Assembly: GCF_000444995.1 (NCBI RefSeq) | Contig: NC_022041.1 | Location: forward strand, 2,144,001 to 2,208,000 | Origin: Paracoccus aminophilus JCM 7686 | GTDB taxonomy: Bacteria > Pseudomonadota > Alphaproteobacteria > Rhodobacterales > Rhodobacteraceae | Direction of reading: 5' to 3' | Length of the DNA: 64,000 nucleotides | Part shown: positions 1 through 64,000 of the stretch, in pieces | How positions within the stretch are numbered: the stretch's first letter is position 1 | Layout of the letters: each line of letters opens with the position of its first letter | Notes under the pieces: model-generated | Seen by the model: only the letters and a program-made list of their open reading frames with translations | Database searches by the model: none | What the model was told of the DNA's origin: nothing | Program-made: the position numbers and the translations under genes

Positions 1-556
1 CGGCCCAACCCACGGTATCCGAGGCCGCCAGCGGATGATCGGGGCGGCAGGCAAAGACATAGCGCTCGTGGTAAAGCGGAAAGCCCCGGACATGGGCCAG
101 CGGCTCATTGTCGAGATAGGTCATGCCGCCGTCGATCGAGAAGGTCTCGAGCGCCTTTTCAATCGCGCGCGAGGTCATCGAGCGCACCTCGATCCGCGCC
201 TCGGGATGGAGCGTCGAGAAGCGTTCCGAGAGCAGCGAGATCACCGGCATCGCCGCAGGGATCACGCCAAGGCGCAGCGTGCCGGTCAGCCCGCCCGCCC
301 GCGTGCCGTTCAGATCGCCGCGTAGATTGTCGTAATCGGCGAGGATCTGGCGGCCCCAGAGCAGCACCTTTTCGCCCTCGGGCGTCAGCGACAGGAAGCG
401 GTGACCGCGCACGATCAGCACCAGATCCAGATCGCTTTCGAGCTTGCGGATCGCCTGCGACAGCGTCGGCTGCGTCACATTGCAGCGTTCGGCCGCCCGA
501 CCGAAATGCTGCTCTTCGGCAAGTCTGACGAAAAATCTCAGATGTCGGATCAGCAT
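1..556 (-). CDS. LysR-family transcriptional regulator (3' end outside window)
   Basis: This is a partial DNA-binding transcriptional regulator, read on the minus strand from an ATG at 556; the C-terminus lies beyond position 1. The visible 185 residues begin with a typical LysR winged helix-turn-helix (residues about 1-60; key stretch FGRAAERCNVTQPTLSQAIR), followed by the linker helix and the first part of the periplasmic-binding-protein-like effector domain (from about residue 90, GTLRLGVIPA). The N-terminus resembles LysR regulators found beside formate dehydrogenase genes in Rhodobacteraceae, but the neighbouring target gene is out of view, so that role is only a guess. It lies downstream of ppx on the same strand, separated by a hairpin. 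Confidence 0.9.
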   Translation of the reverse strand, partial: MLIRHLRFFVRLAEEQHFGRAAERCNVTQPTLSQAIRKLESDLDLVLIVRGHRFLSLTPEGEKVLLWGRQILADYDNLRGDLNGTRAGGLTGTLRLGVIPAAMPVISLLSERFSTLHPEARIEVRSMTSRAIEKALETFSIDGGMTYLDNEPLAHVRGFPLYHERYVFACRPDHPLAASDTVGWA

Positions 557-641
557 GGCACCGTCTTTCGCAAATTTCACGCAGGTTTCACGATTCGATA
601 TGAATCGTCAAACATATTGCTGGCGAAAAGCGGGCATGATG

Positions 642-661
642 GGCGGCCCCGAAGGGCCGCC
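642..661 (-). terminator. Hairpin downstream of ppx, probable terminator
   Basis: There is a perfect 8-bp GC stem (642-649 with 654-661) closed by a CGAA tetraloop, five bases beyond the ppx stop codon. No strong U-run follows on the minus strand, so it is a weaker intrinsic terminator candidate than others in this window. It separates ppx from the LysR gene. Confidence 0.5.
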
Positions 662-666
662 TTGGG

Positions 667-2202
667 TTATTTGGTGACCGGACGCGCGCCAAGCGCATCG
701 GCCAGCGAGCGGAAGCGCGCCTGCGCCACCTCGCCGTAAAGCGCCTGTCCGGTCTTGGTGAGCTTCAGCTCCAACACCTTCTTTTGTGGGAAGAATTTGA
801 GCTTGCCCGCCTCTTCGGGATCCCGCACCGAGAACATCGCGCCAAAGCGCATGGCCTTGCCCAGAACTTCGGCGTCTTTGAGCTCTTTCTCGCTCAAGAG
901 CGAAAAGAGCGAGGCCATCGGCGAGGAGGCGCGGCTGTTGCGGTAGCGATGGAGCAGCGCGAGGCCAAGGAAGATCCGCTCGGGATGGGACAAAGCCGCC
1001 ATATTCGCGCGGGTGACATTGTCGAAACAGGCGTCAGCACGGTAATCGGGATGGGCGCGCCAAGCGGTGTCATGCAGCAGACAGGCCGCGCGGATCAGCC
1101 GGTCACGCTCAGGTCCGACATTGCCAAAGAGCGGCTGGAGGAACTGATAAAGCTTCTTGCCGAAACCCGGCATCCGCGCCATCTGCCGCTCGGTGAAGCG
1201 CGCGGCCTCGATCAGCGGATCGCGTTGGCGCAGGGTGCGCGGCATCTGCTCGTAAAGCAGGCCCTCGCGGATCCCGTAGGAGGACACCGCCAGCGATTTC
1301 GGGCGGAAGGTCAGCACGAGCTGGCGCAAGACCTGCCCCGCCAAAGGCACGAGCTCGATCCGGCTTTGCGAAATCCCGGTGCGGGCGCGCAAGATGTTCA
1401 GGTCATTTTCGGCGATCCATTTGACGGTCTGGGTCACTGCCTGCGGGCTCATCCGGTATTCATGCAGCACCGTCATCGGATAGGCGCAGCGCTCCATATC
1501 CAGTCGGGCGATCGCGCGCCACGAGCCGCCGACCAGATAGATCTGTTCGTGTTCGGCGCCGATTTCGGCAACCAGCCCCTCCATCACCTCGCGGATATGG
1601 GCGCGCAGACCGGCCTTGCCACCCTCGACCTGCTGGAGCCGGAACGGTCCCAGCGGCGAGCTGACCCGGCGGCCAACCTTGCCATCCTCGATATAGGCGA
1701 GCTCCATCGAGTTGCCGCCAATGTCGCAAACGAGCCCCTTGGCATCGGGCCAGCCCAGCAGCACGCCCTGCGCAGACAGCCGCGCCTCTTCCTCGCCGTC
1801 GATGACCAGAAGCTTGAGCCCGGTCTCTTTCTCGACCGCCTTGCGGAAGGCCGGGCCGTTCGTAGCCTCGCGCACGGCGGCGGTGGCAACGCAGGTCAGC
1901 GGCTTGACGCCCATGCCCTCGGCCAGAACCGCGAAACGCTTGAGCGCCGACATCGCGCGTTCGACACCGCGCGGGTTCAGCTCTCCGGTGGTGACAAGAC
2001 CCTGCCCGAGCCCGGCCATGATCTTTTCGTTGTAAAAATAAGCCGGGCTGCGCGCTGCCCCGTCAAAGACCACCATGCGGATCGAGTTCGAGCCAACATC
2101 GACCACGCCAACGCGGCTCAAGGCGCGCTCAGAGGCACGTTCGAACAACGAACGTCCAAAGGGATCGATGGTCTCGCCGGTTGTGGTTACCACGCCGTTC
2201 AT
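667..2202 (-). CDS. ppx: Exopolyphosphatase, Ppx/GppA family
   Basis: This enzyme removes terminal phosphate from inorganic polyphosphate (the family also acts on pppGpp) in the cytoplasm. The 511-residue protein shows the actin-like ATPase fold: the phosphate-1 motif VGVVDVGSNSIRMVV near residue 32, the conserved EEARLSAQGV segment, and the second phosphate loop CDIGGNSMEL near residue 175. The C-terminal half is the HD-like helical domain of long Ppx proteins. It is the third gene of hdaA-ppk1-ppx, 46 bases after ppk1, so synthesis and breakdown of polyphosphate are probably co-transcribed. Confidence 0.93.
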   Translation of the reverse strand: MNGVVTTTGETIDPFGRSLFERASERALSRVGVVDVGSNSIRMVVFDGAARSPAYFYNEKIMAGLGQGLVTTGELNPRGVERAMSALKRFAVLAEGMGVKPLTCVATAAVREATNGPAFRKAVEKETGLKLLVIDGEEEARLSAQGVLLGWPDAKGLVCDIGGNSMELAYIEDGKVGRRVSSPLGPFRLQQVEGGKAGLRAHIREVMEGLVAEIGAEHEQIYLVGGSWRAIARLDMERCAYPMTVLHEYRMSPQAVTQTVKWIAENDLNILRARTGISQSRIELVPLAGQVLRQLVLTFRPKSLAVSSYGIREGLLYEQMPRTLRQRDPLIEAARFTERQMARMPGFGKKLYQFLQPLFGNVGPERDRLIRAACLLHDTAWRAHPDYRADACFDNVTRANMAALSHPERIFLGLALLHRYRNSRASSPMASLFSLLSEKELKDAEVLGKAMRFGAMFSVRDPEEAGKLKFFPQKKVLELKLTKTGQALYGEVAQARFRSLADALGARPVTK

Positions 2203-2248
2203 TGGGGCCTCTCGATTCCTGTCTGAAACTCTTCTGCGGCTGGATGGT

Positions 2249-4453
2249 TCAATCCGAGGAATGCGTCAACGCCGGAACGTCCTTGGCCCCCGCAGTTCCT
2301 CGCCCGGACAAAGACGGATTTTCCATGAAGAATTTGTGACAGCTGAACAAATCCTCCCGCCCTGCGGGGAGATGACGCACGTAGCGCCCATCGGGTTGCA
2401 AGAGCCAGCTCTGCGCTTCATCGGCCAGATTGGCGGCCATGATCTGGCTGGTGATCTGCGCCTTGACCGTATCGTTCAGGCATTCGACCAGCGTCTCGAC
2501 CCGGCGCGAGACGTTGCGTCCCATCCAGTCGGCCGAGCTGATAAAGACGCGCGCGCGCCGCGACGGCAAGCCCTGCCCGTTGCCGAAACAAACGATGCGC
2601 GAATGTTCGAGGAAACGCCCGACGATGGATTTCACCCGGATGTTTTCCGACAGCCCGGCAATGCCCGGACGCAGGCCGCAGATGCCACGGATCACCAGAT
2701 TGATCTTCACACCCGCCTGGCTCGCGGCATAAAGCGCCTCGATAATATCCTTTTCGATCAGGCTGTTCATCTTGGCCCAGATCTCGGCCGGACGGCCTTG
2801 GCGGGCGAATTCCGCCTCGCGCGCGATCAGTTCAAGCAGCCGGTCCTTGAGGTTCAGGGGCGAGATCGCGAGGTTTTCCAGCTCGCTTGGCTGGACATAG
2901 CCGGTCAGATAATTGAACACCTTCGAGGCATCGCGCCCCAGCGCCGGATCGCAGGTGAAGAGCGAGAGATCGGTATAAATCCGCGCAGTGATCGGGTGAT
3001 AGTTGCCGGTGCCGAAATGGGTATAGGTCACCAGTTGACCGCCCTCGCGCCGAACCACGGTAGAGATCTTGGCATGGGTCTTATACTGGGTGAAACCATA
3101 GACAACATGCGCGCCCGAACGCTCCAGCCGGCGCGATTGCCGGATATTCGCGGCCTCGTCAAAGCGCGCCTTCAGCTCGACCAACGCGGTCACCGATTTC
3201 CCGGCCTCGGCGGCTTCGCACAAAGCCTCGACGATCGTGCTGTCGCGCGAGGTGCGGTAAAGCGTCTGCTTGATCGCGAGCACGTTCGGATCGCGCGCCG
3301 CCTGCTGCAAGAAGCGCACCACCATGTCGAAGGTCTCGTAGGGATGGTGCAGCAGCATGTCCTTTTGCCGGATCGCCGCGAACATGTCGCCGTCGTGATC
3401 CTGCACGCGTTCAGGCACGCGCGGGGTAAAGCTTGGCCATTGCAGATCGCGGCGGCTGTCCAGAACCAGCGCGCCGAGATCGGCCATGCCGAGCAGGCCC
3501 TCGACCTGAACCACCTCTTCCGAGCGAACCTCGAGCTTTTCCATGATCAGGCGGCGCAGCCGATCCGGCGCGCCTGCGGTGATCTTGAGCCGAATGACCG
3601 AGCCGCGGCGGCGCCGCTTCAGCGCGGTTTCAAACTCGCGCACCAGATCCTCGGCCTCTTCCTCGACCTCAAGATCGCTGTCACGCAGCACGCGGAACGC
3701 GCAATGTCCGGTGTCACGATAACCCGGAAAGAGGCTGCGCAGGTGCATCAAGAGCAGGTCTTCGAGCTTGAGAAAGCGCGTGCCGCCCGGCAGCGGAATG
3801 AAGCGGTCGATCTGCTGGGGGATCGGCAAAAGCGCCTGCATCTGGCGTCCGTCGCTTTCGCGCGCCAGTTCCAGCGCCAGCGAAAAGCCGAGGTTCGGGA
3901 TGAAGGGGAAAGGATGCGCCGGATCGATCGCCAGCGGCGAGAGCACCGGAAAGACATTCTCGACGAAATAGCGCCGCAGATAGGCCTCTTCGGCGCGGGT
4001 CACGCGTGAACGCGACAGGATGGTGATATCGGCCTGCTCCATCTCGCGGCGCACGCCGTTCCAGACCGCCTGCTGCGCGGCCATCAGGCGGCGCGCATCG
4101 GCATTGACCAGCGCAAGCTGCTCGGCCGGGGTCAGCCCATCTTCGGAGGGCATGGCACTGCCTTCGCGCACCAGCTCGCGCAGGCCCGCCACGCGGACGG
4201 TGTAGAATTCGTCGAGATTGGTTGCGGAAATCGACAGGAAGCGCAGCCGCTCCAGAAGCGGCACACGCGGATTGCGCGCCTCGTCGAGCACGCGCCAGTT
4301 GAAGCTCAGCCAGCTGATCTCACGATTGAAGAAGCGCGCCTGGCCTTCGGGCGGGCCATCGGGAAGTTCGCGCGGAGCGGGAAAGGGGAATTTCAGGAAA
4401 TCAGCTTGGGTCATTTCAATCGGAACAGGTTCGGCGTTGCTACGCGCAATCAT
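2249..4453 (-). CDS. ppk1: Polyphosphate kinase 1
   Basis: Polyphosphate kinase 1 reversibly polymerises the gamma-phosphate of ATP into polyphosphate. The 734-residue length is usual for PPK1. The N-terminal domain opens with [19 protein letters not shown]; the middle has the [21 protein letters not shown] region and the catalytic His of the HAKI block ([10 protein letters not shown]); a second phospholipase-D-like segment lies towards the C-terminus ([17 protein letters not shown]). The ATG at 4453 overlaps the hdaA stop codon as ATGA, which supports this start; an alternative Met lies 13 codons downstream. ppx follows on the same strand. Confidence 0.95.
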
Positions 4454-5139
4454 GCGTCCGGTTCAAAGAGCTTGTCCAGCCATTCCGCCGCCAGCCGCCG
4501 CGTGATTGCCTTGTGATCCGCCAAAGCCGCCATGTCGATCGCCGCGACCAGACGGCGGGCCAGATCGAGGTCGCGGTCCATGCGCAAGGCGAGGTAATCG
4601 ACAATCTCGGGCGAGATCGCGATCTGGCGGTCGGCAAAAAGCTTGACCAGCACCGCAGGCAGCAGCGCCTCATCCGGGGCGGCCAGCTCGACCGTGGTCA
4701 GCGATTCCATGCGCGAGCGCAGATCGGGCAGGATAATGCCCCAGTCGCGCGGCGGGCGCAGCGCGGTCAGCAACAAGAGGCAGCTGCGCTCTTCAGCGAG
4801 ATTGGCGAGATGAAACATCGCCTGCTCGGCGCCCGCAGCCGTGCCCAAACGATGCGCATTCTCGATCACCAGCGCGCCGTCTTGCGGCACCACCCCGTCA
4901 AGCGCCTCGATGCGCAGCCCCGAGGCCGCCTGACGCAAGGCGCCGTTCTCGGCCGCCCAAAAGCGCGCGATATGGGATTTACCGCTGCCCTTGGCGCCCA
5001 GAAGCAGCAGACGCCCGCGCGGCCAGATCTCGGGCCGGTCGAGCATCGCCAGCGTATCGCGATTGGCGGCAGTCACCAGAAAATCGGCCCGCGCCGAAGC
5101 AGGTGGCCCGGCCAGATCAAAGGTGAGCTGCCGCGCCAT
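4450..5139 (-). CDS. hdaA: DnaA-related regulator HdaA
   Basis: This is a 229-residue AAA+ protein related to the DnaA ATPase domain. In Caulobacter and relatives HdaA works with the beta clamp to promote ATP hydrolysis by DnaA and so prevents re-initiation. It begins with a clamp-binding-like QLTFDLA motif (residues 4-10) and has a Walker [10 protein letters not shown] near residue 49 and a degenerate Walker B around VIENAHR. It heads the hdaA-ppk1-ppx operon, overlapping ppk1 by four bases. Upstream lies a 283-base divergent region shared with proS. Confidence 0.88.
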
Positions 5140-5422
5140 GGTTCAGCCGCCCCCGGCGCAGGCGCGCAGTGCCGAAAGACGCGGCGGGACCCCGTGCCTT
5201 GCACAAGGCCGGGCCGCGCTGGCCAAGCCGCAAAGCCCCGAAAGCGGGCGTGGCACAGCCCCGCCCCTGCACCAGTCCCGCCTTGAAAACGGCAATCTCA
5301 TGCATTTCTCCCTCACGTCTTGCGTGAATGTGGCGGGAACCGCGCCCCAGTGCAAGCAACCCCGTTGCCGCGCCTGCCCTTGTGGAGTAACCCGAAGGCA
5401 AGAAACGAAGAGGTTCCCGCTT

Positions 5423-6781
5423 ATGCGTCTGTCGCGCTACTTCCTGCCCGTTCTGAAAGAAGATCCGAAAGAGGCCCAGATCGTCAGCCACCGTCTGATG
5501 CTGCGTGCGGGCATGATCCGCCAGCAGGCGGCGGGGATCTATTCCTGGCTGCCACTCGGGTTCAAGGTGCTCAACCGGATCGAAGAGATCGTCCATGAAG
5601 AGCAGCAGCGCGCTGGCCATATCCCGCTTCTGATGCCGACGCTGCAAACGGCGGATCTGTGGCGCGAATCGGGCCGCTATGACGCTTATGGCGACGAGAT
5701 GCTGCGCATCACCGACCGTCAGAAGCGTGATCTGCTTTACGGTCCGACCAACGAAGAGATGATCACCGACATCTTCCGCAGCTATGTGTCGAGCTACAAA
5801 GCACTGCCGCTGACGCTTTACCACATCCAGTGGAAGTTCCGCGACGAGATGCGTCCGCGCTTCGGCGTCATGCGCGGCCGCGAGTTCCTGATGAAGGACG
5901 GCTATAACTTCGACCTGACCAAGGAAGATGCGCTGCACGCCTATAACCGCCATCTTGTCAGCTATCTGCGCACCTATGAGCGCATGGGCCTGCAGGCGAT
6001 CCCGATGCGCGCCGATTCTGGCCCGATTGGCGGCGATGATACCCATGAATTCCTCGTTCTCGCGGAGACCGGCGAATCCGAGGTCTTCTATGACAGCCAG
6101 ATCACCGATCTGAAGTTCGGCGACCGCGAGATCGACTATACCAGCACCGAACAGTGCCGCAGCATTCTCGAGGAATTCACCTCGCGCTATGCCCGCACCG
6201 ATGAGACCCATGACGAAGCGGTCTTCGCCGAGATCCCCGAAGAGCGCCGCCGCACCGCGCGCGGTATCGAGGTCGGCCAGATCTTCTATTTCGGCACGAA
6301 ATATTCCGAGCCGATGGGCGCGACCGTCGTCAATGAAAAAGGCGAGCGCGTGCCGGTCCATATGGGCTCGCATGGGATCGGCGTTTCGCGTCTTCTGGGT
6401 GCGATCATCGAAGCCAGCCACGACGAGAAAGGCATCATCTGGCCGGAAGGCGTCACGCCGTTCCACGTGGGCATCGTCAATCTCAAACAGGGCGATGCCT
6501 CGACCGACAGCGCCAGCGAGGCGCTTTACCGCGAGCTCAAGGCCGCCGGTCTCGACCCGCTTTACGATGACCGCGACGAGCGTGCGGGCGCGAAATTCGC
6601 GACCATGGATCTGATCGGTCTGCCCTGGCGCATCACCATCGGGCCGCGCGGTCTGGCCGAGAACAAGGTCGAACTGACCAGCCGCCGCACTGGCATTTCC
6701 GAAGAAATGTCGCCTGCGGATGCGGTCGAGCGCCTCAAGTCGATCTACCAACCAGTGTTCGAGGCGACCTATAAAGGATGA
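5423..6781 (+). CDS. proS: Prolyl-tRNA synthetase
   Basis: This class II aminoacyl-tRNA synthetase charges tRNA-Pro. The start at 5423 follows a GAAGAGG ribosome-binding site and gives 452 residues beginning [14 protein letters not shown]; the frame stays open far upstream, but that part has no protein character. Motif 1 to motif 3 elements are visible ([54 protein letters not shown]). The protein is short because it lacks the large editing insertion of the E. coli type, as is usual in alphaproteobacteria. Its stop overlaps the next gene as ATGA. Confidence 0.95.
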
Positions 6782-7233
6782 CCCCGTTTCGCGTCATACT
6801 GGCTTTGATCTGCGCCTCGCTCTTCTCGCAGTTCCCCGCTTTCAGCAATCAATACATCCTGTTGATGCAAGCGGAGATCTCGGTTCTGGAACGCTCGGTG
6901 CAAAAGGCAAGTCAGGCTGACGCGACAGCTCAACCTCAGGCAGAACCGGCCAGCCAAGCACTCCCCTCGCCTGCGGTAACGCGGGCGAAAGAGCGGCTGG
7001 CCGAACTGACCCCAGCTTTGGACGAGCTGCGCAAGACCGCGCCGGTCAAGCGGCTGCTGCATCCGCTTTACATGGATGATCCGACGCTGCTGCACGCAAC
7101 CTGGTTCAAATTCCAGACCGCCATGCCGATCGGCCATAACGGCCTGATCGCCGCCGCGATCGGCTTTGCGCTTGGCTGGATCGTCGCCACGCTTCTGGGC
7201 TGGATCGCCCCACGTCGCAGCGCGACGGCCTGA
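6778..7233 (+). CDS. DUF2937 family membrane protein
   Basis: This 151-residue protein of unknown function is translationally coupled to proS (ATGA overlap). An N-terminal hydrophobic segment (about residues 5-22) is followed by the family-typical [15 protein letters not shown] stretch, a polar Ala/Gln-rich middle, and a C-terminal transmembrane helix (about residues 122-143, [21 protein letters not shown]). It is therefore probably an inner-membrane protein with both ends anchored. Assignment to DUF2937 is from recalled family sequences; no biochemical role can be read from the sequence. Confidence 0.7.
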
Positions 7234-7255
7234 CCCATCCCACTGTCATTGCATG

Positions 7256-7287
7256 AAAAAGGGCCGGTCCAGCGACCGGCCCTTTTC
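7256..7287. terminator. Bidirectional intrinsic terminator
   Basis: A strong stem of AAAAAGGGCCGGTC with GACCGGCCCTTTTC encloses a CAGC loop. Flanking A and T tracts let it end both the proS-DUF2937 unit (plus) and miaB (minus), which converge here. Confidence 0.88.
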
Positions 7288-7310
7288 CGATGCCTTTTGA
7301 AGCAAAGACC

Positions 7311-8636
7311 TTAGCCAATCAGCTCGCCCGCCAGCGAATTCGGCGCGGAATGGGTGATGCGCACGCGCACGAGATCGCCGACCTTGGCTTGGGGCGCCTC
7401 GACAAAGACCGCGTGCAGATAGTCCGATTTGCCGACCATCTGGCCCGGCAGGCGGCCCGGTTTTTCGAAAAGCACGCTCAGCTCGCGCCCGACCATGCTT
7501 TCCTGCGCGGCCTTTTGCTGTTTGGACAACAGCGCCTGCAATTCCTGCAAACGCGCATCGGCAACCGCACTCTCGACTTCGGGGCGGTCGTAAGCGGGCG
7601 TGCCGGGACGCGGCGAATATTTGAAGCTGAAGGCCGTGCCGAAATTCACCCGAGCGACCAGATCGAGCGTCGCCTGATGATCGGCATCGGTCTCGCCGGG
7701 GAAACCCACGATGAAATCCGAGGTCAGCAGAATATCGGGGCGCGCGTCCTTGATGCGGTCGATCAGGCGCAGATATTGCTCGGCCGTATGCTTGCGGTTC
7801 ATCGCTTTCAGGATGCGGTCCGAGCCCGATTGCACCGGCAGATGCAGATAGGGCATTAGCTTCGGCTCGTGGCGATGGGCCTCGATCAGATCATCGGCCA
7901 TGTCATTCGGATGGCTCGTGGTATAGCGGATGCGGTCAAGCCCATCGACTTCGGCCAAGAGCCGGATCAGGCGACCAAAACCCCATTCGGCGCCATCCGT
8001 ACCAAGACCGTGCCAGCCATTGACGTTCTGGCCAAGCAGCGTGATCTCACGCACGCCGCGCGACACCAGATCCGTGGCCTCCGCGAGAATGCGGCTGACC
8101 GGTCGGCTGACCTCGGCGCCTCGGGTATAAGGCACGACGCAGAAGGCGCAGAACTTGTCGCAGCCCTCTTGCACGGTCAGGAAAGCCGCAGGCGCGCGCC
8201 GTGTCGCGGGGGATTTCGGCAGATGCTCGAATTTGTCCTCGGCCGGGAATTCGGTGTCGACACCGCGCCCTTTCTTCACCATCGCGGGCAGGCGGTGATA
8301 GGCTTGCGGCCCGACGACCAGATCGACGATCGGCATCCGGCGCTGAATTTCCTCGCCCTCGGCTTGCGCCACGCAGCCCGCCACGCCGATCTTGAGATCG
8401 GGGCGCTCGGCCTTCAACGGCTTCAGGCGGCCAAGATCAGAGTAAAGCTTTTCCGCAGCCTTCTCACGAATATGGCAGGTGTTGAGCAGCACCATATCGG
8501 CTTCGGACTGATCCTCGGTCAGGACATAGCCCTCGGCTCCCATGGCTTCGGCCATGCGCTGGCTGTCATAGACGTTCATCTGACAGCCATATGTCTTGAT
8601 GAAGAGCTTTTTAGCTCCGGCTACCGTCTGGGTCAT
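7311..8636 (-). CDS. miaB: tRNA-2-methylthio-N6-dimethylallyladenosine synthase MiaB
   Basis: This radical-SAM methylthiotransferase adds the 2-methylthio group to i6A37 in tRNAs reading UNN codons. The 441-residue protein has the N-terminal UPF0004 domain with three cluster cysteines ([22 protein letters not shown]), the radical-SAM CxxxCxxC motif ([10 protein letters not shown] near residue 160) and a C-terminal TRAM domain (from about residue 375). The start at 8636 was chosen because similarity to the family begins at [20 protein letters not shown]; the frame remains open upstream without family character. Confidence 0.95.
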
Positions 8637-8751
8637 GTCACGATTTCCCTGGAAAGATCGGGACGGGTTACAGGATCGGGACCAAATTGGAAAGCACCAC
8701 GCGTGATTTTGACCGATTGCCCGCGTGCCGTCTCTGGAATAAAAAGAGAAC

Positions 8752-9105
8752 ATGAGCATGACCGACCTGATCTCGATCACCAATATCGGCCCGGCGACGG
8801 CGAAATCGCTGACGGCCGCAGGCATCCCAGATGCGGAAACTTTGCGCGCCCTTGGCGCGGATGAGGCCTATCGCGCGTTGATCGGGAATGGCGAGCGACC
8901 GCATTTCATCGGCTATTACGTGCTTCATATGGCCTTGCAGGGCCGACCGTGGAACGATTGCCGGGGCAAGGAAAAGGTCGATCTGCGCCTGCGCTTTGAC
9001 GCTTTGGTCGCGGATTGCCGCAAGAAACCGGGCGCGGGCGAGCTGCCCCATGCCCTTCTTGAGGCGCTTGATCTGATCGGCCTTGCGCCCGCGCCGCCGC
9101 GTTAG
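8752..9105 (+). CDS. TfoX C-terminal domain protein
   Basis: This small 117-residue protein carries the TfoX/Sxy C-terminal helix-hairpin-helix-like domain, seen in the [30 protein letters not shown] region (residues 7-36; LGADEAY follows). It lacks the N-terminal TfoX domain of full Sxy regulators, so a competence role cannot be assumed. It is divergent from miaB, with a 115-base shared promoter region, and ends 73 bases before the transaminase gene. Confidence 0.7.
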
Positions 9106-9178
9106 TGCCCTGCCCCATTGATCGCCAGAAATTGCCCGGCTAGCCTGTGCTCAAGGACACCCCAAAGGAGCACCGTCC

Positions 9179-10540
9179 ATGACCAAGCCGCAAAGCTGGG
9201 AAGCACGCGCCGAGGAATTTTCGCTTTATGGTTTCACCGACATGCCCTCGGTTCACGAGCGCGGCACGGTGGTCGTCACCCATGGCGAGGGGCCCTATAT
9301 CTTCGACACCAACGGCAAGCGTTATCTCGACGCGAATTCGGGCCTGTGGAACATGGTCGCGGGCTTTGACCATGCTGGCATGGCCGAGGCCGCCAAGGCG
9401 CAATATGACCGCCTGCCCGGCTATCACGCCTTCTTTGGCCGCATGTCCGATCAGACCGTGATGCTGTCGGAAAAGCTGGTCGAGGTCTCTCCTTACGACC
9501 GGGGACGGGTTTTTTACACGAACTCGGGCTCCGAGGCCAATGACACCATGGTCAAGATCCTGTGGTTTCTGCATGGCTCAGAGGGCAATCCGCAAAAGCG
9601 CAAGATCCTGACGCGCTGGAACGCCTATCACGGCGTGACCGCGGTTTCCGCCTCGATGACCGGCAAGCCCTATAACGAGGTCTTCGGCCTGCCGCTGCCG
9701 GGCTTCATCCATCTGACCTGCCCGCATTACTGGCGCTTTGGCAAGGATGGCGAGACCGAGGAAGAGTTCGTCGCCCGCTTGGCGCAAGAGCTTGACGACA
9801 CGATCCAACGCGAAGGCGCCGACACCATCGCGGGCTTTTTCGCCGAGCCGGTCATGGGCGCAGGTGGCGTCATCCCCCCCGCCAAGGGCTATTTCCAAGC
9901 GGTGATCCCGGTCCTGAAAAAGCACGGCATTCCGGTAATCTCGGATGAGGTGATCTGCGGCTTTGGCCGCACCGGCAACACTTGGGGCTGCCAGACCTAT
10001 GGCTTTACCCCCGATGCGATCATTTCGTCGAAGAACCTCACCGCCGGTTATTTCCCGATGGGCGCGATCATCCTTGGTCCCGAACTTGCCGACCGCGTCG
10101 AAGCCGCCGTCGAAAAGATCGAGGAATTCCCGCATGGTTTCACCGCCTCGGGCCATCCGGTCGGCTGCGCGATTGCGCTCAAAGCCATTGATGTCGTGAT
10201 GAACGAAGGGCTGGCCGAGAACGTCAAACGCCTCGCCCCGCGCTTTGAGGCCGGGATGAAGCGTCTGGCCGAGAACCCGAATATCGGCGAATATCGCGGT
10301 GTCGGCTTCATGTGGGCGCTGGAAGCGGTCAAGGACAAGGCCACCAAAGAGCCCTTCCCCGCGAGCCTCTCCGTGTCCGAGCGCATCGCCAACAGCTGCA
10401 CCGATCACGGGCTGATCTGTCGCCCGCTCGGTCAGTCCATCGTGCTCTGCCCGCCCTTCATCATGACCGAGGCGCAGATGGACGAGATGTTCGAAAAGCT
10501 CGAAGAGGCGCTCAAGAAGGTCTTCGCCGAAGTCGCTTGA
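9179..10540 (+). CDS. Class III omega-transaminase
   Basis: This 453-residue PLP-dependent aminotransferase transfers amino groups between amines or omega-amino acids and keto acids such as pyruvate. The PLP lysine is K285 in ISSKNLTAG, and D256 (VISDEVICGFGR) contacts the pyridine nitrogen. GSGSEAND-type phosphate binding is seen at NSGSEANDTM (about residue 115). From memory the sequence is very close to the structurally characterised Paracoccus denitrificans omega-transaminase, including the same lysine number, which is the best genus clue in this window. The physiological substrate is not evident from the neighbours, a TfoX-C gene and DUF3572. Confidence 0.92.
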   Translation: MTKPQSWEARAEEFSLYGFTDMPSVHERGTVVVTHGEGPYIFDTNGKRYLDANSGLWNMVAGFDHAGMAEAAKAQYDRLPGYHAFFGRMSDQTVMLSEKLVEVSPYDRGRVFYTNSGSEANDTMVKILWFLHGSEGNPQKRKILTRWNAYHGVTAVSASMTGKPYNEVFGLPLPGFIHLTCPHYWRFGKDGETEEEFVARLAQELDDTIQREGADTIAGFFAEPVMGAGGVIPPAKGYFQAVIPVLKKHGIPVISDEVICGFGRTGNTWGCQTYGFTPDAIISSKNLTAGYFPMGAIILGPELADRVEAAVEKIEEFPHGFTASGHPVGCAIALKAIDVVMNEGLAENVKRLAPRFEAGMKRLAENPNIGEYRGVGFMWALEAVKDKATKEPFPASLSVSERIANSCTDHGLICRPLGQSIVLCPPFIMTEAQMDEMFEKLEEALKKVFAEVA

Positions 10541-10549
10541 GCTAGGCCG

Positions 10550-10819
10550 TCACCACGGGTCCGCGCCGCCCAGAACGGCGCGGGCTATCACCACACGCTC
10601 AGGCTTGATCGCGGCGGAACGCGCGAAATCAACAACCCGCTCATCGGCTTCGAGCAGGAAATCCAGCACGAAAACCGCGAATTCCGGGCGGCTCGCCATC
10701 GCGCGCAAATCCGAAGCCTCAGCGCCGGTCGCGGCCAGAAGCGCGCCGACCAGCTCGGGATCACCGGCCACGAAAGCGAATCCGGCATCGGCAATATCGC
10801 GGGCTTCAGACTGGTTCAT
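10550..10819 (-). CDS. DUF3572 protein
   Basis: This is an 89-residue acidic helical protein of unknown function, convergent with the transaminase gene (nine bases between stops). It matches the recalled DUF3572 pattern: an N-terminal helix with DIADAGFAFVAGDPE, a central LLAATGAEASDLRAMASRPEF, and FVLDFLLEADERVVDFA. The start at 10819 is divergent from the diguanylate-cyclase-like gene. There are no catalytic motifs or membrane segments. Confidence 0.65.
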   Translation of the reverse strand: MNQSEARDIADAGFAFVAGDPELVGALLAATGAEASDLRAMASRPEFAVFVLDFLLEADERVVDFARSAAIKPERVVIARAVLGGADPW

Positions 10820-10934
10820 GGCAGGTCCTGCTGATTTTTTGCACTGATCCGCCTCACCTAGCGAGCGCGCAACGGTTTGTTAAGTGTTTGCTGCCACAGT
10901 CCCAATGATCGGGAGAGAGAGAGCGGTGGCGCAG

Positions 10935-12326
10935 ATGTCCGGGCGAATCATGATCGTGGATGGGGTTCCGACCAATCGGATCGTCATGAAGGTGCGGCTT
11001 GCCGCAGCCAGCCATGACGTGACGGCGGTCGGCTCGGGGCAAGAGGCTTTGGACCGACTGGCGGCTGACCTGCCGCGCATTGTCGTCATCGGCAGCGCGC
11101 TTCCGGATTATCCCGCAGCCGAACTCTGCCGCGCCCTGCGTCGCCGCCCCGGCGGGCAAAGCTTTGCGATCCTGGTGCAGGCCACCAATGGTCAGGGGGC
11201 CGAGGCGCTTCATGCCGGCGCGACCTGTCTCTTTGACCCGCAAGATGACGAACACACCCTGCTCGCCCGGATCCGCTCGCTGCTCCGCGAAATGCCCGAC
11301 AGCGCCGAGGCAGAGACCTCGGGCGCGGGCTGGCAGATCACGGCCGAGCCGGTGCGTCAGACCCGGTTGCGCGCCGTCTTCATTGCCGATCAGATCGGTA
11401 CCGGCCTCAGCTGGCGCTATGCGCTGCAAGATCATCTCGGCTGCGACATTGATCTGCGTGATCCGGAACGCGCGCTGTCCGAAGCGCAAAGCGGCCCGAG
11501 CGCGGATCTCTATCTGATCGCCGCCGATATCCAACGTCGCGGCGACGGTCTCCGCCTGATGGCCGAACTGCGCTCGCGTCCGCTGTCGCGCGAGGCGGCT
11601 TTCCTCGTCGTCGTGCGCCCTGATCGCAGCGATCTGACCGCAATGGCGCTTGACCTCGGTGCGGCTGATGTTCTGCCCCATGCGCTGATCGATCGCCCGA
11701 CCGCGGCCGAGGCCGGGCTGCGCATTCAGGCGCAGATCTCGCAAAAGTTGCTCTCGGATCGCCGCCGTCGCGAGGCGCGGCGCAATCTGGTCTGGGCGAT
11801 GACCGACCCGCTGACCGGGCTTTATAACCGACGTTTCGCCATGCCGCGACTGCAGGACATGATCGCGCGCTCTGCCGAAGACGGCAAAGGCGTGGCGGTA
11901 CTCGCGCTCGATCTTGACCGGTTCAAGCGGGTGAATGACGGCTTTGGCCATGCCGCAGGGGATCAGACCCTCATCGCGGTCGCTGAACGGCTGCGCGACG
12001 CGCTGCCCCCCGACGCGCTGATTGCCCGCATTGGCGGCGAAGAGTTCATCGCCGCCGCCGTCATTCAAAGCCCAGACGAGGCACAGGCCTTGGCCGAAGC
12101 CCTACGCTGCGCCATTGGCGAAAGCCCGATCCATGTCGAAGGCGACGATGCCGCCATTGAACTGGTGATGACTGTCTCGGTCGGCGTGGCGGTGATGGTT
12201 GCTGGCAGCCCGACCAAAAGCCTGACGCCGGAGCTCTTGCTCGCCCGCGCGGATCGTGCTTTGCTGATCGCGAAGTCTCAGGGGCGCAATCGCATTGTCG
12301 TGGCGCCGCAGGGGCTTGCCGCGTGA
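10935..12326 (+). CDS. PleD-like GGDEF diguanylate cyclase with degenerate receiver
   Basis: The 463-residue protein has the PleD layout: receiver 1 (residues about 3-120), a second receiver-like adaptor (about 145-270) and a GGDEF domain (about 285-455) with an intact GGEEF active loop at 367-371 and the substrate motif LTGLYNRR. It should make cyclic di-GMP. However, receiver 1 has lost the chemistry of a phosphorylated switch: the second acidic residue is Gly10 (IVDGVPTN), the acceptor position 53 is Gly (VVIGSALP), and the switch Thr and Lys are Gln and Asp. I also do not see an RxxD inhibitory site at the usual spacing before GGEEF. The start at 10935 is preferred over an upstream Met because MSGRIMIVD begins the receiver fold. 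Confidence 0.88.
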   Translation: MSGRIMIVDGVPTNRIVMKVRLAAASHDVTAVGSGQEALDRLAADLPRIVVIGSALPDYPAAELCRALRRRPGGQSFAILVQATNGQGAEALHAGATCLFDPQDDEHTLLARIRSLLREMPDSAEAETSGAGWQITAEPVRQTRLRAVFIADQIGTGLSWRYALQDHLGCDIDLRDPERALSEAQSGPSADLYLIAADIQRRGDGLRLMAELRSRPLSREAAFLVVVRPDRSDLTAMALDLGAADVLPHALIDRPTAAEAGLRIQAQISQKLLSDRRRREARRNLVWAMTDPLTGLYNRRFAMPRLQDMIARSAEDGKGVAVLALDLDRFKRVNDGFGHAAGDQTLIAVAERLRDALPPDALIARIGGEEFIAAAVIQSPDEAQALAEALRCAIGESPIHVEGDDAAIELVMTVSVGVAVMVAGSPTKSLTPELLLARADRALLIAKSQGRNRIVVAPQGLAA

Positions 12327-12440
12327 CACATCCGAAGGGCGCAAATTTACCTGCGACCTTTCGCCATCCTTCCGGCCTCCTCCTTCACTTCCCGGTCCGA
12401 CAGGACTATGTTGGCACCAGATTGAAGAGGATCATGTGTG

Positions 12441-12863
12441 ATGTCACAGACTCTAGCGAACGACGAAGTTAACGACCGCCCCCTCAAACCGGCTCTTCTG
12501 CGTGGCGCCCTTGGCCGCTGCCCGGCTTGTGGTGAGGGCAAGCTCTTTGACGGATTTCTGAAAGTCAGAGACACCTGTGCCCATTGCGGCGAAGATCTGC
12601 ACCACCAGCGCGCCGATGACGGCCCGGCCTATCTGACCATCCTGTTGGTGTCGCATATCGGGGCGCCGCTGCTTCTGGCGATCTACATGATGTATCGCCC
12701 CTCGGCGATGATGATGCTCGTCACCTTCTCGATCGGCGCGATTGTCATGTCGATGCTTTTGCTTCCGCGCATCAAAGGCGCTTTCGTCGGCTTCCAATGG
12801 GCCCGGCGGATGCATGGCTTTGGCGACGAGCACCACGACGAAGCGGCCCTGACCGCCAGATGA
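12441..12863 (+). CDS. DUF983 membrane protein
   Basis: This is a small inner-membrane protein of about 140 residues with two CxxC pairs at its N-terminus (GRCPACGEGK and DTCAHCGEDL) that look like a zinc ribbon. Two transmembrane helices follow (about residues 68-86 and 92-110). The family (DUF983) is widespread in alphaproteobacteria near cytochrome oxidase assembly genes elsewhere, but no such neighbours are here and the function is unknown. A GTG at 12438 directly precedes the ATG at 12441; either could be used. Its stop overlaps the NUDIX gene. Confidence 0.78.
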   Translation: MSQTLANDEVNDRPLKPALLRGALGRCPACGEGKLFDGFLKVRDTCAHCGEDLHHQRADDGPAYLTILLVSHIGAPLLLAIYMMYRPSAMMMLVTFSIGAIVMSMLLLPRIKGAFVGFQWARRMHGFGDEHHDEAALTAR

Positions 12864-13561
12864 ACGAGACGGCCGCCGCGCAAGCTCCGATCCGCGATGC
12901 CGCGACGGTGGTCGTCCTTGATCGGACGGCACCGGGCGGGCCTTCGGTTCTGATGGGTCAGCGCGGCAAGGCTGCCGCCTTCATGCCGTCGAAATATGTC
13001 TTCCCCGGTGGCGCTGTCGATGCCGGGGACAGCAATGCCGCGCTTGAGGGCGCGATTTCCGAAGCCTCCGCCCGTCGGCTCGCGCTCGAACCCCGGGATG
13101 GATCCTCCGTCACCGCCCATGCCCTTGCCGCCGCCGCTTTGCGCGAATTGGCCGAGGAAACCGGCCTGATGATCGGCAAGTCCGGCGCCGCCCCCGCAGA
13201 TTGGGAGCGCTACATTGAGGCCGGTCTCGGCCCCGATCCCTCGGGTCTGATCTTTTTCTTCCGCGCGATTACGCCGCCGATGCGTCCGCGCCGCTTCGAT
13301 GCCCGCTTTCTGCTGCTTGATGCCGAAGCGATTCACGGCGATCGCCGCGATTTTTCGCAAGCCTGTGACGAGCTTTCTCACCTGCATTGGGTCCCGATTA
13401 CGCAGGCGCGGCGGCTGGACCTGCCCTTCATCACGGAAGTCGTTCTGGCCGAGGTGGGCGCTCTGGTCGCAGAGGCAGGCGATGGCGCTTTGGCCGAACC
13501 TGCCTCTGTTCCGTTCTTCGACAATCGCAGCGCGGTGCCGCGTTTCATGCGGATCGCTTAA
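12860..13561 (+). CDS. NUDIX hydrolase
   Basis: This predicted nucleoside-diphosphate-linked hydrolase has 233 residues. The Nudix box is split by a long insertion: GG of FPGGAVDAGD near residue 50, and the catalytic helix ALRELAEETGL near residue 96. This arrangement resembles the NUDT7/NUDT19-like CoA or acyl-CoA hydrolases, so CoA derivatives are possible substrates, but that is inference. The ATG at 12860 overlaps the DUF983 stop (ATGA), which fixes the start. It converges with the enoyl-CoA hydratase gene and the two stop codons overlap by two bases. Confidence 0.85.
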   Translation: MNETAAAQAPIRDAATVVVLDRTAPGGPSVLMGQRGKAAAFMPSKYVFPGGAVDAGDSNAALEGAISEASARRLALEPRDGSSVTAHALAAAALRELAEETGLMIGKSGAAPADWERYIEAGLGPDPSGLIFFFRAITPPMRPRRFDARFLLLDAEAIHGDRRDFSQACDELSHLHWVPITQARRLDLPFITEVVLAEVGALVAEAGDGALAEPASVPFFDNRSAVPRFMRIA

Positions 13562-14328
13562 CGACCCGTAAAAACCGGCGCGCGCTTTTCGAGAAAAGCA
13601 TCGACGCCTTCAGTGAAATCAGCACTACACCCCAGACCGCCCTGTAGCCGTGCCTCGACACGCAGCTGCGCCTCAAGGTCATTGACCGCCGACGCCGCCA
13701 ACGCTTCGCGCACCGCGAGAAAGGCCGTGGTCGGGCCATTGGCGAGATGGCGCGCGCGCGCCGCGACCCGGTCCGCAAATTCGCCATCGGGCGCGGTTTC
13801 CCAGATCATGCCCCAGTCAGCCGCCTGCCGTGCCGAGATCTTATCGGCGAAAAGCATCGCGCCCGCTGCCCGCGCCATGCCGATCGAGCGCGGCAGGATA
13901 TAGGTCCCGCCCGCATCGGGCAGCAGGCCGATCTTGGTGAAAGCCTGAATGAAAGAGGCCGATTCCGCCGCGATCACCACGTCAGCGGCCAGCGCGAGAT
14001 TGGCGCCTGCGCCCGCCGCCACGCCGTTCACCGCCGCGATCACCGGCACTGGCGCGTTGCGGATCGACCAGAGCATCGGCTCATATTCGTCGCGCAGCGT
14101 CGCCTCCAGATCAGCCGCCGAGGCCTTATCGCCCAGATCCTGCCCCGAGCAAAACGCGCGGCCCTTGCCCGTGATCACCGCGCAGCGCACGCCCTCGGGC
14201 AAAGCGCCCATCGCCGCCGCGATCTCGCGCCGCATGGTCGAGCTCAGCGCGTTCATCACCTCGGGCCGGTTCAGGCTGATCGTGGCGACGCCGTCCTGGA
14301 CCTCGAATTCAATGCTTTGATAGGACAT
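13558..14328 (-). CDS. Enoyl-CoA hydratase/isomerase family protein
   Basis: This 256-residue crotonase-fold enzyme forms its oxyanion hole from AFCSGQDL (near residue 59) and NGVAAGAGANLALAAD (near residue 100). At the position of the second hydratase glutamate it has LLPDAGGTY with an Asp, the pattern of PaaG-type 1,2-epoxyphenylacetyl-CoA isomerases and delta isomerases rather than classical hydratases with two Glu. No phenylacetate genes are in view, so the substrate is open. It follows ccmH by 66 bases on the same strand. Confidence 0.85.
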   Translation of the reverse strand: MSYQSIEFEVQDGVATISLNRPEVMNALSSTMRREIAAAMGALPEGVRCAVITGKGRAFCSGQDLGDKASAADLEATLRDEYEPMLWSIRNAPVPVIAAVNGVAAGAGANLALAADVVIAAESASFIQAFTKIGLLPDAGGTYILPRSIGMARAAGAMLFADKISARQAADWGMIWETAPDGEFADRVAARARHLANGPTTAFLAVREALAASAVNDLEAQLRVEARLQGGLGCSADFTEGVDAFLEKRAPVFTGR

Positions 14329-14394
14329 TATCCCTCCTCATCCATCGCGCCGAAGCTGGCCGCTTTTGGCACCGGGGGAAAGCGGAACTTTGCG

Positions 14395-14853
14395 TCAGTC
14401 CCGCATGATCTCTTTCAACCGCTCGCTTTCGGCGCGGCTGAGTGCCTCCGGCGTCGCCTCGGTCGCATTGCGCGAGCGCAGGAAGCGCCAACCGATCAGA
14501 AGCGCGAGCACCGCCATGACCGGCCCGGCGAGCCAGAGGATCCAGTTCAGCCCCTTGGCCGGTGGCTCGAACAGCACGAACTCGCCGAAGCGATCGGTAA
14601 TCGCCGTCACCGCTTGCTGATCGGTATCGCCCGCCACCAGCCGCTCGCGCAGGTAAAGACGCAGATCGCGGCTGATCGGGGCATTCGAATCGTCTATGGT
14701 TTCGCCCTGACAGACCGGGCAGCGCAAGATCTTCGAGATCTCGCGCGCCCGCGCCTCAAGCGCGGGATCCGAGAGGATTTCATCGGGCTGGACCGCGAAA
14801 GCAGGCAGAGCGATAAGCAGCGACAGGCAAAGGAGAAGCGCGCGCATGATCAT
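14395..14853 (-). CDS. ccmH: Cytochrome c maturation protein CcmH
   Basis: CcmH keeps apocytochrome c haem-site cysteines reduced for haem ligation at the periplasmic face. The 152-residue protein has a signal peptide (about residues 1-20), the redox motif in LRCPVCQGETIDDSNA, the helical periplasmic domain, and a C-terminal membrane anchor (WILWLAGPVMAVLALLIGW). It overlaps ccmF by four bases (ATGA) and forms the end of the ccm unit. Confidence 0.93.
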   Translation of the reverse strand: MIMRALLLCLSLLIALPAFAVQPDEILSDPALEARAREISKILRCPVCQGETIDDSNAPISRDLRLYLRERLVAGDTDQQAVTAITDRFGEFVLFEPPAKGLNWILWLAGPVMAVLALLIGWRFLRSRNATEATPEALSRAESERLKEIMRD

Positions 14854-16820
14854 TCCGCCGGGGTTGCTTGCGGCCGGGGCTGCGCCTGACGCCGCGCGCC
14901 TGCCGCAACCCGGTAACGCCGATCCGACAGCGACAGGAACCCGCCAAGCGCCATCAGCGTCGCACCAAGCCAGATCCAGCTGGCAAACGGCTTGATATAG
15001 CTGCGCACCGCCCAGCCGCCATTGGTCTGCTTGTCGCCGATCACCAGATAGATGTCGCGGAAGACCCCGTTCTGGATCGCAGCCTCGGTCGTCGGCATGG
15101 CCTGAACCGGATAGAACCGCTTCTCGGGATACATCACGGCAATTCTCTTGCCGCCGCGATCGACATGCATGGTCGCCACGGTCGCGGTATAGTTCGGCCC
15201 CGGCACCTCGTTGACGGCATCGAGCGTGATCTCATAGCCATCGACCTCGAAGCTCTGACCAATCTGCGCCACGCGAATGTCCTCGACCTGCCAGGCCATA
15301 AGCAGGCTGACCCCGATGAAGGTCACGCCAAGCCCGGCATGGGCGACCGCTTTGCCCCAATCGGCACGCGGCAAGCGACCCAGACGAGCAAAGCCCGAGT
15401 TTCCGGTCCGCTGCCACAGATCGGCGGCAGCGCCCGCGATCAGCCAGCTGCCGAGCCCGGCGCCGATCACCGCCAGCGCGGATTTCCCGGTCGAGACCGC
15501 GAAGACCAGCGTGGCGACAGCCAGCGCGAACAGCAGCGCGCCGCGCAAGGGGGCGAGGGTCTTGGCGATCTTGCCGCGTTTCCACGGCAGGATCGCCCCA
15601 ATCGGCAGGATGATTGCCAGAACCACCATGAAGGGCGTGAAGGCCTTCTCAAAGAAGGGCGTGCCGACCGAGAGAACCCGGCCCCAGACCAGCTCGGCGA
15701 TCAAAGGCCAGACCGTGCCGATAAAGACGACGAAGGCCGAAACCGCGAGCAGAATATTGTTCAGGACCAGCGCGCCTTCGCGCGAAACCGGGGCAAACAT
15801 GCCCTTGGCCTGCATGGCCGCTGCGCGGGCGGCATAAAGCGTCAGCGCACCCCCGACGAAAAACGCAAGGATCGCAAGAATAAAGACGCCGCGTTTCGGG
15901 TCATTGGCAAAGCTGTGGACCGAGGTGATCACGCCCGAGCGCACGATGAACGTGCCGATGAGCGAGAAGCCAAAGGCCATGATCGCGAGAAGGATCGTCC
16001 AACTTTTGAGCACCTCGCGCTTCTCGACAACGATGGCCGAATGCAGCAGCGCCGCCGCGAGCAGCCAAGGCATGAAGCTGGCGTTCTCGACCGGATCCCA
16101 GAACCAGAAGCCGCCCCAGCCAAGCTCATAATAGGCCCACCACGAGCCCATCGCGATGCCGATGGTCAGGAAGACCCAGGCGCTCAGCGTCCAAGGCCGA
16201 ACCCAGCGGGCCCAAGCGGCATCGACCCGGCCCTCGATCATCGCGGCGACCGCGAAGCTGAAGGCCATGCTCAGCCCGACATAGCCGAGGTAAAGGAACG
16301 GCGGATGGAAGGCGAGCCCGGGATCTTGCAGCAGCGGGTTCAGGTCGCGGCCGTTGAAGGGCGCGGGCGACATCCGCCAGAACGGGTTCGAGGTGAACAG
16401 AATGAAGGCGTAAAACGCTACTCCGATCGAGGCCTGAACTGCCAGCGCGCGGGCGCGCAGCTTGGGCGGAAGGTTCGGGTCGAAGGTGGCGGCCGCGGCA
16501 CCGAAGAGCGCAAGGATCAGCACCCAGAGCAGCATCGAGCCCTCGTGGTTCCCCCAGACGCCCGCGACTTTGTAGAGCATCGGTTTGGCGGTATGCGAGT
16601 TCTCATAGACTAGCAGAACCGAGAAATCCGAGACCACGAAGGAATAGGTCAGCGCGGCGAAAGAGATGGCAACAAGCCCGAATTGCGCGATCGCGGCCGG
16701 ACGTGCGGCCTCGATCCAGGGGCTCCAGCCGCGTGAAGCGCCGATCAAGGGCACGATCATCTGAAAGATCGCGACGGCGAATGCGAGAATGAGGGCGAAA
16801 TGGCCGATTTCGGCGATCAT
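14850..16820 (-). CDS. ccmF: Haem lyase CcmF
   Basis: CcmF transfers haem from holo-CcmE to apocytochrome c. The 656-residue polytopic protein has the WWD haem-handling region (YYELGWGGFWFWDPVENAS at about residues 232-250) and many transmembrane segments. It is co-directional with ccmE but separated from it by the endolysin and holin genes. A 125-base gap upstream of its ATG may carry its own promoter, so ccmF need not depend on transcription through the lysis genes. Confidence 0.95.
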   Translation of the reverse strand: MIAEIGHFALILAFAVAIFQMIVPLIGASRGWSPWIEAARPAAIAQFGLVAISFAALTYSFVVSDFSVLLVYENSHTAKPMLYKVAGVWGNHEGSMLLWVLILALFGAAAATFDPNLPPKLRARALAVQASIGVAFYAFILFTSNPFWRMSPAPFNGRDLNPLLQDPGLAFHPPFLYLGYVGLSMAFSFAVAAMIEGRVDAAWARWVRPWTLSAWVFLTIGIAMGSWWAYYELGWGGFWFWDPVENASFMPWLLAAALLHSAIVVEKREVLKSWTILLAIMAFGFSLIGTFIVRSGVITSVHSFANDPKRGVFILAILAFFVGGALTLYAARAAAMQAKGMFAPVSREGALVLNNILLAVSAFVVFIGTVWPLIAELVWGRVLSVGTPFFEKAFTPFMVVLAIILPIGAILPWKRGKIAKTLAPLRGALLFALAVATLVFAVSTGKSALAVIGAGLGSWLIAGAAADLWQRTGNSGFARLGRLPRADWGKAVAHAGLGVTFIGVSLLMAWQVEDIRVAQIGQSFEVDGYEITLDAVNEVPGPNYTATVATMHVDRGGKRIAVMYPEKRFYPVQAMPTTEAAIQNGVFRDIYLVIGDKQTNGGWAVRSYIKPFASWIWLGATLMALGGFLSLSDRRYRVAAGARRQAQPRPQATPAE

Positions 16821-16945
16821 GGCTGTCTCCGGGAAGATTGAGCGGAAGATAGCCCGATGGCGGTCTCGGGACCAGACCCGGCGTGCAGTCAGGATGTCAC
16901 AGCATCGTCACGGCTCTGGTCCGCATTTTCGCGATATTTAGCGGT

Positions 16946-17449
16946 TTACTGCTGCGCCCAATCGCGCAGCGCAGCATTATCAGAGAAATCTGATCCCGCC
17001 GTGACCGTGGCGACCTCAGCCTCCTGCGGCTTGGCCTTCGGCTGTGGGACGCTGCGGCTGCGGAAATAATGGGCCTCGCGCGCGCCAAAATAGAAGCTGA
17101 TGATCGCGCCGAACAGCCACCAGAGCGGCTCGGGCACCAGGCCCAACCCCTCCATGCGCAGGCTGAAACCGGCCGGATCTGCCATCGCATAGACAAAGAG
17201 ACTGAGCGTTCCCAAAGTCAGAACGGGCCGAGGAAGCCTGTTCAATCCATTGACAAGACGGTCAAAAAATCCATCTCGAAGCGCCGCGAACTCTGCGCCA
17301 TGTTCGGTGATGGCGCGGGCATAGGCCTCTTCTTCCAGCTCCAGCCGCCGGGTCGCATTGACCTGAAAGACCTCGGCCAGATTGGTCGCCGCATTCGCCA
17401 CTGCCGAGACCGGCCCGCCCATCCCGATAACCCGTTCGATCACGCCCAT
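16946..17449 (-). CDS. Holin of gene-transfer-agent type (three TM helices)
   Basis: This is a predicted lysis holin of 167 residues that would form holes letting the adjacent endolysin reach the cell wall. It starts MGVIERVIGMGGPVSAVANAA, has an amphipathic N-terminal region, a hydrophobic stretch around PVLTLGTLSLFVYAMA and another around PLWWLFGAIISFYFGARE, and a charged C-terminal tail. This matches the GTA_holin_3TM family as I recall it. The start at 17449 lies inside the end of the endolysin gene (10-base overlap), so the two are translationally coupled. In Rhodobacter capsulatus the equivalent pair releases RcGTA particles and is encoded away from the capsid cluster. Confidence 0.82.
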   Translation of the reverse strand: MGVIERVIGMGGPVSAVANAATNLAEVFQVNATRRLELEEEAYARAITEHGAEFAALRDGFFDRLVNGLNRLPRPVLTLGTLSLFVYAMADPAGFSLRMEGLGLVPEPLWWLFGAIISFYFGAREAHYFRSRSVPQPKAKPQEAEVATVTAGSDFSDNAALRDWAQQ

Positions 17450-18051
17450 TTTGCAATCCTCATCCGGTGCTCTGCCGCTGTCAGGTGATATTTGGGCGAG
17501 ATGAATTCTTCGGCGCGCCGGATCCAGCCGCCCTTCTCGCCGGTCGTGGTGCGCGCATATTTGCGCGAGGCGGGTCGGCTGTCGGCGAGCGCGTAATAGT
17601 AGTTTCGACGCGCGATCCCGTAAGCGTCCCCGAGATGTCCCGGCGCGGCCTTTGCTGCCGCGCGCGCCGCCGCCAGCGTCTTCGGGCCGATCAGCCCATC
17701 GTCCTTGGCCGCAAACCCCATGCGCGTAACCAGCCGTTGCAGCAACTTGACCGCCATCGAGCCGCTGTTGACATACATGTCGAAGACGCTCGCCCAAAGG
17801 GTCTCGGGCAGCTCGCCAAGACCCGGTTTGCGAAAATAATGCTCGATGAAAATCGCCTGTGCCTGAGCGGCGGACAGGGCTTTCACATCCGCAACGTCAA
17901 TCTTGCCGTCGCGCGTCAGGTCCAGCCCAAGACGGCGCATCGTCGCCAGGCTGACGCCATATTTGGTCGCGCCGCCGGGATCGTTCGGATCATTGACGAA
18001 GCCCCCTTCGCGCGCGACGATCTCTGTCGCAATCTGCTCCACGCTTTTCAT
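17440..18051 (-). CDS. Glycoside hydrolase family 108 endolysin
   Basis: This 203-residue muramidase would cleave peptidoglycan during release of phage-like particles. The catalytic Glu lies in the family signature REGGFVNDPNDPGGATKYGV (residues 14-33), followed by a C-terminal peptidoglycan-binding-like region (GLIGPKTLAAARAA). There is no signal peptide, consistent with export through the overlapping holin. Pairing with a GTA-type holin and a CtrA box at 18097-18112 fits gene-transfer-agent lysis. It lies between ccmE and ccmF, an unexpected place for a lysis gene. Confidence 0.88.
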   Translation of the reverse strand: MKSVEQIATEIVAREGGFVNDPNDPGGATKYGVSLATMRRLGLDLTRDGKIDVADVKALSAAQAQAIFIEHYFRKPGLGELPETLWASVFDMYVNSGSMAVKLLQRLVTRMGFAAKDDGLIGPKTLAAARAAAKAAPGHLGDAYGIARRNYYYALADSRPASRKYARTTTGEKGGWIRRAEEFISPKYHLTAAEHRMRIAKWA

Positions 18052-18096
18052 GCCGCCCCCTTGCTTTTGGCAAGTCGGCAGGGTGCAAGTCAGCGT

Positions 18097-18112
18097 TTAA
18101 CCATTGCTTAAC
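18097..18112. promoter_or_regulatory. Perfect CtrA box upstream of the endolysin-holin pair
   Basis: The sequence TTAACCATTGCTTAAC matches the full CtrA consensus TTAA-N7-TTAAC without mismatch. It lies 46-61 bases upstream of the endolysin ATG at 18051, in the 96-base gap after ccmE. CtrA is the known activator needed for GTA release genes in Rhodobacter; direct control here is inferred from the site alone. Confidence 0.78.
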
Positions 18113-18147
18113 CGGGCGCGCGTTGCCAAGCGCCCGGACAGCTCGGC

Positions 18148-18591
18148 TCAGGAGTTCGGATCGACGTAGACGCCCTGTTTCTTCAGCGAGTCGACGACCT
18201 CTTTCGGCATATAGCTTTCGTCATGCTTGGCGAGAATCTCGGTCGCGACAAAGGTGTCGCCGACCATCTGCCCGGTGGCGATCATGCCCTCGCCCTCGCC
18301 GAAGAGATCGGGCAAAACGCCGGTGAAGCGAACCGGCACGCTCGCGCCGCCATCGGTGACGCGGAAGGTGATCGTCTCGCCCGCACCGCGCACCAGCGTG
18401 CCATCCTCGACCAGACCGCCCAGCCGGAAAACCTCGCCGTCATGGGGCGGCATTTCCGAAAGCTGCGCCGGAGAACGATAGAGATTGATGCCATCGCGAA
18501 AGCCGTAACCGATCAACCCGACCGCCAGCACAAGCGCGACAGCGGCGGCAATTAAGATCTGGATGCGACGTTTCTTTTTCAGGCTTTTCAT
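18148..18591 (-). CDS. ccmE: Haem chaperone CcmE
   Basis: CcmE binds haem covalently in the periplasm and passes it to CcmF. The 147-residue protein has one N-terminal signal-anchor helix (residues about 10-30), an OB-fold domain, and the haem-binding His in LAKHDESYMP near residue 122. It follows murI by 18 bases on the same strand and precedes the lysis cassette. Confidence 0.95.
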   Translation of the reverse strand: MKSLKKKRRIQILIAAAVALVLAVGLIGYGFRDGINLYRSPAQLSEMPPHDGEVFRLGGLVEDGTLVRGAGETITFRVTDGGASVPVRFTGVLPDLFGEGEGMIATGQMVGDTFVATEILAKHDESYMPKEVVDSLKKQGVYVDPNS

Positions 18592-18609
18592 ATCGTTCTC
18601 GTATAAAGT

Positions 18610-19422
18610 TCAGGCGCTTTCGAACCTGATCCCATGGCGCAGGAATTGCGTGGCTTTGCCCGAAACGCGGTCAGGATCGCCGGTGGTCAGATAGGCCGAG
18701 CGGGTGCCGCTGCCGGTGAACTCGGGCCGCCGCTGCAAATAGTCGTCAAGGCTCTCGGCCACAAGATTGGCTTGCGAGTAAACTTTGACCTCCGCGCCCA
18801 AGGCCTTCTGGAAGGCTGCTTGCATCAGCGGGTAATGGGTGCAGCCGAGGATCGCCGCCTCGGGATGCGGCATGCGGCGCTTGAGCGCCTCGACATGGGA
18901 CTGGACCAAAGCCTCGGCCAAGAGCTCATCGCCCTGCTCGATCGCATCGACGACGCCCGCGCAGGGTTGGGCCTCGACATCGACGCCGATGGCGCGAAAG
19001 GCGAGCTCGCGCTGGAAGGCGCGGCTGGCGACGGTCGCCGGGGTCGCGAAAAGCGCGACATGCTTGACCTCGACCTCACGCGGGGGGGTATTATCGCCCC
19101 ATTGGCGCTCGGTCAGCGCCTCGATCAGCGGCACGAAGACGCCCAACACGCGCTTGTCCTTGGGCAGCCAGCTTTCCTGCATCCGCCGCAGAGCCGCCGC
19201 GCTCGCGGTATTGCAGGCCAAGATCACCAGATCACAACCCTCATCCCAGAGCCGCTCGACGCCTTTGCAGGTCAGATCGTAGATATCGTCGGAATCGCGC
19301 ACGCCATAGGGCGCATGGGCATTGTCGCCATAATATACCAGCGGCAGATCGGGCAGACGGGCGGCAATGGCCTCGTGCACCGTCAGCCCACCAAGTCCCG
19401 AATCAAATACTCCGACCGCCAT
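18610..19422 (-). CDS. murI: Glutamate racemase
   Basis: This enzyme makes D-glutamate for peptidoglycan. The 270-residue protein starts [15 protein letters not shown] and has the two catalytic cysteines in the motifs [11 protein letters not shown] and [10 protein letters not shown]. The start at 19422 is preferred because the family begins there; a further 29 codons upstream stay open without similarity. It appears to head the murI-ccmE transcription unit. Confidence 0.93.
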
Positions 19423-19739
19423 CCGCGCCTCCTCGCTTTGATGGCGTGTTTTAGGACCAATCAGCCGGAAGTGCCATGATTTCCGACGGCGGCGGTCACT
19501 TGGTCGCAATCAGGCCACCAGAGGACTTGCCGGTCAAAGCAGGACCAAGCCCATCAGAAACTGAATGATTGCGCTAACACAGAATCGCCACTTTGGTCTG
19601 ATAAACTTGTCCAGAGTTTAGGTCAGTCACAATGCCGTATGGCGATAAAATCAGGTGATTTCCGCTGTATTGTTTCAACTGGTCTTCGTGCTAAGGGTTG
19701 CACAAGACGCATGGCTGATAAGACAAGAAAGCAAAAGAC
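19423..19739. other. Divergent promoter region between murI and a LysR gene
   Basis: These 317 bases contain no convincing gene. They must hold the promoters of murI (minus) and the LysR regulator (plus) and probably an autoregulatory LysR site, but I could not pick out a clear T-N11-A dyad or -35/-10 pair. The stretch from about 19560 is visibly richer in A and T than the surroundings. Confidence 0.5.
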
Positions 19740-20645
19740 ATGGATTGGGACAAGCTGCGAATTTTCCACGCGGTAGCGGATGCGGGCAGCCTGACCCACG
19801 CCGGAGAGACCCTGCATCTGTCGCAATCGGCCGTCAGCCGCCAGATCCGCGCGCTTGAAGATATGCTGGGCACGACGCTGTTTCACCGTCACGCCCGCGG
19901 CCTGATCCTGACCGAACAGGGCGAGCTGCTCTTTGATGCGACCTCGGCTATGGTGCGCAAGCTCGACACCACCGCCGCGCGGATCAAGGACAGCGAAGAG
20001 CATGTCTATGGTGAGCTGAAGCTGACCACGACCACCGGCTTCGGCACGCTGTGGCTGGTGCCGCGTCTGGCCAAGCTTTACGACCGCTATCCCGATCTCA
20101 AGATCGACCTGATCCTTGAAGAGCGCGTGCTTGACCTGCCGATGCGCGAGGCCGATGTCGCCATCCGCATGAAAGAGCCGAACCAGCAGGATCTGATCCG
20201 GCGCAGGCTTCTGAACATCAGGATGCGGCTTTATGCCACGCAGGAATATCTGTCGAAGAACGGCGTGCCGAAACGGCTCGAGGATCTCGCGCGCCATCGC
20301 ATCATCTGCCAGAACCCGACGACGCCGCAAGTGACCTCGGGCGCGATCCTGTCGAAGATGCTGCTCAGCCAGAACTCGCCCTCGACGCTTCTGGTCAACA
20401 GCTATTTCGGCGTGTTGCAGGCGGTGCAAAGCAATGTCGGCATTGGGGTTTTGCCTGATTATGTGGCAACCGACGTGCCCGCGCTCATCCGCGTCCTCCC
20501 GGAAATCGAGTCGAGCGAGGTTCCTGTCTTCCTCGCTTTCCCCGAAGAGCTGCGCACCTCGCGCCGGGTTTCAGCCTTCCGCGACTTCGTCCTCGAAGAG
20601 ATTCAGGCCATGAAAAAAGGCCAAAACGACAGCGAGACCAACTAA
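19740..20645 (+). CDS. LysR-family transcriptional regulator
   Basis: This complete 301-residue LysR regulator has an N-terminal winged helix (residues 1-60, with GSLTHAGETLHLSQSAVSRQ) and an effector domain from about residue 90. The effector domain is of the short GcvA-like type, without obvious ligand residues that I could assign. The ATG at 19740 has only a weak purine-rich ribosome-binding site (GAAAGCAAAAGAC). It is divergent from murI and followed by a structured RNA region, so no target gene can be deduced from position. Confidence 0.9.
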   Translation: MDWDKLRIFHAVADAGSLTHAGETLHLSQSAVSRQIRALEDMLGTTLFHRHARGLILTEQGELLFDATSAMVRKLDTTAARIKDSEEHVYGELKLTTTTGFGTLWLVPRLAKLYDRYPDLKIDLILEERVLDLPMREADVAIRMKEPNQQDLIRRRLLNIRMRLYATQEYLSKNGVPKRLEDLARHRIICQNPTTPQVTSGAILSKMLLSQNSPSTLLVNSYFGVLQAVQSNVGIGVLPDYVATDVPALIRVLPEIESSEVPVFLAFPEELRTSRRVSAFRDFVLEEIQAMKKGQNDSETN

Positions 20646-20655
20646 TCTTAACCAG

Positions 20656-20822
20656 CCATTCGCCGGGCGCATATCCGTCATGCCGCTTTGCAGCAAGTTC
20701 GCCCTTGAATGGTTTACCTCCTGCCCATATCTCGGGCTGCGAAGGCGATGATCTGAGGAAACTCTTATCACCTTCAACCTCCCTGTTGGACTTAGGCCGG
20801 GCTTTATGCCCGGCTTTTTTTT
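20656..20822 (+). ncRNA. Candidate structured small RNA or 3' UTR element
   Basis: This segment folds into successive hairpins and ends in a canonical terminator on the plus strand. A long arm pairs CCATTC (20656-20661) with GAATGG (20707-20712) and GGGCG (20665-20669) with CGCCC (20700-20704). A small GCCC/GGGC hairpin lies at 20723-20737. A third arm (20741-20751 with 20765-20775) is capped by GAG-GAAA-CTC. A CAAC/GTTG hairpin (20775-20788) has CTCCCT in its loop, and ACCTCCT lies unpaired at about 20716-20722. It starts ten bases after the LysR stop, so it may be a processed 3' UTR or an independent RNA. I do not recognise the family. Confidence 0.55.
20796..20822 (+). terminator. Intrinsic terminator of the candidate RNA
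   Basis: A perfect 7-bp stem, GCCGGGC with GCCCGGC around a TTTAT loop, is followed by eight T residues. It ends transcripts from the LysR gene or the small RNA before the purL promoter. Confidence 0.92.
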
Positions 20823-20955
20823 GCCCTGCGGTCCCCGGTCGGGTCAGGTCCGGGCGAAAATGCGGTCAATCTGCGCCAAGCCCTCTCTCTGCCCTTTCCT
20901 AATCATCGGCCTGTGCGTAAAAGGCCGGTAATTTCCGGGCAAAAAGGGCATCACG

Positions 20956-23127
20956 ATGACCGAACCACTGATCACCGAGGAACTGATCGCCGCGCATGGC
21001 CTCAAGCCCGATGAATATCAGCGCATCCTCGAGATCATCGGCCGCGAGCCGAGCTTCACCGAGCTTGGCATCTTCTCGGCCATGTGGAACGAGCATTGCT
21101 CGTATAAATCCTCGAAGAAATGGCTGCGCACCTTGCCCACCACCGGCCCGCAAGTGATCTGCGGCCCCGGCGAGAATGCGGGTGTGGTCGATATCGGCGA
21201 TGGTCAGGCCGTGGTCTTCAAGATGGAAAGCCACAACCACCCCTCCTACATCGAGCCGCATCAGGGCGCCGCAACCGGCGTTGGCGGCATTCTGCGCGAT
21301 GTCTTCACCATGGGTGCGCGCCCGGTCGCCGCGATGGACGCTTTGTCCTTTGGCCGCCCCGAGCACCCGAAGACCGCCCATCTCGTGAAGGGCGTGGTCG
21401 AGGGCATTGGCGCTTATGGCAATGCTTTTGGCGTGCCGAACGTCGGCGGCGAGGTCCGTTTCCATTCGAGCTATGACGGCAACTGCCTCGTGAACGCCTT
21501 TGCGGCGGGTCTCGCCGATGCCGACAAGATCTTCTATTCGGCGGCCTCGGGCGTCGGGATGCCGGTGGTTTACCTCGGCGCGAAGACCGGCCGTGACGGG
21601 GTTGGTGGCGCGACCATGGCTTCGGCTGAATTCGACGACACGATCGAGGAGAAGCGTCCGACCGTCCAAGTCGGCGACCCCTTCACCGAGAAATGCCTGC
21701 TCGAAGCCTGCCTCGAGTTGATGCAGACCGACAGCGTCATTTCCATTCAGGACATGGGCGCGGCGGGTCTGACCTGCTCGGCGGTCGAAATGGGCGACAA
21801 GGGCGGTCTCGGCATCAAGCTGGTGCTCGACAATGTGCCTCAGCGCGAAACCAATATGACCGCCTATGAGATGATGCTCTCCGAATCTCAGGAACGCATG
21901 CTCATGGTCCTCAAGCCCGAAAAAGAGGCCGAGGCCCGCGCGATCTTCGAGAAATGGGATCTCGACTTTGCCATCGTCGGCGAAACCATTGCCGAGGATC
22001 GTTTCCTGATCCAGCACGGCAACACGATCATGGCCGATCTGCCGCTCTCGAAACTGTCGTCGAGCGCGCCGGAATATGACCGCCCTTGGGTCGAGACCCC
22101 GGCGGCAGGCGCCCTGCCCGCTTTGCCCGCGATCACGCCGATTGATGCTCTCAAAGCCCTGATCGGCTCGCCCTCCTATGCCCATAAGGCTTGGGTCTGG
22201 GAGCAATATGACACCCAGGTCGGCGCCGACACGATCCGCCGTCCGGGCATCGGCGCGGGCGTCGTGCGCGTCCACGGCACCGAAAAGGCGCTCGCCTTCA
22301 CCAGCGACGTGACGCCGCGTTATGTCAAGGCCAACCCCTTCGAGGGCGGCAAGCAGGCCGTCGCCGAAGCCTGGCGCAATCTGGTTGCCGCAGGCGCGAC
22401 GCCCTTGGCCGCGACCGACAACCTCAACTTCGGCAATCCCGAGAAGCCCGAGATCATGGGCCAGCTCGTCGGCGCGATCAAAGGGATCGGTGAGGCCTGT
22501 CTGGCGCTCGACTTCCCGATCGTCTCGGGCAACGTCTCGCTTTACAACGAGACCGACGGCAAGGGCATCCTGCCGACCCCAACCATCGGCGGCGTTGGCC
22601 TGATCGCGAACCTCGACCAGATTATCGCGGGCCTTCCGGCTGCGGGCGATGTCGCGGTCGTGATCGGCGCGACCCATGGCCATCTCGGCCAATCGGCTTT
22701 TGCCGCCGAGGCCTTCGGGATCGAAGCGGGCGACGCGCCCCATGTCGATCTGACCGCCGAGCGCAAGAATGGCGAATTCATCCTCGCCCATCGCGCGCTT
22801 TTCTCGGCGGTTGCGGATCTTTCCGACGGTGGGCTGGCGCTTGGTGCCTTTGAAATGGCCGAGGCTGCCGGTTTCGGCGTGGCCTTGGACAGCGCCGAGA
22901 TCGCCGCGCTTTATGGCGAAGATCAGGCCCGCTATCTCGTCACCGCCCCGGCAGACAAGGCCGAGGCCATTCTGGAGGCCGCCAAAGCCGCTGGCGTCCC
23001 AGCCGCCAAGGTCGGGACCTTTGGTGGCGCAAATGTCAGCTTCGGCACCGACAGCGCCGCGCTGGCAGGTCTGTCGCAGCTTTACCGCTCGGCCTTTGCC
23101 GAAAAGATCGGCATCGACCGCGCCTGA
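20956..23127 (+). CDS. purL: Phosphoribosylformylglycinamidine synthase subunit PurL
   Basis: PurL, with PurS and PurQ, amidates FGAR to FGAM in purine biosynthesis. At 723 residues it is the small PurL type. It has the N-terminal dimer signature [18 protein letters not shown], the ATP-site [13 protein letters not shown], and the AIR-synthase-like domains ([39 protein letters not shown]). The ATG at 20956 follows an AAGGG ribosome-binding site. It stands alone between two intrinsic terminators. Confidence 0.96.
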
Positions 23128-23150
23128 GGCGCTGACGCCCTGACGGGATC

Positions 23151-23183
23151 TTAAAAAAAGCGCCGGACCTCCGGCGCTTTTTT
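23151..23183. terminator. Bidirectional terminator between purL and the biosynthetic operon
   Basis: An 8-bp stem AGCGCCGG/CCGGCGCT with an ACCT loop is flanked by seven A and six T residues. It can end purL (plus) and the long PKS operon (minus), whose last stop is at 23243. Confidence 0.92.
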
Positions 23184-23242
23184 CGTTGCGGGACCCTGAT
23201 CTCCTGCCCGCCCGCTGATCGGCACGGGCAGGGCAAAAACGG

Positions 23243-23995
23243 TCACGGCAGCGCAATCGCGCTCAGCACATAGCCCTCCTCGCAGCGAAGCCGGCCGCGG
23301 ACCGTCCAACCTTTGGAGAAGGGCGGCAGGTCACAGGTCAGGGTCGCGCGAAATCCCAGCAAATTTCCCGAGAGATCACGCGAAATCACCACCGAGGCCG
23401 CGTCGAACCAGAACATCTGATTGACCAGCGGATAGAGGCATTTGAAAAGACTCTCCTTGGCCGAAAAGATTGCCGTGACATGCAGCGCGCGGATCGCGGG
23501 CACCCGTGGCAGGGCGTGAAGCTCTGTCGGACAGATCTCGGCCTCGATCTTGCGGGCTTGTTCCGGCTCCATGACGCGGTCGATATCGACCCCGATGCTG
23601 CGAAACTGGCTGGCCGAGGCGATCAGTGACACCGCCCTGCCCCGCGCATGTGAAATCGAGCCGACCAGCCCCCGCGGCCAATGCGGCGCCGCCTCGGCGG
23701 GACCGGGCGGCACCGCATAGGGACGCCCTGCCTCATCGCTAAAGCGCGACATCGCCACCCGGGCACAATAACGCCCCGCGGTATAGTCGGATTTGCGCGA
23801 GACCGCCGTCTGCCGCAACACGCTGGGAAGCGGCAGGTCCAGAGCCGAGGCCATGGCCTCGGAAAAGGCGCCGACATCATAGCGCACCAGCGCCGATGAG
23901 ACCGAGGGGCCGAGCAGGGATTTCCCCGGCAGCTCCTCAAGGAAGGCGCGGGTGACGGGCGGGGCCGCTGTGAGTTGGCTTTCGAGTGATCTCAT
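23243..23995 (-). CDS. 4'-Phosphopantetheinyl transferase, EntD/Sfp type
   Basis: This enzyme would move phosphopantetheine from CoA onto the carrier-domain serines of the PKSs and the free ACP. The 250-residue protein has the three signatures of EntD-like enzymes: GSISHARGRAVSL, SIGVDIDRVMEP (Mg-binding acidic pair) and FSAKESLFKCLYPLV. The start at 23995 overlaps the SRPBCC gene stop as ATGA. It is the last gene of the twelve-gene operon, which supports a dedicated role in activating this pathway. Confidence 0.93.
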   Translation of the reverse strand: MRSLESQLTAAPPVTRAFLEELPGKSLLGPSVSSALVRYDVGAFSEAMASALDLPLPSVLRQTAVSRKSDYTAGRYCARVAMSRFSDEAGRPYAVPPGPAEAAPHWPRGLVGSISHARGRAVSLIASASQFRSIGVDIDRVMEPEQARKIEAEICPTELHALPRVPAIRALHVTAIFSAKESLFKCLYPLVNQMFWFDAASVVISRDLSGNLLGFRATLTCDLPPFSKGWTVRGRLRCEEGYVLSAIALP

Positions 23996-24465
23996 CTTGC
24001 GCCAACCACCGCAAGCGGTGCCTCCTGGTGTGCGTCGCCCTCGCACCGGCGCCGCAGCGCCTCGTTGAAGGCGAGAAAGGCCGGTTGCGTGCGGCGCACC
24101 AAGGTTTTCCACAGCAAGGGCACCAGAAGACCTCCGAACCTTTCGCTATGCGACAGACGGGTTCCGCCGCCCGGAAGCGGGGACAAGGTGAACCGATGCT
24201 CACCCGAGAAGATCCACGAGCCGCCGAGCATCCCGCGCCAGATCAGCTGGCGCGGTGCTTCGCGCGCAAGGATGCGCGGTTTCATGGTGACCTCGCCGCC
24301 GCCGTCGTTGAGCCGGACTTTCACGGTATTGCCCGGCGTCACATCGCCCTCGACGGCAAGAATGAAGGTGCTCCATTCCGAAAAGCGGTCGAAGTCGGTC
24401 AGCACCTGCCAGACCGCGGGGATCGGCGCGTCGATGTCGATTGAGGTTTCAATTGTTCTGGCCAT
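23992..24465 (-). CDS. SRPBCC (START/Bet v1-like) family protein
   Basis: This 157-residue protein has the helix-grip fold pattern of SRPBCC proteins: it begins MARTIETSIDIDAPIPAVWQ, continues VLTDFDRFSEWSTFILAVEGD, and has a C-terminal amphipathic helix. Members bind hydrophobic ligands, and some act as polyketide cyclases or aromatases. In this operon it might bind or cyclise the polyketide product, but no catalytic residue can be named. The start codon overlaps the thioesterase stop by one base (TGATG). Confidence 0.8.
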   Translation of the reverse strand: MARTIETSIDIDAPIPAVWQVLTDFDRFSEWSTFILAVEGDVTPGNTVKVRLNDGGGEVTMKPRILAREAPRQLIWRGMLGGSWIFSGEHRFTLSPLPGGGTRLSHSERFGGLLVPLLWKTLVRRTQPAFLAFNEALRRRCEGDAHQEAPLAVVGAR

Positions 24466-25274
24466 CAGTCTACGAGCTCCACGGATTGTGTCACGGGTTG
24501 ATCGTTGAGCGCCGTGCCCCGAAAACCGGGGTCGCCAAGCGCAGTGAGGTCGCGCGCGATCTGGCGACCAAGCCGCGCGCAACTGTCATCGGTGAAGTAG
24601 AAATGGCCGCCGTCGAAGCGGCTCAGATGGAAGGGGCCGCCGGTTTCAAGCGCCCAGTTCTCCATCAGCGCGGGCGGCGCCCAAGGGTCGTCCACCGCGG
24701 CATAGGCATGGATCGGACAGCCGAGGATCGTGCGGTCCGGCCGGGCGCCATAGCTGTCCACGGCGGTAAAATCCGCGCGCGCCAGACGCAGGAACATCCG
24801 AACGAACTCGGGCTCCTGCAGGACGCGCTCGGGCGTCCCGCCAAGCTCGAGCATCGTGTGCAGGAACTCGTCATCGGGCAGAAGGTGCAGGCGCGAGGCG
24901 CGGGGCGCGACTGTCGGCGCTTGCCGCCCCGACACCCCAAGCCACAGCGGAGGAGTGCCGTCGCGGGTCAGCTTGCGGGCAAGTTCCGAGGCGACAATCG
25001 CCCCGAGACTATGGCCAAAAAGCGCAAGCGGCAGCTCACCCGTCAGCTCGCCAAGATCGCGCGCAACCTGCGCGACCATCTCGCTCATCTGGTCGATTGG
25101 CGCCTGAGCATAGCGCCGCCCTCGGCCGGGAAGCTCATGCAGGACGACATCCACATCTTCTCCCATCTGCTTGACGATGTTGAAGAATGTGCTTCCCGAC
25201 CCGCCCGCATGGTGAAACATCACCAAACGCAAACGCGGGTTTTCGACGGGGCGGGGGCGCAGCCAGGCGGTCAT
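24465..25274 (-). CDS. Type II thioesterase
   Basis: This 269-residue discrete alpha/beta-hydrolase of the GrsT/RifR type removes aberrant acyl groups from carrier domains. The catalytic Ser89 sits in ALFGHSLGAIVA, the Asp in YAAVDDPWAP (about 195-196) and His224 in FDGGHFYF. The N-terminal FHHAGGSGSTFF is the usual oxyanion loop. It overlaps the last PKS gene as ATGA. None of the PKS proteins carries an integrated thioesterase, so this is an editing enzyme, not the obvious release enzyme. Confidence 0.92.
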   Translation of the reverse strand: MTAWLRPRPVENPRLRLVMFHHAGGSGSTFFNIVKQMGEDVDVVLHELPGRGRRYAQAPIDQMSEMVAQVARDLGELTGELPLALFGHSLGAIVASELARKLTRDGTPPLWLGVSGRQAPTVAPRASRLHLLPDDEFLHTMLELGGTPERVLQEPEFVRMFLRLARADFTAVDSYGARPDRTILGCPIHAYAAVDDPWAPPALMENWALETGGPFHLSRFDGGHFYFTDDSCARLGRQIARDLTALGDPGFRGTALNDQPVTQSVELVD

Positions 25275-27646
25275 TCTGCCGCCTCCAGAACCGGAGCCGC
25301 GCGGACGTGCTGGCTGATGCGCGCGAACATCTCCGAGAGGGGGATGGTCGCATCGACGATCTCTGGCGGCACCTCGACCTGAAGCTTCTGCTCGACCGCC
25401 TTTTTCAGCAGCATCGCGATGAAACTATCGCCGCCCGCCGCAAGGAACGTGTCATCGAGATCAAGCGGATCCTCTGCCCGAAGCAACGAGACCAGCTCGG
25501 CATGGACGAAATCGGTGATCTCATCCGCGCCCGCATCAAGCGGCCTGTCGCCCGCGTGCCGCGCGGCCTCGGTCGCGGTTTGCGTGGCAAATCGCGGCTC
25601 GTCGATCCAGTAGCGGTCGGCGGCAAAAGGATAGGTGCCAAGTCCGCCGTCGAGCAGCACGCCTTGGGGCCGCAAAGCGTCGAACCGCAGATCCGCCCCC
25701 GATTGGAAGAGCGCGGCCAGTGCCTCAAGCAACTGATCCCGCAGCCCCTCGGCCTCGAGCGCGACCGAGGTGTCCCCCCATTGCAGGCTCACGCCCGGGG
25801 CGTCGCCGCGATGCAGGCGCAGACGCGGGATGAGCCGCGCCAGCGCCTGATGAAGCCGGGCCGCCGGATCCGCCTCATCGGCATGGAGCGCCAATGCCGG
25901 GAAGCTCGCGACGAGGGCGCCAAGCAGGGCCACCAGCGCGGGCGTCTCTGGCCCGACCGTCAGACGAAACCGCGTGGGCGCCGCCTCGGTCGGGACATGC
26001 TTGGCGGCTTCCAGCGCCGAAGCGATCGCCTCGGCAGAGTGGCCCACCACCGCGACGCGGCAGGCAAGCAGCGCACGGCCGCTGCGCGTCGTATGGGCGA
26101 GGCTTGCAAGCCCCGCTTGTCCCAGCACCCGCAGCCGCGCGGCGACCTGACGGGCCTGCTGCGTCAGCTCAGCGGGATCGCGGGCCGAGACCACGACCAG
26201 CTCGGCGCCAGTCTCTGTGGCACCAATCTCTGCGGCAGCGGGCAGATCCTGCTTGGGCGGCGCTTCAAAGATCGCATGGGCATTCGTGCCGCTCAGCCCG
26301 AAGGCCGAGATCCCTGCGCAGCGGCGGGCATAGGCCTCGGGCCAAGGCGCGGTCTGACGCGAGACCTCGATCTGGGTCGAGGCCCAGGGGATCGCGGCGG
26401 AAAGGGCGCCGTCGCTCTGACGCAATGCCGCCGGGATCAGGCCTTTGTGCAGGCACATCACTAGCTTGATGACACCGGCAATGCCCGCCGCAGCCTCAAG
26501 ATGGCCGATCCGCGATTTCACATTGCCAAGCGCCAGCCGGGCGGGCCGCGGCCCGGCCCCATTGCCGAGCACGGCATCCAGCGCATTGACCTCGATCGGA
26601 TCGCCCAGAGAGGTGCCGGTGCCATGGGCCTCGACATAGCCGATCTCGGCGGGGGCCACGCGCGCGTCCTGCAAGGCCGCCGCGATCACGTCGCGCTGTG
26701 CGCGCCCGTTCGGCACCGTCAGACCAGAGGAGGCCCCGTCGTGGTTGGTCGCGGTGCCGCGCAGCACCGCCAGCACCGGGCGACCCTCGGCCTGAGCGTC
26801 CGCCAACCGCATCAGCGCCAGACAAGCGACCCCCTCGCCCCGGCCATAGCCATCGGCATGGGCGGTGAAGGTCTTCGAGCGACCGTCCGGGGCCAGCGCC
26901 CCCGACTGGCAGAGCGACACCATCAGATCGCCCGAAAAGAGCAGGTTCGCCCCGCCGACCAGCGCATAGCGGCATTCCTCGCGCCGCAGGCTCTGGGCCG
27001 CGAGATGCAGCGCGACCAGCGACGACGAGCAGGCAGTATCTACGCTCAGCGCCGGGCCCGAGAAGCCCATGGCATAGGACACCCGCCCCGCGGCAAAGCA
27101 ATGCCCGCCGCCGGTCCCGAAATAGGGGTCAATCGCCGTCTTATCGGCCTGCCCCGAGCGGCGCTCGCCATATTCCGAGGCCATGATCCCGACGAAGACC
27201 CCGACCGGCAGGCGGTCACTGCGCCGAACGGCAATGCCCGCGCGCTCCATCGCCTCCCATGCGGTTTCGAGAAGCAGGCGCTGCTGGGGATCCAAGGCCT
27301 CGGCCTCGCGTTTCGACATCCCGAAGAAGCGGGCATCGAAGCGATCGACATCGGCCAGAAAGCCCGCGCGATTGACATAGGATTTGCCGGGCGTCTCGCG
27401 GCGCGGGTCATAGACCCCGCGCAGACCGGGACGGTTGTCCGGGATCTCGGAGATCACATCGCGGTCGCTGGTCAGCAGATCCCAATAGGCCTCGGGGGTG
27501 GTGATCCCGCCGGGCAGGCGCAATCCGAGGCCGACCACCGCAAGCGGCGCGCTGGCTTTGTCCTCCAGCTGCTGGATATGGGCCTTGAGGCGACGGGACA
27601 AGGCAAGTTGCTGTTCAACGATGGGTCGCAGATCTTGGGCGCTCAT
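25271..27646 (-). CDS. Type I PKS, terminal module KS-[AT remnant]-ACP
   Basis: This is a 791-residue single-module polyketide synthase. An N-terminal coiled-coil-like docking segment (1-30) precedes a complete KS (about 34-465) with the triad C206 (DTACSSSL), H341 (EAHGTGT) and H382 (IGHLEAAAG). The next stretch (about 480-685) has AT flanks, a decayed AT start, and the post-AT linker TYPFAADRYW, but no GHSxGE active site: about 120 residues replace a roughly 300-residue AT. The ACP (about 705-775) has its serine at S741 (LAAGGDSFIAML). No KR, DH or TE is present, so the product would stay a beta-ketoacyl-ACP. It overlaps both neighbours as ATGA. Confidence 0.93.
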   Translation of the reverse strand: MSAQDLRPIVEQQLALSRRLKAHIQQLEDKASAPLAVVGLGLRLPGGITTPEAYWDLLTSDRDVISEIPDNRPGLRGVYDPRRETPGKSYVNRAGFLADVDRFDARFFGMSKREAEALDPQQRLLLETAWEAMERAGIAVRRSDRLPVGVFVGIMASEYGERRSGQADKTAIDPYFGTGGGHCFAAGRVSYAMGFSGPALSVDTACSSSLVALHLAAQSLRREECRYALVGGANLLFSGDLMVSLCQSGALAPDGRSKTFTAHADGYGRGEGVACLALMRLADAQAEGRPVLAVLRGTATNHDGASSGLTVPNGRAQRDVIAAALQDARVAPAEIGYVEAHGTGTSLGDPIEVNALDAVLGNGAGPRPARLALGNVKSRIGHLEAAAGIAGVIKLVMCLHKGLIPAALRQSDGALSAAIPWASTQIEVSRQTAPWPEAYARRCAGISAFGLSGTNAHAIFEAPPKQDLPAAAEIGATETGAELVVVSARDPAELTQQARQVAARLRVLGQAGLASLAHTTRSGRALLACRVAVVGHSAEAIASALEAAKHVPTEAAPTRFRLTVGPETPALVALLGALVASFPALALHADEADPAARLHQALARLIPRLRLHRGDAPGVSLQWGDTSVALEAEGLRDQLLEALAALFQSGADLRFDALRPQGVLLDGGLGTYPFAADRYWIDEPRFATQTATEAARHAGDRPLDAGADEITDFVHAELVSLLRAEDPLDLDDTFLAAGGDSFIAMLLKKAVEQKLQVEVPPEIVDATIPLSEMFARISQHVRAAPVLEAAE

Positions 27647-30600
27647 TTGTGCTTTCCTTCTGTCCAGTTGAGCTCGTCCTGCACCGCAGCCAGCAGATCG
27701 CTCATGCTGCGGTCGGTCAGGTTTTCCGTGTCAGGTTGCGAGGGAGTTGGGGTTGCGGTCTGAGTCTTGATGGGCGTTGTCGTCTGGGCCAGAGCCGCGG
27801 CGGGCGCGGGTTCGATCTGGCCAAGACCGGTCTCGGCGATGAATTCCGCCAATTGGGCGACCGTGGGATATTCGATGGCCACAGTCGCGGGCAGATCGTG
27901 ATCGAGCGCATGGTTCAGCTGGGCGCGCAGATCGATTGCCATGATCGAGTCGAGCCCCAATTCGACAAATCCGGTGTCGTGATCGATTGGGCTCTCGTCG
28001 CCGAGGTTTGCGCAGACCAGACGGGCCAGCGCCTCGCGCAGGCTGTCGATGCGGTCCTCGGCAGGCTCGGCCAAAGCCAGATCGCGCAGCCAGCCCCGCG
28101 CCGCTTCGGTGACCTCGGTCTTGCGCGGGGTCGTGACTTCGCCCGCATCCAAGGCCGAGAGGAAGGACGCGCGGCTTTGCGCGCCGAGCTCGGCCCGGTA
28201 GCGGGCGAAATCCGCCGCCACCGCCACCAGACGCCCGGATTGCCCCGAAGCTGCGATAGCCACCAGCTCTGCTGCTTCGGCATCGTTGAGCGGGCGGACG
28301 CCATAGCGCGCCGCAGACCGCAGGACGACATCCGAGGCCGCCATCCCGCCTTTGGCCTCTGGCACCCAGGGACCCCAGGCGACGGCGCAAGCTTGCTTGC
28401 CGCCCGCGCGAAGTGCTTCCGCGAGGCCTTCCAGATAGCCATTGGCTGCGGCGTAGCTGACCTGCCCCGCCGAACCGAGCACGCTCGACACCGACGAGAA
28501 GAAGACCAGCCGCACCTCGGCATCGTCGTGAAGCGCACGCGCCAGCACCTGCGCGCCCCGCGTCTTGGCGTGGAAGACCCGGGCGTAGGAGTCCCGGTCG
28601 ATGCTGTCGAAGGCCATGTCGTCATTCGCACCGGCAAGGTGGAAGACGCTGCCGAGCTTGCCAAAGCTGCGCGCAGCTTCGATGGCGGCCTTCACGTCAA
28701 GTGCATTGGTCACGTCGCCCTGCACGATACGCAGCGGAATGCCCTGCGCGGCGATGCGGTTGATGACCTCTTGCGCAATCGCATCGGGTGCGCGCCGTGC
28801 CATCAGGACGATCCCCGCCGCACCGGCATTGGCCAGCATCTCGGCGGTGCTGAGACCCAGCGCGCCAAGCCCGCCCGTGATCAGCGCCGCGCCTTGCGGC
28901 AGGCCCTCGGGAAGGGTGACGGCGGCGGGCAGAAGACGCTCGACACGCAGCCCGTCAGAACCGACCGACAGGCGATTTTCCTGCGGCACGGCCAGAACGG
29001 TCTCTGCCAGGGTCTCGATGGCGGCATCTGCCCCGATCTTGACCCGCACCAAGCGGCGATCGCTCTGCTCGGCCTCAAGAGCAGAGAGCATCCCCCAAAG
29101 TGCGGCCCGCAGCGGGCTGGCTTCGGGGCTACCGTCGACCAGCAGGATATAGGGCACCGCATGGGGCACATTGCGCAAGGTCTCGGCCAGCAGCGCCACC
29201 GCGTGCTCGACATCTTCAGCCGCGACACCATCGACCGAAGCAAAGCGCGCGTCGACAATGCGCAGCCCCTCGGTCGCGGGATCACTCGCCTCTGGCAATT
29301 GGTCGAGCCGCGTGGTCACGCCCCGCGCCTCAAGCGCCGGGACCAGATCGTTGAGCAACGGCACGCCATCGGTCAGAAGGCGCAGCTCGCGCACGCTTTC
29401 GTCACGGGCCGGGCGGCTGTCCGGAGCCACGAAAACCGGCTCATAGGCATGTTTCGGCGGCTTGCGCAGCCCATGCTCCAGAACCGCGCGCGGGGCATGG
29501 CGGACGCGGAAGGTGTCCGCGCTGAAGACCGGCTGACCATCGGCATGGAACATCGCCAGATCGGCGGTCTCGACCCGCAGGCGGCCATTCGGCAGAGGAT
29601 CGGCCGATTTGATCCGCACATGCCCCCACAGATCCGCCGCCCCACGCGGGCGCCCGGCAAAGGCCAGACGGCGCGCGGCAAAGGGAATGGCCAGCGAGGG
29701 CGCTTCCTCGGCATGATCATCGACCATGAAGCCCGCGATGCTTTGGAAGCAGCTGTCGATCAGGCCCGGATAGATCTCATAGGCTGCGGGATCGTCAGGC
29801 AGCTCGGGCTGGGCATAGCGGATCAGCGCCTCTTCGCCGTCGATCCAGACATCGGCAATCCAGCGGAAGGAGGACCCCAAAGTATAGCCGAGCGTGCGGA
29901 AGTAGGCGTAAAACTCCGCGCCGGAGATGTGACGCTCTGCCCCCGCGATGAAGGCCTCGCGGTCAAGCATCGGCGCAAAGGTCGCACCATTGTCGCTGAG
30001 GCGGCACATGGCATGGGTCTGCCAGGTTCCCGTCTCGGCATCGATCAGGCTTTGCACCGAAAGCTGCGGCTTTTCGCCCGCGCCGGTGATGATCTGCGCG
30101 TCATAGCGTTCCCCGTCGAGGATCACGAGCGCCCGCGGGCAGACCAGATCCTCGATGGCGACCGGCGTCCCGTCCCGACCGAGCGCCGAGAGGATGGTCG
30201 CCAGATGCGAGGCGACCGGGGTCACCACCGTGCCGTAAAGCCGGTGATCGCCGAGATAGGCCGGGAAGTTGCTGTCGCGCTCGAACTGGAAGACGCGGCC
30301 GGGCAGCGCCGGAGACAGCAGTTCCGCACCCCAATGGCGCCGCGTCTCGACCCCGCGCACGGCCAAGGCCGGTTGCGGCGTGATCTGGGTCCAGTATTCG
30401 GTCTTGGCAAAGGGATAGAGCGGACCATCCCCGCGCCGCGCCTGAAGCGCGCCCTGAACCTTGGCCCAATCGAAGCTCTGGCCCCGGTCATAGAGATGGG
30501 CCACAGCGCCGAGCAGGGTCGGGCGCTCGGCCAGACCGCGACGCAGCGAGTTGGTCATGCCGCCCTCGGGCATCAGCCCGGCCGCGCGCATCAGGCTGAC

Positions 30601-33600
30601 CAGAGTGCGGTCGGGCCCGACTTCGAGGCAGATATCGACCTCCTCGGCCAGCATCGCCTGCGCGCCCTCATGGAACCGCACCGGCGCCAGCACATGGTCG
30701 CACCAGTATTGCGCGCTGTAGGTGGCGCTGTCGGCAAGCCGTCCGTGCAGATTGGCTATGATCGGGGTCCGGGCTTCGTGGAAGTCGAACTGATCGACCT
30801 GCTCGCGGAACTCGGCAATCATCGGCTGCATCATGCGCGAATGGAAGGCATGGCTGACGACCAGCGCGCGGGCCTCGATCCCCATCTTCTTGAGCGTCTC
30901 GGCAAAGGCATCGACGCGGTCTTGCGGACCTGCGACCACCACGGCCTCGGGGCCGTTGATCGCCGCGACATCAAGCCCGGTGCCCTCAAGAAGTCCCGTG
31001 ACGGTTTCGGGGGTGGCGACCACGGCCAGCATCGCGCCGGGCTTCATGTCCTGCATCAGGCTGGCGCGGCGGGCGATGAGCTCAAGCCCGCTGCGCCGAT
31101 CAATCACGCCAGCATGGATGGCCGCCGCCACCTCGCCGACGCTATGGCCCATGACGATGCAGGGCGAGACCCCCCAGCTTTCCCAAAGCGCGGCCAAAGC
31201 CAGCTCCAGCGCGACCAGCGCGGGTTGGGTGTAGCGGGTCTGGTTCAGCAGGGTCTTGTCCGCGCCATAGAGCATCACCTGCAAGAGGCTTTGCCCCAGA
31301 AGCGGGCTCAGGATCTTGTCGCAATCGTCGATGACGGCGCGGAACACCGGCTCGGTTTCATAGAGATCGAGGCCCATGCCGAAATACTGGCTGCCCTGCC
31401 CCGAGAAGAGGAAGGCAACACGCGGCGTACCCGACGCAGGCTTGCGCGCCGAGACCTTGCGCAGCGCCTCGACCAGAGCGGCACGGGTGTCGCCCAAGAC
31501 GGCGCGGCGTGCGGGAAGATGCGCGCGCCCCGTCCCGGCGGTCAGCGCCAGACCGGCAAGATCGGCGTCCGAGGCCTGTTCGAGCCGCTCGGCCCAGACC
31601 GCCGCCACACGCGGCAGCGCCTCGGCCTGATCCGCCGAAACCGGCAGCAGATAGGGGCCGATGGCCTCTATCGTCGGCGCGGCAAGTTCGGGCGCCTCTT
31701 CGAGCAGCACATGCGCATTGGTGCCGCTGAAGCCAAAGCCCGACACACCGGCAATCAGGCGCTCGGCGGTCCAGTCGGTCAGCCGGTCAACCACCGCGAC
31801 CGCCATGTCATCCCAGCGGATATGCGGATTGGGCGGCGTGCTGTTGAGATTGCCCGGCAGCTGGCGGTGACGCATGGCGAGCACCGTCTTGATGATCCCC
31901 GCCATACCGGCCGCAGATTCCGCATGGCCGATATTGCTCTTGACCGAGCCCAGAGCCAGTGGGCGATCCGCCGCGCGCCCGGTTTTCAGCACCGACCAGG
32001 CCGCCGCGATCTCGATCGGATCGCCAAGCGAGGTGCCGGTGCCATGGGCCTCGAGATAAGAGACCTCGGCGGGCGCGAGCTGCGCATTCTCGAGCGCGTC
32101 GCGGATCACCATCTCTTGCGCCTTGCCCGAGGGCACGGTCAGCCCTGACGACGCGCCGTCATGCCCGACGGCAGAGCCCCGGATCAGCGCCAGCACGCGG
32201 TCTCCGTCGGCTTGCGCATCCGAGAGACGCTTGAGCATCAACACGCCGCAGCCTTCCGCCCGCACAAAGCCGTCCGCCTCGGCCGAGAAGGCCTTGCAGC
32301 GCCCGACCGGCGACAGCATATGCGCGCGGCTGACCGCGACCGAGCAATCCGGCGCCGTGATGATGTTCACGCCACCCACCAGCGCCTGATCGCTTTCGCC
32401 ATTGCGCAGCGAGTTCACGGCCAGATGCACGGCAACCAGCGAGGACGAGCAGGCCGTATCCACCGCGAGCGACGGGCCATGGGTGCCCAGCACATAGGCG
32501 ATGCGTCCGGGCAAGGTGTTCAGCGAGGTGCCGGTGCCGTAATAGGCGTCCAAGCCGGGCAGCCCGCCTTTCTCCATGACGCGGGCGTAATCGACATTGG
32601 TCGCCCCGACAAAGACCCCGGTTTTGGTCCCGGCCAGAGCCTGCGCGCTGATCCCCGCATTCTCGATTGCATGCCAAGCGGTTTCCAGAAGCAGGCGCTG
32701 CTGGGGGTCCATGCTTTCGGCTTCCCGGCGCGGCAGATTGAAGAATTCGGCGTCAAAGGCGCGGATATTCTTCAGGAACCCGCCCTGATCGGAACTGATC
32801 GTGCCGGTGCTGCGCGGATCGGTGTTGAAGAGCGCACCAATGTCGAAACGATCCTCCGGCACCCGGCCAACCGCATCCTGTCCGGTGGCGAGCAAGGTCC
32901 AATAGGCGTCGAGATCATCGGCGCCGGGGAAGCGCCCAGCCATGCCGATGATCGCAATCGGCTCGGCATCGGGCACGGTCGTGTCCGAGACGGGACCGTC
33001 GTGGTCTTTGCTCGCCCGCGTCGTATCGGCATGGGGCTCGTCCGCCTGAACCCGCAGGGCGGGCACCGCCGCCGGGGCGGCGGGCGCCTGCGGCAAGGGC
33101 TGGCCTGCCATCTGCGCTTGCAGATGCGCGGCCAGAGACGAGATCGTCGGATTGTCGAAGATCTCCGAGACCTGCACCTTCAAGCCGAAGGTCTCGGCGA
33201 GAAGCGCCGACATGTCGACGGCCATGATCGAGTCGAGCCCGAGGTCAAAGAAGCCCTTGTCCTCGCGGATCGCGCTTGGGTCGGCATGACCAAGCGTCGC
33301 ACCGACAATCTCACGCAGCTTCTGCGCAATTGCACGGGGTCGTGTGGCGGCAGGCCGCGCCGCAAGCTCTTCGAGGAAAGGTGCGGCATTGACCGCGACC
33401 ACCTCCGGTTCGACCGAAGGCAGAGCCGTGTCTTGATCGGCCAGCAGCGCGTTGAAGAGGGCACGCGGGCGATGCGCGCCCATGACCTTCACGAAACGCT
33501 TGGCATCAAGCGCGCAGGCCACGACGCTGACGGCACCCTCAGGAAGCGCGGCATTGATCGCGGCCACACCCGGCGCGGCCTCGACCGCATGCACGCCCAG

Positions 33601-36555
33601 ACGCGCAAACCCGGCGCGCGCGGCCTCATCCGCCATGCTGTCGTCAAGCGCCCAAGGCCCATAGGCCACGCAAGCGACCGGCAGACCCGCCGCGCGGCGC
33701 GCCACGCTGATGGTCTCAAGACCACCATTGGCCGCGCCGTAAGCGCCAAAACCCTCGGTGCCCCAGACGGCGGTGACCGACGACAGCGTGGCGAAATAGT
33801 CGAGATCCATGTCGCGCGTGGCCTGATGCAGCCACCAGGCGCCCGAGTATTTGCCACGCAGAGCGGCGGCAAAGCCATCGGCATCGAGACCGTCCAAAGC
33901 AGCCGGCGCCAGCGCGCCCGCTGCATGAACGATGCCCGCGATGCGCTGGCCGCTGGCGGCCAGACCGCCGATCAGCGCCGCCACTGCGGCCCCGTCATCG
34001 CAATCAAGCGCGGCATAGCGGATCTCGGCCCCGCTGGTGCGCAGATCGGCCAGCGCCTGAGCCGCACCCTTGGACAGAGCCGCCTCCGCCGTACGACCAA
34101 GCAGCAGCAGCGATTTCGCGCCACAGGCGAGAAGATCGGCGGCGACCGTGCGGCCAATGCTGCCAAGCCCCCCGGTCAGCACATGCACGCCGTCCGATAC
34201 CGGCAGCGGGCTTTGCGCGATCTCTTCGGGGACCAGCCGGGCGCCATAGAGCTGCCCGTCGCGGATCGCGATGCGGTCCTCGTGTCCCGCCGAGGTCACA
34301 AATCGGGCCAACGCGAGATGGTCCGAGCCAAGCGCGTCTACGGCCAGATCAATGGTCCCGCCCCAGCCTGCCGGGCATTCCAGCCCCAGAACCGGCGCGA
34401 GTCCATTCACCAGCGCATGATGGCTCACGGCCTCGGGCTGCATCTGCGTGCCGCGCGTGACGGCAAAGACGCGAATGCCCGAGCGCGCCGCCGATTGGAC
34501 CGCTGCGTTCAGCTTGGCGCAGAAGGCCGCGCCTGCGGCGGCGGGATCGCCCGTGTCAGCCGTTTCGGGCAGCGCCTCGGCGCGCAGGGCGAGCACGGCG
34601 GTCTTGACCCCGGCGGCGGCCTGCGCCTGCCAAAGCGCCTCCCAAGCCGGGGCCTCGTCCAGCGCGACCACGCTGACCGCCGCATCCCGCAGCCCCTCCA
34701 GCAGCGCCGTATCCTCGCCGACCACGGCGAAACCATCGCCAGACGCCTCGTCAGAGGCGGTCAGCTCAAGCGGCACCCAGCGGGTCGCCATCAACGGCAT
34801 CTGAGCCACGCGCGCGTCCTTTGGCTGCGCGAATGCCGCAATCGCGGCCAGCGCATGATCCGGCGCGCAGGGGCTGCGCGAGAGCGGATAGCCCGGCAGA
34901 TCGAAGACGCGGCGCGGGGCGGGATCCGCGTCGCGCAGATCCTCGGCCTCGGGTCCGGTAACGATGCGCGCATCCGCACGCCCCTCGGCCAGGGCCAGCA
35001 GGGCCGCGCGGGCCTCGGCGGGGGTGCTGGCCTTCACGAAGGCGCCGATCTCGTGGCGGGTCCGGCCATGGCTCGCGGTCCAGGCGAAGGCCGGATAATC
35101 CTCGGCGGCAACTTCGGCCAGCCGATCCGCGTAAAGCCGCGCGAGCTCGGCCAAAGCCGTCGCGCTGCGTGCCGACAGGAACAGCCCATCCGCACCCGCA
35201 TCCGGCTGCACCTCACCCGCGTCATGCGCGCCGACCAGCACATGCGCATTGGTGCCGCTCATCCCGAAAGAGCTGATCCCGATCACCCGACGCCCGTCCG
35301 AGAAGGGCTCGACCGTGGTCGGGAAGGAGACCTGCGTGCCTTCCAGATCAATGCGCGGATTCAGCGTGCCGAATTGCGCAATCGGGGGCACCGCGCCGTG
35401 ACGCAGGCAGGCCACGGCCTTCAAAATACCCGCGATCCCGGCCGCAGATTCCAGATGGCCGATATTGGCCTTGACCGCCCCGATGTGCAGCTGGCGGCCG
35501 TCATTGCCGCGCGCGATCGAATGGACGATCGCTTCAAGCTCGATCGGATCGCCAAGCGAGGTGCCGGTGCCATGGGCCTCGATCATGGCAAGATCGGCAG
35601 GCGTCAGGCCCGCATCCTCCATCGCGGCTTTCAAGAGCGCGATCTGCGACAGCACATTCGGCGCGGTAAAGCCCGAGCTGCGCCCGTCCTGATTCAGCGC
35701 CGAACCCGCGATCACCGCATGGATGCGGTCCTTGTCGCGCAAGGCCGCGTCGAGCGGTTTCAGCAAGATGATCCCTGCCCCTTCGCCACGGGTAAAGCCG
35801 TTCGCCCGCGCATCAAAGGCCTTGCAGAGCCCATCGGGCGACAGCGAGCGCGTCTCTTGCACAAGCTTGGTCGAGCGCGGCGAGAGGACGAGGTTCACGC
35901 CGCCCGCCAGCGCCATGTCGCATTCGCCGCGCCGGATCGCCTGCATCGCCTGATGCACCGCGACGAGCGAAGAGGAACATGCGGTGTCGACCGCAACCGC
36001 CTGCCCGGTCAGGCCAAGTGTATAGGACACCCGGCCCGCCGCGAAGCAATGGCCATTGCCCGTCGCCCAGACCGCATCCTTGTCCTCGCCCTGCCAGTCC
36101 CGGTAATCCTGCCCGGTGATCCCGACGAAGACGCCGACCTGCTGGCCCTCGGTCATCTCGGGCCGGATCCCGGCATCCTCGAAGGCGCGCAGCGAGGTTT
36201 CGAGCAGCAGCCGGTGTTGCGGATCAAGGGCGCGGGCCTCGCGCGGCGAGATCCCGAAATGCTCGGCATCGAAGGCCAGCACATCGTCGAGATAGCCGCC
36301 GCGCGCCGGCAGCCCCTCCCAGTCCTCGGCAAAGGGGGCCTTCCGGCTCGGGCTCATCTGCCCGACCAAAGTGGCGCCCGAGGCAAGGCTGTCCCACAGC
36401 GTGTCCAGAGTTTCGATATTGCCCGGCAGGCGCATGCCCACACCGACGATCGCAATCGGTTGGTGGCCGGTCTGGGTGTCGATCTGCGCCTTGAGTTTCT
36501 TGATGGTGTCGAGCGCACGCGTCAGCGGGGTCGACTCTGCTTTAGAGCTACTCAT
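27643..36555 (-). CDS. Type I PKS, two modules: KS-[AT remnant]-KR-ACP and KS-AT-DH-KR-ACP
   Basis: This is a 2970-residue bimodular synthase. Module 1: KS (about 32-445; C193, H328, H367), an AT remnant (about 455-565) without GHSxG, KR (about 788-965; Y939, N943) and ACP (S1109 in DLGLDSIMAVD). Module 2: KS (about 1198-1620; C1369), complete AT (about 1712-2000; S1805 in MGHSVGE and HAFH at 1902-1905, the malonyl-CoA signature), DH (about 2090-2360; H2104 in the HxxxGxxxxP motif and D2267), KR (about 2553-2735; Y2701, N2705) and ACP (S2870). The N-terminus is a helical docking segment. Module 1 would leave a beta-hydroxyl, module 2 a double bond. The start at 36555 has an AAAGGA ribosome-binding site, 54 bases after the preceding PKS gene. 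Confidence 0.94.
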   Translation of the reverse strand: MSSSKAESTPLTRALDTIKKLKAQIDTQTGHQPIAIVGVGMRLPGNIETLDTLWDSLASGATLVGQMSPSRKAPFAEDWEGLPARGGYLDDVLAFDAEHFGISPREARALDPQHRLLLETSLRAFEDAGIRPEMTEGQQVGVFVGITGQDYRDWQGEDKDAVWATGNGHCFAAGRVSYTLGLTGQAVAVDTACSSSLVAVHQAMQAIRRGECDMALAGGVNLVLSPRSTKLVQETRSLSPDGLCKAFDARANGFTRGEGAGIILLKPLDAALRDKDRIHAVIAGSALNQDGRSSGFTAPNVLSQIALLKAAMEDAGLTPADLAMIEAHGTGTSLGDPIELEAIVHSIARGNDGRQLHIGAVKANIGHLESAAGIAGILKAVACLRHGAVPPIAQFGTLNPRIDLEGTQVSFPTTVEPFSDGRRVIGISSFGMSGTNAHVLVGAHDAGEVQPDAGADGLFLSARSATALAELARLYADRLAEVAAEDYPAFAWTASHGRTRHEIGAFVKASTPAEARAALLALAEGRADARIVTGPEAEDLRDADPAPRRVFDLPGYPLSRSPCAPDHALAAIAAFAQPKDARVAQMPLMATRWVPLELTASDEASGDGFAVVGEDTALLEGLRDAAVSVVALDEAPAWEALWQAQAAAGVKTAVLALRAEALPETADTGDPAAAGAAFCAKLNAAVQSAARSGIRVFAVTRGTQMQPEAVSHHALVNGLAPVLGLECPAGWGGTIDLAVDALGSDHLALARFVTSAGHEDRIAIRDGQLYGARLVPEEIAQSPLPVSDGVHVLTGGLGSIGRTVAADLLACGAKSLLLLGRTAEAALSKGAAQALADLRTSGAEIRYAALDCDDGAAVAALIGGLAASGQRIAGIVHAAGALAPAALDGLDADGFAAALRGKYSGAWWLHQATRDMDLDYFATLSSVTAVWGTEGFGAYGAANGGLETISVARRAAGLPVACVAYGPWALDDSMADEAARAGFARLGVHAVEAAPGVAAINAALPEGAVSVVACALDAKRFVKVMGAHRPRALFNALLADQDTALPSVEPEVVAVNAAPFLEELAARPAATRPRAIAQKLREIVGATLGHADPSAIREDKGFFDLGLDSIMAVDMSALLAETFGLKVQVSEIFDNPTISSLAAHLQAQMAGQPLPQAPAAPAAVPALRVQADEPHADTTRASKDHDGPVSDTTVPDAEPIAIIGMAGRFPGADDLDAYWTLLATGQDAVGRVPEDRFDIGALFNTDPRSTGTISSDQGGFLKNIRAFDAEFFNLPRREAESMDPQQRLLLETAWHAIENAGISAQALAGTKTGVFVGATNVDYARVMEKGGLPGLDAYYGTGTSLNTLPGRIAYVLGTHGPSLAVDTACSSSLVAVHLAVNSLRNGESDQALVGGVNIITAPDCSVAVSRAHMLSPVGRCKAFSAEADGFVRAEGCGVLMLKRLSDAQADGDRVLALIRGSAVGHDGASSGLTVPSGKAQEMVIRDALENAQLAPAEVSYLEAHGTGTSLGDPIEIAAAWSVLKTGRAADRPLALGSVKSNIGHAESAAGMAGIIKTVLAMRHRQLPGNLNSTPPNPHIRWDDMAVAVVDRLTDWTAERLIAGVSGFGFSGTNAHVLLEEAPELAAPTIEAIGPYLLPVSADQAEALPRVAAVWAERLEQASDADLAGLALTAGTGRAHLPARRAVLGDTRAALVEALRKVSARKPASGTPRVAFLFSGQGSQYFGMGLDLYETEPVFRAVIDDCDKILSPLLGQSLLQVMLYGADKTLLNQTRYTQPALVALELALAALWESWGVSPCIVMGHSVGEVAAAIHAGVIDRRSGLELIARRASLMQDMKPGAMLAVVATPETVTGLLEGTGLDVAAINGPEAVVVAGPQDRVDAFAETLKKMGIEARALVVSHAFHSRMMQPMIAEFREQVDQFDFHEARTPIIANLHGRLADSATYSAQYWCDHVLAPVRFHEGAQAMLAEEVDICLEVGPDRTLVSLMRAAGLMPEGGMTNSLRRGLAERPTLLGAVAHLYDRGQSFDWAKVQGALQARRGDGPLYPFAKTEYWTQITPQPALAVRGVETRRHWGAELLSPALPGRVFQFERDSNFPAYLGDHRLYGTVVTPVASHLATILSALGRDGTPVAIEDLVCPRALVILDGERYDAQIITGAGEKPQLSVQSLIDAETGTWQTHAMCRLSDNGATFAPMLDREAFIAGAERHISGAEFYAYFRTLGYTLGSSFRWIADVWIDGEEALIRYAQPELPDDPAAYEIYPGLIDSCFQSIAGFMVDDHAEEAPSLAIPFAARRLAFAGRPRGAADLWGHVRIKSADPLPNGRLRVETADLAMFHADGQPVFSADTFRVRHAPRAVLEHGLRKPPKHAYEPVFVAPDSRPARDESVRELRLLTDGVPLLNDLVPALEARGVTTRLDQLPEASDPATEGLRIVDARFASVDGVAAEDVEHAVALLAETLRNVPHAVPYILLVDGSPEASPLRAALWGMLSALEAEQSDRRLVRVKIGADAAIETLAETVLAVPQENRLSVGSDGLRVERLLPAAVTLPEGLPQGAALITGGLGALGLSTAEMLANAGAAGIVLMARRAPDAIAQEVINRIAAQGIPLRIVQGDVTNALDVKAAIEAARSFGKLGSVFHLAGANDDMAFDSIDRDSYARVFHAKTRGAQVLARALHDDAEVRLVFFSSVSSVLGSAGQVSYAAANGYLEGLAEALRAGGKQACAVAWGPWVPEAKGGMAASDVVLRSAARYGVRPLNDAEAAELVAIAASGQSGRLVAVAADFARYRAELGAQSRASFLSALDAGEVTTPRKTEVTEAARGWLRDLALAEPAEDRIDSLREALARLVCANLGDESPIDHDTGFVELGLDSIMAIDLRAQLNHALDHDLPATVAIEYPTVAQLAEFIAETGLGQIEPAPAAALAQTTTPIKTQTATPTPSQPDTENLTDRSMSDLLAAVQDELNWTEGKHK

Positions 36556-36609
36556 AAGAATGATCCTTTTCAGGCGGATATGAATTGGTTGGGAAGGTGG
36601 GGGCCGCGA

Positions 36610-39600
36610 TCACGCGGCCACCTCGAAGACCCGTTCGACCAGCACCGGCGCGATGGCCTTGGTGTTGCCATAGGTCCACAGCAGCGTGGGCGAGAGCTTC
36701 AGGCCGAAGGCGACCTCCAGACGGTTGCGCAATTCGAGCCCCATGAGGCTGTCGAGCCCAAGCGCCTTGAAGGGCGTCTCGCGACCGATGGCCTGCGGAT
36801 CCATCCGCAGCACGCGCCCGGCCAATTCGCGCACCTTGGCCTCGGCAAGCTCGTCGCGGCTCTCGGCGGGGGCGGCCTCAAGCTCGGCCCGGAAGGCCTG
36901 CGCGCCGTTTGAGGCCTGCGTATTGCCACGCGCGGCCTCAAGCAGAAGGCTCCAGCTCGGCAAAGCTGCCGTGTCGGGATAGGCATCGAACCACAGGCGC
37001 AGGTTGATCGGCACGAAGCCCGAAACGGTCTCGCCTTGCTGCAAGAGCCGCGTCAGCGCCAACCAGCCATCCTCGGCACTGAAGTTGCCCATGCCGCGCT
37101 CGTCCAGCCGGTCGCCCCGGATCGCATCCGCAGCGGCCAGACCGATGTCGGCGAAGGGCCCCCATTGCACGCTCAGCGCCGGTTTTCCGCGCGCGCGCCG
37201 CGCCTCGGCCAAAGCATCGAGACCGGCATTGCCCGCCGCATAGGCTGCCTGACCGGCATTGCCGAAGAGCGCCGCCGCCGAGGAGAAGAGCACGAAGAGA
37301 TCGAGCGGGTCGTCCTCGGTCAGCGCATCCAGCGCCAGAGCGCCGTCGATCTTGGGCGCCAGCACGCGGGCAAGCTGGTCTTCGGTCATATTGTCGATAA
37401 GCGCGTCATCAAGAAGACCTGCGGCATGAACCACGCCGCGCAGACCGGGCATCTCGGCACGGATCTTGGCCAGAACCTCGGCCAAGGCCGCGCGATCCGA
37501 GACATCCACCGCGAAACTGCGCACCGCGACGCCCTGCGCGCGCAAGGCCTCGATCCGGGTCAGGGCCTCGCCTTTCGCGGCAGAGCGCCCAAGCAGCGCC
37601 AGCCCGCCTGCCCCGCGCGCCGCCATATGCTCGGCCAGCGACAGGCCAAGCGCGCCCAGACCGCCGGTGATCAGATAGGTGCCATCGCCGCGCAGCTCGC
37701 CTTCGGTGAAGGGCGCGGGCGCGATATTCGTCACGCTGGCCGGGTCGGTCAGGACAAACTTCCCGATGTGATCGCCCTTGCCCATGGTGCGCAAAGCCTC
37801 GCCCGCCGCCGCAAAGCTGTAGGGCAGGATCGGCAGCGGCGTCAGGTCACCATCCGCGACGGCAGCCCAGACATCGCCCAGCAGACGCCCAAAGCGGGCC
37901 ACGCGCTTTTCCATCAACCCGGCGATATCGACCGAAGCGATCGACAGCCGCTTGCGGAAGGCCGACAGGTTGATCGTGCGACCGGCGTAGATGTCCTTCT
38001 TGCCGACCTCGATGAAGCGGCCATCTTCAGCCAAGGCTTCAAGCCCCAGCGGAATGGCCATCCCGGTCAGCGAGTTCAGGACCACGTCAACGCCGCGCCC
38101 CTTGGTGACCTCACGCACCTTTTCCGCCCAGGAGAGATCGCGCGAGTTGAAGACATGCTCGATACCCATGGCGCGCAGCATCTCGCGTTTTTCTTTGCTG
38201 CCAGCCGTCGCGATGATCTCGGCCCCGAGCATCCGCGCCACCTGAATTGCAGCAAGGCCAAGCCCGCCCGCCGCCGAATGGATGAGCACGGTTTCGCCCG
38301 TGCCGAGATCGGCCAGATCGACCAGCCCATACCATGCCGTCGTCATCACCAGCGGCAGAGCCGCCGCTTCGGCATCGCTCATCCCCTGCGGGATGGGACG
38401 GACATGGGCCGACGGCACGGTCGCATGAGAGGCAAAGGCGCCAAAGCCGCAGCCAACGACACGCTCGCCCGGGGTGAGCCCGGTCACGCCCTCGCCGACC
38501 GCGACGACAATGCCCGCGAACTCTCCGCCCAGCCGTGCGCTGCGTGCATCCAGCCCGGGATAGGTGCCCATGGCCTTCATCACATCGATGAAGTTGAGCG
38601 CAGCCGCCGAGATTTCGACCTCGACCTCGCCTTTCCCCGGCGCCGAGCGCTGAAGCGGGCGATATTCAAGCTCGTCGTAATAGCCCGCTGCACCGGAAAC
38701 CAAGCGGAAGGGTTGCGCGGGCAATTGCCACGCGGTCTTGACCGTCTCGTCTTCCGACGCGCGATCTGGCGCGCCGCGTTTGAGGCGACCGACGAGACGG
38801 ATTTCCCCGGCCAGCACGACCTGATCGTCACCGCTCCAGCCGTGCAGCTCGGCCGCGACCTCGGCTTCGCTGCCCGGGGCCATGTCGATGACGATGGGCT
38901 CAAGCTCGGGATGCTCGCGGCGCAGCACGCGGACGAACCCCCAGAAGAGCGCGGCGCCCGGATCGGCAATGCCGCTATAAAGCTGCGCCTGCGCCTGCGT
39001 CGTGATGACCGCCAGACGGGGCGCCTGGCTTTGGGCGGCGCAAGCGCGAACCAGCTGCGCCAAGGCCATGATGGCTGCCTTTTGCGCGTCGAGCCCGGCC
39101 TCGGCATCAGGGGCCACAAAGGCCACCGCCGTGTGATGCTCGCCGGGCGCGTCGCCCAGAGCCGCCGTGGCCCCGAGCCCGGTCAGCGCGCCCGCAAGCG
39201 CCTCTGCCCCCGTGCTCCCGGCAATCAGCCAAACGCGCGCGGCCTCGGTCTTTTCGCGGCGCGTCTCGGGGATGAAGGCCAGCCGGTGCAGCCGCTCATC
39301 CGCATCGGCGGAGGTGTCGAGCACCAGCGTTTCAAGCTGCAGCCCGATGATGGCGGCCAGCGGCTGCCCCTCGGCGGTGAAGAGATCGAGGTCGAAGCGC
39401 TTGTCCCCGTTGCGGCGCGCATGGACGCTCACGGCGGTGATCGGGGCTTCTGGGTCGATGAACAGCCGAATCTCGTCGATGGCGACCGGGACGACCGTGG
39501 CCTCGGCACTTTCCAGCGCCAGAGTGACTTGCAGCGCGCTGTCCAGAAGCGCCGGATGCAGGCCATGGGCGCGGGCACTGGCGGTGCAGGGTTGCGGCAG

Positions 39601-42600
39601 CGTGATCTGGCCCAGCGCCTCGTCGCTCGCAACCTGAAGCGCGGTGACGCCGCGGAAGGCATCGCCATAGCTCAGACCGCGCGCCGTGCAGGCGGCATAG
39701 AAGTCGTCCGGCGTGACCGCATCTGCCGCATCGAGCGCCTCGGGGCAGATCGGCGCCGCCGTCGGCGGCAGCATTTGCTCGACAATCGCGGTGGCATGGG
39801 TGACCCAATCGGTCGCACCCTCGGGCAGCGAGGCCAAAGCCACGTCCCCGCCCGCCGACAACGTGTCGCGCAGCATCAGCGCGGCGCGGCGCGGCTCTTC
39901 GCCCAGCGTCAGATCGGCCAGAAGCTGCACGCCCCGCAGACGGCGCGGCAGGGCGCCAAACCGCTGCCGGCCCGCCGCCAGCATCAGGGCCACCATACCC
40001 GCACCGGGGAAGACAGTCGCCTCATGCACCTTGTGATCGGCAAGCCAGGGATTGTCCTCGGCGCTGATATCGACCAGCCCTTCCCAAGCATCTTGTTCAG
40101 CCGGAGACGGGATCAGCGACACTTCAAGCCCTTTGCGTGCCGCACCCTGCGGACGCGCCTTCGCCGCCCAGAAGGATTGGCGCTGCCACGGATAGGCAGG
40201 CAGATCGACCAACGCGCCTTGAGGGCGCTGACCCATTGGCATCAGCCCCGCGACATAGGCGCGGGCGCACATGCCGAGCACGTCCTCTACCGTATCGCGG
40301 TCACGCTGCATCGTCGAAAGCGCGATGGCGGGATCGTCCCGCAGCGCCGCGATCTGCTGCAAAGAGGGCAGAAGCGCGCGATGCGGGCTGACCTCGATGA
40401 CATGGGTCACACCATCGTCAAAGAGCGCCGACATCGCACCGAAGAACTGCACCGGCTCGCGCAGGTTGCGCACCCAATAGGTCGGGTCGAGATCGGTCCC
40501 GGCCTTGGCCTCAAGATCCACGGTCGAGAAGAAGGTGACTTCCCCCGCCTTGGGCTCGATGCCGACAAGAACCCCGTGCAGCTCCTCTTTGAACTCGTCC
40601 ATATGATGGCTGTGCGAGGCGTAATCGACCTTCACCAGACGGTTGAAGACCTCATCGGCATCAAGCAGCGTCTGAAGCGTTTCCAAAGCCTCGATATCGC
40701 CCGAAAGGACGCAAGAGCTTGGCCCGTTGTTGACGGCAATCGAGATGCTGTCCTCAAAGCCTTCAAGCTGGGCGCGCGCTTCCTCGAGGCTCATATCGAC
40801 CGAGAGCATGCCGCCCTTGCCCGCATTGCGGCGGATGATCTGCGAGCGCAGCGCGACGATGCGGGCGGCATCGTCCAGCGACAGGATGCCCGCCACGGTC
40901 GCCGCCGAAACCTCGCCCTGGCTATGGCCAACCACGACATCGGGGATGATGCCCTGCGCACGCCAGACCTCGGACAGAGCGACCTTCATCGCCCAGAGCG
41001 CCGGTTGCACCTGATCGACGCGCTCGACCCAATCCGAACCGAGATCGCCGCGGATCAGCGCCTCGAGATCCCAATCGACATAGGGGCGCAGTGCCGCGGC
41101 GCAATCCGCGATCCGCGCGGCAAAGACCGGCGATTGCTGGATCAGCTGCGCGCCCATGCCCGCCCATTGCGAGCCCTGACCGGGGAAGACGAAGGCCACG
41201 CGGCCCTTGGTCTTCGCGGTCTGCGGCTCGGCGTGCTGGTCCGAGAGACCGGCAAGCTCGCGGTCCTCAGCCAAGGCGGTCAGCGCCTCGGCCAGTGTCG
41301 CGCGGTCCGAGCCGACAAATCCGGCGCGTTCCGCGAAATGGCTGCGGTGATGGGCCAAGGTGGCCGCGATATCGTCAAGGCGAAGATCGCTTTCCGCCAC
41401 CAGCGCGGCAAGATCGGCGGCGCGGGCGCGCAGACGATCGGCGTTTTGCGCCGAGAGCGGCAGGAACACCGGCCCTTGGGTGGTGTCGGCCTCTTCTGCG
41501 ACCGGGCGCACCGCTTCGGGCGGCGGCGCCAGCACGGCATGGGCATTGGTGCCGCCCCAGCCAAAGGAATTGACCCCGATCAGGAAATCACTTCCCTCGG
41601 GCAGCGTCTTTGGTGCGCGCACGACCTCAAGCCCGAGACCGTCGAAATCAATGGCCGGGTTGAGGCTTTCGGAATGAAGGCTGGCCGGGATCTCGCGGTG
41701 GCGAATGGCCAAAACAGCCTTGGCCAGACCGGCAAGACCCGCCGTCGCTTCAAGATGGCCGATGTTGGTCTTGACCGAACCGATGGCGAGCGGCCCTTTC
41801 GACGGGTCGCGGCGCGCCGCAAGAGTGCGGCCAATCGCGCCGGTCTCGATCGGGTCGCCGACCTTGGTGCCGGTGCCATGGGCCTCGACATAGACCAGCT
41901 TGTCGGGGTTCAGGCCCGAACCCGTATAAATGGTCGTGAGCAGGTCTTCCTGACCTGCCGGGCTCGGCGTCACCAGGCTGTCGCCGCCGCCATCATTGTT
42001 CACCCCGGTTCCCGCGATCACCGCATGGATGCGGTCGCCATCGGCCTGCGCTTGATCGAGCCGCTTGAGGTAAAGCGCGACGACGCCTTCGCCGCGCACG
42101 AAACCGTCCGCTTCTTCGGAAAACGCACTGCACCGCCCCTTGGCCGAGAGCCCGCCAAACCGGGTCAGGCCGATCGAGACATCCGGCGCGAGGATCAGGT
42201 TCACGCCACCGACAAAGGCCGCGTCGATCTCGCCGGTCGCCAAGGCCTTCGCGGCCAGATGCAGCGCCACCATGGCCGAAGAGCAACCGGTTTCGACCGT
42301 CAGGCTCGGGCCGGTCAGCCCGTAGAAATAGGACAGGCGTGCCGCGATCACATCCAGCGCATTGCCGACAGCGGTGTGCTGCGAGGCATGAAGGCCGCGC
42401 TCCTTGCGCAGGATTTCATAATCATGCCAGGAGGCGCCGACATAGACGCCGGTGCGGCTGCCGCGCAGGGTCTCGGGACGGATGCCCGCATCCTCGAGCG
42501 CGGTCCAGCTCGCCTCGAGCATCAGGCGCTGCTGCGGGTCGATGTCCTCGGCCTCACGCGGCGAGATGCCGAAAAAGCCCGGATCGAACTGATCGACCCC

Positions 42601-42804
42601 TTCGATGAAGCCGCCGACGGCCTGAACATGCTTTTCGGGGTCGAGCTGCCGAGTGGCATCCCAGCGATCAGCCGGGATCGGGCCGATTGCAAAGCGGCCT
42701 TCGTTTAAGAGCGACCACAGACTGTCCATGTCCGGGGCGCCGGGAAAGCGGCCAGCGATGCCGACCAGAGCGAAAGCGGAGTTTTGGGGAGCGAGAAATG
42801 TCAT
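36610..42804 (-). CDS. Type I PKS, fully reducing module KS-AT-DH-ER-KR-ACP
   Basis: This is a 2064-residue synthase (numbered from the chosen ATG at 42804). KS at about 10-425 has an unusual active-site context, VETGCSSAM (C174), with H309 and H350. AT (about 533-835) has S628 in VGHSQGE and YASH at 728-731, the methylmalonyl-CoA signature. DH (about 915-1170) has H924 in a motif whose Gly is replaced by Glu (HKVHEATVFP) and D1088. ER (about 1380-1690) contains LIHSAAGGLGLAAIQ. KR (about 1705-1890) has LITGGLGALG, LDD and Tyr1855. ACP serine is S2019. No loading domain precedes the KS, so the starter must come as an acyl thioester. The start one base after the hydrolase stop is preferred over one 45 bases upstream. 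Confidence 0.93.
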   Translation of the reverse strand: MTFLAPQNSAFALVGIAGRFPGAPDMDSLWSLLNEGRFAIGPIPADRWDATRQLDPEKHVQAVGGFIEGVDQFDPGFFGISPREAEDIDPQQRLMLEASWTALEDAGIRPETLRGSRTGVYVGASWHDYEILRKERGLHASQHTAVGNALDVIAARLSYFYGLTGPSLTVETGCSSAMVALHLAAKALATGEIDAAFVGGVNLILAPDVSIGLTRFGGLSAKGRCSAFSEEADGFVRGEGVVALYLKRLDQAQADGDRIHAVIAGTGVNNDGGGDSLVTPSPAGQEDLLTTIYTGSGLNPDKLVYVEAHGTGTKVGDPIETGAIGRTLAARRDPSKGPLAIGSVKTNIGHLEATAGLAGLAKAVLAIRHREIPASLHSESLNPAIDFDGLGLEVVRAPKTLPEGSDFLIGVNSFGWGGTNAHAVLAPPPEAVRPVAEEADTTQGPVFLPLSAQNADRLRARAADLAALVAESDLRLDDIAATLAHHRSHFAERAGFVGSDRATLAEALTALAEDRELAGLSDQHAEPQTAKTKGRVAFVFPGQGSQWAGMGAQLIQQSPVFAARIADCAAALRPYVDWDLEALIRGDLGSDWVERVDQVQPALWAMKVALSEVWRAQGIIPDVVVGHSQGEVSAATVAGILSLDDAARIVALRSQIIRRNAGKGGMLSVDMSLEEARAQLEGFEDSISIAVNNGPSSCVLSGDIEALETLQTLLDADEVFNRLVKVDYASHSHHMDEFKEELHGVLVGIEPKAGEVTFFSTVDLEAKAGTDLDPTYWVRNLREPVQFFGAMSALFDDGVTHVIEVSPHRALLPSLQQIAALRDDPAIALSTMQRDRDTVEDVLGMCARAYVAGLMPMGQRPQGALVDLPAYPWQRQSFWAAKARPQGAARKGLEVSLIPSPAEQDAWEGLVDISAEDNPWLADHKVHEATVFPGAGMVALMLAAGRQRFGALPRRLRGVQLLADLTLGEEPRRAALMLRDTLSAGGDVALASLPEGATDWVTHATAIVEQMLPPTAAPICPEALDAADAVTPDDFYAACTARGLSYGDAFRGVTALQVASDEALGQITLPQPCTASARAHGLHPALLDSALQVTLALESAEATVVPVAIDEIRLFIDPEAPITAVSVHARRNGDKRFDLDLFTAEGQPLAAIIGLQLETLVLDTSADADERLHRLAFIPETRREKTEAARVWLIAGSTGAEALAGALTGLGATAALGDAPGEHHTAVAFVAPDAEAGLDAQKAAIMALAQLVRACAAQSQAPRLAVITTQAQAQLYSGIADPGAALFWGFVRVLRREHPELEPIVIDMAPGSEAEVAAELHGWSGDDQVVLAGEIRLVGRLKRGAPDRASEDETVKTAWQLPAQPFRLVSGAAGYYDELEYRPLQRSAPGKGEVEVEISAAALNFIDVMKAMGTYPGLDARSARLGGEFAGIVVAVGEGVTGLTPGERVVGCGFGAFASHATVPSAHVRPIPQGMSDAEAAALPLVMTTAWYGLVDLADLGTGETVLIHSAAGGLGLAAIQVARMLGAEIIATAGSKEKREMLRAMGIEHVFNSRDLSWAEKVREVTKGRGVDVVLNSLTGMAIPLGLEALAEDGRFIEVGKKDIYAGRTINLSAFRKRLSIASVDIAGLMEKRVARFGRLLGDVWAAVADGDLTPLPILPYSFAAAGEALRTMGKGDHIGKFVLTDPASVTNIAPAPFTEGELRGDGTYLITGGLGALGLSLAEHMAARGAGGLALLGRSAAKGEALTRIEALRAQGVAVRSFAVDVSDRAALAEVLAKIRAEMPGLRGVVHAAGLLDDALIDNMTEDQLARVLAPKIDGALALDALTEDDPLDLFVLFSSAAALFGNAGQAAYAAGNAGLDALAEARRARGKPALSVQWGPFADIGLAAADAIRGDRLDERGMGNFSAEDGWLALTRLLQQGETVSGFVPINLRLWFDAYPDTAALPSWSLLLEAARGNTQASNGAQAFRAELEAAPAESRDELAEAKVRELAGRVLRMDPQAIGRETPFKALGLDSLMGLELRNRLEVAFGLKLSPTLLWTYGNTKAIAPVLVERVFEVAA

Positions 42805-42805
42805 G

Positions 42806-43933
42806 TCAAACCCTATCGAGGCCGTGAAAAAGGGACGGCTGCACGTCAAAGCGCAGGCGCAAGAACGATTGAACGAGGCGACTGGCGACCGAGCGCCCGC
42901 AATGTCGCAACACCATGGTGAGGATGATCAGGCGCAGGGCGGGCAGGCTGTTGGGCGCGCCATGCACATCGTCGAAGCCATGCACCCGGAGATTGGGAGC
43001 GTCTCGCGCGACCTCGGCCCATTCCGATACGGGAATGATCTCGTCGCGCTCGGCTGCAAGATAGAGAACCGGGGTCTTCAGCCGACGCATCTCGTCGGGC
43101 TGAATGGCCAGATCGGGAAGGCGATCCGGCAGGGTCTCTACCGGAATGCGCATGGCATGGGCCAAGGCCAGGCGCGTGATCAGCGGGATGTCGGTTGCAT
43201 CCCCGCGCGCGGCCTCTTGGAAGCACGCCCGGATCGGCGCACCGACCGTGACGATCTGGCGAATGCGCGGATCGCGGATTGCCTGCAGCATGGCGAGATG
43301 GCCGCCAAAGCTCGGCGCGACGATCAGCGTGCGGCGAACATCGCATCTCTCCGCCACCGCATCCATGATCGCGCCATAGATCCCGGCAGCCGCGCGGTCA
43401 TAGGGCACCTCATTGCAGCCGACCCCGGCAAAATCCGCGATGGCCACCGCGCAGCCAAGCTTGCGCCCGAGGTTCAGGAAAGCGCCCCATTGCTCCTTCA
43501 GAGAGACGATGCCCCCCATCAGGATCAAAAGCCCTGCCCGCCGGTTGCGCGGCTCGCGAAAGAGAACGGAGAGGCTCTTGCCGTCAAGCTCGACCTGGAT
43601 GCGTTCGCCGCGATCGAGCCGTTCGACATGCTCACCGAAAACCTGAGCGGCGGCCTGCTGGGCATAGATCTTGGCCGGGGTATCAGCGACGGGAAAGCGC
43701 GCCAGATTGAAGAGATTGGCCGCCTCGACGGGCTTTTTGGCTGCATCCGCCGCAAGGGCTTCGCCGGTGAAGACCGACACCCAGGAGGATGCCCCCTCGC
43801 CCGAGAGCGTCGTGATCCGCTCAAAGAGCCGCGCGATGCGTCGGTCGTCAAAGCCCATGTGGCGCGCGTGAAGCGTGACGAAACCGCGCGCCTCCTGCAG
43901 CGCCTGATCCATATGGGGAAGGTCATGCCGCAT
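42806..43933 (-). CDS. Alpha/beta hydrolase, probable tetronate acetate-eliminase (Agg5/AbyA5-like)
   Basis: This is a 375-residue alpha/beta-hydrolase-fold protein with an N-terminal helical extension (about 1-125). The nucleophile elbow is IVAPSFGGHLA (Ser208), with candidate Asp297 (AAERDEII) and His324 (DDVHGAPN). In tetronate pathways (Agg5, AbyA5, ChlD4) such a protein eliminates acetate from the O-acetylated hydroxymethyl tetronate to give the exocyclic methylene. Assignment here rests on fold, size and its place with the other four cassette genes. The Met at 43933 lies inside the end of the FAD gene (11-base overlap); a later Met seven codons in is possible. Confidence 0.75.
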   Translation of the reverse strand: MRHDLPHMDQALQEARGFVTLHARHMGFDDRRIARLFERITTLSGEGASSWVSVFTGEALAADAAKKPVEAANLFNLARFPVADTPAKIYAQQAAAQVFGEHVERLDRGERIQVELDGKSLSVLFREPRNRRAGLLILMGGIVSLKEQWGAFLNLGRKLGCAVAIADFAGVGCNEVPYDRAAAGIYGAIMDAVAERCDVRRTLIVAPSFGGHLAMLQAIRDPRIRQIVTVGAPIRACFQEAARGDATDIPLITRLALAHAMRIPVETLPDRLPDLAIQPDEMRRLKTPVLYLAAERDEIIPVSEWAEVARDAPNLRVHGFDDVHGAPNSLPALRLIILTMVLRHCGRSVASRLVQSFLRLRFDVQPSLFHGLDRV

Positions 43934-45257
43934 TCGTTCTGACCTCTTCGCGAAAGTTCTGATGCGCGGGCGCGACCGGCGCAAAGCCGTCAGCGGCATC
44001 AACGGGCGCGCCGATCGGCGCCAGCCGCTCAAGCATTGCGCGGTATTCCGGCGCCTGACGCAGCGCGTGCGGCGCGTTCATCATCCGGTCCAGCACCTTG
44101 TATTTGACCGGAGAATGGTTCAGCAGCCGCATCTTCAGACGCCGCAAGAAGGTGCCGAAGCGGGTGCCCTGCGCCAGATTGCCTTCCTGCATCCGCTGGA
44201 ATTTGGTGATCATGGCCTTGTGGCTGCGCCGCTTGGCGATCACCGCCTGAAGCGCCGAGGCGGGAATGACATCCGTGCTGTCAGCCAGGGCCTGATAGAT
44301 CGCGGGCGCGAAGGAGACAGCATCCTGGATCGCCAGATTGACGCCCTGCCCCAGCACCGGCGTCACCGTATGGGCACTGTCGCCGATCAGCAAAAGCCCG
44401 TCGCGGCTCCATTGCTCCATCTCGGCGGTGAAGATGTCGAGCAGCGTGACATCGTCCCAGCCCCTGATATGGGTGCGGACCAGATCGGCCAGACGCGGAT
44501 CGAGCGCCGCGACGCTGTCTTGGAACAGCGTGATCCCCTGTTCGCGCTGGTCTCGGAAGCCGCCCTTGGGCACATTGTAGCCCACGCGCAGCAGGTCGGG
44601 CCAGGTCGGCAAGATCACCAGATGACGATCACCGCGCGCCACGAGCTGCGAGGTGTGTTGCCAATTCTCGGGACGCGGCAACTTGAACCAAAGGAAATCG
44701 CGCTCCATCGGCGTGATCTTGGCCTCAAGCCCCGAGAGTTTGCGCATCCGCGAAAAGCGCCCATCACAGCCGACCGTCAGACGCGCGCGCAGCTCATAGG
44801 GCTCGCCGCCCGACCTGCGCAGCATCGCGCCTTTGACCACGCCGTCCTCTTCGATCAGCGACAGGAATTGCGTGCCGGACAGAAAGCTAAAGCTCGGCGC
44901 GCTGCGGGCCGCCTCGATCGCCACGCCCAGAAGCTGCGGCTGCGGCATGTCGATCGGCAGTTGGCCGATGGGGAAGCGGCTATAATCGGCCGACAACAGC
45001 GTCCGGCCATTTTCGCGAAATGCGATCCCCTCGAGCGGCAGATAGCCCGCCTGTTTCAGACGATCGCCATAGCCGAGATCCTCCATGATTTTCACGGAAA
45101 GCGCGGCGACGGTTTCGCCCCGGAACGAGCGTTCGGCGGTCGCGGCGCGTTCAGCCAGGGTCACACGGATGCCCTGACGCGCCAGGACATCGGACAGGAT
45201 GGCACCCGCCGGCCCCGCGCCGACGACAAGAACGTCCGTATCAAAATGATCGGTCAT
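43923..45257 (-). CDS. FAD-dependent oxygenase, PHBH-like
   Basis: This is a 444-residue group A flavoprotein. It shows the dinucleotide fold DVLVVGAGPAGAILSDVLAR (residues 8-27), the DG motif VGCDGRFSRMRK (about 168) and the FAD ribityl-binding GD motif LLLIGDSAHTVTPVLGQGVN (about 288-307). Such enzymes hydroxylate or epoxidise; in spirotetronate clusters related flavoproteins (PyrE3 type) have instead been recruited as [4+2] cyclases forming decalins. Which applies here cannot be told from sequence alone. It lies between the acyltransferase and hydrolase genes, one base after the former's stop. Confidence 0.88.
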   Translation of the reverse strand: MTDHFDTDVLVVGAGPAGAILSDVLARQGIRVTLAERAATAERSFRGETVAALSVKIMEDLGYGDRLKQAGYLPLEGIAFRENGRTLLSADYSRFPIGQLPIDMPQPQLLGVAIEAARSAPSFSFLSGTQFLSLIEEDGVVKGAMLRRSGGEPYELRARLTVGCDGRFSRMRKLSGLEAKITPMERDFLWFKLPRPENWQHTSQLVARGDRHLVILPTWPDLLRVGYNVPKGGFRDQREQGITLFQDSVAALDPRLADLVRTHIRGWDDVTLLDIFTAEMEQWSRDGLLLIGDSAHTVTPVLGQGVNLAIQDAVSFAPAIYQALADSTDVIPASALQAVIAKRRSHKAMITKFQRMQEGNLAQGTRFGTFLRRLKMRLLNHSPVKYKVLDRMMNAPHALRQAPEYRAMLERLAPIGAPVDAADGFAPVAPAHQNFREEVRTNAA

Positions 45258-45258
45258 C

Positions 45259-46011
45259 TCAGTTCTCCCAGGTTTCAAGTCGATGTTTGATGTCCGCCAG
45301 CAGATCCGCCGCCAGCGCGCCGTCGAGGACGCGGTGGTCGAAGGCCAGAGACAGCGTGAACTGCGGCGCGATGGTGATTTTGCCGTCGCGCACCACCGGG
45401 GTGGCGGCGATCCGGCCCATGCCAAGACCGATGGGCGTGGCGATCATCGGCAGGATCGAGCGCACATCGCGGTGCCCGACCGAGGTCACCGAGAATGTCC
45501 CTTGAAAGCGGGCGCGGCGTTTGGGGCTGGCCAGCAGCAGGTTGTAGATCAGCCGAACCGCCGGCAGCGGCAGGCGGCGCAGCTTCCACAGGGCCGCAAA
45601 CGGCCCCTCAGCGGCAATCGGCGCGGCCTTGTAGTGATCGACCTGCGACTGGATGACGGCGACCGAGGCCTTGTCGGGCGCCTCGACCGTGCCCGAGGCG
45701 ACACAGCGCGTGCCGTTGAAATCCTTGTCGAAAAGGACCTTGGCGGTCACGCCGTCCATCGTCACCATGCGCGGCCGCAGCCCGTCGCGCAGCGTGGTCC
45801 GGGCGGCGGAATGCTTCGCCAGCACCTCGGCCGCGGCCTTGACCACATAGGAAACATAGCTGATCTCGGCATTCGCCCGAGCGCGCGCGGCTTGCAGCGC
45901 CGTTGTATCGACATCCGCCGTCAGGAAGACATGTGCGGTGTTGCGCGCGTCGCGCAGGAAGGCATAGGTATGCGCCCGCTCTGCCGGAAAGGCCGCCGCC
46001 CGCGCGGTCAT
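45259..46011 (-). CDS. E2-like acyltransferase, probable tetronate acetyltransferase (Agg4/AbyA4-like)
   Basis: This 250-residue protein consists only of the catalytic domain of 2-oxo-acid dehydrogenase E2 (chloramphenicol-acetyltransferase fold). The active His226 and Asp230 lie in FDHRVLDGALAADLL. There is no lipoyl or peripheral-subunit-binding domain and no E1 or E3 gene nearby, so it cannot be part of a dehydrogenase complex. Stand-alone E2 catalytic domains are the known acetyltransferases (Agg4, AbyA4, ChlD3) that acetylate the tetronate hydroxymethyl group before elimination. It overlaps the ACP gene as ATGA. Confidence 0.85.
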   Translation of the reverse strand: MTARAAAFPAERAHTYAFLRDARNTAHVFLTADVDTTALQAARARANAEISYVSYVVKAAAEVLAKHSAARTTLRDGLRPRMVTMDGVTAKVLFDKDFNGTRCVASGTVEAPDKASVAVIQSQVDHYKAAPIAAEGPFAALWKLRRLPLPAVRLIYNLLLASPKRRARFQGTFSVTSVGHRDVRSILPMIATPIGLGMGRIAATPVVRDGKITIAPQFTLSLAFDHRVLDGALAADLLADIKHRLETWEN

Positions 46012-46253
46012 GACGCCACCTCGACCGGCTCGACCGTCAGCTGCGCCAGCTGGCCAAGCGTCTTGCAGGCCATATAGGCGTTGTAGTCGAGCTTGGCCCC
46101 GATCTCGCGCTCGAGAAACACCAGAAGGCGCAGGGCATTGACGGAATCCCACCCTTCGATTTCTTCGAAACGGGCTTCGGGGGTCAGGCTGGTTTCATCG
46201 AGGTCAAGCAGGTCGACAAGTGCTTCGTTCACGATGGTCTGAGTGATCATCAT
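46008..46253 (-). CDS. Discrete acyl carrier protein for glyceryl transfer
   Basis: This 81-residue ACP would carry the glyceryl unit made by the FkbH-like enzyme. The phosphopantetheine serine is in IEGWDSVNALRLL. The GWDS context is typical of ACPs paired with FkbH proteins (Agg3, RkF, AbyA3) and differs from the LGLDS of the PKS domains here. Two consecutive ATG codons (46253, 46250) follow an AGGAG site embedded in the end of the FkbH gene; the first is five bases past that stop. Coupling to both neighbours is tight. Confidence 0.9.
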   Translation of the reverse strand: MMITQTIVNEALVDLLDLDETSLTPEARFEEIEGWDSVNALRLLVFLEREIGAKLDYNAYMACKTLGQLAQLTVEPVEVAS

Positions 46254-46258
46254 CGGTC

Positions 46259-48127
46259 TTACTCCTCTTCTGTCGCTGTGATTTGGTCGGGCACCGGCAG
46301 GATCTCGTGCAGGTCGTGGCACCAGCCCTCGCCTGCGGGCCGGAAGCCCATCTCGTCGTAAAACGTGGCGCAGCGTCCGTTCTTGGCGCTGGCGACATAG
46401 CGGCCCGTCACCGCAACCCGGCCGCGACGGCGGGCGCCGTTCAGGATCAGGGACATGACGGCTTCTTCGACCCCACGCGAAAAGGCGCGGCAGCTGAGGA
46501 CGACATTCTCGATCTCGGAGGTGCCATCGGCGTGATCGATCATCGTGACCGCCGCGATCAGCCCGCTGTCGCCGAAACGATCGGTAAGACGCGCACCCCA
46601 GCTCCGGCGCGAGCCGTCACGCAGCTCGCTTTCGGCGTAACGCTTCTGGGTCAGGTTGAACTGGTTGGTCTTGCCGAAAAGCTGGGTGATCCGGGTGACG
46701 TTCAATTCCCCCAGCGGCTCAAGGACGAGATGCGAGTCGAGCTTGCGCAGGTACTCCTCAAGACTGATCCCGACGGCAGCTTCAGCGCGGTCGGTTTGCG
46801 CGCGATAAAGCGCGGTCCGCTGGCGGTCCTCGTCAGTCAGGCGCAGAAGATTGAAGGCACCCGACGCCGCCAGAGCACTGGCATAGCCCGAGGGCTCATC
46901 GGCGAGTTCGATGGTCTGAACCTCGGGCAGGAACTCGCGCATGGCGCCGCGTTCGACCGGGTGGTCATCCATGAAGACAAAGGCATCGGTCCCGATGTTC
47001 AGGCTCTTCGCCTGCGCCTTGAGGTTTTGCGCCTTCGGCTCCCAATTGGCGGTGATCAGCGACAGATCGCGCGCGCCGAGCACCATTTCGGGATGCTCCG
47101 TCAGCGCGCCGCGCGCCACGCCGTCGTCATTCTTGGAACAGACGGTCAGGATAACGCCCTGTGCGGCATAGGATTTCGCGAGGGTCTGGAGCTCGTGATG
47201 CGGCGTGCCCGGCCACATCCGGCCCAAAGCGAGCGCGCCGACTCCGACATCACCAACCACCCCGCCCCAAAGCGTATTGTCGAGATCAAGCGCCAGCGCC
47301 TTCCGCGCCATGCCGAGATCGGCCCGGGCGATCCGCGTCACCTCTTCGGCATAGGCTGCAAGGAATTCGGGTGCGAAAGCCATGCCTGCGGCCTGCCTCA
47401 TACGGTCGGCGGCATGGCAGGTCCCGGCGCTTTCGGTCAGGATCGCTGCGTCCAGCACCGAGACGCCCTCGGCGCTTTCGGCCAGATCAAGGAGCGCCGC
47501 ATTCATGCGCGCCCAGGCTGCCGAAAGCCGGGCCCGTCCAGCGTAATCGAGCAGATGGCCCGCGCGCCGCCGCGACAAAGGCACCGTCGCCAGCACCACG
47601 CGTCCGCCCGCCAGCGCGCGGCAACGCCGCACCCAATCGGCGACTTCGGCGGCGAAACCGGCGCAGCGCGCCTCAAGCGCATCGACATCATGCGGCACCG
47701 TCACGCCCGAAAAGACGGCCTCTTCGTCGAGCAGGCACAGCGTCAGGCGCGGCTGGAAGGGCGCCAAAGCGGGCGCGCCAGTCATGATCTCGATGCGCCA
47801 TTGATCGAAATCGCTGGTCAGAAACCGGCCCAGAATGCCCTCGCGCAGCAGCATGGCCTGCAAGAGATTGGGCACCATATTGAGCGTCGAGCTGCCCAGC
47901 ACCGCGATACGCTGTTCGCGCAGCCCGGTGATCGCAGCAAGCTGGTGTTGCAGCTTTTCCCCCGCGAGCAGGCTGCCAGCGGCGTCGAGGTCCAGAGGAT
48001 CCGAGATCTGTGTCAGCAGCGCGCGCAGCGGCGCGAGATCGGGGCCAATCCCCGCGCGGCCCAGCTGGCGCAGGCGAGACAAGGGGCGGACCGGGCCGTC
48101 GGTCGCGATGGGCTGAATGTCATTCAT
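46259..48127 (-). CDS. FkbH-like glyceryl-ACP synthase
   Basis: This 622-residue HAD-superfamily enzyme takes 1,3-bisphosphoglycerate, dephosphorylates it and loads D-glycerate as a thioester on the partner ACP. An N-terminal SGNH-like region (about 60-265) precedes the HAD domain with nucleophile D281 and acid D283 in ALDLDNTLWGG, the K365 region, and the metal acids in FMDDHPVER (387-388). Then comes the family signature FGKTNQFNLTQKRY (about 484-497) and a GNAT-like C-terminus. The ATG at 48127 follows GAGGAG. It corresponds to Agg2, RkE, AbyA2 and ChlD1 in tetronate clusters. Confidence 0.93.
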   Translation of the reverse strand: MNDIQPIATDGPVRPLSRLRQLGRAGIGPDLAPLRALLTQISDPLDLDAAGSLLAGEKLQHQLAAITGLREQRIAVLGSSTLNMVPNLLQAMLLREGILGRFLTSDFDQWRIEIMTGAPALAPFQPRLTLCLLDEEAVFSGVTVPHDVDALEARCAGFAAEVADWVRRCRALAGGRVVLATVPLSRRRAGHLLDYAGRARLSAAWARMNAALLDLAESAEGVSVLDAAILTESAGTCHAADRMRQAAGMAFAPEFLAAYAEEVTRIARADLGMARKALALDLDNTLWGGVVGDVGVGALALGRMWPGTPHHELQTLAKSYAAQGVILTVCSKNDDGVARGALTEHPEMVLGARDLSLITANWEPKAQNLKAQAKSLNIGTDAFVFMDDHPVERGAMREFLPEVQTIELADEPSGYASALAASGAFNLLRLTDEDRQRTALYRAQTDRAEAAVGISLEEYLRKLDSHLVLEPLGELNVTRITQLFGKTNQFNLTQKRYAESELRDGSRRSWGARLTDRFGDSGLIAAVTMIDHADGTSEIENVVLSCRAFSRGVEEAVMSLILNGARRRGRVAVTGRYVASAKNGRCATFYDEMGFRPAGEGWCHDLHEILPVPDQITATEEE

Positions 48128-48139
48128 GGCACGCGCTCC

Positions 48140-49159
48140 TCAGCCGTGAACCAGGGCCATGCCGGCCATGATCCATTTCGACGATTCGACATTGGCGACG
48201 AAGGCGCGGGTCGGCTGGCCGTCGCCCTCTTCGGCGAGGCGCTCGGCCAGGCGGTTCATCTGGACGAAAGGCAGCGCGTTTCCGTTGTTGCCGGTCACCG
48301 AAACGCAGGACACCGCCTGCTCTTCGGTGACGTTGAGGCCAACGCGCAGCTTCTCGGTCATCACCCCATTGAGCTGCGGCAGCAGGATGTGATCGACCTC
48401 ATCAAGCGGCCAGCCCTGCTTGCTTTCCAGTTCGGCGAGAATGGCCTGGGTGATCTCGGGGACATGGCGCTCGATCGCCTTATAGTCCTCTTCGCCCATG
48501 GCCTCGCCCTCGGCGGCACCCTCGGCGCCGAACCATTTCACGACCTGCGCCGGTTTGCGGCCAAGCCCGATGCCGCGCAGGAACAGATGCTCGACCTTGA
48601 AGCCCGGCCCTTCGGTCCCGGCCTCACAAGCCGCGGCTCCGGCGCCGTCGCCGAACATCGCGAAGTTCACCATCTCGGCTGGCTTCATCGATTTCGCGTC
48701 GCGGTTGGAGGGCCACATCTTGATGCAGGTGTCCGCACCGATCACGAGGCCGCGGGTATGACCGCTTTCCAAAAGCGCGCGCGCCGCAAAGAGGCCCTGC
48801 AGCGCCCCGGCGCAGCCAGAGGTGATCTGCAAGGTCGGCACGCCGTTGATGCCCAGCCGGTCGGCGACGAGGTTCACCGTCGCGGGCATCAGATGATCCG
48901 GCGAGGCCGTCGTCAGGATCAGGAACTCGACCATCTCCGGCGTCCAGCCCGATTTGTCGAGCACGCGACGCCCCGCCTCGGTCGCCAGATCGCTGGTGCT
49001 GCGCGGCACGTCCGGCGCGCTGTCCTCGCGGCAGAAGAAGCGCTGACGATTGCCGGTCATCTGGTCGAGCCACTGCGCGTGCAGCCCAAACTTTTCAGCC
49101 AGATCGGCATTTGTGACCGGGGTGCCGGGAAGGACCTCGCTAAGAGCCAAAATCCGCAT
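48140..49159 (-). CDS. KASIII-like ketosynthase, probable tetronate-forming enzyme (RkD/Agg1-like)
   Basis: This 339-residue thiolase-fold protein is related to FabH. The nucleophile is C116 (QITSGCAGALQGL), and MFGDGAGAAA is the usual dimer-core glycine motif. The catalytic His normally in PHQAN is absent: the segment reads LLPQLNGV with Pro261 in its place, while an Asn is kept in VTGNNGNA. In RK-682 and agglomerin biosynthesis the homologue joins glyceryl-ACP to a beta-ketoacyl-ACP, making both the C-C and C-O bonds of the ring. The start at 49159 has an AGGTGG ribosome-binding site; it is the first gene of the operon. Confidence 0.87.
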   Translation of the reverse strand: MRILALSEVLPGTPVTNADLAEKFGLHAQWLDQMTGNRQRFFCREDSAPDVPRSTSDLATEAGRRVLDKSGWTPEMVEFLILTTASPDHLMPATVNLVADRLGINGVPTLQITSGCAGALQGLFAARALLESGHTRGLVIGADTCIKMWPSNRDAKSMKPAEMVNFAMFGDGAGAAACEAGTEGPGFKVEHLFLRGIGLGRKPAQVVKWFGAEGAAEGEAMGEEDYKAIERHVPEITQAILAELESKQGWPLDEVDHILLPQLNGVMTEKLRVGLNVTEEQAVSCVSVTGNNGNALPFVQMNRLAERLAEEGDGQPTRAFVANVESSKWIMAGMALVHG

Positions 49160-49239
49160 GTTCCACCTTTTCGCATTGATGTCTGTTGACGCCATCAGGC
49201 TTGGAAAAGGCCTTTCCCTCAATTTGGAGGTTCTCTTTA

Positions 49240-49252
49240 CGGGGTTTCCCCG
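49240..49252 (-). promoter_or_regulatory. Dyad promoter element upstream of the PKS operon
   Basis: The plus strand reads CGGGGTTTCCCCG, a perfect dyad of 5-bp arms around TTT. Its core GGGTTTCCCC (49242-49251) recurs upstream of luxI at 50156-50165. The distance from core to start codon is 83 bases here and 82 there. It is a candidate operator or promoter box shared by the two units; LuxR binding is inferred, not shown. Confidence 0.55.
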
Positions 49253-49353
49253 GGGGGTCGGGCCGCGGCATCCCCGAGACGGCGCAATCCAAAACCATCG
49301 CCGAACCATTTGATATGTTTCGGCTTTTACCGGTCCAATGGCGCAGGAAACGC

Positions 49354-49390
49354 AAAAAGGCCTCAAAGGGCGATCCCCTTGAGGCCTTTT
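49354..49390 (-). terminator. Terminator of luxI
   Basis: A 16-bp stem with one mismatch (49355-49370 with 49375-49390) and a CGAT loop is followed on the minus strand by five U residues. It lies about 30 bases beyond the luxI stop and separates luxI from the PKS operon, implying that the operon has its own promoter between 49160 and 49353. Confidence 0.88.
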
Positions 49391-49420
49391 CTGGTCGGAT
49401 GGAAAGCGGCTGCGCCGAGA

Positions 49421-50074
49421 TCAGGCAGCCATCAAGAGCGGGGCCGCCATCGGCTCTGCCAGTTCGAGCGATCTTCCGTTCATCAGCTTGGGGTCAATCA
49501 GCGCACGGCAGCGGTCGCGAATACCCGACATGATATCAAATTGCAGCGCCACCGATTTTCGCCCCGCGATCGGTTTCGGGGCGCTCAGACGCTGGAATTG
49601 GCAGCCCGATTGGCGCAGCAGCCGCTCCATTCCCAAATAGGACAGCGAGACATAGTTTTTCACCTTGTTCTGCAATCCATATTCCATGAGCCCCCAGATC
49701 AGCACGCGCAGATAGGCGCTGGCCCCATTGCACCGCGCCGCATCCGGGCAAACCGCCAGCCGCGTCACCTCAAAGACATTCGACTGCCGGGGCGCCGCTT
49801 CATCCAGCATCCAATCAAAACAATCGCCCAGCAGATAGGGCAGATTGGTCGGCAACAAACGCAGCCCCGCTACGATCTTTCCGTCGATGCCGCGATGCAG
49901 CATATAAATGGCGTTTTCGGTATCGAACTGATCAACCTCATGCGTGTCGCAGGGCGACAAACTCGGCATGTCCCACCCCAAACGCTCGCGAAAGATCTGA
50001 TGGCGGAACTCAAAGAAATCATTGATATCTTCGTGGCTTGCGTGAGTTTTGGTGCAGTCGATCAGTTGGATCAT
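49421..50074 (-). CDS. N-acyl-homoserine lactone synthase, LuxI family
   Basis: This 217-residue enzyme makes an acyl-homoserine lactone from S-adenosylmethionine and acyl-ACP. It shows the invariant residues of the family: Arg, Phe and Trp in FRHQIFRERLGW, the acidic pair in VDQFDTENAIY, Arg in VAGLRLLPT, and Glu with Arg in VFEVTRLAV. The ATG at 50074 follows GGGAG; upstream codons have no family character. It lies directly upstream of the PKS operon on the same strand but ends in its own terminator. Acyl chain length cannot be read from the sequence. Confidence 0.93.
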   Translation of the reverse strand: MIQLIDCTKTHASHEDINDFFEFRHQIFRERLGWDMPSLSPCDTHEVDQFDTENAIYMLHRGIDGKIVAGLRLLPTNLPYLLGDCFDWMLDEAAPRQSNVFEVTRLAVCPDAARCNGASAYLRVLIWGLMEYGLQNKVKNYVSLSYLGMERLLRQSGCQFQRLSAPKPIAGRKSVALQFDIMSGIRDRCRALIDPKLMNGRSLELAEPMAAPLLMAA

Positions 50075-50155
50075 CGGAACGCTCCCGTTTGCGCATTTGA
50101 TGACCGGGATGATTGCTGCGATTGCACAATCGGAATATTCGGCGGTCCCCCACAA

Positions 50156-50165
50156 GGGTTTCCCC
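50156..50165 (-). promoter_or_regulatory. Promoter element shared with the PKS operon, upstream of luxI
   Basis: The plus strand reads GGGTTTCCCC, identical over ten bases to 49242-49251 in front of the KASIII-like gene. On the minus strand a second weakly similar block (ACC-N-CC-N-AAT) follows about 15 bases downstream of both copies. It sits 82 bases before the luxI ATG. Confidence 0.5.
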
Positions 50166-50362
50166 TGTATTGAGACAGCTCTGCGTCGCGGGCATTGACA
50201 GGATGTGATCCGCTCGCGGGAGCTTTGATCGAGAGCAGCCGAGCTGTCTTGATCAGAGAGGCCAATTGTCCAGCTGCGGACCATCTCGTCCGACCCTCCC
50301 CGCAGGCGGGGATCGCATCTTAAGCAAACGTAAAGCGTAATCTGTTACTCGGAGGAAAGCAT

Positions 50363-51601
50363 ATGCCTCGGCATTATCCCGGCCACCCGCCTCACCATGG
50401 CGGCCACGATCCGCATGAACCTGCTGTCAACGTGTCGAACGTCAACTTTCTGGGCTCCTTGACGCTGGGAACCGGGATCGACGTGTTCGGCACGACCTTG
50501 GGCGGTCTGTCTGGCCTTTACTACAATCCGCTGTCCGGTGCATTTGCCGCCATTTCGGACGATGTGTCTGACCCGCGCGCGCATGGCCTGCTGATCGACC
50601 TCTCGGACGGCAGCCTCGATCCCGGCGACATCCGGATTGCCGGGGTCGCGCAAATTCTGACGCCCGACGGCGGTCAGTTCGAAACCACTGGCGCAGAGCT
50701 TGAGGCCATCGCCTTCAATGGCAACACCGTCTATCTCGCCTCATCCGGGGATGCTGCGGGCAATCCGGCGATTTACGTCATGGAGGCGCATGGGCTGACC
50801 GTCACGCAAACTGGCGAGCTGCCGATCGACGACAAGTTTCTGCACAGTGAGGATGGAAGGTCGGGCGTTCAGGTCGGTCACGGCTTTGAAAGCATTGCCC
50901 TTTCACCCGACCGCGAGACCCTGTGGACGGCGACCGAGCGCGCCTTGATCCAGGACATGGGCGCGGGAGGGCGTCGCGGAGGCGAGATTGCGCGGATCGT
51001 GCAATATGATCTCCGCAGCGGCACCGAGACCGGCGAATTTGCCTATCAGCTCGACCGGGCCGCAAGGATGCCCAGACATTCCGAGGGGTCGAGCAGCGTT
51101 GGCTTGGTCGAGATGCTGGCGCTTGACGATCATGGCACGCTTTTGGCGCTGGAGCGCGGAGTCATCAACGGCCCGAGGGGGCTTGAATACACCGCGAAGC
51201 TTTATCTGGTCGATCTGAGCCATGCGACCGACGTGTCCGATCGGGACTCCCTCAGCGGCAGCCGCTTCCAAACGGCGGAAAAGACGCTTCTAGCCAACCT
51301 CGACGACTTCCATATCGACCTTGCCAATCTTGAGGGCATGGCGCTGGGTCAGAAGGTTCCGGTGACGCAAGCGGATGGATCTGTCCTTGAACAACAAAGC
51401 CTTATCATCATTTCCGACGATGATTTCGGCGCGACCGGTGCGCAGGGCACGCAGATCATTGCGCTGGGGCTGACGATTGATGACTCGGGGGCGCATCAGC
51501 GCGTCAATGTGGCCCAGCAGAGTTCATATGACCACAGTTCTGACCATTTCGACTTCGGTCACAACACCTCGGGCAGCTATGACAATGCCCTGATTTTCTA
51601 A
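50363..51601 (+). CDS. Phytase-like esterase domain protein
   Basis: This 412-residue protein resembles the esterase-like-activity-of-phytase family, a beta-propeller. Recognisable pieces are GGLSGLYYNPLSGAFAAISDD near residue 45, TGAELEAIAF near 110, HGFESIALSPDRETLWTATE near 172, and LANLEGMALGQ with IIISDDDFGATG towards the end. The N-terminus is His- and Pro-rich (residues 2-18) with no signal peptide that I can see, so its location is uncertain. It starts 14 bases after a strong GGAGG site. It is divergent from luxI and convergent with luxR, so it may belong to the quorum-sensing regulon, but its substrate is unknown. Confidence 0.75.
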   Translation: MPRHYPGHPPHHGGHDPHEPAVNVSNVNFLGSLTLGTGIDVFGTTLGGLSGLYYNPLSGAFAAISDDVSDPRAHGLLIDLSDGSLDPGDIRIAGVAQILTPDGGQFETTGAELEAIAFNGNTVYLASSGDAAGNPAIYVMEAHGLTVTQTGELPIDDKFLHSEDGRSGVQVGHGFESIALSPDRETLWTATERALIQDMGAGGRRGGEIARIVQYDLRSGTETGEFAYQLDRAARMPRHSEGSSSVGLVEMLALDDHGTLLALERGVINGPRGLEYTAKLYLVDLSHATDVSDRDSLSGSRFQTAEKTLLANLDDFHIDLANLEGMALGQKVPVTQADGSVLEQQSLIIISDDDFGATGAQGTQIIALGLTIDDSGAHQRVNVAQQSSYDHSSDHFDFGHNTSGSYDNALIF

Positions 51602-51610
51602 AATCACGTC

Positions 51611-51646
51611 CAACTGCCCGTCTCGCGTCACCGGGACGGGCGGTTG
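51611..51646. terminator. Inverted repeat between the esterase gene and luxR
   Basis: A 12-bp stem (51611-51622 with 51635-51646, one G-T pair) has a 12-base loop and lies between two converging genes. No clear T-run follows on the plus strand, so it is a weak intrinsic terminator candidate. Confidence 0.45.
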
Positions 51647-51653
51647 AAGACGA

Positions 51654-52430
51654 TCACTCGATCAGACCAAGCGCGACGGCCTTGACCACCGCATGGGTGC
51701 GGTTCGAGGCATCGAGTTTGCGTTTCGCCGAGTCGGCATAAAATTCCACGGATTTTTCGGCAATTCCAAGGATTTGCCCAATCTCCCACGAGGATTTCCC
51801 CTGGGCCGCCCAAGTCAGAACCTGAGTTTCGCGTGGTGAGAGGATCGAGCCCTTGCGCCGGAGTTTATGCTTATACTCCTCGCGCAGAACATGCTGGCGG
51901 ATGTGACCATGAAGAAATTCCGCAAGGAGACATTCCAGCTCGATAAGCCTCTCGACATTGCCGTTTGGCGCTTCGCCGCGAACGAAGGTCAAACTCGCAA
52001 CCTCGCCGTTGTGCGATTTCAACGGCACGGTCACGCCGTCAAAGATCCCCGCATCGCGGGCATCCGCCATCACTTCGGCCTGTCGCCGTTCAAACTCTGT
52101 ATCGCGAAAGGCGCGGCTCCAGCGAAATGCTTGTTTGCCGGTCATGACCTGATTCACAACCGGGTCCTGATTGACGTAATTATAATCTCTATAATGACTT
52201 AGCCAATCGTCGGAATAATTCGTCAGCCCAAGCGACAGCCGCTTTTCTCCTGTTTCCAGCGCTGAAGAGCGAATCATGTGATAGGCGAAATGCGAATATC
52301 CCAATCGCTCAGCTGCGCCCTGAATGATCTCGCTAAAACGGGTCAGGGAATCCGCATCGAGGACTTGCCGCGTCAGCTCTCCAAAGAGGTTGCCAGGATT
52401 TTCGAAATAGTTTTCAGGGTTATATCCCAA
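51654..52430 (-). CDS. LuxR-family acyl-homoserine-lactone receptor
   Basis: This 258-residue transcriptional regulator has an N-terminal autoinducer-binding domain with the conserved Trp, Tyr, Asp-Pro and Trp pattern (WLSHYRDYNYVNQDPV ... FRWS) and the Gly of DGVTVPLKSHNG. A C-terminal GerE-type helix-turn-helix begins at LSPRETQVLTWAAQGKSSWE. The reading frame opens at a TTG (52430), preceded by GGAGCGAGG about 10 bases upstream and by an in-frame TAA further up; no ATG or GTG is available before the ligand domain, so the rare TTG start is likely. It probably controls luxI and the PKS operon. Confidence 0.92.
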   Translation of the reverse strand: MGYNPENYFENPGNLFGELTRQVLDADSLTRFSEIIQGAAERLGYSHFAYHMIRSSALETGEKRLSLGLTNYSDDWLSHYRDYNYVNQDPVVNQVMTGKQAFRWSRAFRDTEFERRQAEVMADARDAGIFDGVTVPLKSHNGEVASLTFVRGEAPNGNVERLIELECLLAEFLHGHIRQHVLREEYKHKLRRKGSILSPRETQVLTWAAQGKSSWEIGQILGIAEKSVEFYADSAKRKLDASNRTHAVVKAVALGLIE

Positions 52431-53228
52431 TGTGCGAAACCTCGCTCCAAAATATCGTTATCCGGCAGGTTGAAAAGGCTGGGGTGAACAACCGCCCCGC
52501 TTAACGCCAAAACCGCCTCAAGAATTCTTTGGTGCAATCGACTCATTATGCGCCTGCAGCATTGCGATCACGCTAGGTCAACGCAACCGCAAATGAGTTC
52601 CGGGACCTGAGCGGCCTTTGGCAGATGCTGCATAAGCAAAATCTCGCGCTTATCATCACCGCCTGACGCAGTGTCCGCCTATTGAAATCGAATGCAGCGG
52701 CAGATTATCCTTAATCGTATTGACAATGGGTAGAGTTTCAAATCGGCATTTCGAATCATCTTTCCTTCGCAGGAAGAGCATCGCTGGCCCGCCAAAGCGG
52801 CCCATCTTGATAATGCCGCCCGAGGGTAACGCTTTGATTAAATAAACTCATCGGCCATATAACCGTGCCATCCCCAAAACCGAAGCTATCGCAACGCGAA
52901 CGATGTCAGCTTGGACGAGCCCCTCAGCGCTCATTTCGCACGCGATCTCGACCGGCAGCATTGGCGCGCCCCGCGTCGCCAACGGGCTGTGATCGGCGGG
53001 CGGGACGATAGGTCGCAGGCAGCAGGCCATTCCAGATGGACCGCTGTCTCGAACCGAGCTGAGCGACTGCGGTTCGAGACCGGGCTTTGACGCATCGGGA
53101 ACGGGCAGCGATCAAAAGCCCTGCCCGATCCGCCGCAGCCTTGAGGTGCCCGAGCGGGGCTCCTCGACGCGAACCGACCTTCGTCGAAACCTCGGGGATT
53201 CGGTGCCGAACGCCAATGTTGGGAAAGA
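52431..53228. other. Non-coding region between luxR and tRNA-Thr
   Basis: These roughly 800 bases have no convincing gene: short frames present lack family character and usual codon patterns. The first 130 bases should hold the luxR promoter. A TTGACA at 52720-52725 (plus strand) lies in a visibly AT-richer stretch (about 52680-52860), but no clear -10 follows. A perfect inverted repeat lies at 53046-53080. This may be a decayed junction at the edge of the biosynthetic region, although no integrase remnant was seen. Confidence 0.55.
53046..53080. repeat. Perfect 11-bp inverted repeat
   Basis: GTCTCGAACCG (53046-53056) pairs exactly with CGGTTCGAGAC (53070-53080) across a 13-base loop. No T-run follows on either side, so it is not a standard terminator. 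It could be an operator or part of an unrecognised RNA. Confidence 0.6.
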
Positions 53229-53304
53229 TGGTGCCGGATGAGGGAGTCGAACCCCCGACCCTCGCTTTACAAAAGCGCAGCTCTGGCCTCTGAGCTAATC
53301 CGGC
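53229..53304 (-). tRNA. tRNA-Thr (anticodon UGU)
   Basis: A 76-nucleotide cloverleaf on the minus strand has acceptor arms GCCGGAT/ATCCGGC, a D-arm GCTC/GAGC, a T-arm containing GGTTCGACTCC, and an encoded CCA end. The anticodon loop TTTGTAA gives UGU, read at 53269-53271, for ACA codons. One pair at the base of the anticodon stem is G-A. Confidence 0.93.
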
Positions 53305-53365
53305 AGCGTGGATTTCATAGCCTGTCGGCATGAACGCTTCAACAGAAGAATGCGCGGCATTCTCA

Positions 53366-53429
53366 GGGTTCTGGGCCGGAGTTCTTGCCCCTAGGTTTTG
53401 GACAGGGTTTTGGGCCCGGGTTCTGGATC
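53366..53429. repeat. Short imperfect repeats, consensus RGGTTYTGG
   Basis: Four related 12-base units lie close together: GGGTTCTGGGCC (53366), AGGTTTTGGACA (53393), GGGTTTTGGGCC (53405) and GGGTTCTGGATC (53418). They sit in the 280-base non-coding gap between tRNA-Thr and the next gene. No function is evident. Confidence 0.4.
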
Positions 53430-53584
53430 AGCAATCCGGCGGCCTGCGGCGCGGCTCTCAACGGTAGAGGCCGTGCCACGCGCGCCACCTGCGCCAAGCG
53501 TTTTTTCCCGAATGCCCGCAAAGCGGTTTCCCTGCCGCGGAATGCTGGCTAATTTGCCCCAAGTCATCGAGTCACGGGTCAATC

Positions 53585-54460
53585 ATGCAGATCGTCTACC
53601 ATTGCGGAGTTCACGGCACAGATCAGGACGGGCTCTTGAAGACCTTGTTTCAAAATCGCGATTGGCTGTCCAAGAACGGCATCGAAGCTGTGTCGCGCAG
53701 CCGCCATCGCGGGATTTTTGAAAAGGCGCTTGGCTCGCTGGCGGGTGGGCCTGCGACGCGCGAGATGGAAGAGATGATGCTCGACGCCATTCTCGAAAAC
53801 GACAACACCCATCGGGTGATCTGCAGCCTGCCGGGCTTTTTGGGCCTGCCGCACCGCGTGATCTCCCCCAATGGCTTGCTGGAAACCTCGGGCGACAAGA
53901 TGGCCGCGCTGGCCAATCTCTTCCCGAATGCCGAGGTTGAATTCTTTCTGGCGCTCAAGAATCCGGCGACTCTGGTTCCTTACGCGATCCAGAACATGCC
54001 CGAGAAGGACTATGTCCGCGCGATGAATGGCGTCCCGCCCGAGACCCTGCGCTGGGGTCCGGCGATCCAGCGGATGCTGCGGCGGATTGGCGACAAGCGT
54101 CTGGTGGTCTGGTGCCACGAGGATACGCCGCTGATCTGGCCCGAGGTCGTGCGCCGCATTGCGACCATGCCCGGCGATGTCGCGCTGAAGGCCGGGCTTC
54201 AGGTTCTGGGCGATCTGTTGCAGCCCGAGGGGATCCATATGATCCGCGACGAAATGAGCAAGCAAGAGCGGATGACCATTGCGACCCGGCGCGAGATCTT
54301 TGCCGCCGCTTTGCAGAAATACGCGATCACCGACAAGATCGAGGTCGAGATCGACCTGCCCGGTTGGACGCAGGATCTGATCGATCTGATGACCGAGCAA
54401 TATGACGAGGATGTCGCAGAGATCGCGGCTTTGCCCGGCGTCGAATTCATCGCGCCCTGA
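53585..54460 (+). CDS. Conserved hypothetical protein
   Basis: This 291-residue soluble protein begins MQIVYHCGVHGTDQDGLLKT; I recall similar sequences only from Rhodobacteraceae. The opening beta-strand with HCGVHGTD followed by a helix resembles the phosphate-loop start of sulfotransferase-like folds, and LFPNAEVEFFLALKNPATL would fit a second strand of such a fold, but catalytic residues are not identifiable. It has no signal peptide or membrane segments. It is flanked by a tRNA and gapR and is not obviously in an operon. Confidence 0.75.
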   Translation: MQIVYHCGVHGTDQDGLLKTLFQNRDWLSKNGIEAVSRSRHRGIFEKALGSLAGGPATREMEEMMLDAILENDNTHRVICSLPGFLGLPHRVISPNGLLETSGDKMAALANLFPNAEVEFFLALKNPATLVPYAIQNMPEKDYVRAMNGVPPETLRWGPAIQRMLRRIGDKRLVVWCHEDTPLIWPEVVRRIATMPGDVALKAGLQVLGDLLQPEGIHMIRDEMSKQERMTIATRREIFAAALQKYAITDKIEVEIDLPGWTQDLIDLMTEQYDEDVAEIAALPGVEFIAP

Positions 54461-54496
54461 TCCCGCAGGGGTGCGGCGCCCTTACGACCTGCGCCA

Positions 54497-54528
54497 TGAA
54501 AAAGGGCCTCTCCCTGCGGAAAGGCCCT
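54497..54528 (-). terminator. Terminator of gapR
   Basis: A 7-bp stem AGGGCCT/AGGCCCT (54503-54509 with 54522-54528) with a 12-base loop is followed on the minus strand by five U residues. It lies 24 bases beyond the gapR stop. Confidence 0.75.
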
Positions 54529-54551
54529 GACATCTGGCGATGCGTGACGGC

Positions 54552-54803
54552 TCAGGCCATCCCGAGCGCCGCTTTATACATCTCGAGAATCGCCTCTTCT
54601 TCGGCGATGTCATCCTTGTCGCGTTTGCGCAAAGCAATGACCTTGCGCATGACCTTGGTGTCATAGCCGCGCGCCTTGGCTTCGGCCATCAGCTCTTTTT
54701 GCTGTTCGGCCAGATCCTTCTTCTCGGCTTCGAGCTGTTCGAATTGCTCGATGAACTGGCGGAGCTCTCCCGCCGCGATGCCGTAAGCGTTATCGTCCTG
54801 CAT
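54552..54803 (-). CDS. gapR: GapR-family nucleoid protein (DUF2312)
   Basis: This 83-residue helical protein belongs to the DUF2312/UPF0335 family. In Caulobacter the family member GapR is an essential DNA-binding protein that tracks overtwisted, AT-rich DNA ahead of replication and transcription. The whole family pattern is present: GELRQFIEQFEQLEAEKKDL, then EAKARGYDTKVMRKVIALRKRD and a C-terminal EEEAILEMYKAALG helix. It is monocistronic with its own terminator. Confidence 0.88.
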   Translation of the reverse strand: MQDDNAYGIAAGELRQFIEQFEQLEAEKKDLAEQQKELMAEAKARGYDTKVMRKVIALRKRDKDDIAEEEAILEMYKAALGMA

Positions 54804-54896
54804 AACTGTCTCCTGCCTGCTGTGGGCAGGGAATTAGGCGGTCTTGCGGTAAGGTGCAATCGCCGCTAGGCCATTCGGGCCTAAAGAGGACGAAAG

Positions 54897-55124
54897 ATGA
54901 CGATCTGGCAAGTTTTGATCTGGGGCGGAACCGTCCTGACGGTGGTGGGGCTTGTGGCCCTCGTCTGGTGCATCCTGACGGTGCTGCGCGCCCGGCGCGG
55001 CAAGGCCGATGACGAGACCCTGCGCCGGACCATGCGCCGCGTCATGGTCGTCAATATGGCGGCGCTTGCGGCCTCAATTCTGGGGCTGATGACCGTCGTT
55101 CTCGGCATCATGCTCGGCAAATAA
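54897..55124 (+). CDS. Small two-helix membrane protein, hypothetical
   Basis: This 75-residue protein has two transmembrane helices (about residues 5-29 and 49-72) joined by a basic cytoplasmic loop (RARRGKADDETLRRTMRRV). No family is recognised. It lies 20 bases before the YeeE/YedE pair and may be co-transcribed with it. The start has a modest GAGGA-like site (AAGAGGACGAAAG). Confidence 0.75.
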   Translation: MTIWQVLIWGGTVLTVVGLVALVWCILTVLRARRGKADDETLRRTMRRVMVVNMAALAASILGLMTVVLGIMLGK

Positions 55125-55144
55125 ACCGGCAAGAGAGGCGGGTC

Positions 55145-55564
55145 ATGGAGGCGGACTGGATCAGAGGGCTGATCGGCGGGCTGATGATCGGGGCTGCGGC
55201 CGCGCTTTATCTGCTGGTCAATGGCCGGATCATGGGCGCGAGCGGCATTCTCGGCGGCTTTCTCACCCGCAGCCCCGCCGGATCCGAATGGCGAGAGCGC
55301 GGGATCTTCCTCCTTGGCCTGATCGCGGCCCCAGCCCTTCTGGTCTGGGCGGGGTTCGGACATGGTTCGCGCCCGGTCGCCTCGACGCTTGGGCTTGTCG
55401 TCGCGGGCCTTCTGGTCGGGTTCGGAACGCGCATGGCCAATGGCTGCACCTCGGGCCACGGCGTCTGCGGGATCTCGCGGCTGGCTTGGCGTGGGATCGC
55501 GGCGACGCTGACCTATCTGGTCTTCGGTGTGCTCGGCGTGGTTCTGGCCCGCGCCTTGGGATGA
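55145..55564 (+). CDS. YeeE/YedE-family sulfur transport protein, first subunit (PmpA-like)
   Basis: This 139-residue membrane protein has about four helices and the family signature NGCTSGHGVCGISRLAWR, whose cysteines line the thiosulfate or sulfur-compound path in characterised YeeE/TsuA proteins. Split half-size pairs (PmpA/PmpB) are common in proteobacteria and are thought to import sulfur-containing ions. It overlaps the second subunit gene as ATGA. Confidence 0.85.
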   Translation: MEADWIRGLIGGLMIGAAAALYLLVNGRIMGASGILGGFLTRSPAGSEWRERGIFLLGLIAAPALLVWAGFGHGSRPVASTLGLVVAGLLVGFGTRMANGCTSGHGVCGISRLAWRGIAATLTYLVFGVLGVVLARALG

Positions 55565-55989
55565 GCGCTGTGATGGGGCGCTTGCTGGTCGCGCTTGCCT
55601 CGGGTGCGCTCTTTGGCGCGGGGCTGCTGGTCTCGGGCATGACCGATCCGGCCAAGGTCCGAGGCTGGCTTGATGTTTTCGGTGCTTGGGATCCGACGCT
55701 TGCCTTCGTCCTCGGCGGGGCGATCCTGCCGATGGCGCTGGCCTGGCGAATTGCGGCGCGGATGCCGCGCTCGCTTTCGGGGGCTCCCCTGCCCGGCCCG
55801 GCCTCGCGTCAGATCGATGCGCGACTGCTTGGCGGCTCGGCGCTCTTTGGCCTTGGCTGGGCGATTGCGGGCTATTGCCCCGGCCCGGCGCTCGCCTCGA
55901 TCGGCTTTGGCGGCGCGGCCATCTGGATTTTCACGGCGGCCATGCTTCTGGGCATCGGCCTTCACACCCTTCTGAACAGGAGAAGCTGA
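55561..55989 (+). CDS. YeeE/YedE-family sulfur transport protein, second subunit (PmpB-like)
   Basis: This is the partner half of the transporter, 142 residues, with hydrophobic helices and the signatures [20 protein letters not shown] and [15 protein letters not shown], including the conserved Cys. Its ATG overlaps the preceding stop, and its own stop overlaps the dtd start by one base (TGATG), indicating one operon. A longer upstream frame exists but duplicates the first subunit in another frame. Confidence 0.85.
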
Positions 55990-56438
55990 TGCGCGCTCTG
56001 ATCCAACGCGTCACCGAGGCCGAGGTCAAAGTCGACGGGCGTTCGACCGGCCGGATCGGACAAGGGCTGCTCGTCCTCGTCTGCGCCATGCAGGGCGATC
56101 CCGATGACGCGCCCGCAAAACTCGCCGCGCGCGTGGCGAAGCTGCGGATCTTCCGCGATGCCGCCGAGAAGATGAACCTCTCGGTCAGCGACATTCAGGG
56201 CGCGGTGCTGGTCGTGAGCCAGTTCACCCTTGCCGCCGATACCCGCACCGGCAACCGTCCGGGCTTTTCAAGCGCCGCCCCGCCCGATCGCGGCAATGCG
56301 CTTTATCTCGCCTTTGCCGAGGAATTGCGCAAACTGGGCCTACCGGTCGAGACCGGCGAATTCGGCGCAGATATGAAAGTGTCGCTGGTGAACGACGGTC
56401 CGGTGACGATCTGGATGGATACCACCGACCGCGCTTGA
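55989..56438 (+). CDS. dtd: D-aminoacyl-tRNA deacylase
   Basis: This enzyme hydrolyses D-aminoacyl-tRNAs to keep D-amino acids out of proteins. The 149-residue protein starts [17 protein letters not shown] and has the two active-site motifs SQFTLAAD (near residue 79) and [11 protein letters not shown] with the Gly-cisPro element (near 91-99). It is translationally coupled to the sulfur transport pair, an association without an evident functional link. Confidence 0.95.
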
Positions 56439-56663
56439 CATTTCTGCGCTGCGGCACCATCTGCATCCCTGTCGACGTTTGCTGCCGCGTGAGCAGCGCC
56501 GGGAGACGCCCCAATCGGGGCCGTCCCGATGTGACCCGACACCAGATTTCGCATCCCATGTCACGCGGGGGTTCGGCGGGTTCCGTATCTTGCCCGCACC
56601 TTTGCATCGCGGATTTTTCCGCCTCGGCCCTGCCTCCGATACGGGGGGAAGGGACAGAAAGAC

Positions 56664-58190
56664 ATGAAGATGAACGATTTTACTCAACGCACCCCTCGCG
56701 GTGGCGCAGCAAAGCCGCGTTTCAACCGCAGCTCGAAACCCCGTGACGCGCAAGTCGGCGTGCCCGGCGGCCCGATGGCGGGTGCTGCGGGCAAAGCTGG
56801 CGGCAACCCCTCGGGCGGCGGTCGCCGTCATTCCCAAGCGGGGATGAGCGAATATGACAAACATGCCGAACTGCGCCGCCGTGCGCCGGTTCGCGAACCC
56901 GATCCCACCGGCCCCTTCGCCGAGATGGGCATTGATGCACGCATCAACGCCAACCTCGTCGCCATGGGCCTGACCCAACCGACGCCGATTCAGGCGCAGG
57001 CGATCCCCGAGATCATCAAGGGCCGTGACCTTCTGGGTCTGGCTCAGACCGGGACCGGCAAGACGGCGGCCTTCGGCCTGCCGATGCTGACCCGCCTGAT
57101 CAAATTCGGCAAGAAACCCGATCCCAAGACCTGCCGCGCGCTGATCCTTGCGCCGACGCGCGAACTTGCGACCCAGATCGCGACCAATATCGACGCCTAT
57201 GCCGAAGGCACCTCGATCCGCAGCTACCGCATCGTCGGCGGCGCCTCGATCAACGTTCAGACCGAGCGGATGTCGCGCGGTGTCGATGTCCTGATCGCAA
57301 CGCCCGGCCGTCTGATCGACCTGCTGGAGCGCAATGCCATCGACCTGCGTCAGACCAGCTATCTGGTGCTGGACGAGGCTGACCAGATGCTCGACATCGG
57401 CTTCATCCACGCTTTGCGCCGCATCGCGCGCCTGCTGCCGAAAGAGCGTCAGACGCTTCTGTTCTCGGCCACCATGCCGAAACTGATGTCGGAACTGGCT
57501 GACAGCTATCTGACCGATCCGGCCAAGGTTCAGGTGAACCCGCCGGGCAAAGCTGCCGAGAAAATCGAGCAGGGCGTCCATTTCGTCGGTCAGGGCGACA
57601 AGGCGACGCTGCTCGCTGAATATATGTCCAAGCACACCCAAGAGCTGGCCATTGTCTTCAACCGCACCAAGCACGGCTCGGAGAAACTGGCGAAACTGCT
57701 GGAGAAATGGGGCTATAAGGTCGCAGCGATCCACGGCAACAAAAGCCAGGGTCAACGCGAGCGGGCGCTGGCCTCGTTCCGGGCGGGCGAAACCAAGGTT
57801 CTGGTTGCAACCGACGTGGCGGCCCGCGGGCTGGATATCCCGGAAGTCGCGCATGTCTATAACTACGACCTGCCGAACGTGCCGGAAAACTACGTCCACC
57901 GCATTGGCCGCACCGCGCGCGCCGGTCGCGATGGTCGCGCCGTGGCCTTCTGTGCCCCGGCCGAGGTCGGCGAACTGCGCGCCATTGAAAAGGCGATGAA
58001 GGCGAAGATCCCGGTTGTCGGCGGCGAAGAGCCCTTCGACTTCACCAACCGTCCCGGCCCGAGCTACGCCGGACGCGGTGCGGCCAAAGGCCCGCGGTCC
58101 GAGGGTGCCGAAGGCAAGAAACGCCCGGCTCGCCGCCCCTCGCGCGCGCCGAAATCGCAAGGTGCCCCGCGCGCCCCGCGCAACGCCTGA
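56664..58190 (+). CDS. DEAD-box RNA helicase, RhlE-like
   Basis: This 508-residue ATP-dependent RNA helicase has a basic, disordered N-terminal extension of about 80 residues, then the Q motif (GLTQPTPIQAQAIPEI), motif I AQTGTGKTAA, Ia PTRELATQ, II VLDEADQML, III SATMPK, V ARGLDIPEV and VI HRIGRTARAG. The C-terminal tail is Arg/Pro/Ala-rich, as in RhlE proteins that bind RNA non-specifically. The 225-base leader upstream could regulate it (cold-inducible helicases often have such leaders), but I see no defined element there. Confidence 0.94.
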   Translation: MKMNDFTQRTPRGGAAKPRFNRSSKPRDAQVGVPGGPMAGAAGKAGGNPSGGGRRHSQAGMSEYDKHAELRRRAPVREPDPTGPFAEMGIDARINANLVAMGLTQPTPIQAQAIPEIIKGRDLLGLAQTGTGKTAAFGLPMLTRLIKFGKKPDPKTCRALILAPTRELATQIATNIDAYAEGTSIRSYRIVGGASINVQTERMSRGVDVLIATPGRLIDLLERNAIDLRQTSYLVLDEADQMLDIGFIHALRRIARLLPKERQTLLFSATMPKLMSELADSYLTDPAKVQVNPPGKAAEKIEQGVHFVGQGDKATLLAEYMSKHTQELAIVFNRTKHGSEKLAKLLEKWGYKVAAIHGNKSQGQRERALASFRAGETKVLVATDVAARGLDIPEVAHVYNYDLPNVPENYVHRIGRTARAGRDGRAVAFCAPAEVGELRAIEKAMKAKIPVVGGEEPFDFTNRPGPSYAGRGAAKGPRSEGAEGKKRPARRPSRAPKSQGAPRAPRNA

Positions 58191-58249
58191 CACGCGCGCG
58201 CCCCGCAGCAACGGCTGACCTGACGCCCCGGCGTCTCTGATCTCGCGAA

Positions 58250-58278
58250 AGGACCGGCCTTGCCGGTCCTTTTTTTTT
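58250..58278 (+). terminator. Terminator of the DEAD-box helicase gene
   Basis: A 9-bp stem AGGACCGGC/GCCGGTCCT with a CTT loop is followed by eight T residues. It separates the helicase gene from tdk. Confidence 0.93.
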
Positions 58279-58299
58279 ACGCCCTATCGCTGGGGCATC

Positions 58300-58875
58300 A
58301 TGGCCAAGCTTTACTTCCATTACTCGACGATGAATGCCGGCAAGAGCACGCTCCTCTTGCAGGCTTCCTACAATTACCGCGAGCGCGGCATGGCGACCTT
58401 GTTGCTGACCGCCGCGATCGACGACCGCGCGGGCGATGCTGTCATCGCCAGCCGCATCGGCATTTCCGCCCCGGCGCTCACGTTTTCGCGCGACACCGAT
58501 CTCTGCGAGTTGATCCGGCGTGAGGGCAAAGACGCCGCCTGCATCTTCCTTGATGAAGCGCAATTTCTTACCGAGGAGCAGGTCTGGCAGCTTGCCCGCG
58601 TCGCGGACGATCTGAGCCAGCCCGTCATGTGCTACGGTCTGAGGGTGGATTTTCAGGGCAAGCTGTTTCCGGGCTCGGCGGCGCTTCTTGCGCTCGCCGA
58701 TGATCTGCGCGAGGTGCGCACGATCTGCTTTTGCGGCAAGAAGGCGACCATGGTCATCCGTCAGGACGATCAGGGCCAGCCCATCCGTGAAGGCGCGCAG
58801 GTCCAGATCGGCGGCAATGAAACCTATGTCTCGCTCTGCCGTTCTCATTGGCGAGAGGCCATGCAAGCGCCCTAG
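58300..58875 (+). CDS. tdk: Thymidine kinase
   Basis: This enzyme phosphorylates thymidine in the salvage pathway. The 191-residue type II (tetrameric) kinase has the P-loop YSTMNAGKSTLLL, the DEAQF motif (IFLDEAQFLTEEQ), a structural zinc site with CFCGKKA and a later CRSHW, and the lasso-loop Tyr in GGNETYVSLC. It starts 22 bases after the preceding terminator and is followed closely by the cytochrome b561 gene. Confidence 0.95.
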   Translation: MAKLYFHYSTMNAGKSTLLLQASYNYRERGMATLLLTAAIDDRAGDAVIASRIGISAPALTFSRDTDLCELIRREGKDAACIFLDEAQFLTEEQVWQLARVADDLSQPVMCYGLRVDFQGKLFPGSAALLALADDLREVRTICFCGKKATMVIRQDDQGQPIREGAQVQIGGNETYVSLCRSHWREAMQAP

Positions 58876-58884
58876 GAGGCCCTT

Positions 58885-60264
58885 ATGAACGCAAAAAACA
58901 GTCCCGATGGCTATGGCTGGGTCGCGCGGGGATTTCACTGGATCATCGCGCTTTTGATCTTCACCGCGCTGGGATTGGGCCTTTACGGCAGCAGCCTGCG
59001 CGAAGGGGCCGCCAGCAATCTGCAAAAGATCTTTCAGGTCTTTTCGATCCACAAGACCGTCGGAATCGCGGTCCTGATCCTGGCCCTGCTGCGCATCCTG
59101 TGGATGCTCGGCCAGAAAAAGCCGCGCCCGCTTCACCCCGAGCGCAAGCTTGAAACCTGGCTTGGCGAATTCGTCCATTGGGGGCTTTATACCGGCATGG
59201 TGGTGATGCCGCTGTCGGGTTGGCTCATCCATTCGGCGGCACCCGGCGGCTTTGCCCGCATTCTCTGGCCCTTCGGCCAGCGCCTGCCCTTCATCCCCGA
59301 AAACGCCGAGCTGTCCGAGCGCTTCGCGACCTTCCACAATACCGGCTGGTGGCTGCTGGTCGGGCTGCTCGTGCTCCATGTCGCGGGCGCGCTCAAACAT
59401 GCGCTGATCGACCGCGACGAGACGCTGGTGCGCATGACCCGCACCATGCCGCAGGTGAGCGTGGAAGCCGCTCAGCCGCGCTCGCATCTGTCGAACCTTC
59501 TTGTGGCTTTGGCCTTCTGGGCGGCGATTGCGGTCGTGGCCATGGTGGTGACGCCCGAGAAAGAGCCCCAGGGCGGCCCCGAGGGCATCGCGAGCACCAG
59601 CGCCCCCGCAGGCTCCGGGGCCGCTCTGGCCAGTGCCACGCCCGCCGAGGCAGCCCCTGCGGCAGCCCCAGAGACGGCGCCTGCGGCGGCCTCTGCCTCC
59701 GGGACGGCGCCGGATTATGCCACAACCTCCGACTCCGGCACCGCGTCGGGCTATGCGTCCGACCCGGATCCGAGCAAACCCGCGCCGCTCTGGCAGGTCG
59801 AAAGCGGCACGCTTGGGATTTCGGTGAAACAGGCGGGCGCCGAGGTCGCTGGCCAGTTCGCCAATTGGACGGCAAAGATCGCCTATGATCCCGCGAGCCA
59901 GACCGGCCATGTCAGCGTCACCATCGACACCGGCTCGCTCACGCTCGGCGCGGTCAGCGATACCGCCAAGGGGCCGGAATTCCTCAATACGACGCAATTC
60001 CCCAAAGCGACCTTCGAGGCCAATCTGCGCCCCGAAGACAGCGCGGGCTGGCCACATCTCGCCAAGGGCGATCTGACGATTGCCGGCAAGACCGTGATTG
60101 CGGAACTGCCCTTCGATGTTGTCGTCAAGGGGGATAAGGCCAATGCCTCGGGCTCCATGACCGTGGATCGCCGCGATTTCGAGCTCGGCAAGACCTATGG
60201 CGACGAAAGCACCGTGGCCTTCCCGGTCACCATCTCTTTCGATCTGGACGCCAAGCGCCAGTAG
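58885..60264 (+). CDS. Cytochrome b561-YceI fusion protein
   Basis: This 459-residue fusion has an N-terminal cytochrome b561 domain (about residues 8-190) with four transmembrane helices and candidate haem His residues (H18 in RGFHWIIA, then FSIHKTVG and VLHVAGALKH). A fifth hydrophobic segment (NLLVALAFWAAIAVVAMVV) leads to an Ala/Pro/Ser-rich linker of about 80 residues, then a YceI lipocalin-like domain (about 292-459) that binds isoprenoids such as ubiquinone in other bacteria. The likely arrangement is an inner-membrane electron carrier with a periplasmic quinoid-binding domain. The partner dehydrogenase is not in view. Confidence 0.9.
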   Translation: MNAKNSPDGYGWVARGFHWIIALLIFTALGLGLYGSSLREGAASNLQKIFQVFSIHKTVGIAVLILALLRILWMLGQKKPRPLHPERKLETWLGEFVHWGLYTGMVVMPLSGWLIHSAAPGGFARILWPFGQRLPFIPENAELSERFATFHNTGWWLLVGLLVLHVAGALKHALIDRDETLVRMTRTMPQVSVEAAQPRSHLSNLLVALAFWAAIAVVAMVVTPEKEPQGGPEGIASTSAPAGSGAALASATPAEAAPAAAPETAPAAASASGTAPDYATTSDSGTASGYASDPDPSKPAPLWQVESGTLGISVKQAGAEVAGQFANWTAKIAYDPASQTGHVSVTIDTGSLTLGAVSDTAKGPEFLNTTQFPKATFEANLRPEDSAGWPHLAKGDLTIAGKTVIAELPFDVVVKGDKANASGSMTVDRRDFELGKTYGDESTVAFPVTISFDLDAKRQ

Positions 60265-60301
60265 CCGCCCCGAAGGCCCCCGCGCAAAGAAACGTGCAAA
60301 G

Positions 60302-60330
60302 AAAAAGGGCCGCTCAATCGAGCGGCCCTT
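60302..60330. terminator. Bidirectional terminator between the b561-YceI gene and ndk
   Basis: A perfect 9-bp stem GGGCCGCTC/GAGCGGCCC with an AATC loop lies between converging genes, with five A residues before it (U-run for ndk) and a short T-run after it. Confidence 0.88.
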
Positions 60331-60352
60331 TCCATGTCCAAGGCGGAACCGA

Positions 60353-60775
60353 TCAGCCGACCAGTTCGAGGCCCGAGAAGAAGAACGAGATCTCGCGCGC
60401 AGCCGCTTCCGGGCTGTCCGAACCATGGACCGAGTTTTCGCCGACCGAGAGAGCGAACTCTTTGCGGATGGTGCCCTCATCGGCATTGGCCGGGTTGGTT
60501 GCGCCCATGACTTCGCGGTTTTTCAGGATGGCGCCTTCGCCTTCCAGAACCTGCACGACGACCGGCTCGGAAACCATGAATTCGGTCAGTTCGCCGAAGA
60601 AGGGGCGCTCTTTGTGCTCGGCATAGAACTGGCCAGCCTGAGCCAGCGTCAGCTGGATGCGTTTCTGGGCGACGATGCGCAGGCCAGCGTCTTCGAATTT
60701 CGCATTGATCTTGCCGGTCAGGTTGCGCTTGGTGGCATCCGGTTTGATGATCGAAAGGGTGCGCTCGAGAGCCAT
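60353..60775 (-). CDS. ndk: Nucleoside diphosphate kinase
   Basis: Ndk equilibrates nucleoside triphosphates. The 140-residue length is the family norm. It begins [18 protein letters not shown] and carries the phospho-acceptor His in [20 protein letters not shown]. The start at 60775 is fixed by the family N-terminus; an earlier Met would add eleven non-conserved residues. Confidence 0.96.
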
Positions 60776-61067
60776 GATGAATTCCTTTTGCGTTTCTCCG
60801 GACCCCATGGCCCAGAAATCCGCGCCCGATTAACACGCAGGCCGTTTTTTGAAAAGGTCGGCCACGACAGCGGCCCGCCGAATTCTTGCCAAATTCTCGA
60901 TCAATCGCGGATGCCTGACTTCGGTGACGCAGGCGCTCGCCGTCGCGTTCCCATGGCGCTGCCGTGCCCCGCCCTGCCCGCATGTCGCCGCGACTTCCGG
61001 CCCAAACTCGGGCCGCCCCCGCAAGCGAGAGATTGACGCGGCGGGCTGGATGCGGCAAGCGGGCGGG

Positions 61068-62918
61068 ATGCTGCGTCTTGATGATATCTCCTTCTCCATT
61101 GCGGGCCGCCCGCTTTTTGAACATGCCTCGGCAGTGATCCCGACCGGCCATAAGGTCGGTCTGGTCGGTCCCAACGGGGCAGGCAAAACCACGCTCTTCC
61201 GCATCCTGCGCGGCGAGCTTCATGCCGATGGCGGTGAGATCTCGTTGCCGTCGCGGGCGCGGATCGGGGGCGTCGCGCAAGAGGCGCCGGGAACCGAGCT
61301 GAGCGTGCTCGACACGGTTCTGGCCGCGGATACCGAACGCGCCAGCCTGATGGTCGAATCCGAGACCGCGACCGATCCCCATCGCATCGCGGACATCCAT
61401 TCGCGCCTTGCTGATATTGACGCTTGGTCGGCCGAGGCCCGCGCGGCCACCATCCTGCGCGGCTTGGGCTTTTCGACCGAGGATCAGGCACGGCCGACCT
61501 CGGATTATTCGGGCGGCTGGCGGATGCGCGTGGCGCTGGCGGGCGTGCTCTTTTCGCAGCCCGATCTGCTTCTCCTCGACGAGCCGACCAACTATCTTGA
61601 CCTCGAAGGCGCGCTCTGGCTGGAAAGCTATCTCGCGCGCTATCCCCATACCGTCATCGTCATCAGCCACGACCGCGATCTGCTGAACCGCGCGGTTGGC
61701 CATATCCTGCATCTCGAGAACAAGCAGCTGACGCTTTACACCGGCGGCTATGACACATTCGCGCGCACCCGCGCCGAAAAGCGCGCCCTGCAAGCGGCCG
61801 AGGCCAAGAAGCAAGACGCCCGCCGCGCCCATCTGCAAAGCTTCGTCGACCGTTTCCGCGCCAAAGCCTCAAAGGCCGTCCAAGCGCAGGCCCGCATCAA
61901 GATGCTGGCGAAGATGGAGCCGATCACCGCTCCCGAAGAGGCGAAGTTCCACAAATTCACCTTCCCGCAGCCCGAGCAACTGTCTCCGCCCATCGTCACG
62001 CTCGACAGCGTCAGCGTTGGCTATGACGACCGCACGGTTCTGCGCAAACTGACGCTCCGGATCGATCAGGACGACCGTATCGCGCTTTTGGGCCGCAACG
62101 GTCAGGGCAAATCGACGCTGTCGAAGCTTCTGGCCGAGCGGCTTGAGCCGATGGCAGGCAAGATCACCCGCTCGAACAAGCTGCGCATCGGCTATTTCGC
62201 CCAGCATCAGGTCGATGAGCTGGAACTGGACGAAACCCCGCTTGACCACGTCCGCCGCCTGCGCCCGAACGAAGGCCAGCCGAAACAACGGGCGCGGCTT
62301 GCGGGCTTTGGCCTGATGGCCGATCAGGCCGATACCAAGGTGCGCGCACTCTCGGGCGGTCAGAAGGCGCGGCTTTCGCTGTTGCTCGCAACCATCGACG
62401 CGCCGCATCTCTTGATCCTCGACGAGCCGACCAACCACCTCGACATTGAAAGCCGCGAGGCTTTGACCGAGGCGCTCAACGATTATACCGGCGCCGTGGT
62501 GCTGGTCAGCCACGACATGCATCTTCTGAACCTCGTGGCCGAGCGGCTGTGGCTGGTCGCGGATGGCGGGGTTGAGCCCTATCAGGGCGATCTCGACAGC
62601 TATCGCAAGCTGCTCTTGCAGGGCGAGAACCCCAAGGCCGAAGCCCCGAAGGCTGAAAAACCCGCGCCGAAACGCGCTTCGCGCGACGAGATCCTCGAGC
62701 TGCGCGGCGAAGTCCGCAAGGCGGAAGAGCGCGTCGGCAAGCTGACCACGATGCTTGAAAAGCTCGATACGATCATGGCCGATCCCGTCACCTATGGCGA
62801 TCCGATCGAGACCGAAAAATGGGGTCGCAAGCACTCCGAGGCCAGCGAAGCGATGATTCGCGCCGAGACCCTGTGGCTAGAAGCACTCGATCGTCTGGAA
62901 AAGGCCGAGAGAGGCTGA
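61068..62918 (+). CDS. ABC-F family ATPase
   Basis: This 616-residue soluble protein has two ABC domains and no membrane segments, typical of ribosome-associated ABC-F factors. Walker A motifs are GPNGAGKTT and GRNGQGKST; signatures are DYSGGWRMR and ALSGGQKAR; both Walker B motifs end in LDEPTN. The P-site-tRNA interaction motif lies between the domains (FRAKASKAVQAQARIKML), and a charged coiled-coil tail closes the protein. It is nearest to the YheS/Uup housekeeping groups rather than to antibiotic-resistance ABC-Fs. The ribosome-binding site at 61068 is weak, and a Met six codons upstream is possible. Confidence 0.9.
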   Translation: MLRLDDISFSIAGRPLFEHASAVIPTGHKVGLVGPNGAGKTTLFRILRGELHADGGEISLPSRARIGGVAQEAPGTELSVLDTVLAADTERASLMVESETATDPHRIADIHSRLADIDAWSAEARAATILRGLGFSTEDQARPTSDYSGGWRMRVALAGVLFSQPDLLLLDEPTNYLDLEGALWLESYLARYPHTVIVISHDRDLLNRAVGHILHLENKQLTLYTGGYDTFARTRAEKRALQAAEAKKQDARRAHLQSFVDRFRAKASKAVQAQARIKMLAKMEPITAPEEAKFHKFTFPQPEQLSPPIVTLDSVSVGYDDRTVLRKLTLRIDQDDRIALLGRNGQGKSTLSKLLAERLEPMAGKITRSNKLRIGYFAQHQVDELELDETPLDHVRRLRPNEGQPKQRARLAGFGLMADQADTKVRALSGGQKARLSLLLATIDAPHLLILDEPTNHLDIESREALTEALNDYTGAVVLVSHDMHLLNLVAERLWLVADGGVEPYQGDLDSYRKLLLQGENPKAEAPKAEKPAPKRASRDEILELRGEVRKAEERVGKLTTMLEKLDTIMADPVTYGDPIETEKWGRKHSEASEAMIRAETLWLEALDRLEKAERG

Positions 62919-62984
62919 TTTTTTCTTGAGTTCGCGTCACGAAGGCTTCATGCAGCCCGTGAACGCGAACATAAGGAGCCAAAG

Positions 62985-63731
62985 ATGCGCTACCTGCTTC
63001 CCCTGATGCTGATTGCCGCCCCCCTCGCCACCCCTGCCGTCGCGCAGGATCTCAGTGGTTACGGAATCGCTGGCGATGTCGGCCTTGGCGCGGAATACGG
63101 GCCTGGCTATCTCGGCTCGGATGACAACAAGACCTCGCCCTGGCTTATCCTGCGCAATGGCACGCTGATCCGTCCGGGTCAGACCGCCGACGACGCCGAT
63201 GGCTTCTCGATCCTGCCCTCCTTCGGCTATCAGGGCCGCCGCGACGCAAAAGATTACGACGCGCTCGCCGGGATGAAAGATATCAAGCGGGCGGGCGAAG
63301 TTGGTCTGAAAGTCGGCTACGACATGGGCCCGACCTCCAGCTACCTGACCCTGCGCAAGGGCTTTGGCGGCCATTCTGGCCTCACCGGCGAATTCGGCGC
63401 GTCTTACCGCATCGACGCCTCTGACAAGCTGTCCTTCTGGGGCAATGTCGAGGCGCAATATGGCAACAAGAAGTTCAACGATACCTATTTCGGCGTCACG
63501 CCCGAGGAATCGCTGACCAGCCGTTATGGCACCTATTCCGCTGGCGGCGGCATCTATGGTGCTTCGATCGGGCTTGAGGCGCGCTATTCGCTGACGGAAA
63601 AAACCGCGATCGTCGGCGAGGTCGAATATCAGCGCCTGCTCGGTGATTCCGGGGATTCGCCGCTGGTTCAGGACAAGAACCAGCCTTCGGTGAAGCTCGG
63701 CATCGTGCGTCATTTCGATTTCCGCTTCTGA
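62985..63731 (+). CDS. MipA/OmpV-family outer membrane protein
   Basis: This 248-residue protein has a clear signal peptide (residues 1-20, cleavage after PAVA) and alternating beta-strand pattern ending in FDFRF, with the terminal aromatic residue typical of outer-membrane barrels. Family features include GLGAEYGPGYLGSDDNK and the C-terminal GEVEYQRLLGDSGDSPLV. MipA-type proteins scaffold murein hydrolases or act as porins in other bacteria; the role here is unknown. It has its own AAGGAG ribosome-binding site 66 bases after the ABC-F gene. Confidence 0.88.
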   Translation: MRYLLPLMLIAAPLATPAVAQDLSGYGIAGDVGLGAEYGPGYLGSDDNKTSPWLILRNGTLIRPGQTADDADGFSILPSFGYQGRRDAKDYDALAGMKDIKRAGEVGLKVGYDMGPTSSYLTLRKGFGGHSGLTGEFGASYRIDASDKLSFWGNVEAQYGNKKFNDTYFGVTPEESLTSRYGTYSAGGGIYGASIGLEARYSLTEKTAIVGEVEYQRLLGDSGDSPLVQDKNQPSVKLGIVRHFDFRF

Positions 63732-63814
63732 GCTTTTGGTCCTGCACTGGACCACAGCCGACGATAGACCTATATGTTCTGTCAGATTTGACATCTAGCC
63801 GGGACATTCAGGCC

Positions 63815-64000
63815 ATGAGCGACCAAACCCTGATCGAGGGCGATCCCCTGATCGCCCCTTCGACGACCGACCATCCGCTCTATGAAGCCGTGGTCGAGGC
63901 GTGCAAAACTGTTTACGACCCCGAAATCCCGGTCAATATCTTCGATCTCGGCCTGATCTATACGATCGAGATCCAGGAAGATGCTGCCGTGCGCGTGGTG
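63815..64000 (+). CDS. DUF59 iron-sulfur assembly protein, SufT-like (truncated by window end)
   Basis: The first 62 residues of a small protein of the MIP18/SufT type are visible. The DUF59 motif is YDPEIPVNIFDLGLIY, and the acidic, variable N-terminus (MSDQTLIEGDPLIAPS) resembles that of alphaproteobacterial SUF-system DUF59 proteins, which help mature Fe-S proteins. The rest lies beyond position 64000. Confidence 0.85.
   Translation, partial: MSDQTLIEGDPLIAPSTTDHPLYEAVVEACKTVYDPEIPVNIFDLGLIYTIEIQEDAAVRVV

Follow-up and report, generated by a model that had tools for sequence, protein, structure and literature searches.

A conserved alphaproteobacterial polyketide operon predicted to make a small 5-methylidene tetronate

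The tetronate ring occurs in several antibiotics, and a closely packed gene run in Paracoccus aminophilus JCM 7686 raises the question of whether this alphaproteobacterium carries the machinery to make one, and of which type. The run occupies the minus strand at 23,243–49,159 (~26 kb) of the analysed stretch of 64,000 nucleotides (the window; NC_022041.1, positions 2,144,001 to 2,208,000) and comprises twelve open frames in the ORF listing. A sequence-only reading had proposed a twelve-gene operon with assigned families that makes a 5-methylidene or spirotetronate-type tetronate. Pfam and NCBIfam profiles, with the ORF positions, confirm the operon and its families, and its alphaproteobacterial setting holds. 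We describe here its gene content, protein families and conserved residues, and their conservation across a family of related loci. The mechanical ORF list places the starts of some genes too early; likelier starts are given below.

48140..49159, minus strand: KASIII/FabH-like tetronate synthase, AbyA1 type, 339 aa (PF08545; Cys116)
46259..48127, minus strand: FkbH-like HAD glyceryl transferase, AbyA2 type, 622 aa (TIGR01686; DLDNTLW and CSKN motifs)
46008..46253, minus strand: stand-alone ACP with GWDS, AbyA3 type, ~80 aa (PF00550; translation)
45259..46011, minus strand: lipoyl-less E2-like acyltransferase, AbyA4/Agg4 type, ~250 aa (PF00198; HxxxDG)
43923..45257, minus strand: class A FAD monooxygenase, ~444 aa (PF01494, FAD_binding_3)
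42806..43933, minus strand: alpha/beta hydrolase, putative AbyA5/Agg5-type dehydratase, ~375 aa (PF00561; AbyA5 match; Ser208, Asp297, His324)
36610..42849 (likely ATG start 42804), minus strand: PKS1, KS-AT-DH-ER-KR-ACP (domain calls)
27643..36555, minus strand: PKS2, KS-KR-ACP (no AT) then KS-AT-DH-KR-ACP (domain calls)
25271..27646, minus strand: PKS3, terminal KS-ACP without AT or reductive domain (domain calls)
24465..25274, minus strand: type II thioesterase, TEII (PF00975)
23992..24465, minus strand: SRPBCC/polyketide cyclase-like protein (PF10604; co-occurs with the hydrolase)
23243..23995 (start uncertain; open frame to 24112), minus strand: 4'-phosphopantetheinyl transferase, PPTase (PF17837, PF01648)

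The case for a tetronate begins with the enzymes that would supply and close the ring. The best PDB match of the KASIII is 5by7 (1e-79), itself a near relative of the Streptomyces abyssomicinicus KASIII (1e-150), to which the operon protein is 41.6% identical over 339 residues; Cys116 is invariant in 15 of 15 aligned sequences, and the protein is predicted to close the ring as tetronate-type FabH-like enzymes do. The FkbH protein has the motifs DLDNTLW and CSKN and scores 275 bits against the TIGR01686 cut-off of 146.65 (NCBIfam); the Pfam profile search assigned it no family. Next to it lies the stand-alone ACP (PF00550) with its GWDS serine. Together with a last PKS module that would leave a beta-keto group, these genes support the tetronate reading.

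A 5-methylidene product is indicated by two further proteins, which resemble the Agg4/AbyA4-type acyltransferase and Agg5/AbyA5-type dehydratase of such tetronates and are predicted to act as such. The sequence-only reading had held that best matches of the two to unrelated metabolic enzymes would speak against it; the check came out on the side of a tetronate. For the hydrolase the best PDB match is AbyA5 (E 2e-48), the next standing at E 0.0026, and Ser208, Asp297 and His324 are invariant in all eight aligned sequences. The E2 has the catalytic part of PF00198 (2-oxoacid_dh) only and lacks the lipoyl domain; each of its 34 PDB matches is either a metabolic E2 or a fusion based on one, and the alignments reach only the last 68–85 residues. 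Yet it aligns over 248 residues (37.5%) with the E2 of S. abyssomicinicus, including the motif HRV(L/I)DG, and HxxxDG is kept in 21 of 21 rows. By gene content, a 5-methylidene tetronate is thus well supported.

Comparison with known systems places the cassette more closely. The AbyA1–A5 table for Verrucosispora maris gives lengths of 341, 622, 78, 251 and 355 aa (PMC3625739), and the five window proteins follow the order of those entries and are of similar length. The expected correspondence in kind and order is borne out, except that an FAD gene stands between the A4 and A5 counterparts. For abyssomicin, feeding of [1,2-13C]glucose was a successful way to trace the labelled C3 unit (PMC3625739). 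The hydrolase match to AbyA5 and an unreduced terminal module are also common to both, whereas the window has four modules to the seven of abyssomicin, and its terminal module lacks an AT. Agglomerin, produced by Pantoea, is likened to the window by description: Agg1–Agg5 share the acetylation-elimination pair, but the window cassette comes with a type I PKS of its own and with an FAD enzyme. In the agglomerin pathway this pair yields a 5-methylidene tetronate (PMC4979870). According to the gene assignments available for tetromadurin in Actinomadura verrucosospora, Mad7/8/16/17/18 form the same five-gene glycerate-utilisation set, although that compound, an actinomycete polyether ionophore, is built on a much longer assembly line (PMC7489565).

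In the polyketide part of the operon, AT domains are absent from two of the four modules. Gene order, taken as module order, puts PKS3 last; it has only KS and ACP and would leave the beta-keto group needed for the ring, which points to a beta-ketoacyl-ACP delivered by a non-reducing last module. Among the eight AT matches of the whole genome, the sole short-frame one (320 aa, C1:1292340) lies outside the window; no free-standing AT is encoded alongside the PKS, as it would be for a trans-AT PKS. AT signatures distinguish methylmalonyl (YASH) from malonyl (HAFH) units, and the two AT-less modules therefore leave extender units uncertain. Two motifs that the window has were missed by simple patterns in some relatives: the KR tyrosine motif of module 1 in PKS2 (4 of 13) and, in PKS1, the second DH motif (5 of 8). 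The reductive pattern may consequently not be uniform across the family.

That family is defined by a KASIII clade of 21 rows, including the operon, with members in Alphaproteobacteria (Palleronia, Allorhizobium, Methylosinus trichosporium OB3b) and in Actinobacteria. The clade is separated by a long branch (1.34 on its side of the midpoint root) from 61 other rows, the S. abyssomicinicus enzyme among them, so that substrates could differ. The same FAD monooxygenase accompanies all 21 rows, its gene being present in 20 of 20 related loci examined, and the loci repeatedly encode three PKSs whose sizes hardly vary, the AT being absent from the same two modules. The cassette, FAD enzyme, three PKSs and AT-less modules are shared by uncharacterised operons of M. 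trichosporium OB3b (plasmid pOB3b3), Palleronia caenipelagi, Allorhizobium, Nocardiopsis, Streptomyces and others; regulators and transporters differ, and the hydrolase and SRPBCC genes, which occur together across related loci, were not found in actinobacterial members save Nocardiopsis. In Palleronia, synteny with the window extends from the PPTase through LuxR. Same-genus genomes sampled yielded no further carrier. One of them, G075, has an FkbH match (38–39%) and a weak ACP match, but its 4,761-base locus lacks KASIII, E2 and hydrolase matches and it was rejected as a second tetronate carrier. The operon looks horizontally acquired; that it belongs to a conserved, apparently orphan cluster family is new here. 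The literature listings examined (8UIU, acyltetronate, Methylosinus, RK-682, Frankia/Nocardiopsis/Rhizobium) give no product for it, and open full text, a body outside which most subscription journals fall, yielded no paper on FkbH tetronates in Proteobacteria, alphaproteobacterial polyketides or tetronates in Paracoccus.

From this gene set we infer each reaction, the product and its regulation, and the operon very probably directs synthesis of a small 3-acyl-5-methylidene tetronate as follows. FkbH would transfer a glyceryl unit from 1,3-bisphosphoglycerate to the GWDS-ACP, while PKS1–PKS3 would build a chain ending unreduced as beta-ketoacyl-ACP on PKS3, the AT-less modules being loaded by a neighbouring AT or FabD. 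KASIII would couple glyceryl-ACP and the beta-ketoacyl chain through C-C and C-O bonds, closing the ring and freeing the chain. The E2-like enzyme would acetylate the 5-hydroxymethyl group, and elimination of acetate by the AbyA5-like enzyme would leave the exocyclic methylene. Hydroxylation or epoxidation of the electron-rich acyl-tetronate or of the chain would fall to the FAD enzyme, and the methylidene product may be a substrate of the SRPBCC protein. By collinearity and the general AT signatures, the acyl part would be -CO-CH=CH-CH2-CH(OH)-CH(CH3)-CH2-R, where R is the starter and two extenders are not AT-specified.

Other products have to be weighed against the 5-methylidene tetronate. 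A 5-hydroxymethyl or acetoxymethyl tetronate of RK-682 type, with E2 and hydrolase acting otherwise, is rather unlikely. A search at each of 20 related loci failed to find the AbyA5-like hydrolase gene in 11, where the E2 is retained and so cannot serve acetate elimination alone; acetylation may be useful in itself in this family. Weak hydrolase matches upstream in three loci (L028, L029, L031; 28–30% over 125–164 residues) were not counted as AbyA5-like. The window, however, holds both proteins, with the expected residues and in the known order save for the inserted FAD gene. FkbH and ACP might instead supply a hydroxymalonyl or methoxymalonyl extender with no tetronate formed, as FkbH-like Mad14 is assigned to do in the available account of the tetromadurin cluster (PMC7489565), yet none of the twelve genes is that pathway's dehydrogenase or O-methyltransferase and the tetronate-type KASIII is present, which makes this hardly credible. 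It is also unlikely that the cluster is silent or decaying: the lack of further carriers in the genus sample would fit, but all twelve frames are open, catalytic motifs are retained and the Palleronia synteny runs from PPTase to LuxR.

A spirotetronate, formed by [4+2] reaction of the exo-methylene with a chain diene and with the FAD enzyme or SRPBCC protein as cyclase, appears quite improbable, and the spirotetronate half of the original proposal is not upheld. ChlE3 acts as a flavin [4+2] cyclase, and ChlE3 and PyrE3 are among the FAD enzyme's matches. TedJ and PyrE3 are flavin-containing [4+2] cyclases in the available text of PMC12380092. The ranking nevertheless speaks against a Diels-Alderase: the PDB match to 8uiu, a Bacillus niacini monooxygenase, has an E value of 3e-38 against 2e-9 for ChlE3 and 1.6e-8 for PyrE3, and the sequence of the protein is closer to those of hydroxylases than to those of spirotetronate cyclases. 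Its predicted model is likewise closest to a B. niacini flavin monooxygenase; PyrE3 and ChlE3 do not appear among the 50 VIA rows listed for that model, an absence that alone proves nothing. The joint occurrence of SRPBCC and hydrolase could favour a cyclase, but each changes once, on the same branch, and the pattern counts as one evolutionary event. Collinearity, with each module acting once, predicts one alkene and no conjugated diene, and family profiles and domain calls assign all twelve genes to other families, which by these assignments leaves none spare for a VstJ/AbyU-type spirocyclase.

Beside the operon, both here and in Palleronia, lie luxI and luxR.

49421..50074 (ATG at 50074; open frame to 50284), minus strand: LuxI-type acyl-homoserine-lactone synthase (PF00765)
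50363..51601, plus strand: phytase-like esterase gene within the block (PF13449; syntenic in Palleronia)
51654..52430, minus strand: LuxR-type regulator (PF03472 and PF00196; syntenic in Palleronia)
49241..49251, minus strand: GGGGAAACCCC dyad, candidate LuxR site ~82 bases before KASIII (pattern written after sight of the site)
50155..50165, minus strand: GGGGAAACCCT, same motif as the dyad before KASIII, ahead of luxI (pattern written after sight of the site)

The luxI product is 63–68% identical to its Palleronia copy, and a comparison of the phytase-like gene with 30 other genomes gave no match at 1e-20. Neither the AT-less modules nor the luxI, luxR and phytase-like synteny with Palleronia featured in the sequence-only reading. 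The GGGGAAACCC sites are candidate LuxR sites of the KASIII and luxI upstream regions. The pattern GGGRAAANCCY, devised after the sites had been seen, has four matches in the window against 0.5 expected and three (two overlapping) in locus L021 against 0.12; two of the four window matches (23,917 and 51,791) are inside genes. A 13-base palindrome, CGGGGAAACCCCG, with up to three mismatches was set aside as near chance: the window has 50 matches where 40 are expected, and L021 has 11 where 11 are expected. Between 48,900 and 50,500 the promoter scan gave no sigma-70-like site, nor did it flag a hairpin with a T run seen by eye after luxI (49,390–49,351). LuxI and LuxR would activate the operon in dense cultures.

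A wider view of the family is possible but doubtful: that it makes oxidised small tetronates, an undescribed family common to Alphaproteobacteria and Actinobacteria, with AT-deleted modules served by neighbouring ATs, a flavin hydroxylase related to a 2,6-DHP-binding enzyme oxidising the tetronate, the SRPBCC protein of alphaproteobacterial and Nocardiopsis members cyclising the exo-methylene product, and, in Palleronia and this genome, a signal or antibiotic under quorum-sensing control. If the 5-methylidene tetronate assignment is true, induction could be studied simply, given luxI and luxR next door, acetylation-elimination tetronates would extend to Alphaproteobacteria, including M. trichosporium OB3b and Allorhizobium, tractable Gram-negative hosts would become available for this chemistry, and there would be two further objects of study, a group of AT-less modules conserved in nature and a flavin hydroxylase associated with tetronates.

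The gene content proposed by the sequence-only reading is borne out: twelve packed genes of the kinds it named run along the minus strand from position 49,159 down to 23,243 of the window (C1:2,144,001-2,208,000 of a 4.87 Mb genome in six contigs). Its tetronate interpretation also stands, and the label "spirotetronate" should be dropped. Roles of the five cassette proteins are described in PMC4979870, PMC7489565, PMC3625739, PMC12380092 and PMC11964084. An unrelated metabolic enzyme as best match of the hydrolase would have spoken against a tetronate; AbyA5 is its best match among solved structures (2e-48; next 0.0026). Pairwise alignment places Ser208, Asp297 and His324 on identical residues of AbyA5, and all three are invariant in 8/8 aligned family members, consistent with a putative catalytic triad. 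For the KASIII, the closest solved structure is 5by7 (1e-79), itself matched by the Streptomyces abyssomicinicus KASIII at 1e-150. We take the S. abyssomicinicus locus (L087) to be abyssomicin-type from the species name and gene order; its proteins match those of the window at 41.6% over 339 columns (KASIII), 37.1% over 612 (FkbH), 37.5% over 248 (E2), 33.1% over 359 (hydrolase) and 34.8% over 46 (ACP). KASIII Cys116 and GN(N/S)GN are retained in 15/15 aligned relatives, which have PQL(N/G)G aligned at the position of the FabH His motif, as 5by7 has PQLSG in the same stretch; a non-decarboxylating condensation could presumably proceed without that histidine. The E2 lacks a lipoyl domain, and its HxxxDG is retained in 21/21 rows. 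DLDNTLW occurs in the window's FkbH and in 14/21 rows. The Cys of the FkbH CSKN motif is replaced by Ala or Ser in 8/21 rows (loci L026, L027, L030, L032, L034, L035, L036 and L037) and by Val in S. abyssomicinicus, and is thus dispensable for the family. At loci with an altered Cys, the rest of the cassette is complete.

The three polyketide synthases, all on the minus strand, are organized as follows.
PKS1: KS-AT-DH-ER-KR-ACP
PKS2: KS-KR-ACP-KS-AT-DH-KR-ACP
PKS3: KS-ACP
An AT is missing from two of the four modules, and the last module (PKS3) has no reductive domain, which matches the need of a tetronate synthase. Pfam reveals the same AT gap in all four systems examined (the window, Methylosinus, Palleronia and S. 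narbonensis), and the GHSxGE motif is absent from PKS3 in 14/14 and occurs exactly once in PKS2 in 13/13; on this basis the AT gap is not a single-genome quirk. Lengths are narrowly distributed, at 2053-2095 for PKS1 (n=8), 2931-3028 for PKS2 (n=13) and 787-802 for PKS3 (n=14), some being measured from the match start. The PKS1 AT carries YASH in 6/8 and the PKS2 AT HAFH in 12/13, with no pattern match in the remainder; we take these to be methylmalonyl and malonyl signatures, respectively. The PKS1 KS has VETGCSS(A/G/S) in 8/8, compared with DTACSSS in PKS2 and PKS3. Two patterns present in the window were missed in some relatives: the KR tyrosine of PKS2 module 1 (4/13) and the second DH pattern of PKS1 (5/8). 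The genome has eight AT matches, and a single one sits in a short frame, whose size of 320 aa is FabD-like. The same genome contains another type I PKS locus (G000 C1:960378-983226; loci L003, L006 and L008) with five KS and three AT matches; the first KS-AT of this locus shares 49% identity with PKS1. Despite that locus, only one FkbH was found at 1e-30 in this genome.

The operon belongs to a conserved family. A KASIII protein search scored 7,999 candidates and gave at least 501 relatives, of which 120 were listed; a scan of a species-genome collection kept the best 80 of 330 KASIII relatives, so that weaker members are uncounted. In a quick-method KASIII tree of 82 rows, the window, the Methylosinus plasmid pOB3b3 and 19 further loci form a 21-row clade (SH-aLRT 100). 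The FAD monooxygenase is present at 20/20 related loci of the clade (47-76% identity to that of the window). It also lies near KASIII at eight loci outside the clade (L039, L040, L044, L051, L081, L082, L090 and L097; 37-50%) and is therefore not a mark of the clade alone. A near-full-length PKS3 homologue occurs in all 14 genomes searched, representing 14 of the 19 loci (52-74%). A joined KASIII, FAD and E2 tree unites the seven alphaproteobacterial rows in a single group (100/99). In Methylosinus trichosporium OB3b, a model methanotroph, the entire homologous operon is annotated on plasmid pOB3b3 (L101, record 100331-132214), where IS6 transposases and RHS-repeat genes flank it and an ABC transporter set and a helix-turn-helix regulator lie beside it; no luxI was found in that plasmid stretch.

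An AbyA5-like gene reaches at least 100 bits at 8/20 related loci, and a ninth (L034) carries a fragment truncated by a contig end; all hydrolase-bearing loci are from alphaproteobacteria or Nocardiopsis. It was not found at the other eleven of the 20, all actinobacterial, where the E2 is retained. Profile searches of 14 whole genomes gave hydrolase matches of 5e-185 or better in six, weaker matches on other contigs in two (1e-68 and 1e-74) and none at 1e-20 in six. SRPBCC occurs at 7/7 hydrolase-bearing loci and at 0/7 hydrolase-lacking loci, with the downstream side of the latter covered to about 1-4.5 kb past TEII. On the joined tree, hydrolase and SRPBCC each change once on the same branch and hence in one event, which hints faintly that the two work together. 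KASIII-like genes lie nearby at two hydrolase-lacking actinobacterial loci (L026:6895-9899 and L115:18000-19856), and an acyl-CoA-dehydrogenase-like gene at another (L041:5804-7702), with a similar one below the cut-off at L028:6871-8652.

The surroundings of the operon bear on its regulation and mobility, with the following features.
49421-52430: luxI (minus strand), divergent phytase-like gene, luxR (minus strand), directly upstream of the operon and syntenic in Palleronia caenipelagi (L021)
53229-53304: tRNA-Thr (TGT), just beyond luxR
Quorum-sensing control of the operon is predicted and likely. In the window, a GGGGAAACCC-like motif precedes both KASIII and luxI by ~80 bases, and in Palleronia it precedes them by some 57-94 bases; from this conservation it is a candidate LuxR site. 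LuxR relatives (38-39%) occur near the operon at loci L022 and L023, with no luxI matches. Gene content and order from PPTase through to LuxR, with luxI and the phytase-like gene included, are shared with Palleronia; at 1e-20 the phytase-like gene has no match in any of 30 other genomes, of which 18 belong to the same genus. Among 36 same-genus genomes, no full-length cassette-type E2 was found; matches there either fall on the catalytic end of a longer E2 frame (up to 45% over ~80 residues) or extend further at 26-33%. One of 60 other same-genus genomes has an FkbH at 1e-30 or better, with the remaining cassette absent from the locus seen. That short locus (L118, G075 C4:78013-79773) has an FkbH-like gene (about 38%) beside a weak ACP match and no KASIII, and the gene perhaps belongs to another kind of FkbH pathway. 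Similarity to the window ends at 23,015-23,109 in 8/8 same-genus purL regions, near the end of purL (23,127), where the block therefore seems to begin. This purL shares 83.6-84.5% identity with the five best plasmid-collection records, every one from Paracoccus, which makes Paracoccus the probable genus. The tRNA-Thr is a possible island edge on the other side.

Literature searches that combined tetronate with either FkbH plus Proteobacteria, alphaproteobacteria or Paracoccus returned no paper, most subscription journals lying outside the search. PMC11964084 deals with the gene clusters of methanotrophs and includes M. trichosporium in its strain set; the word tetronate is absent from its main text. 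The family is an orphan in the sense that this literature search found no product for it. The operon represents a variation on a known kind of system; that the variation is an entire conserved family across two phyla is the source of added interest.
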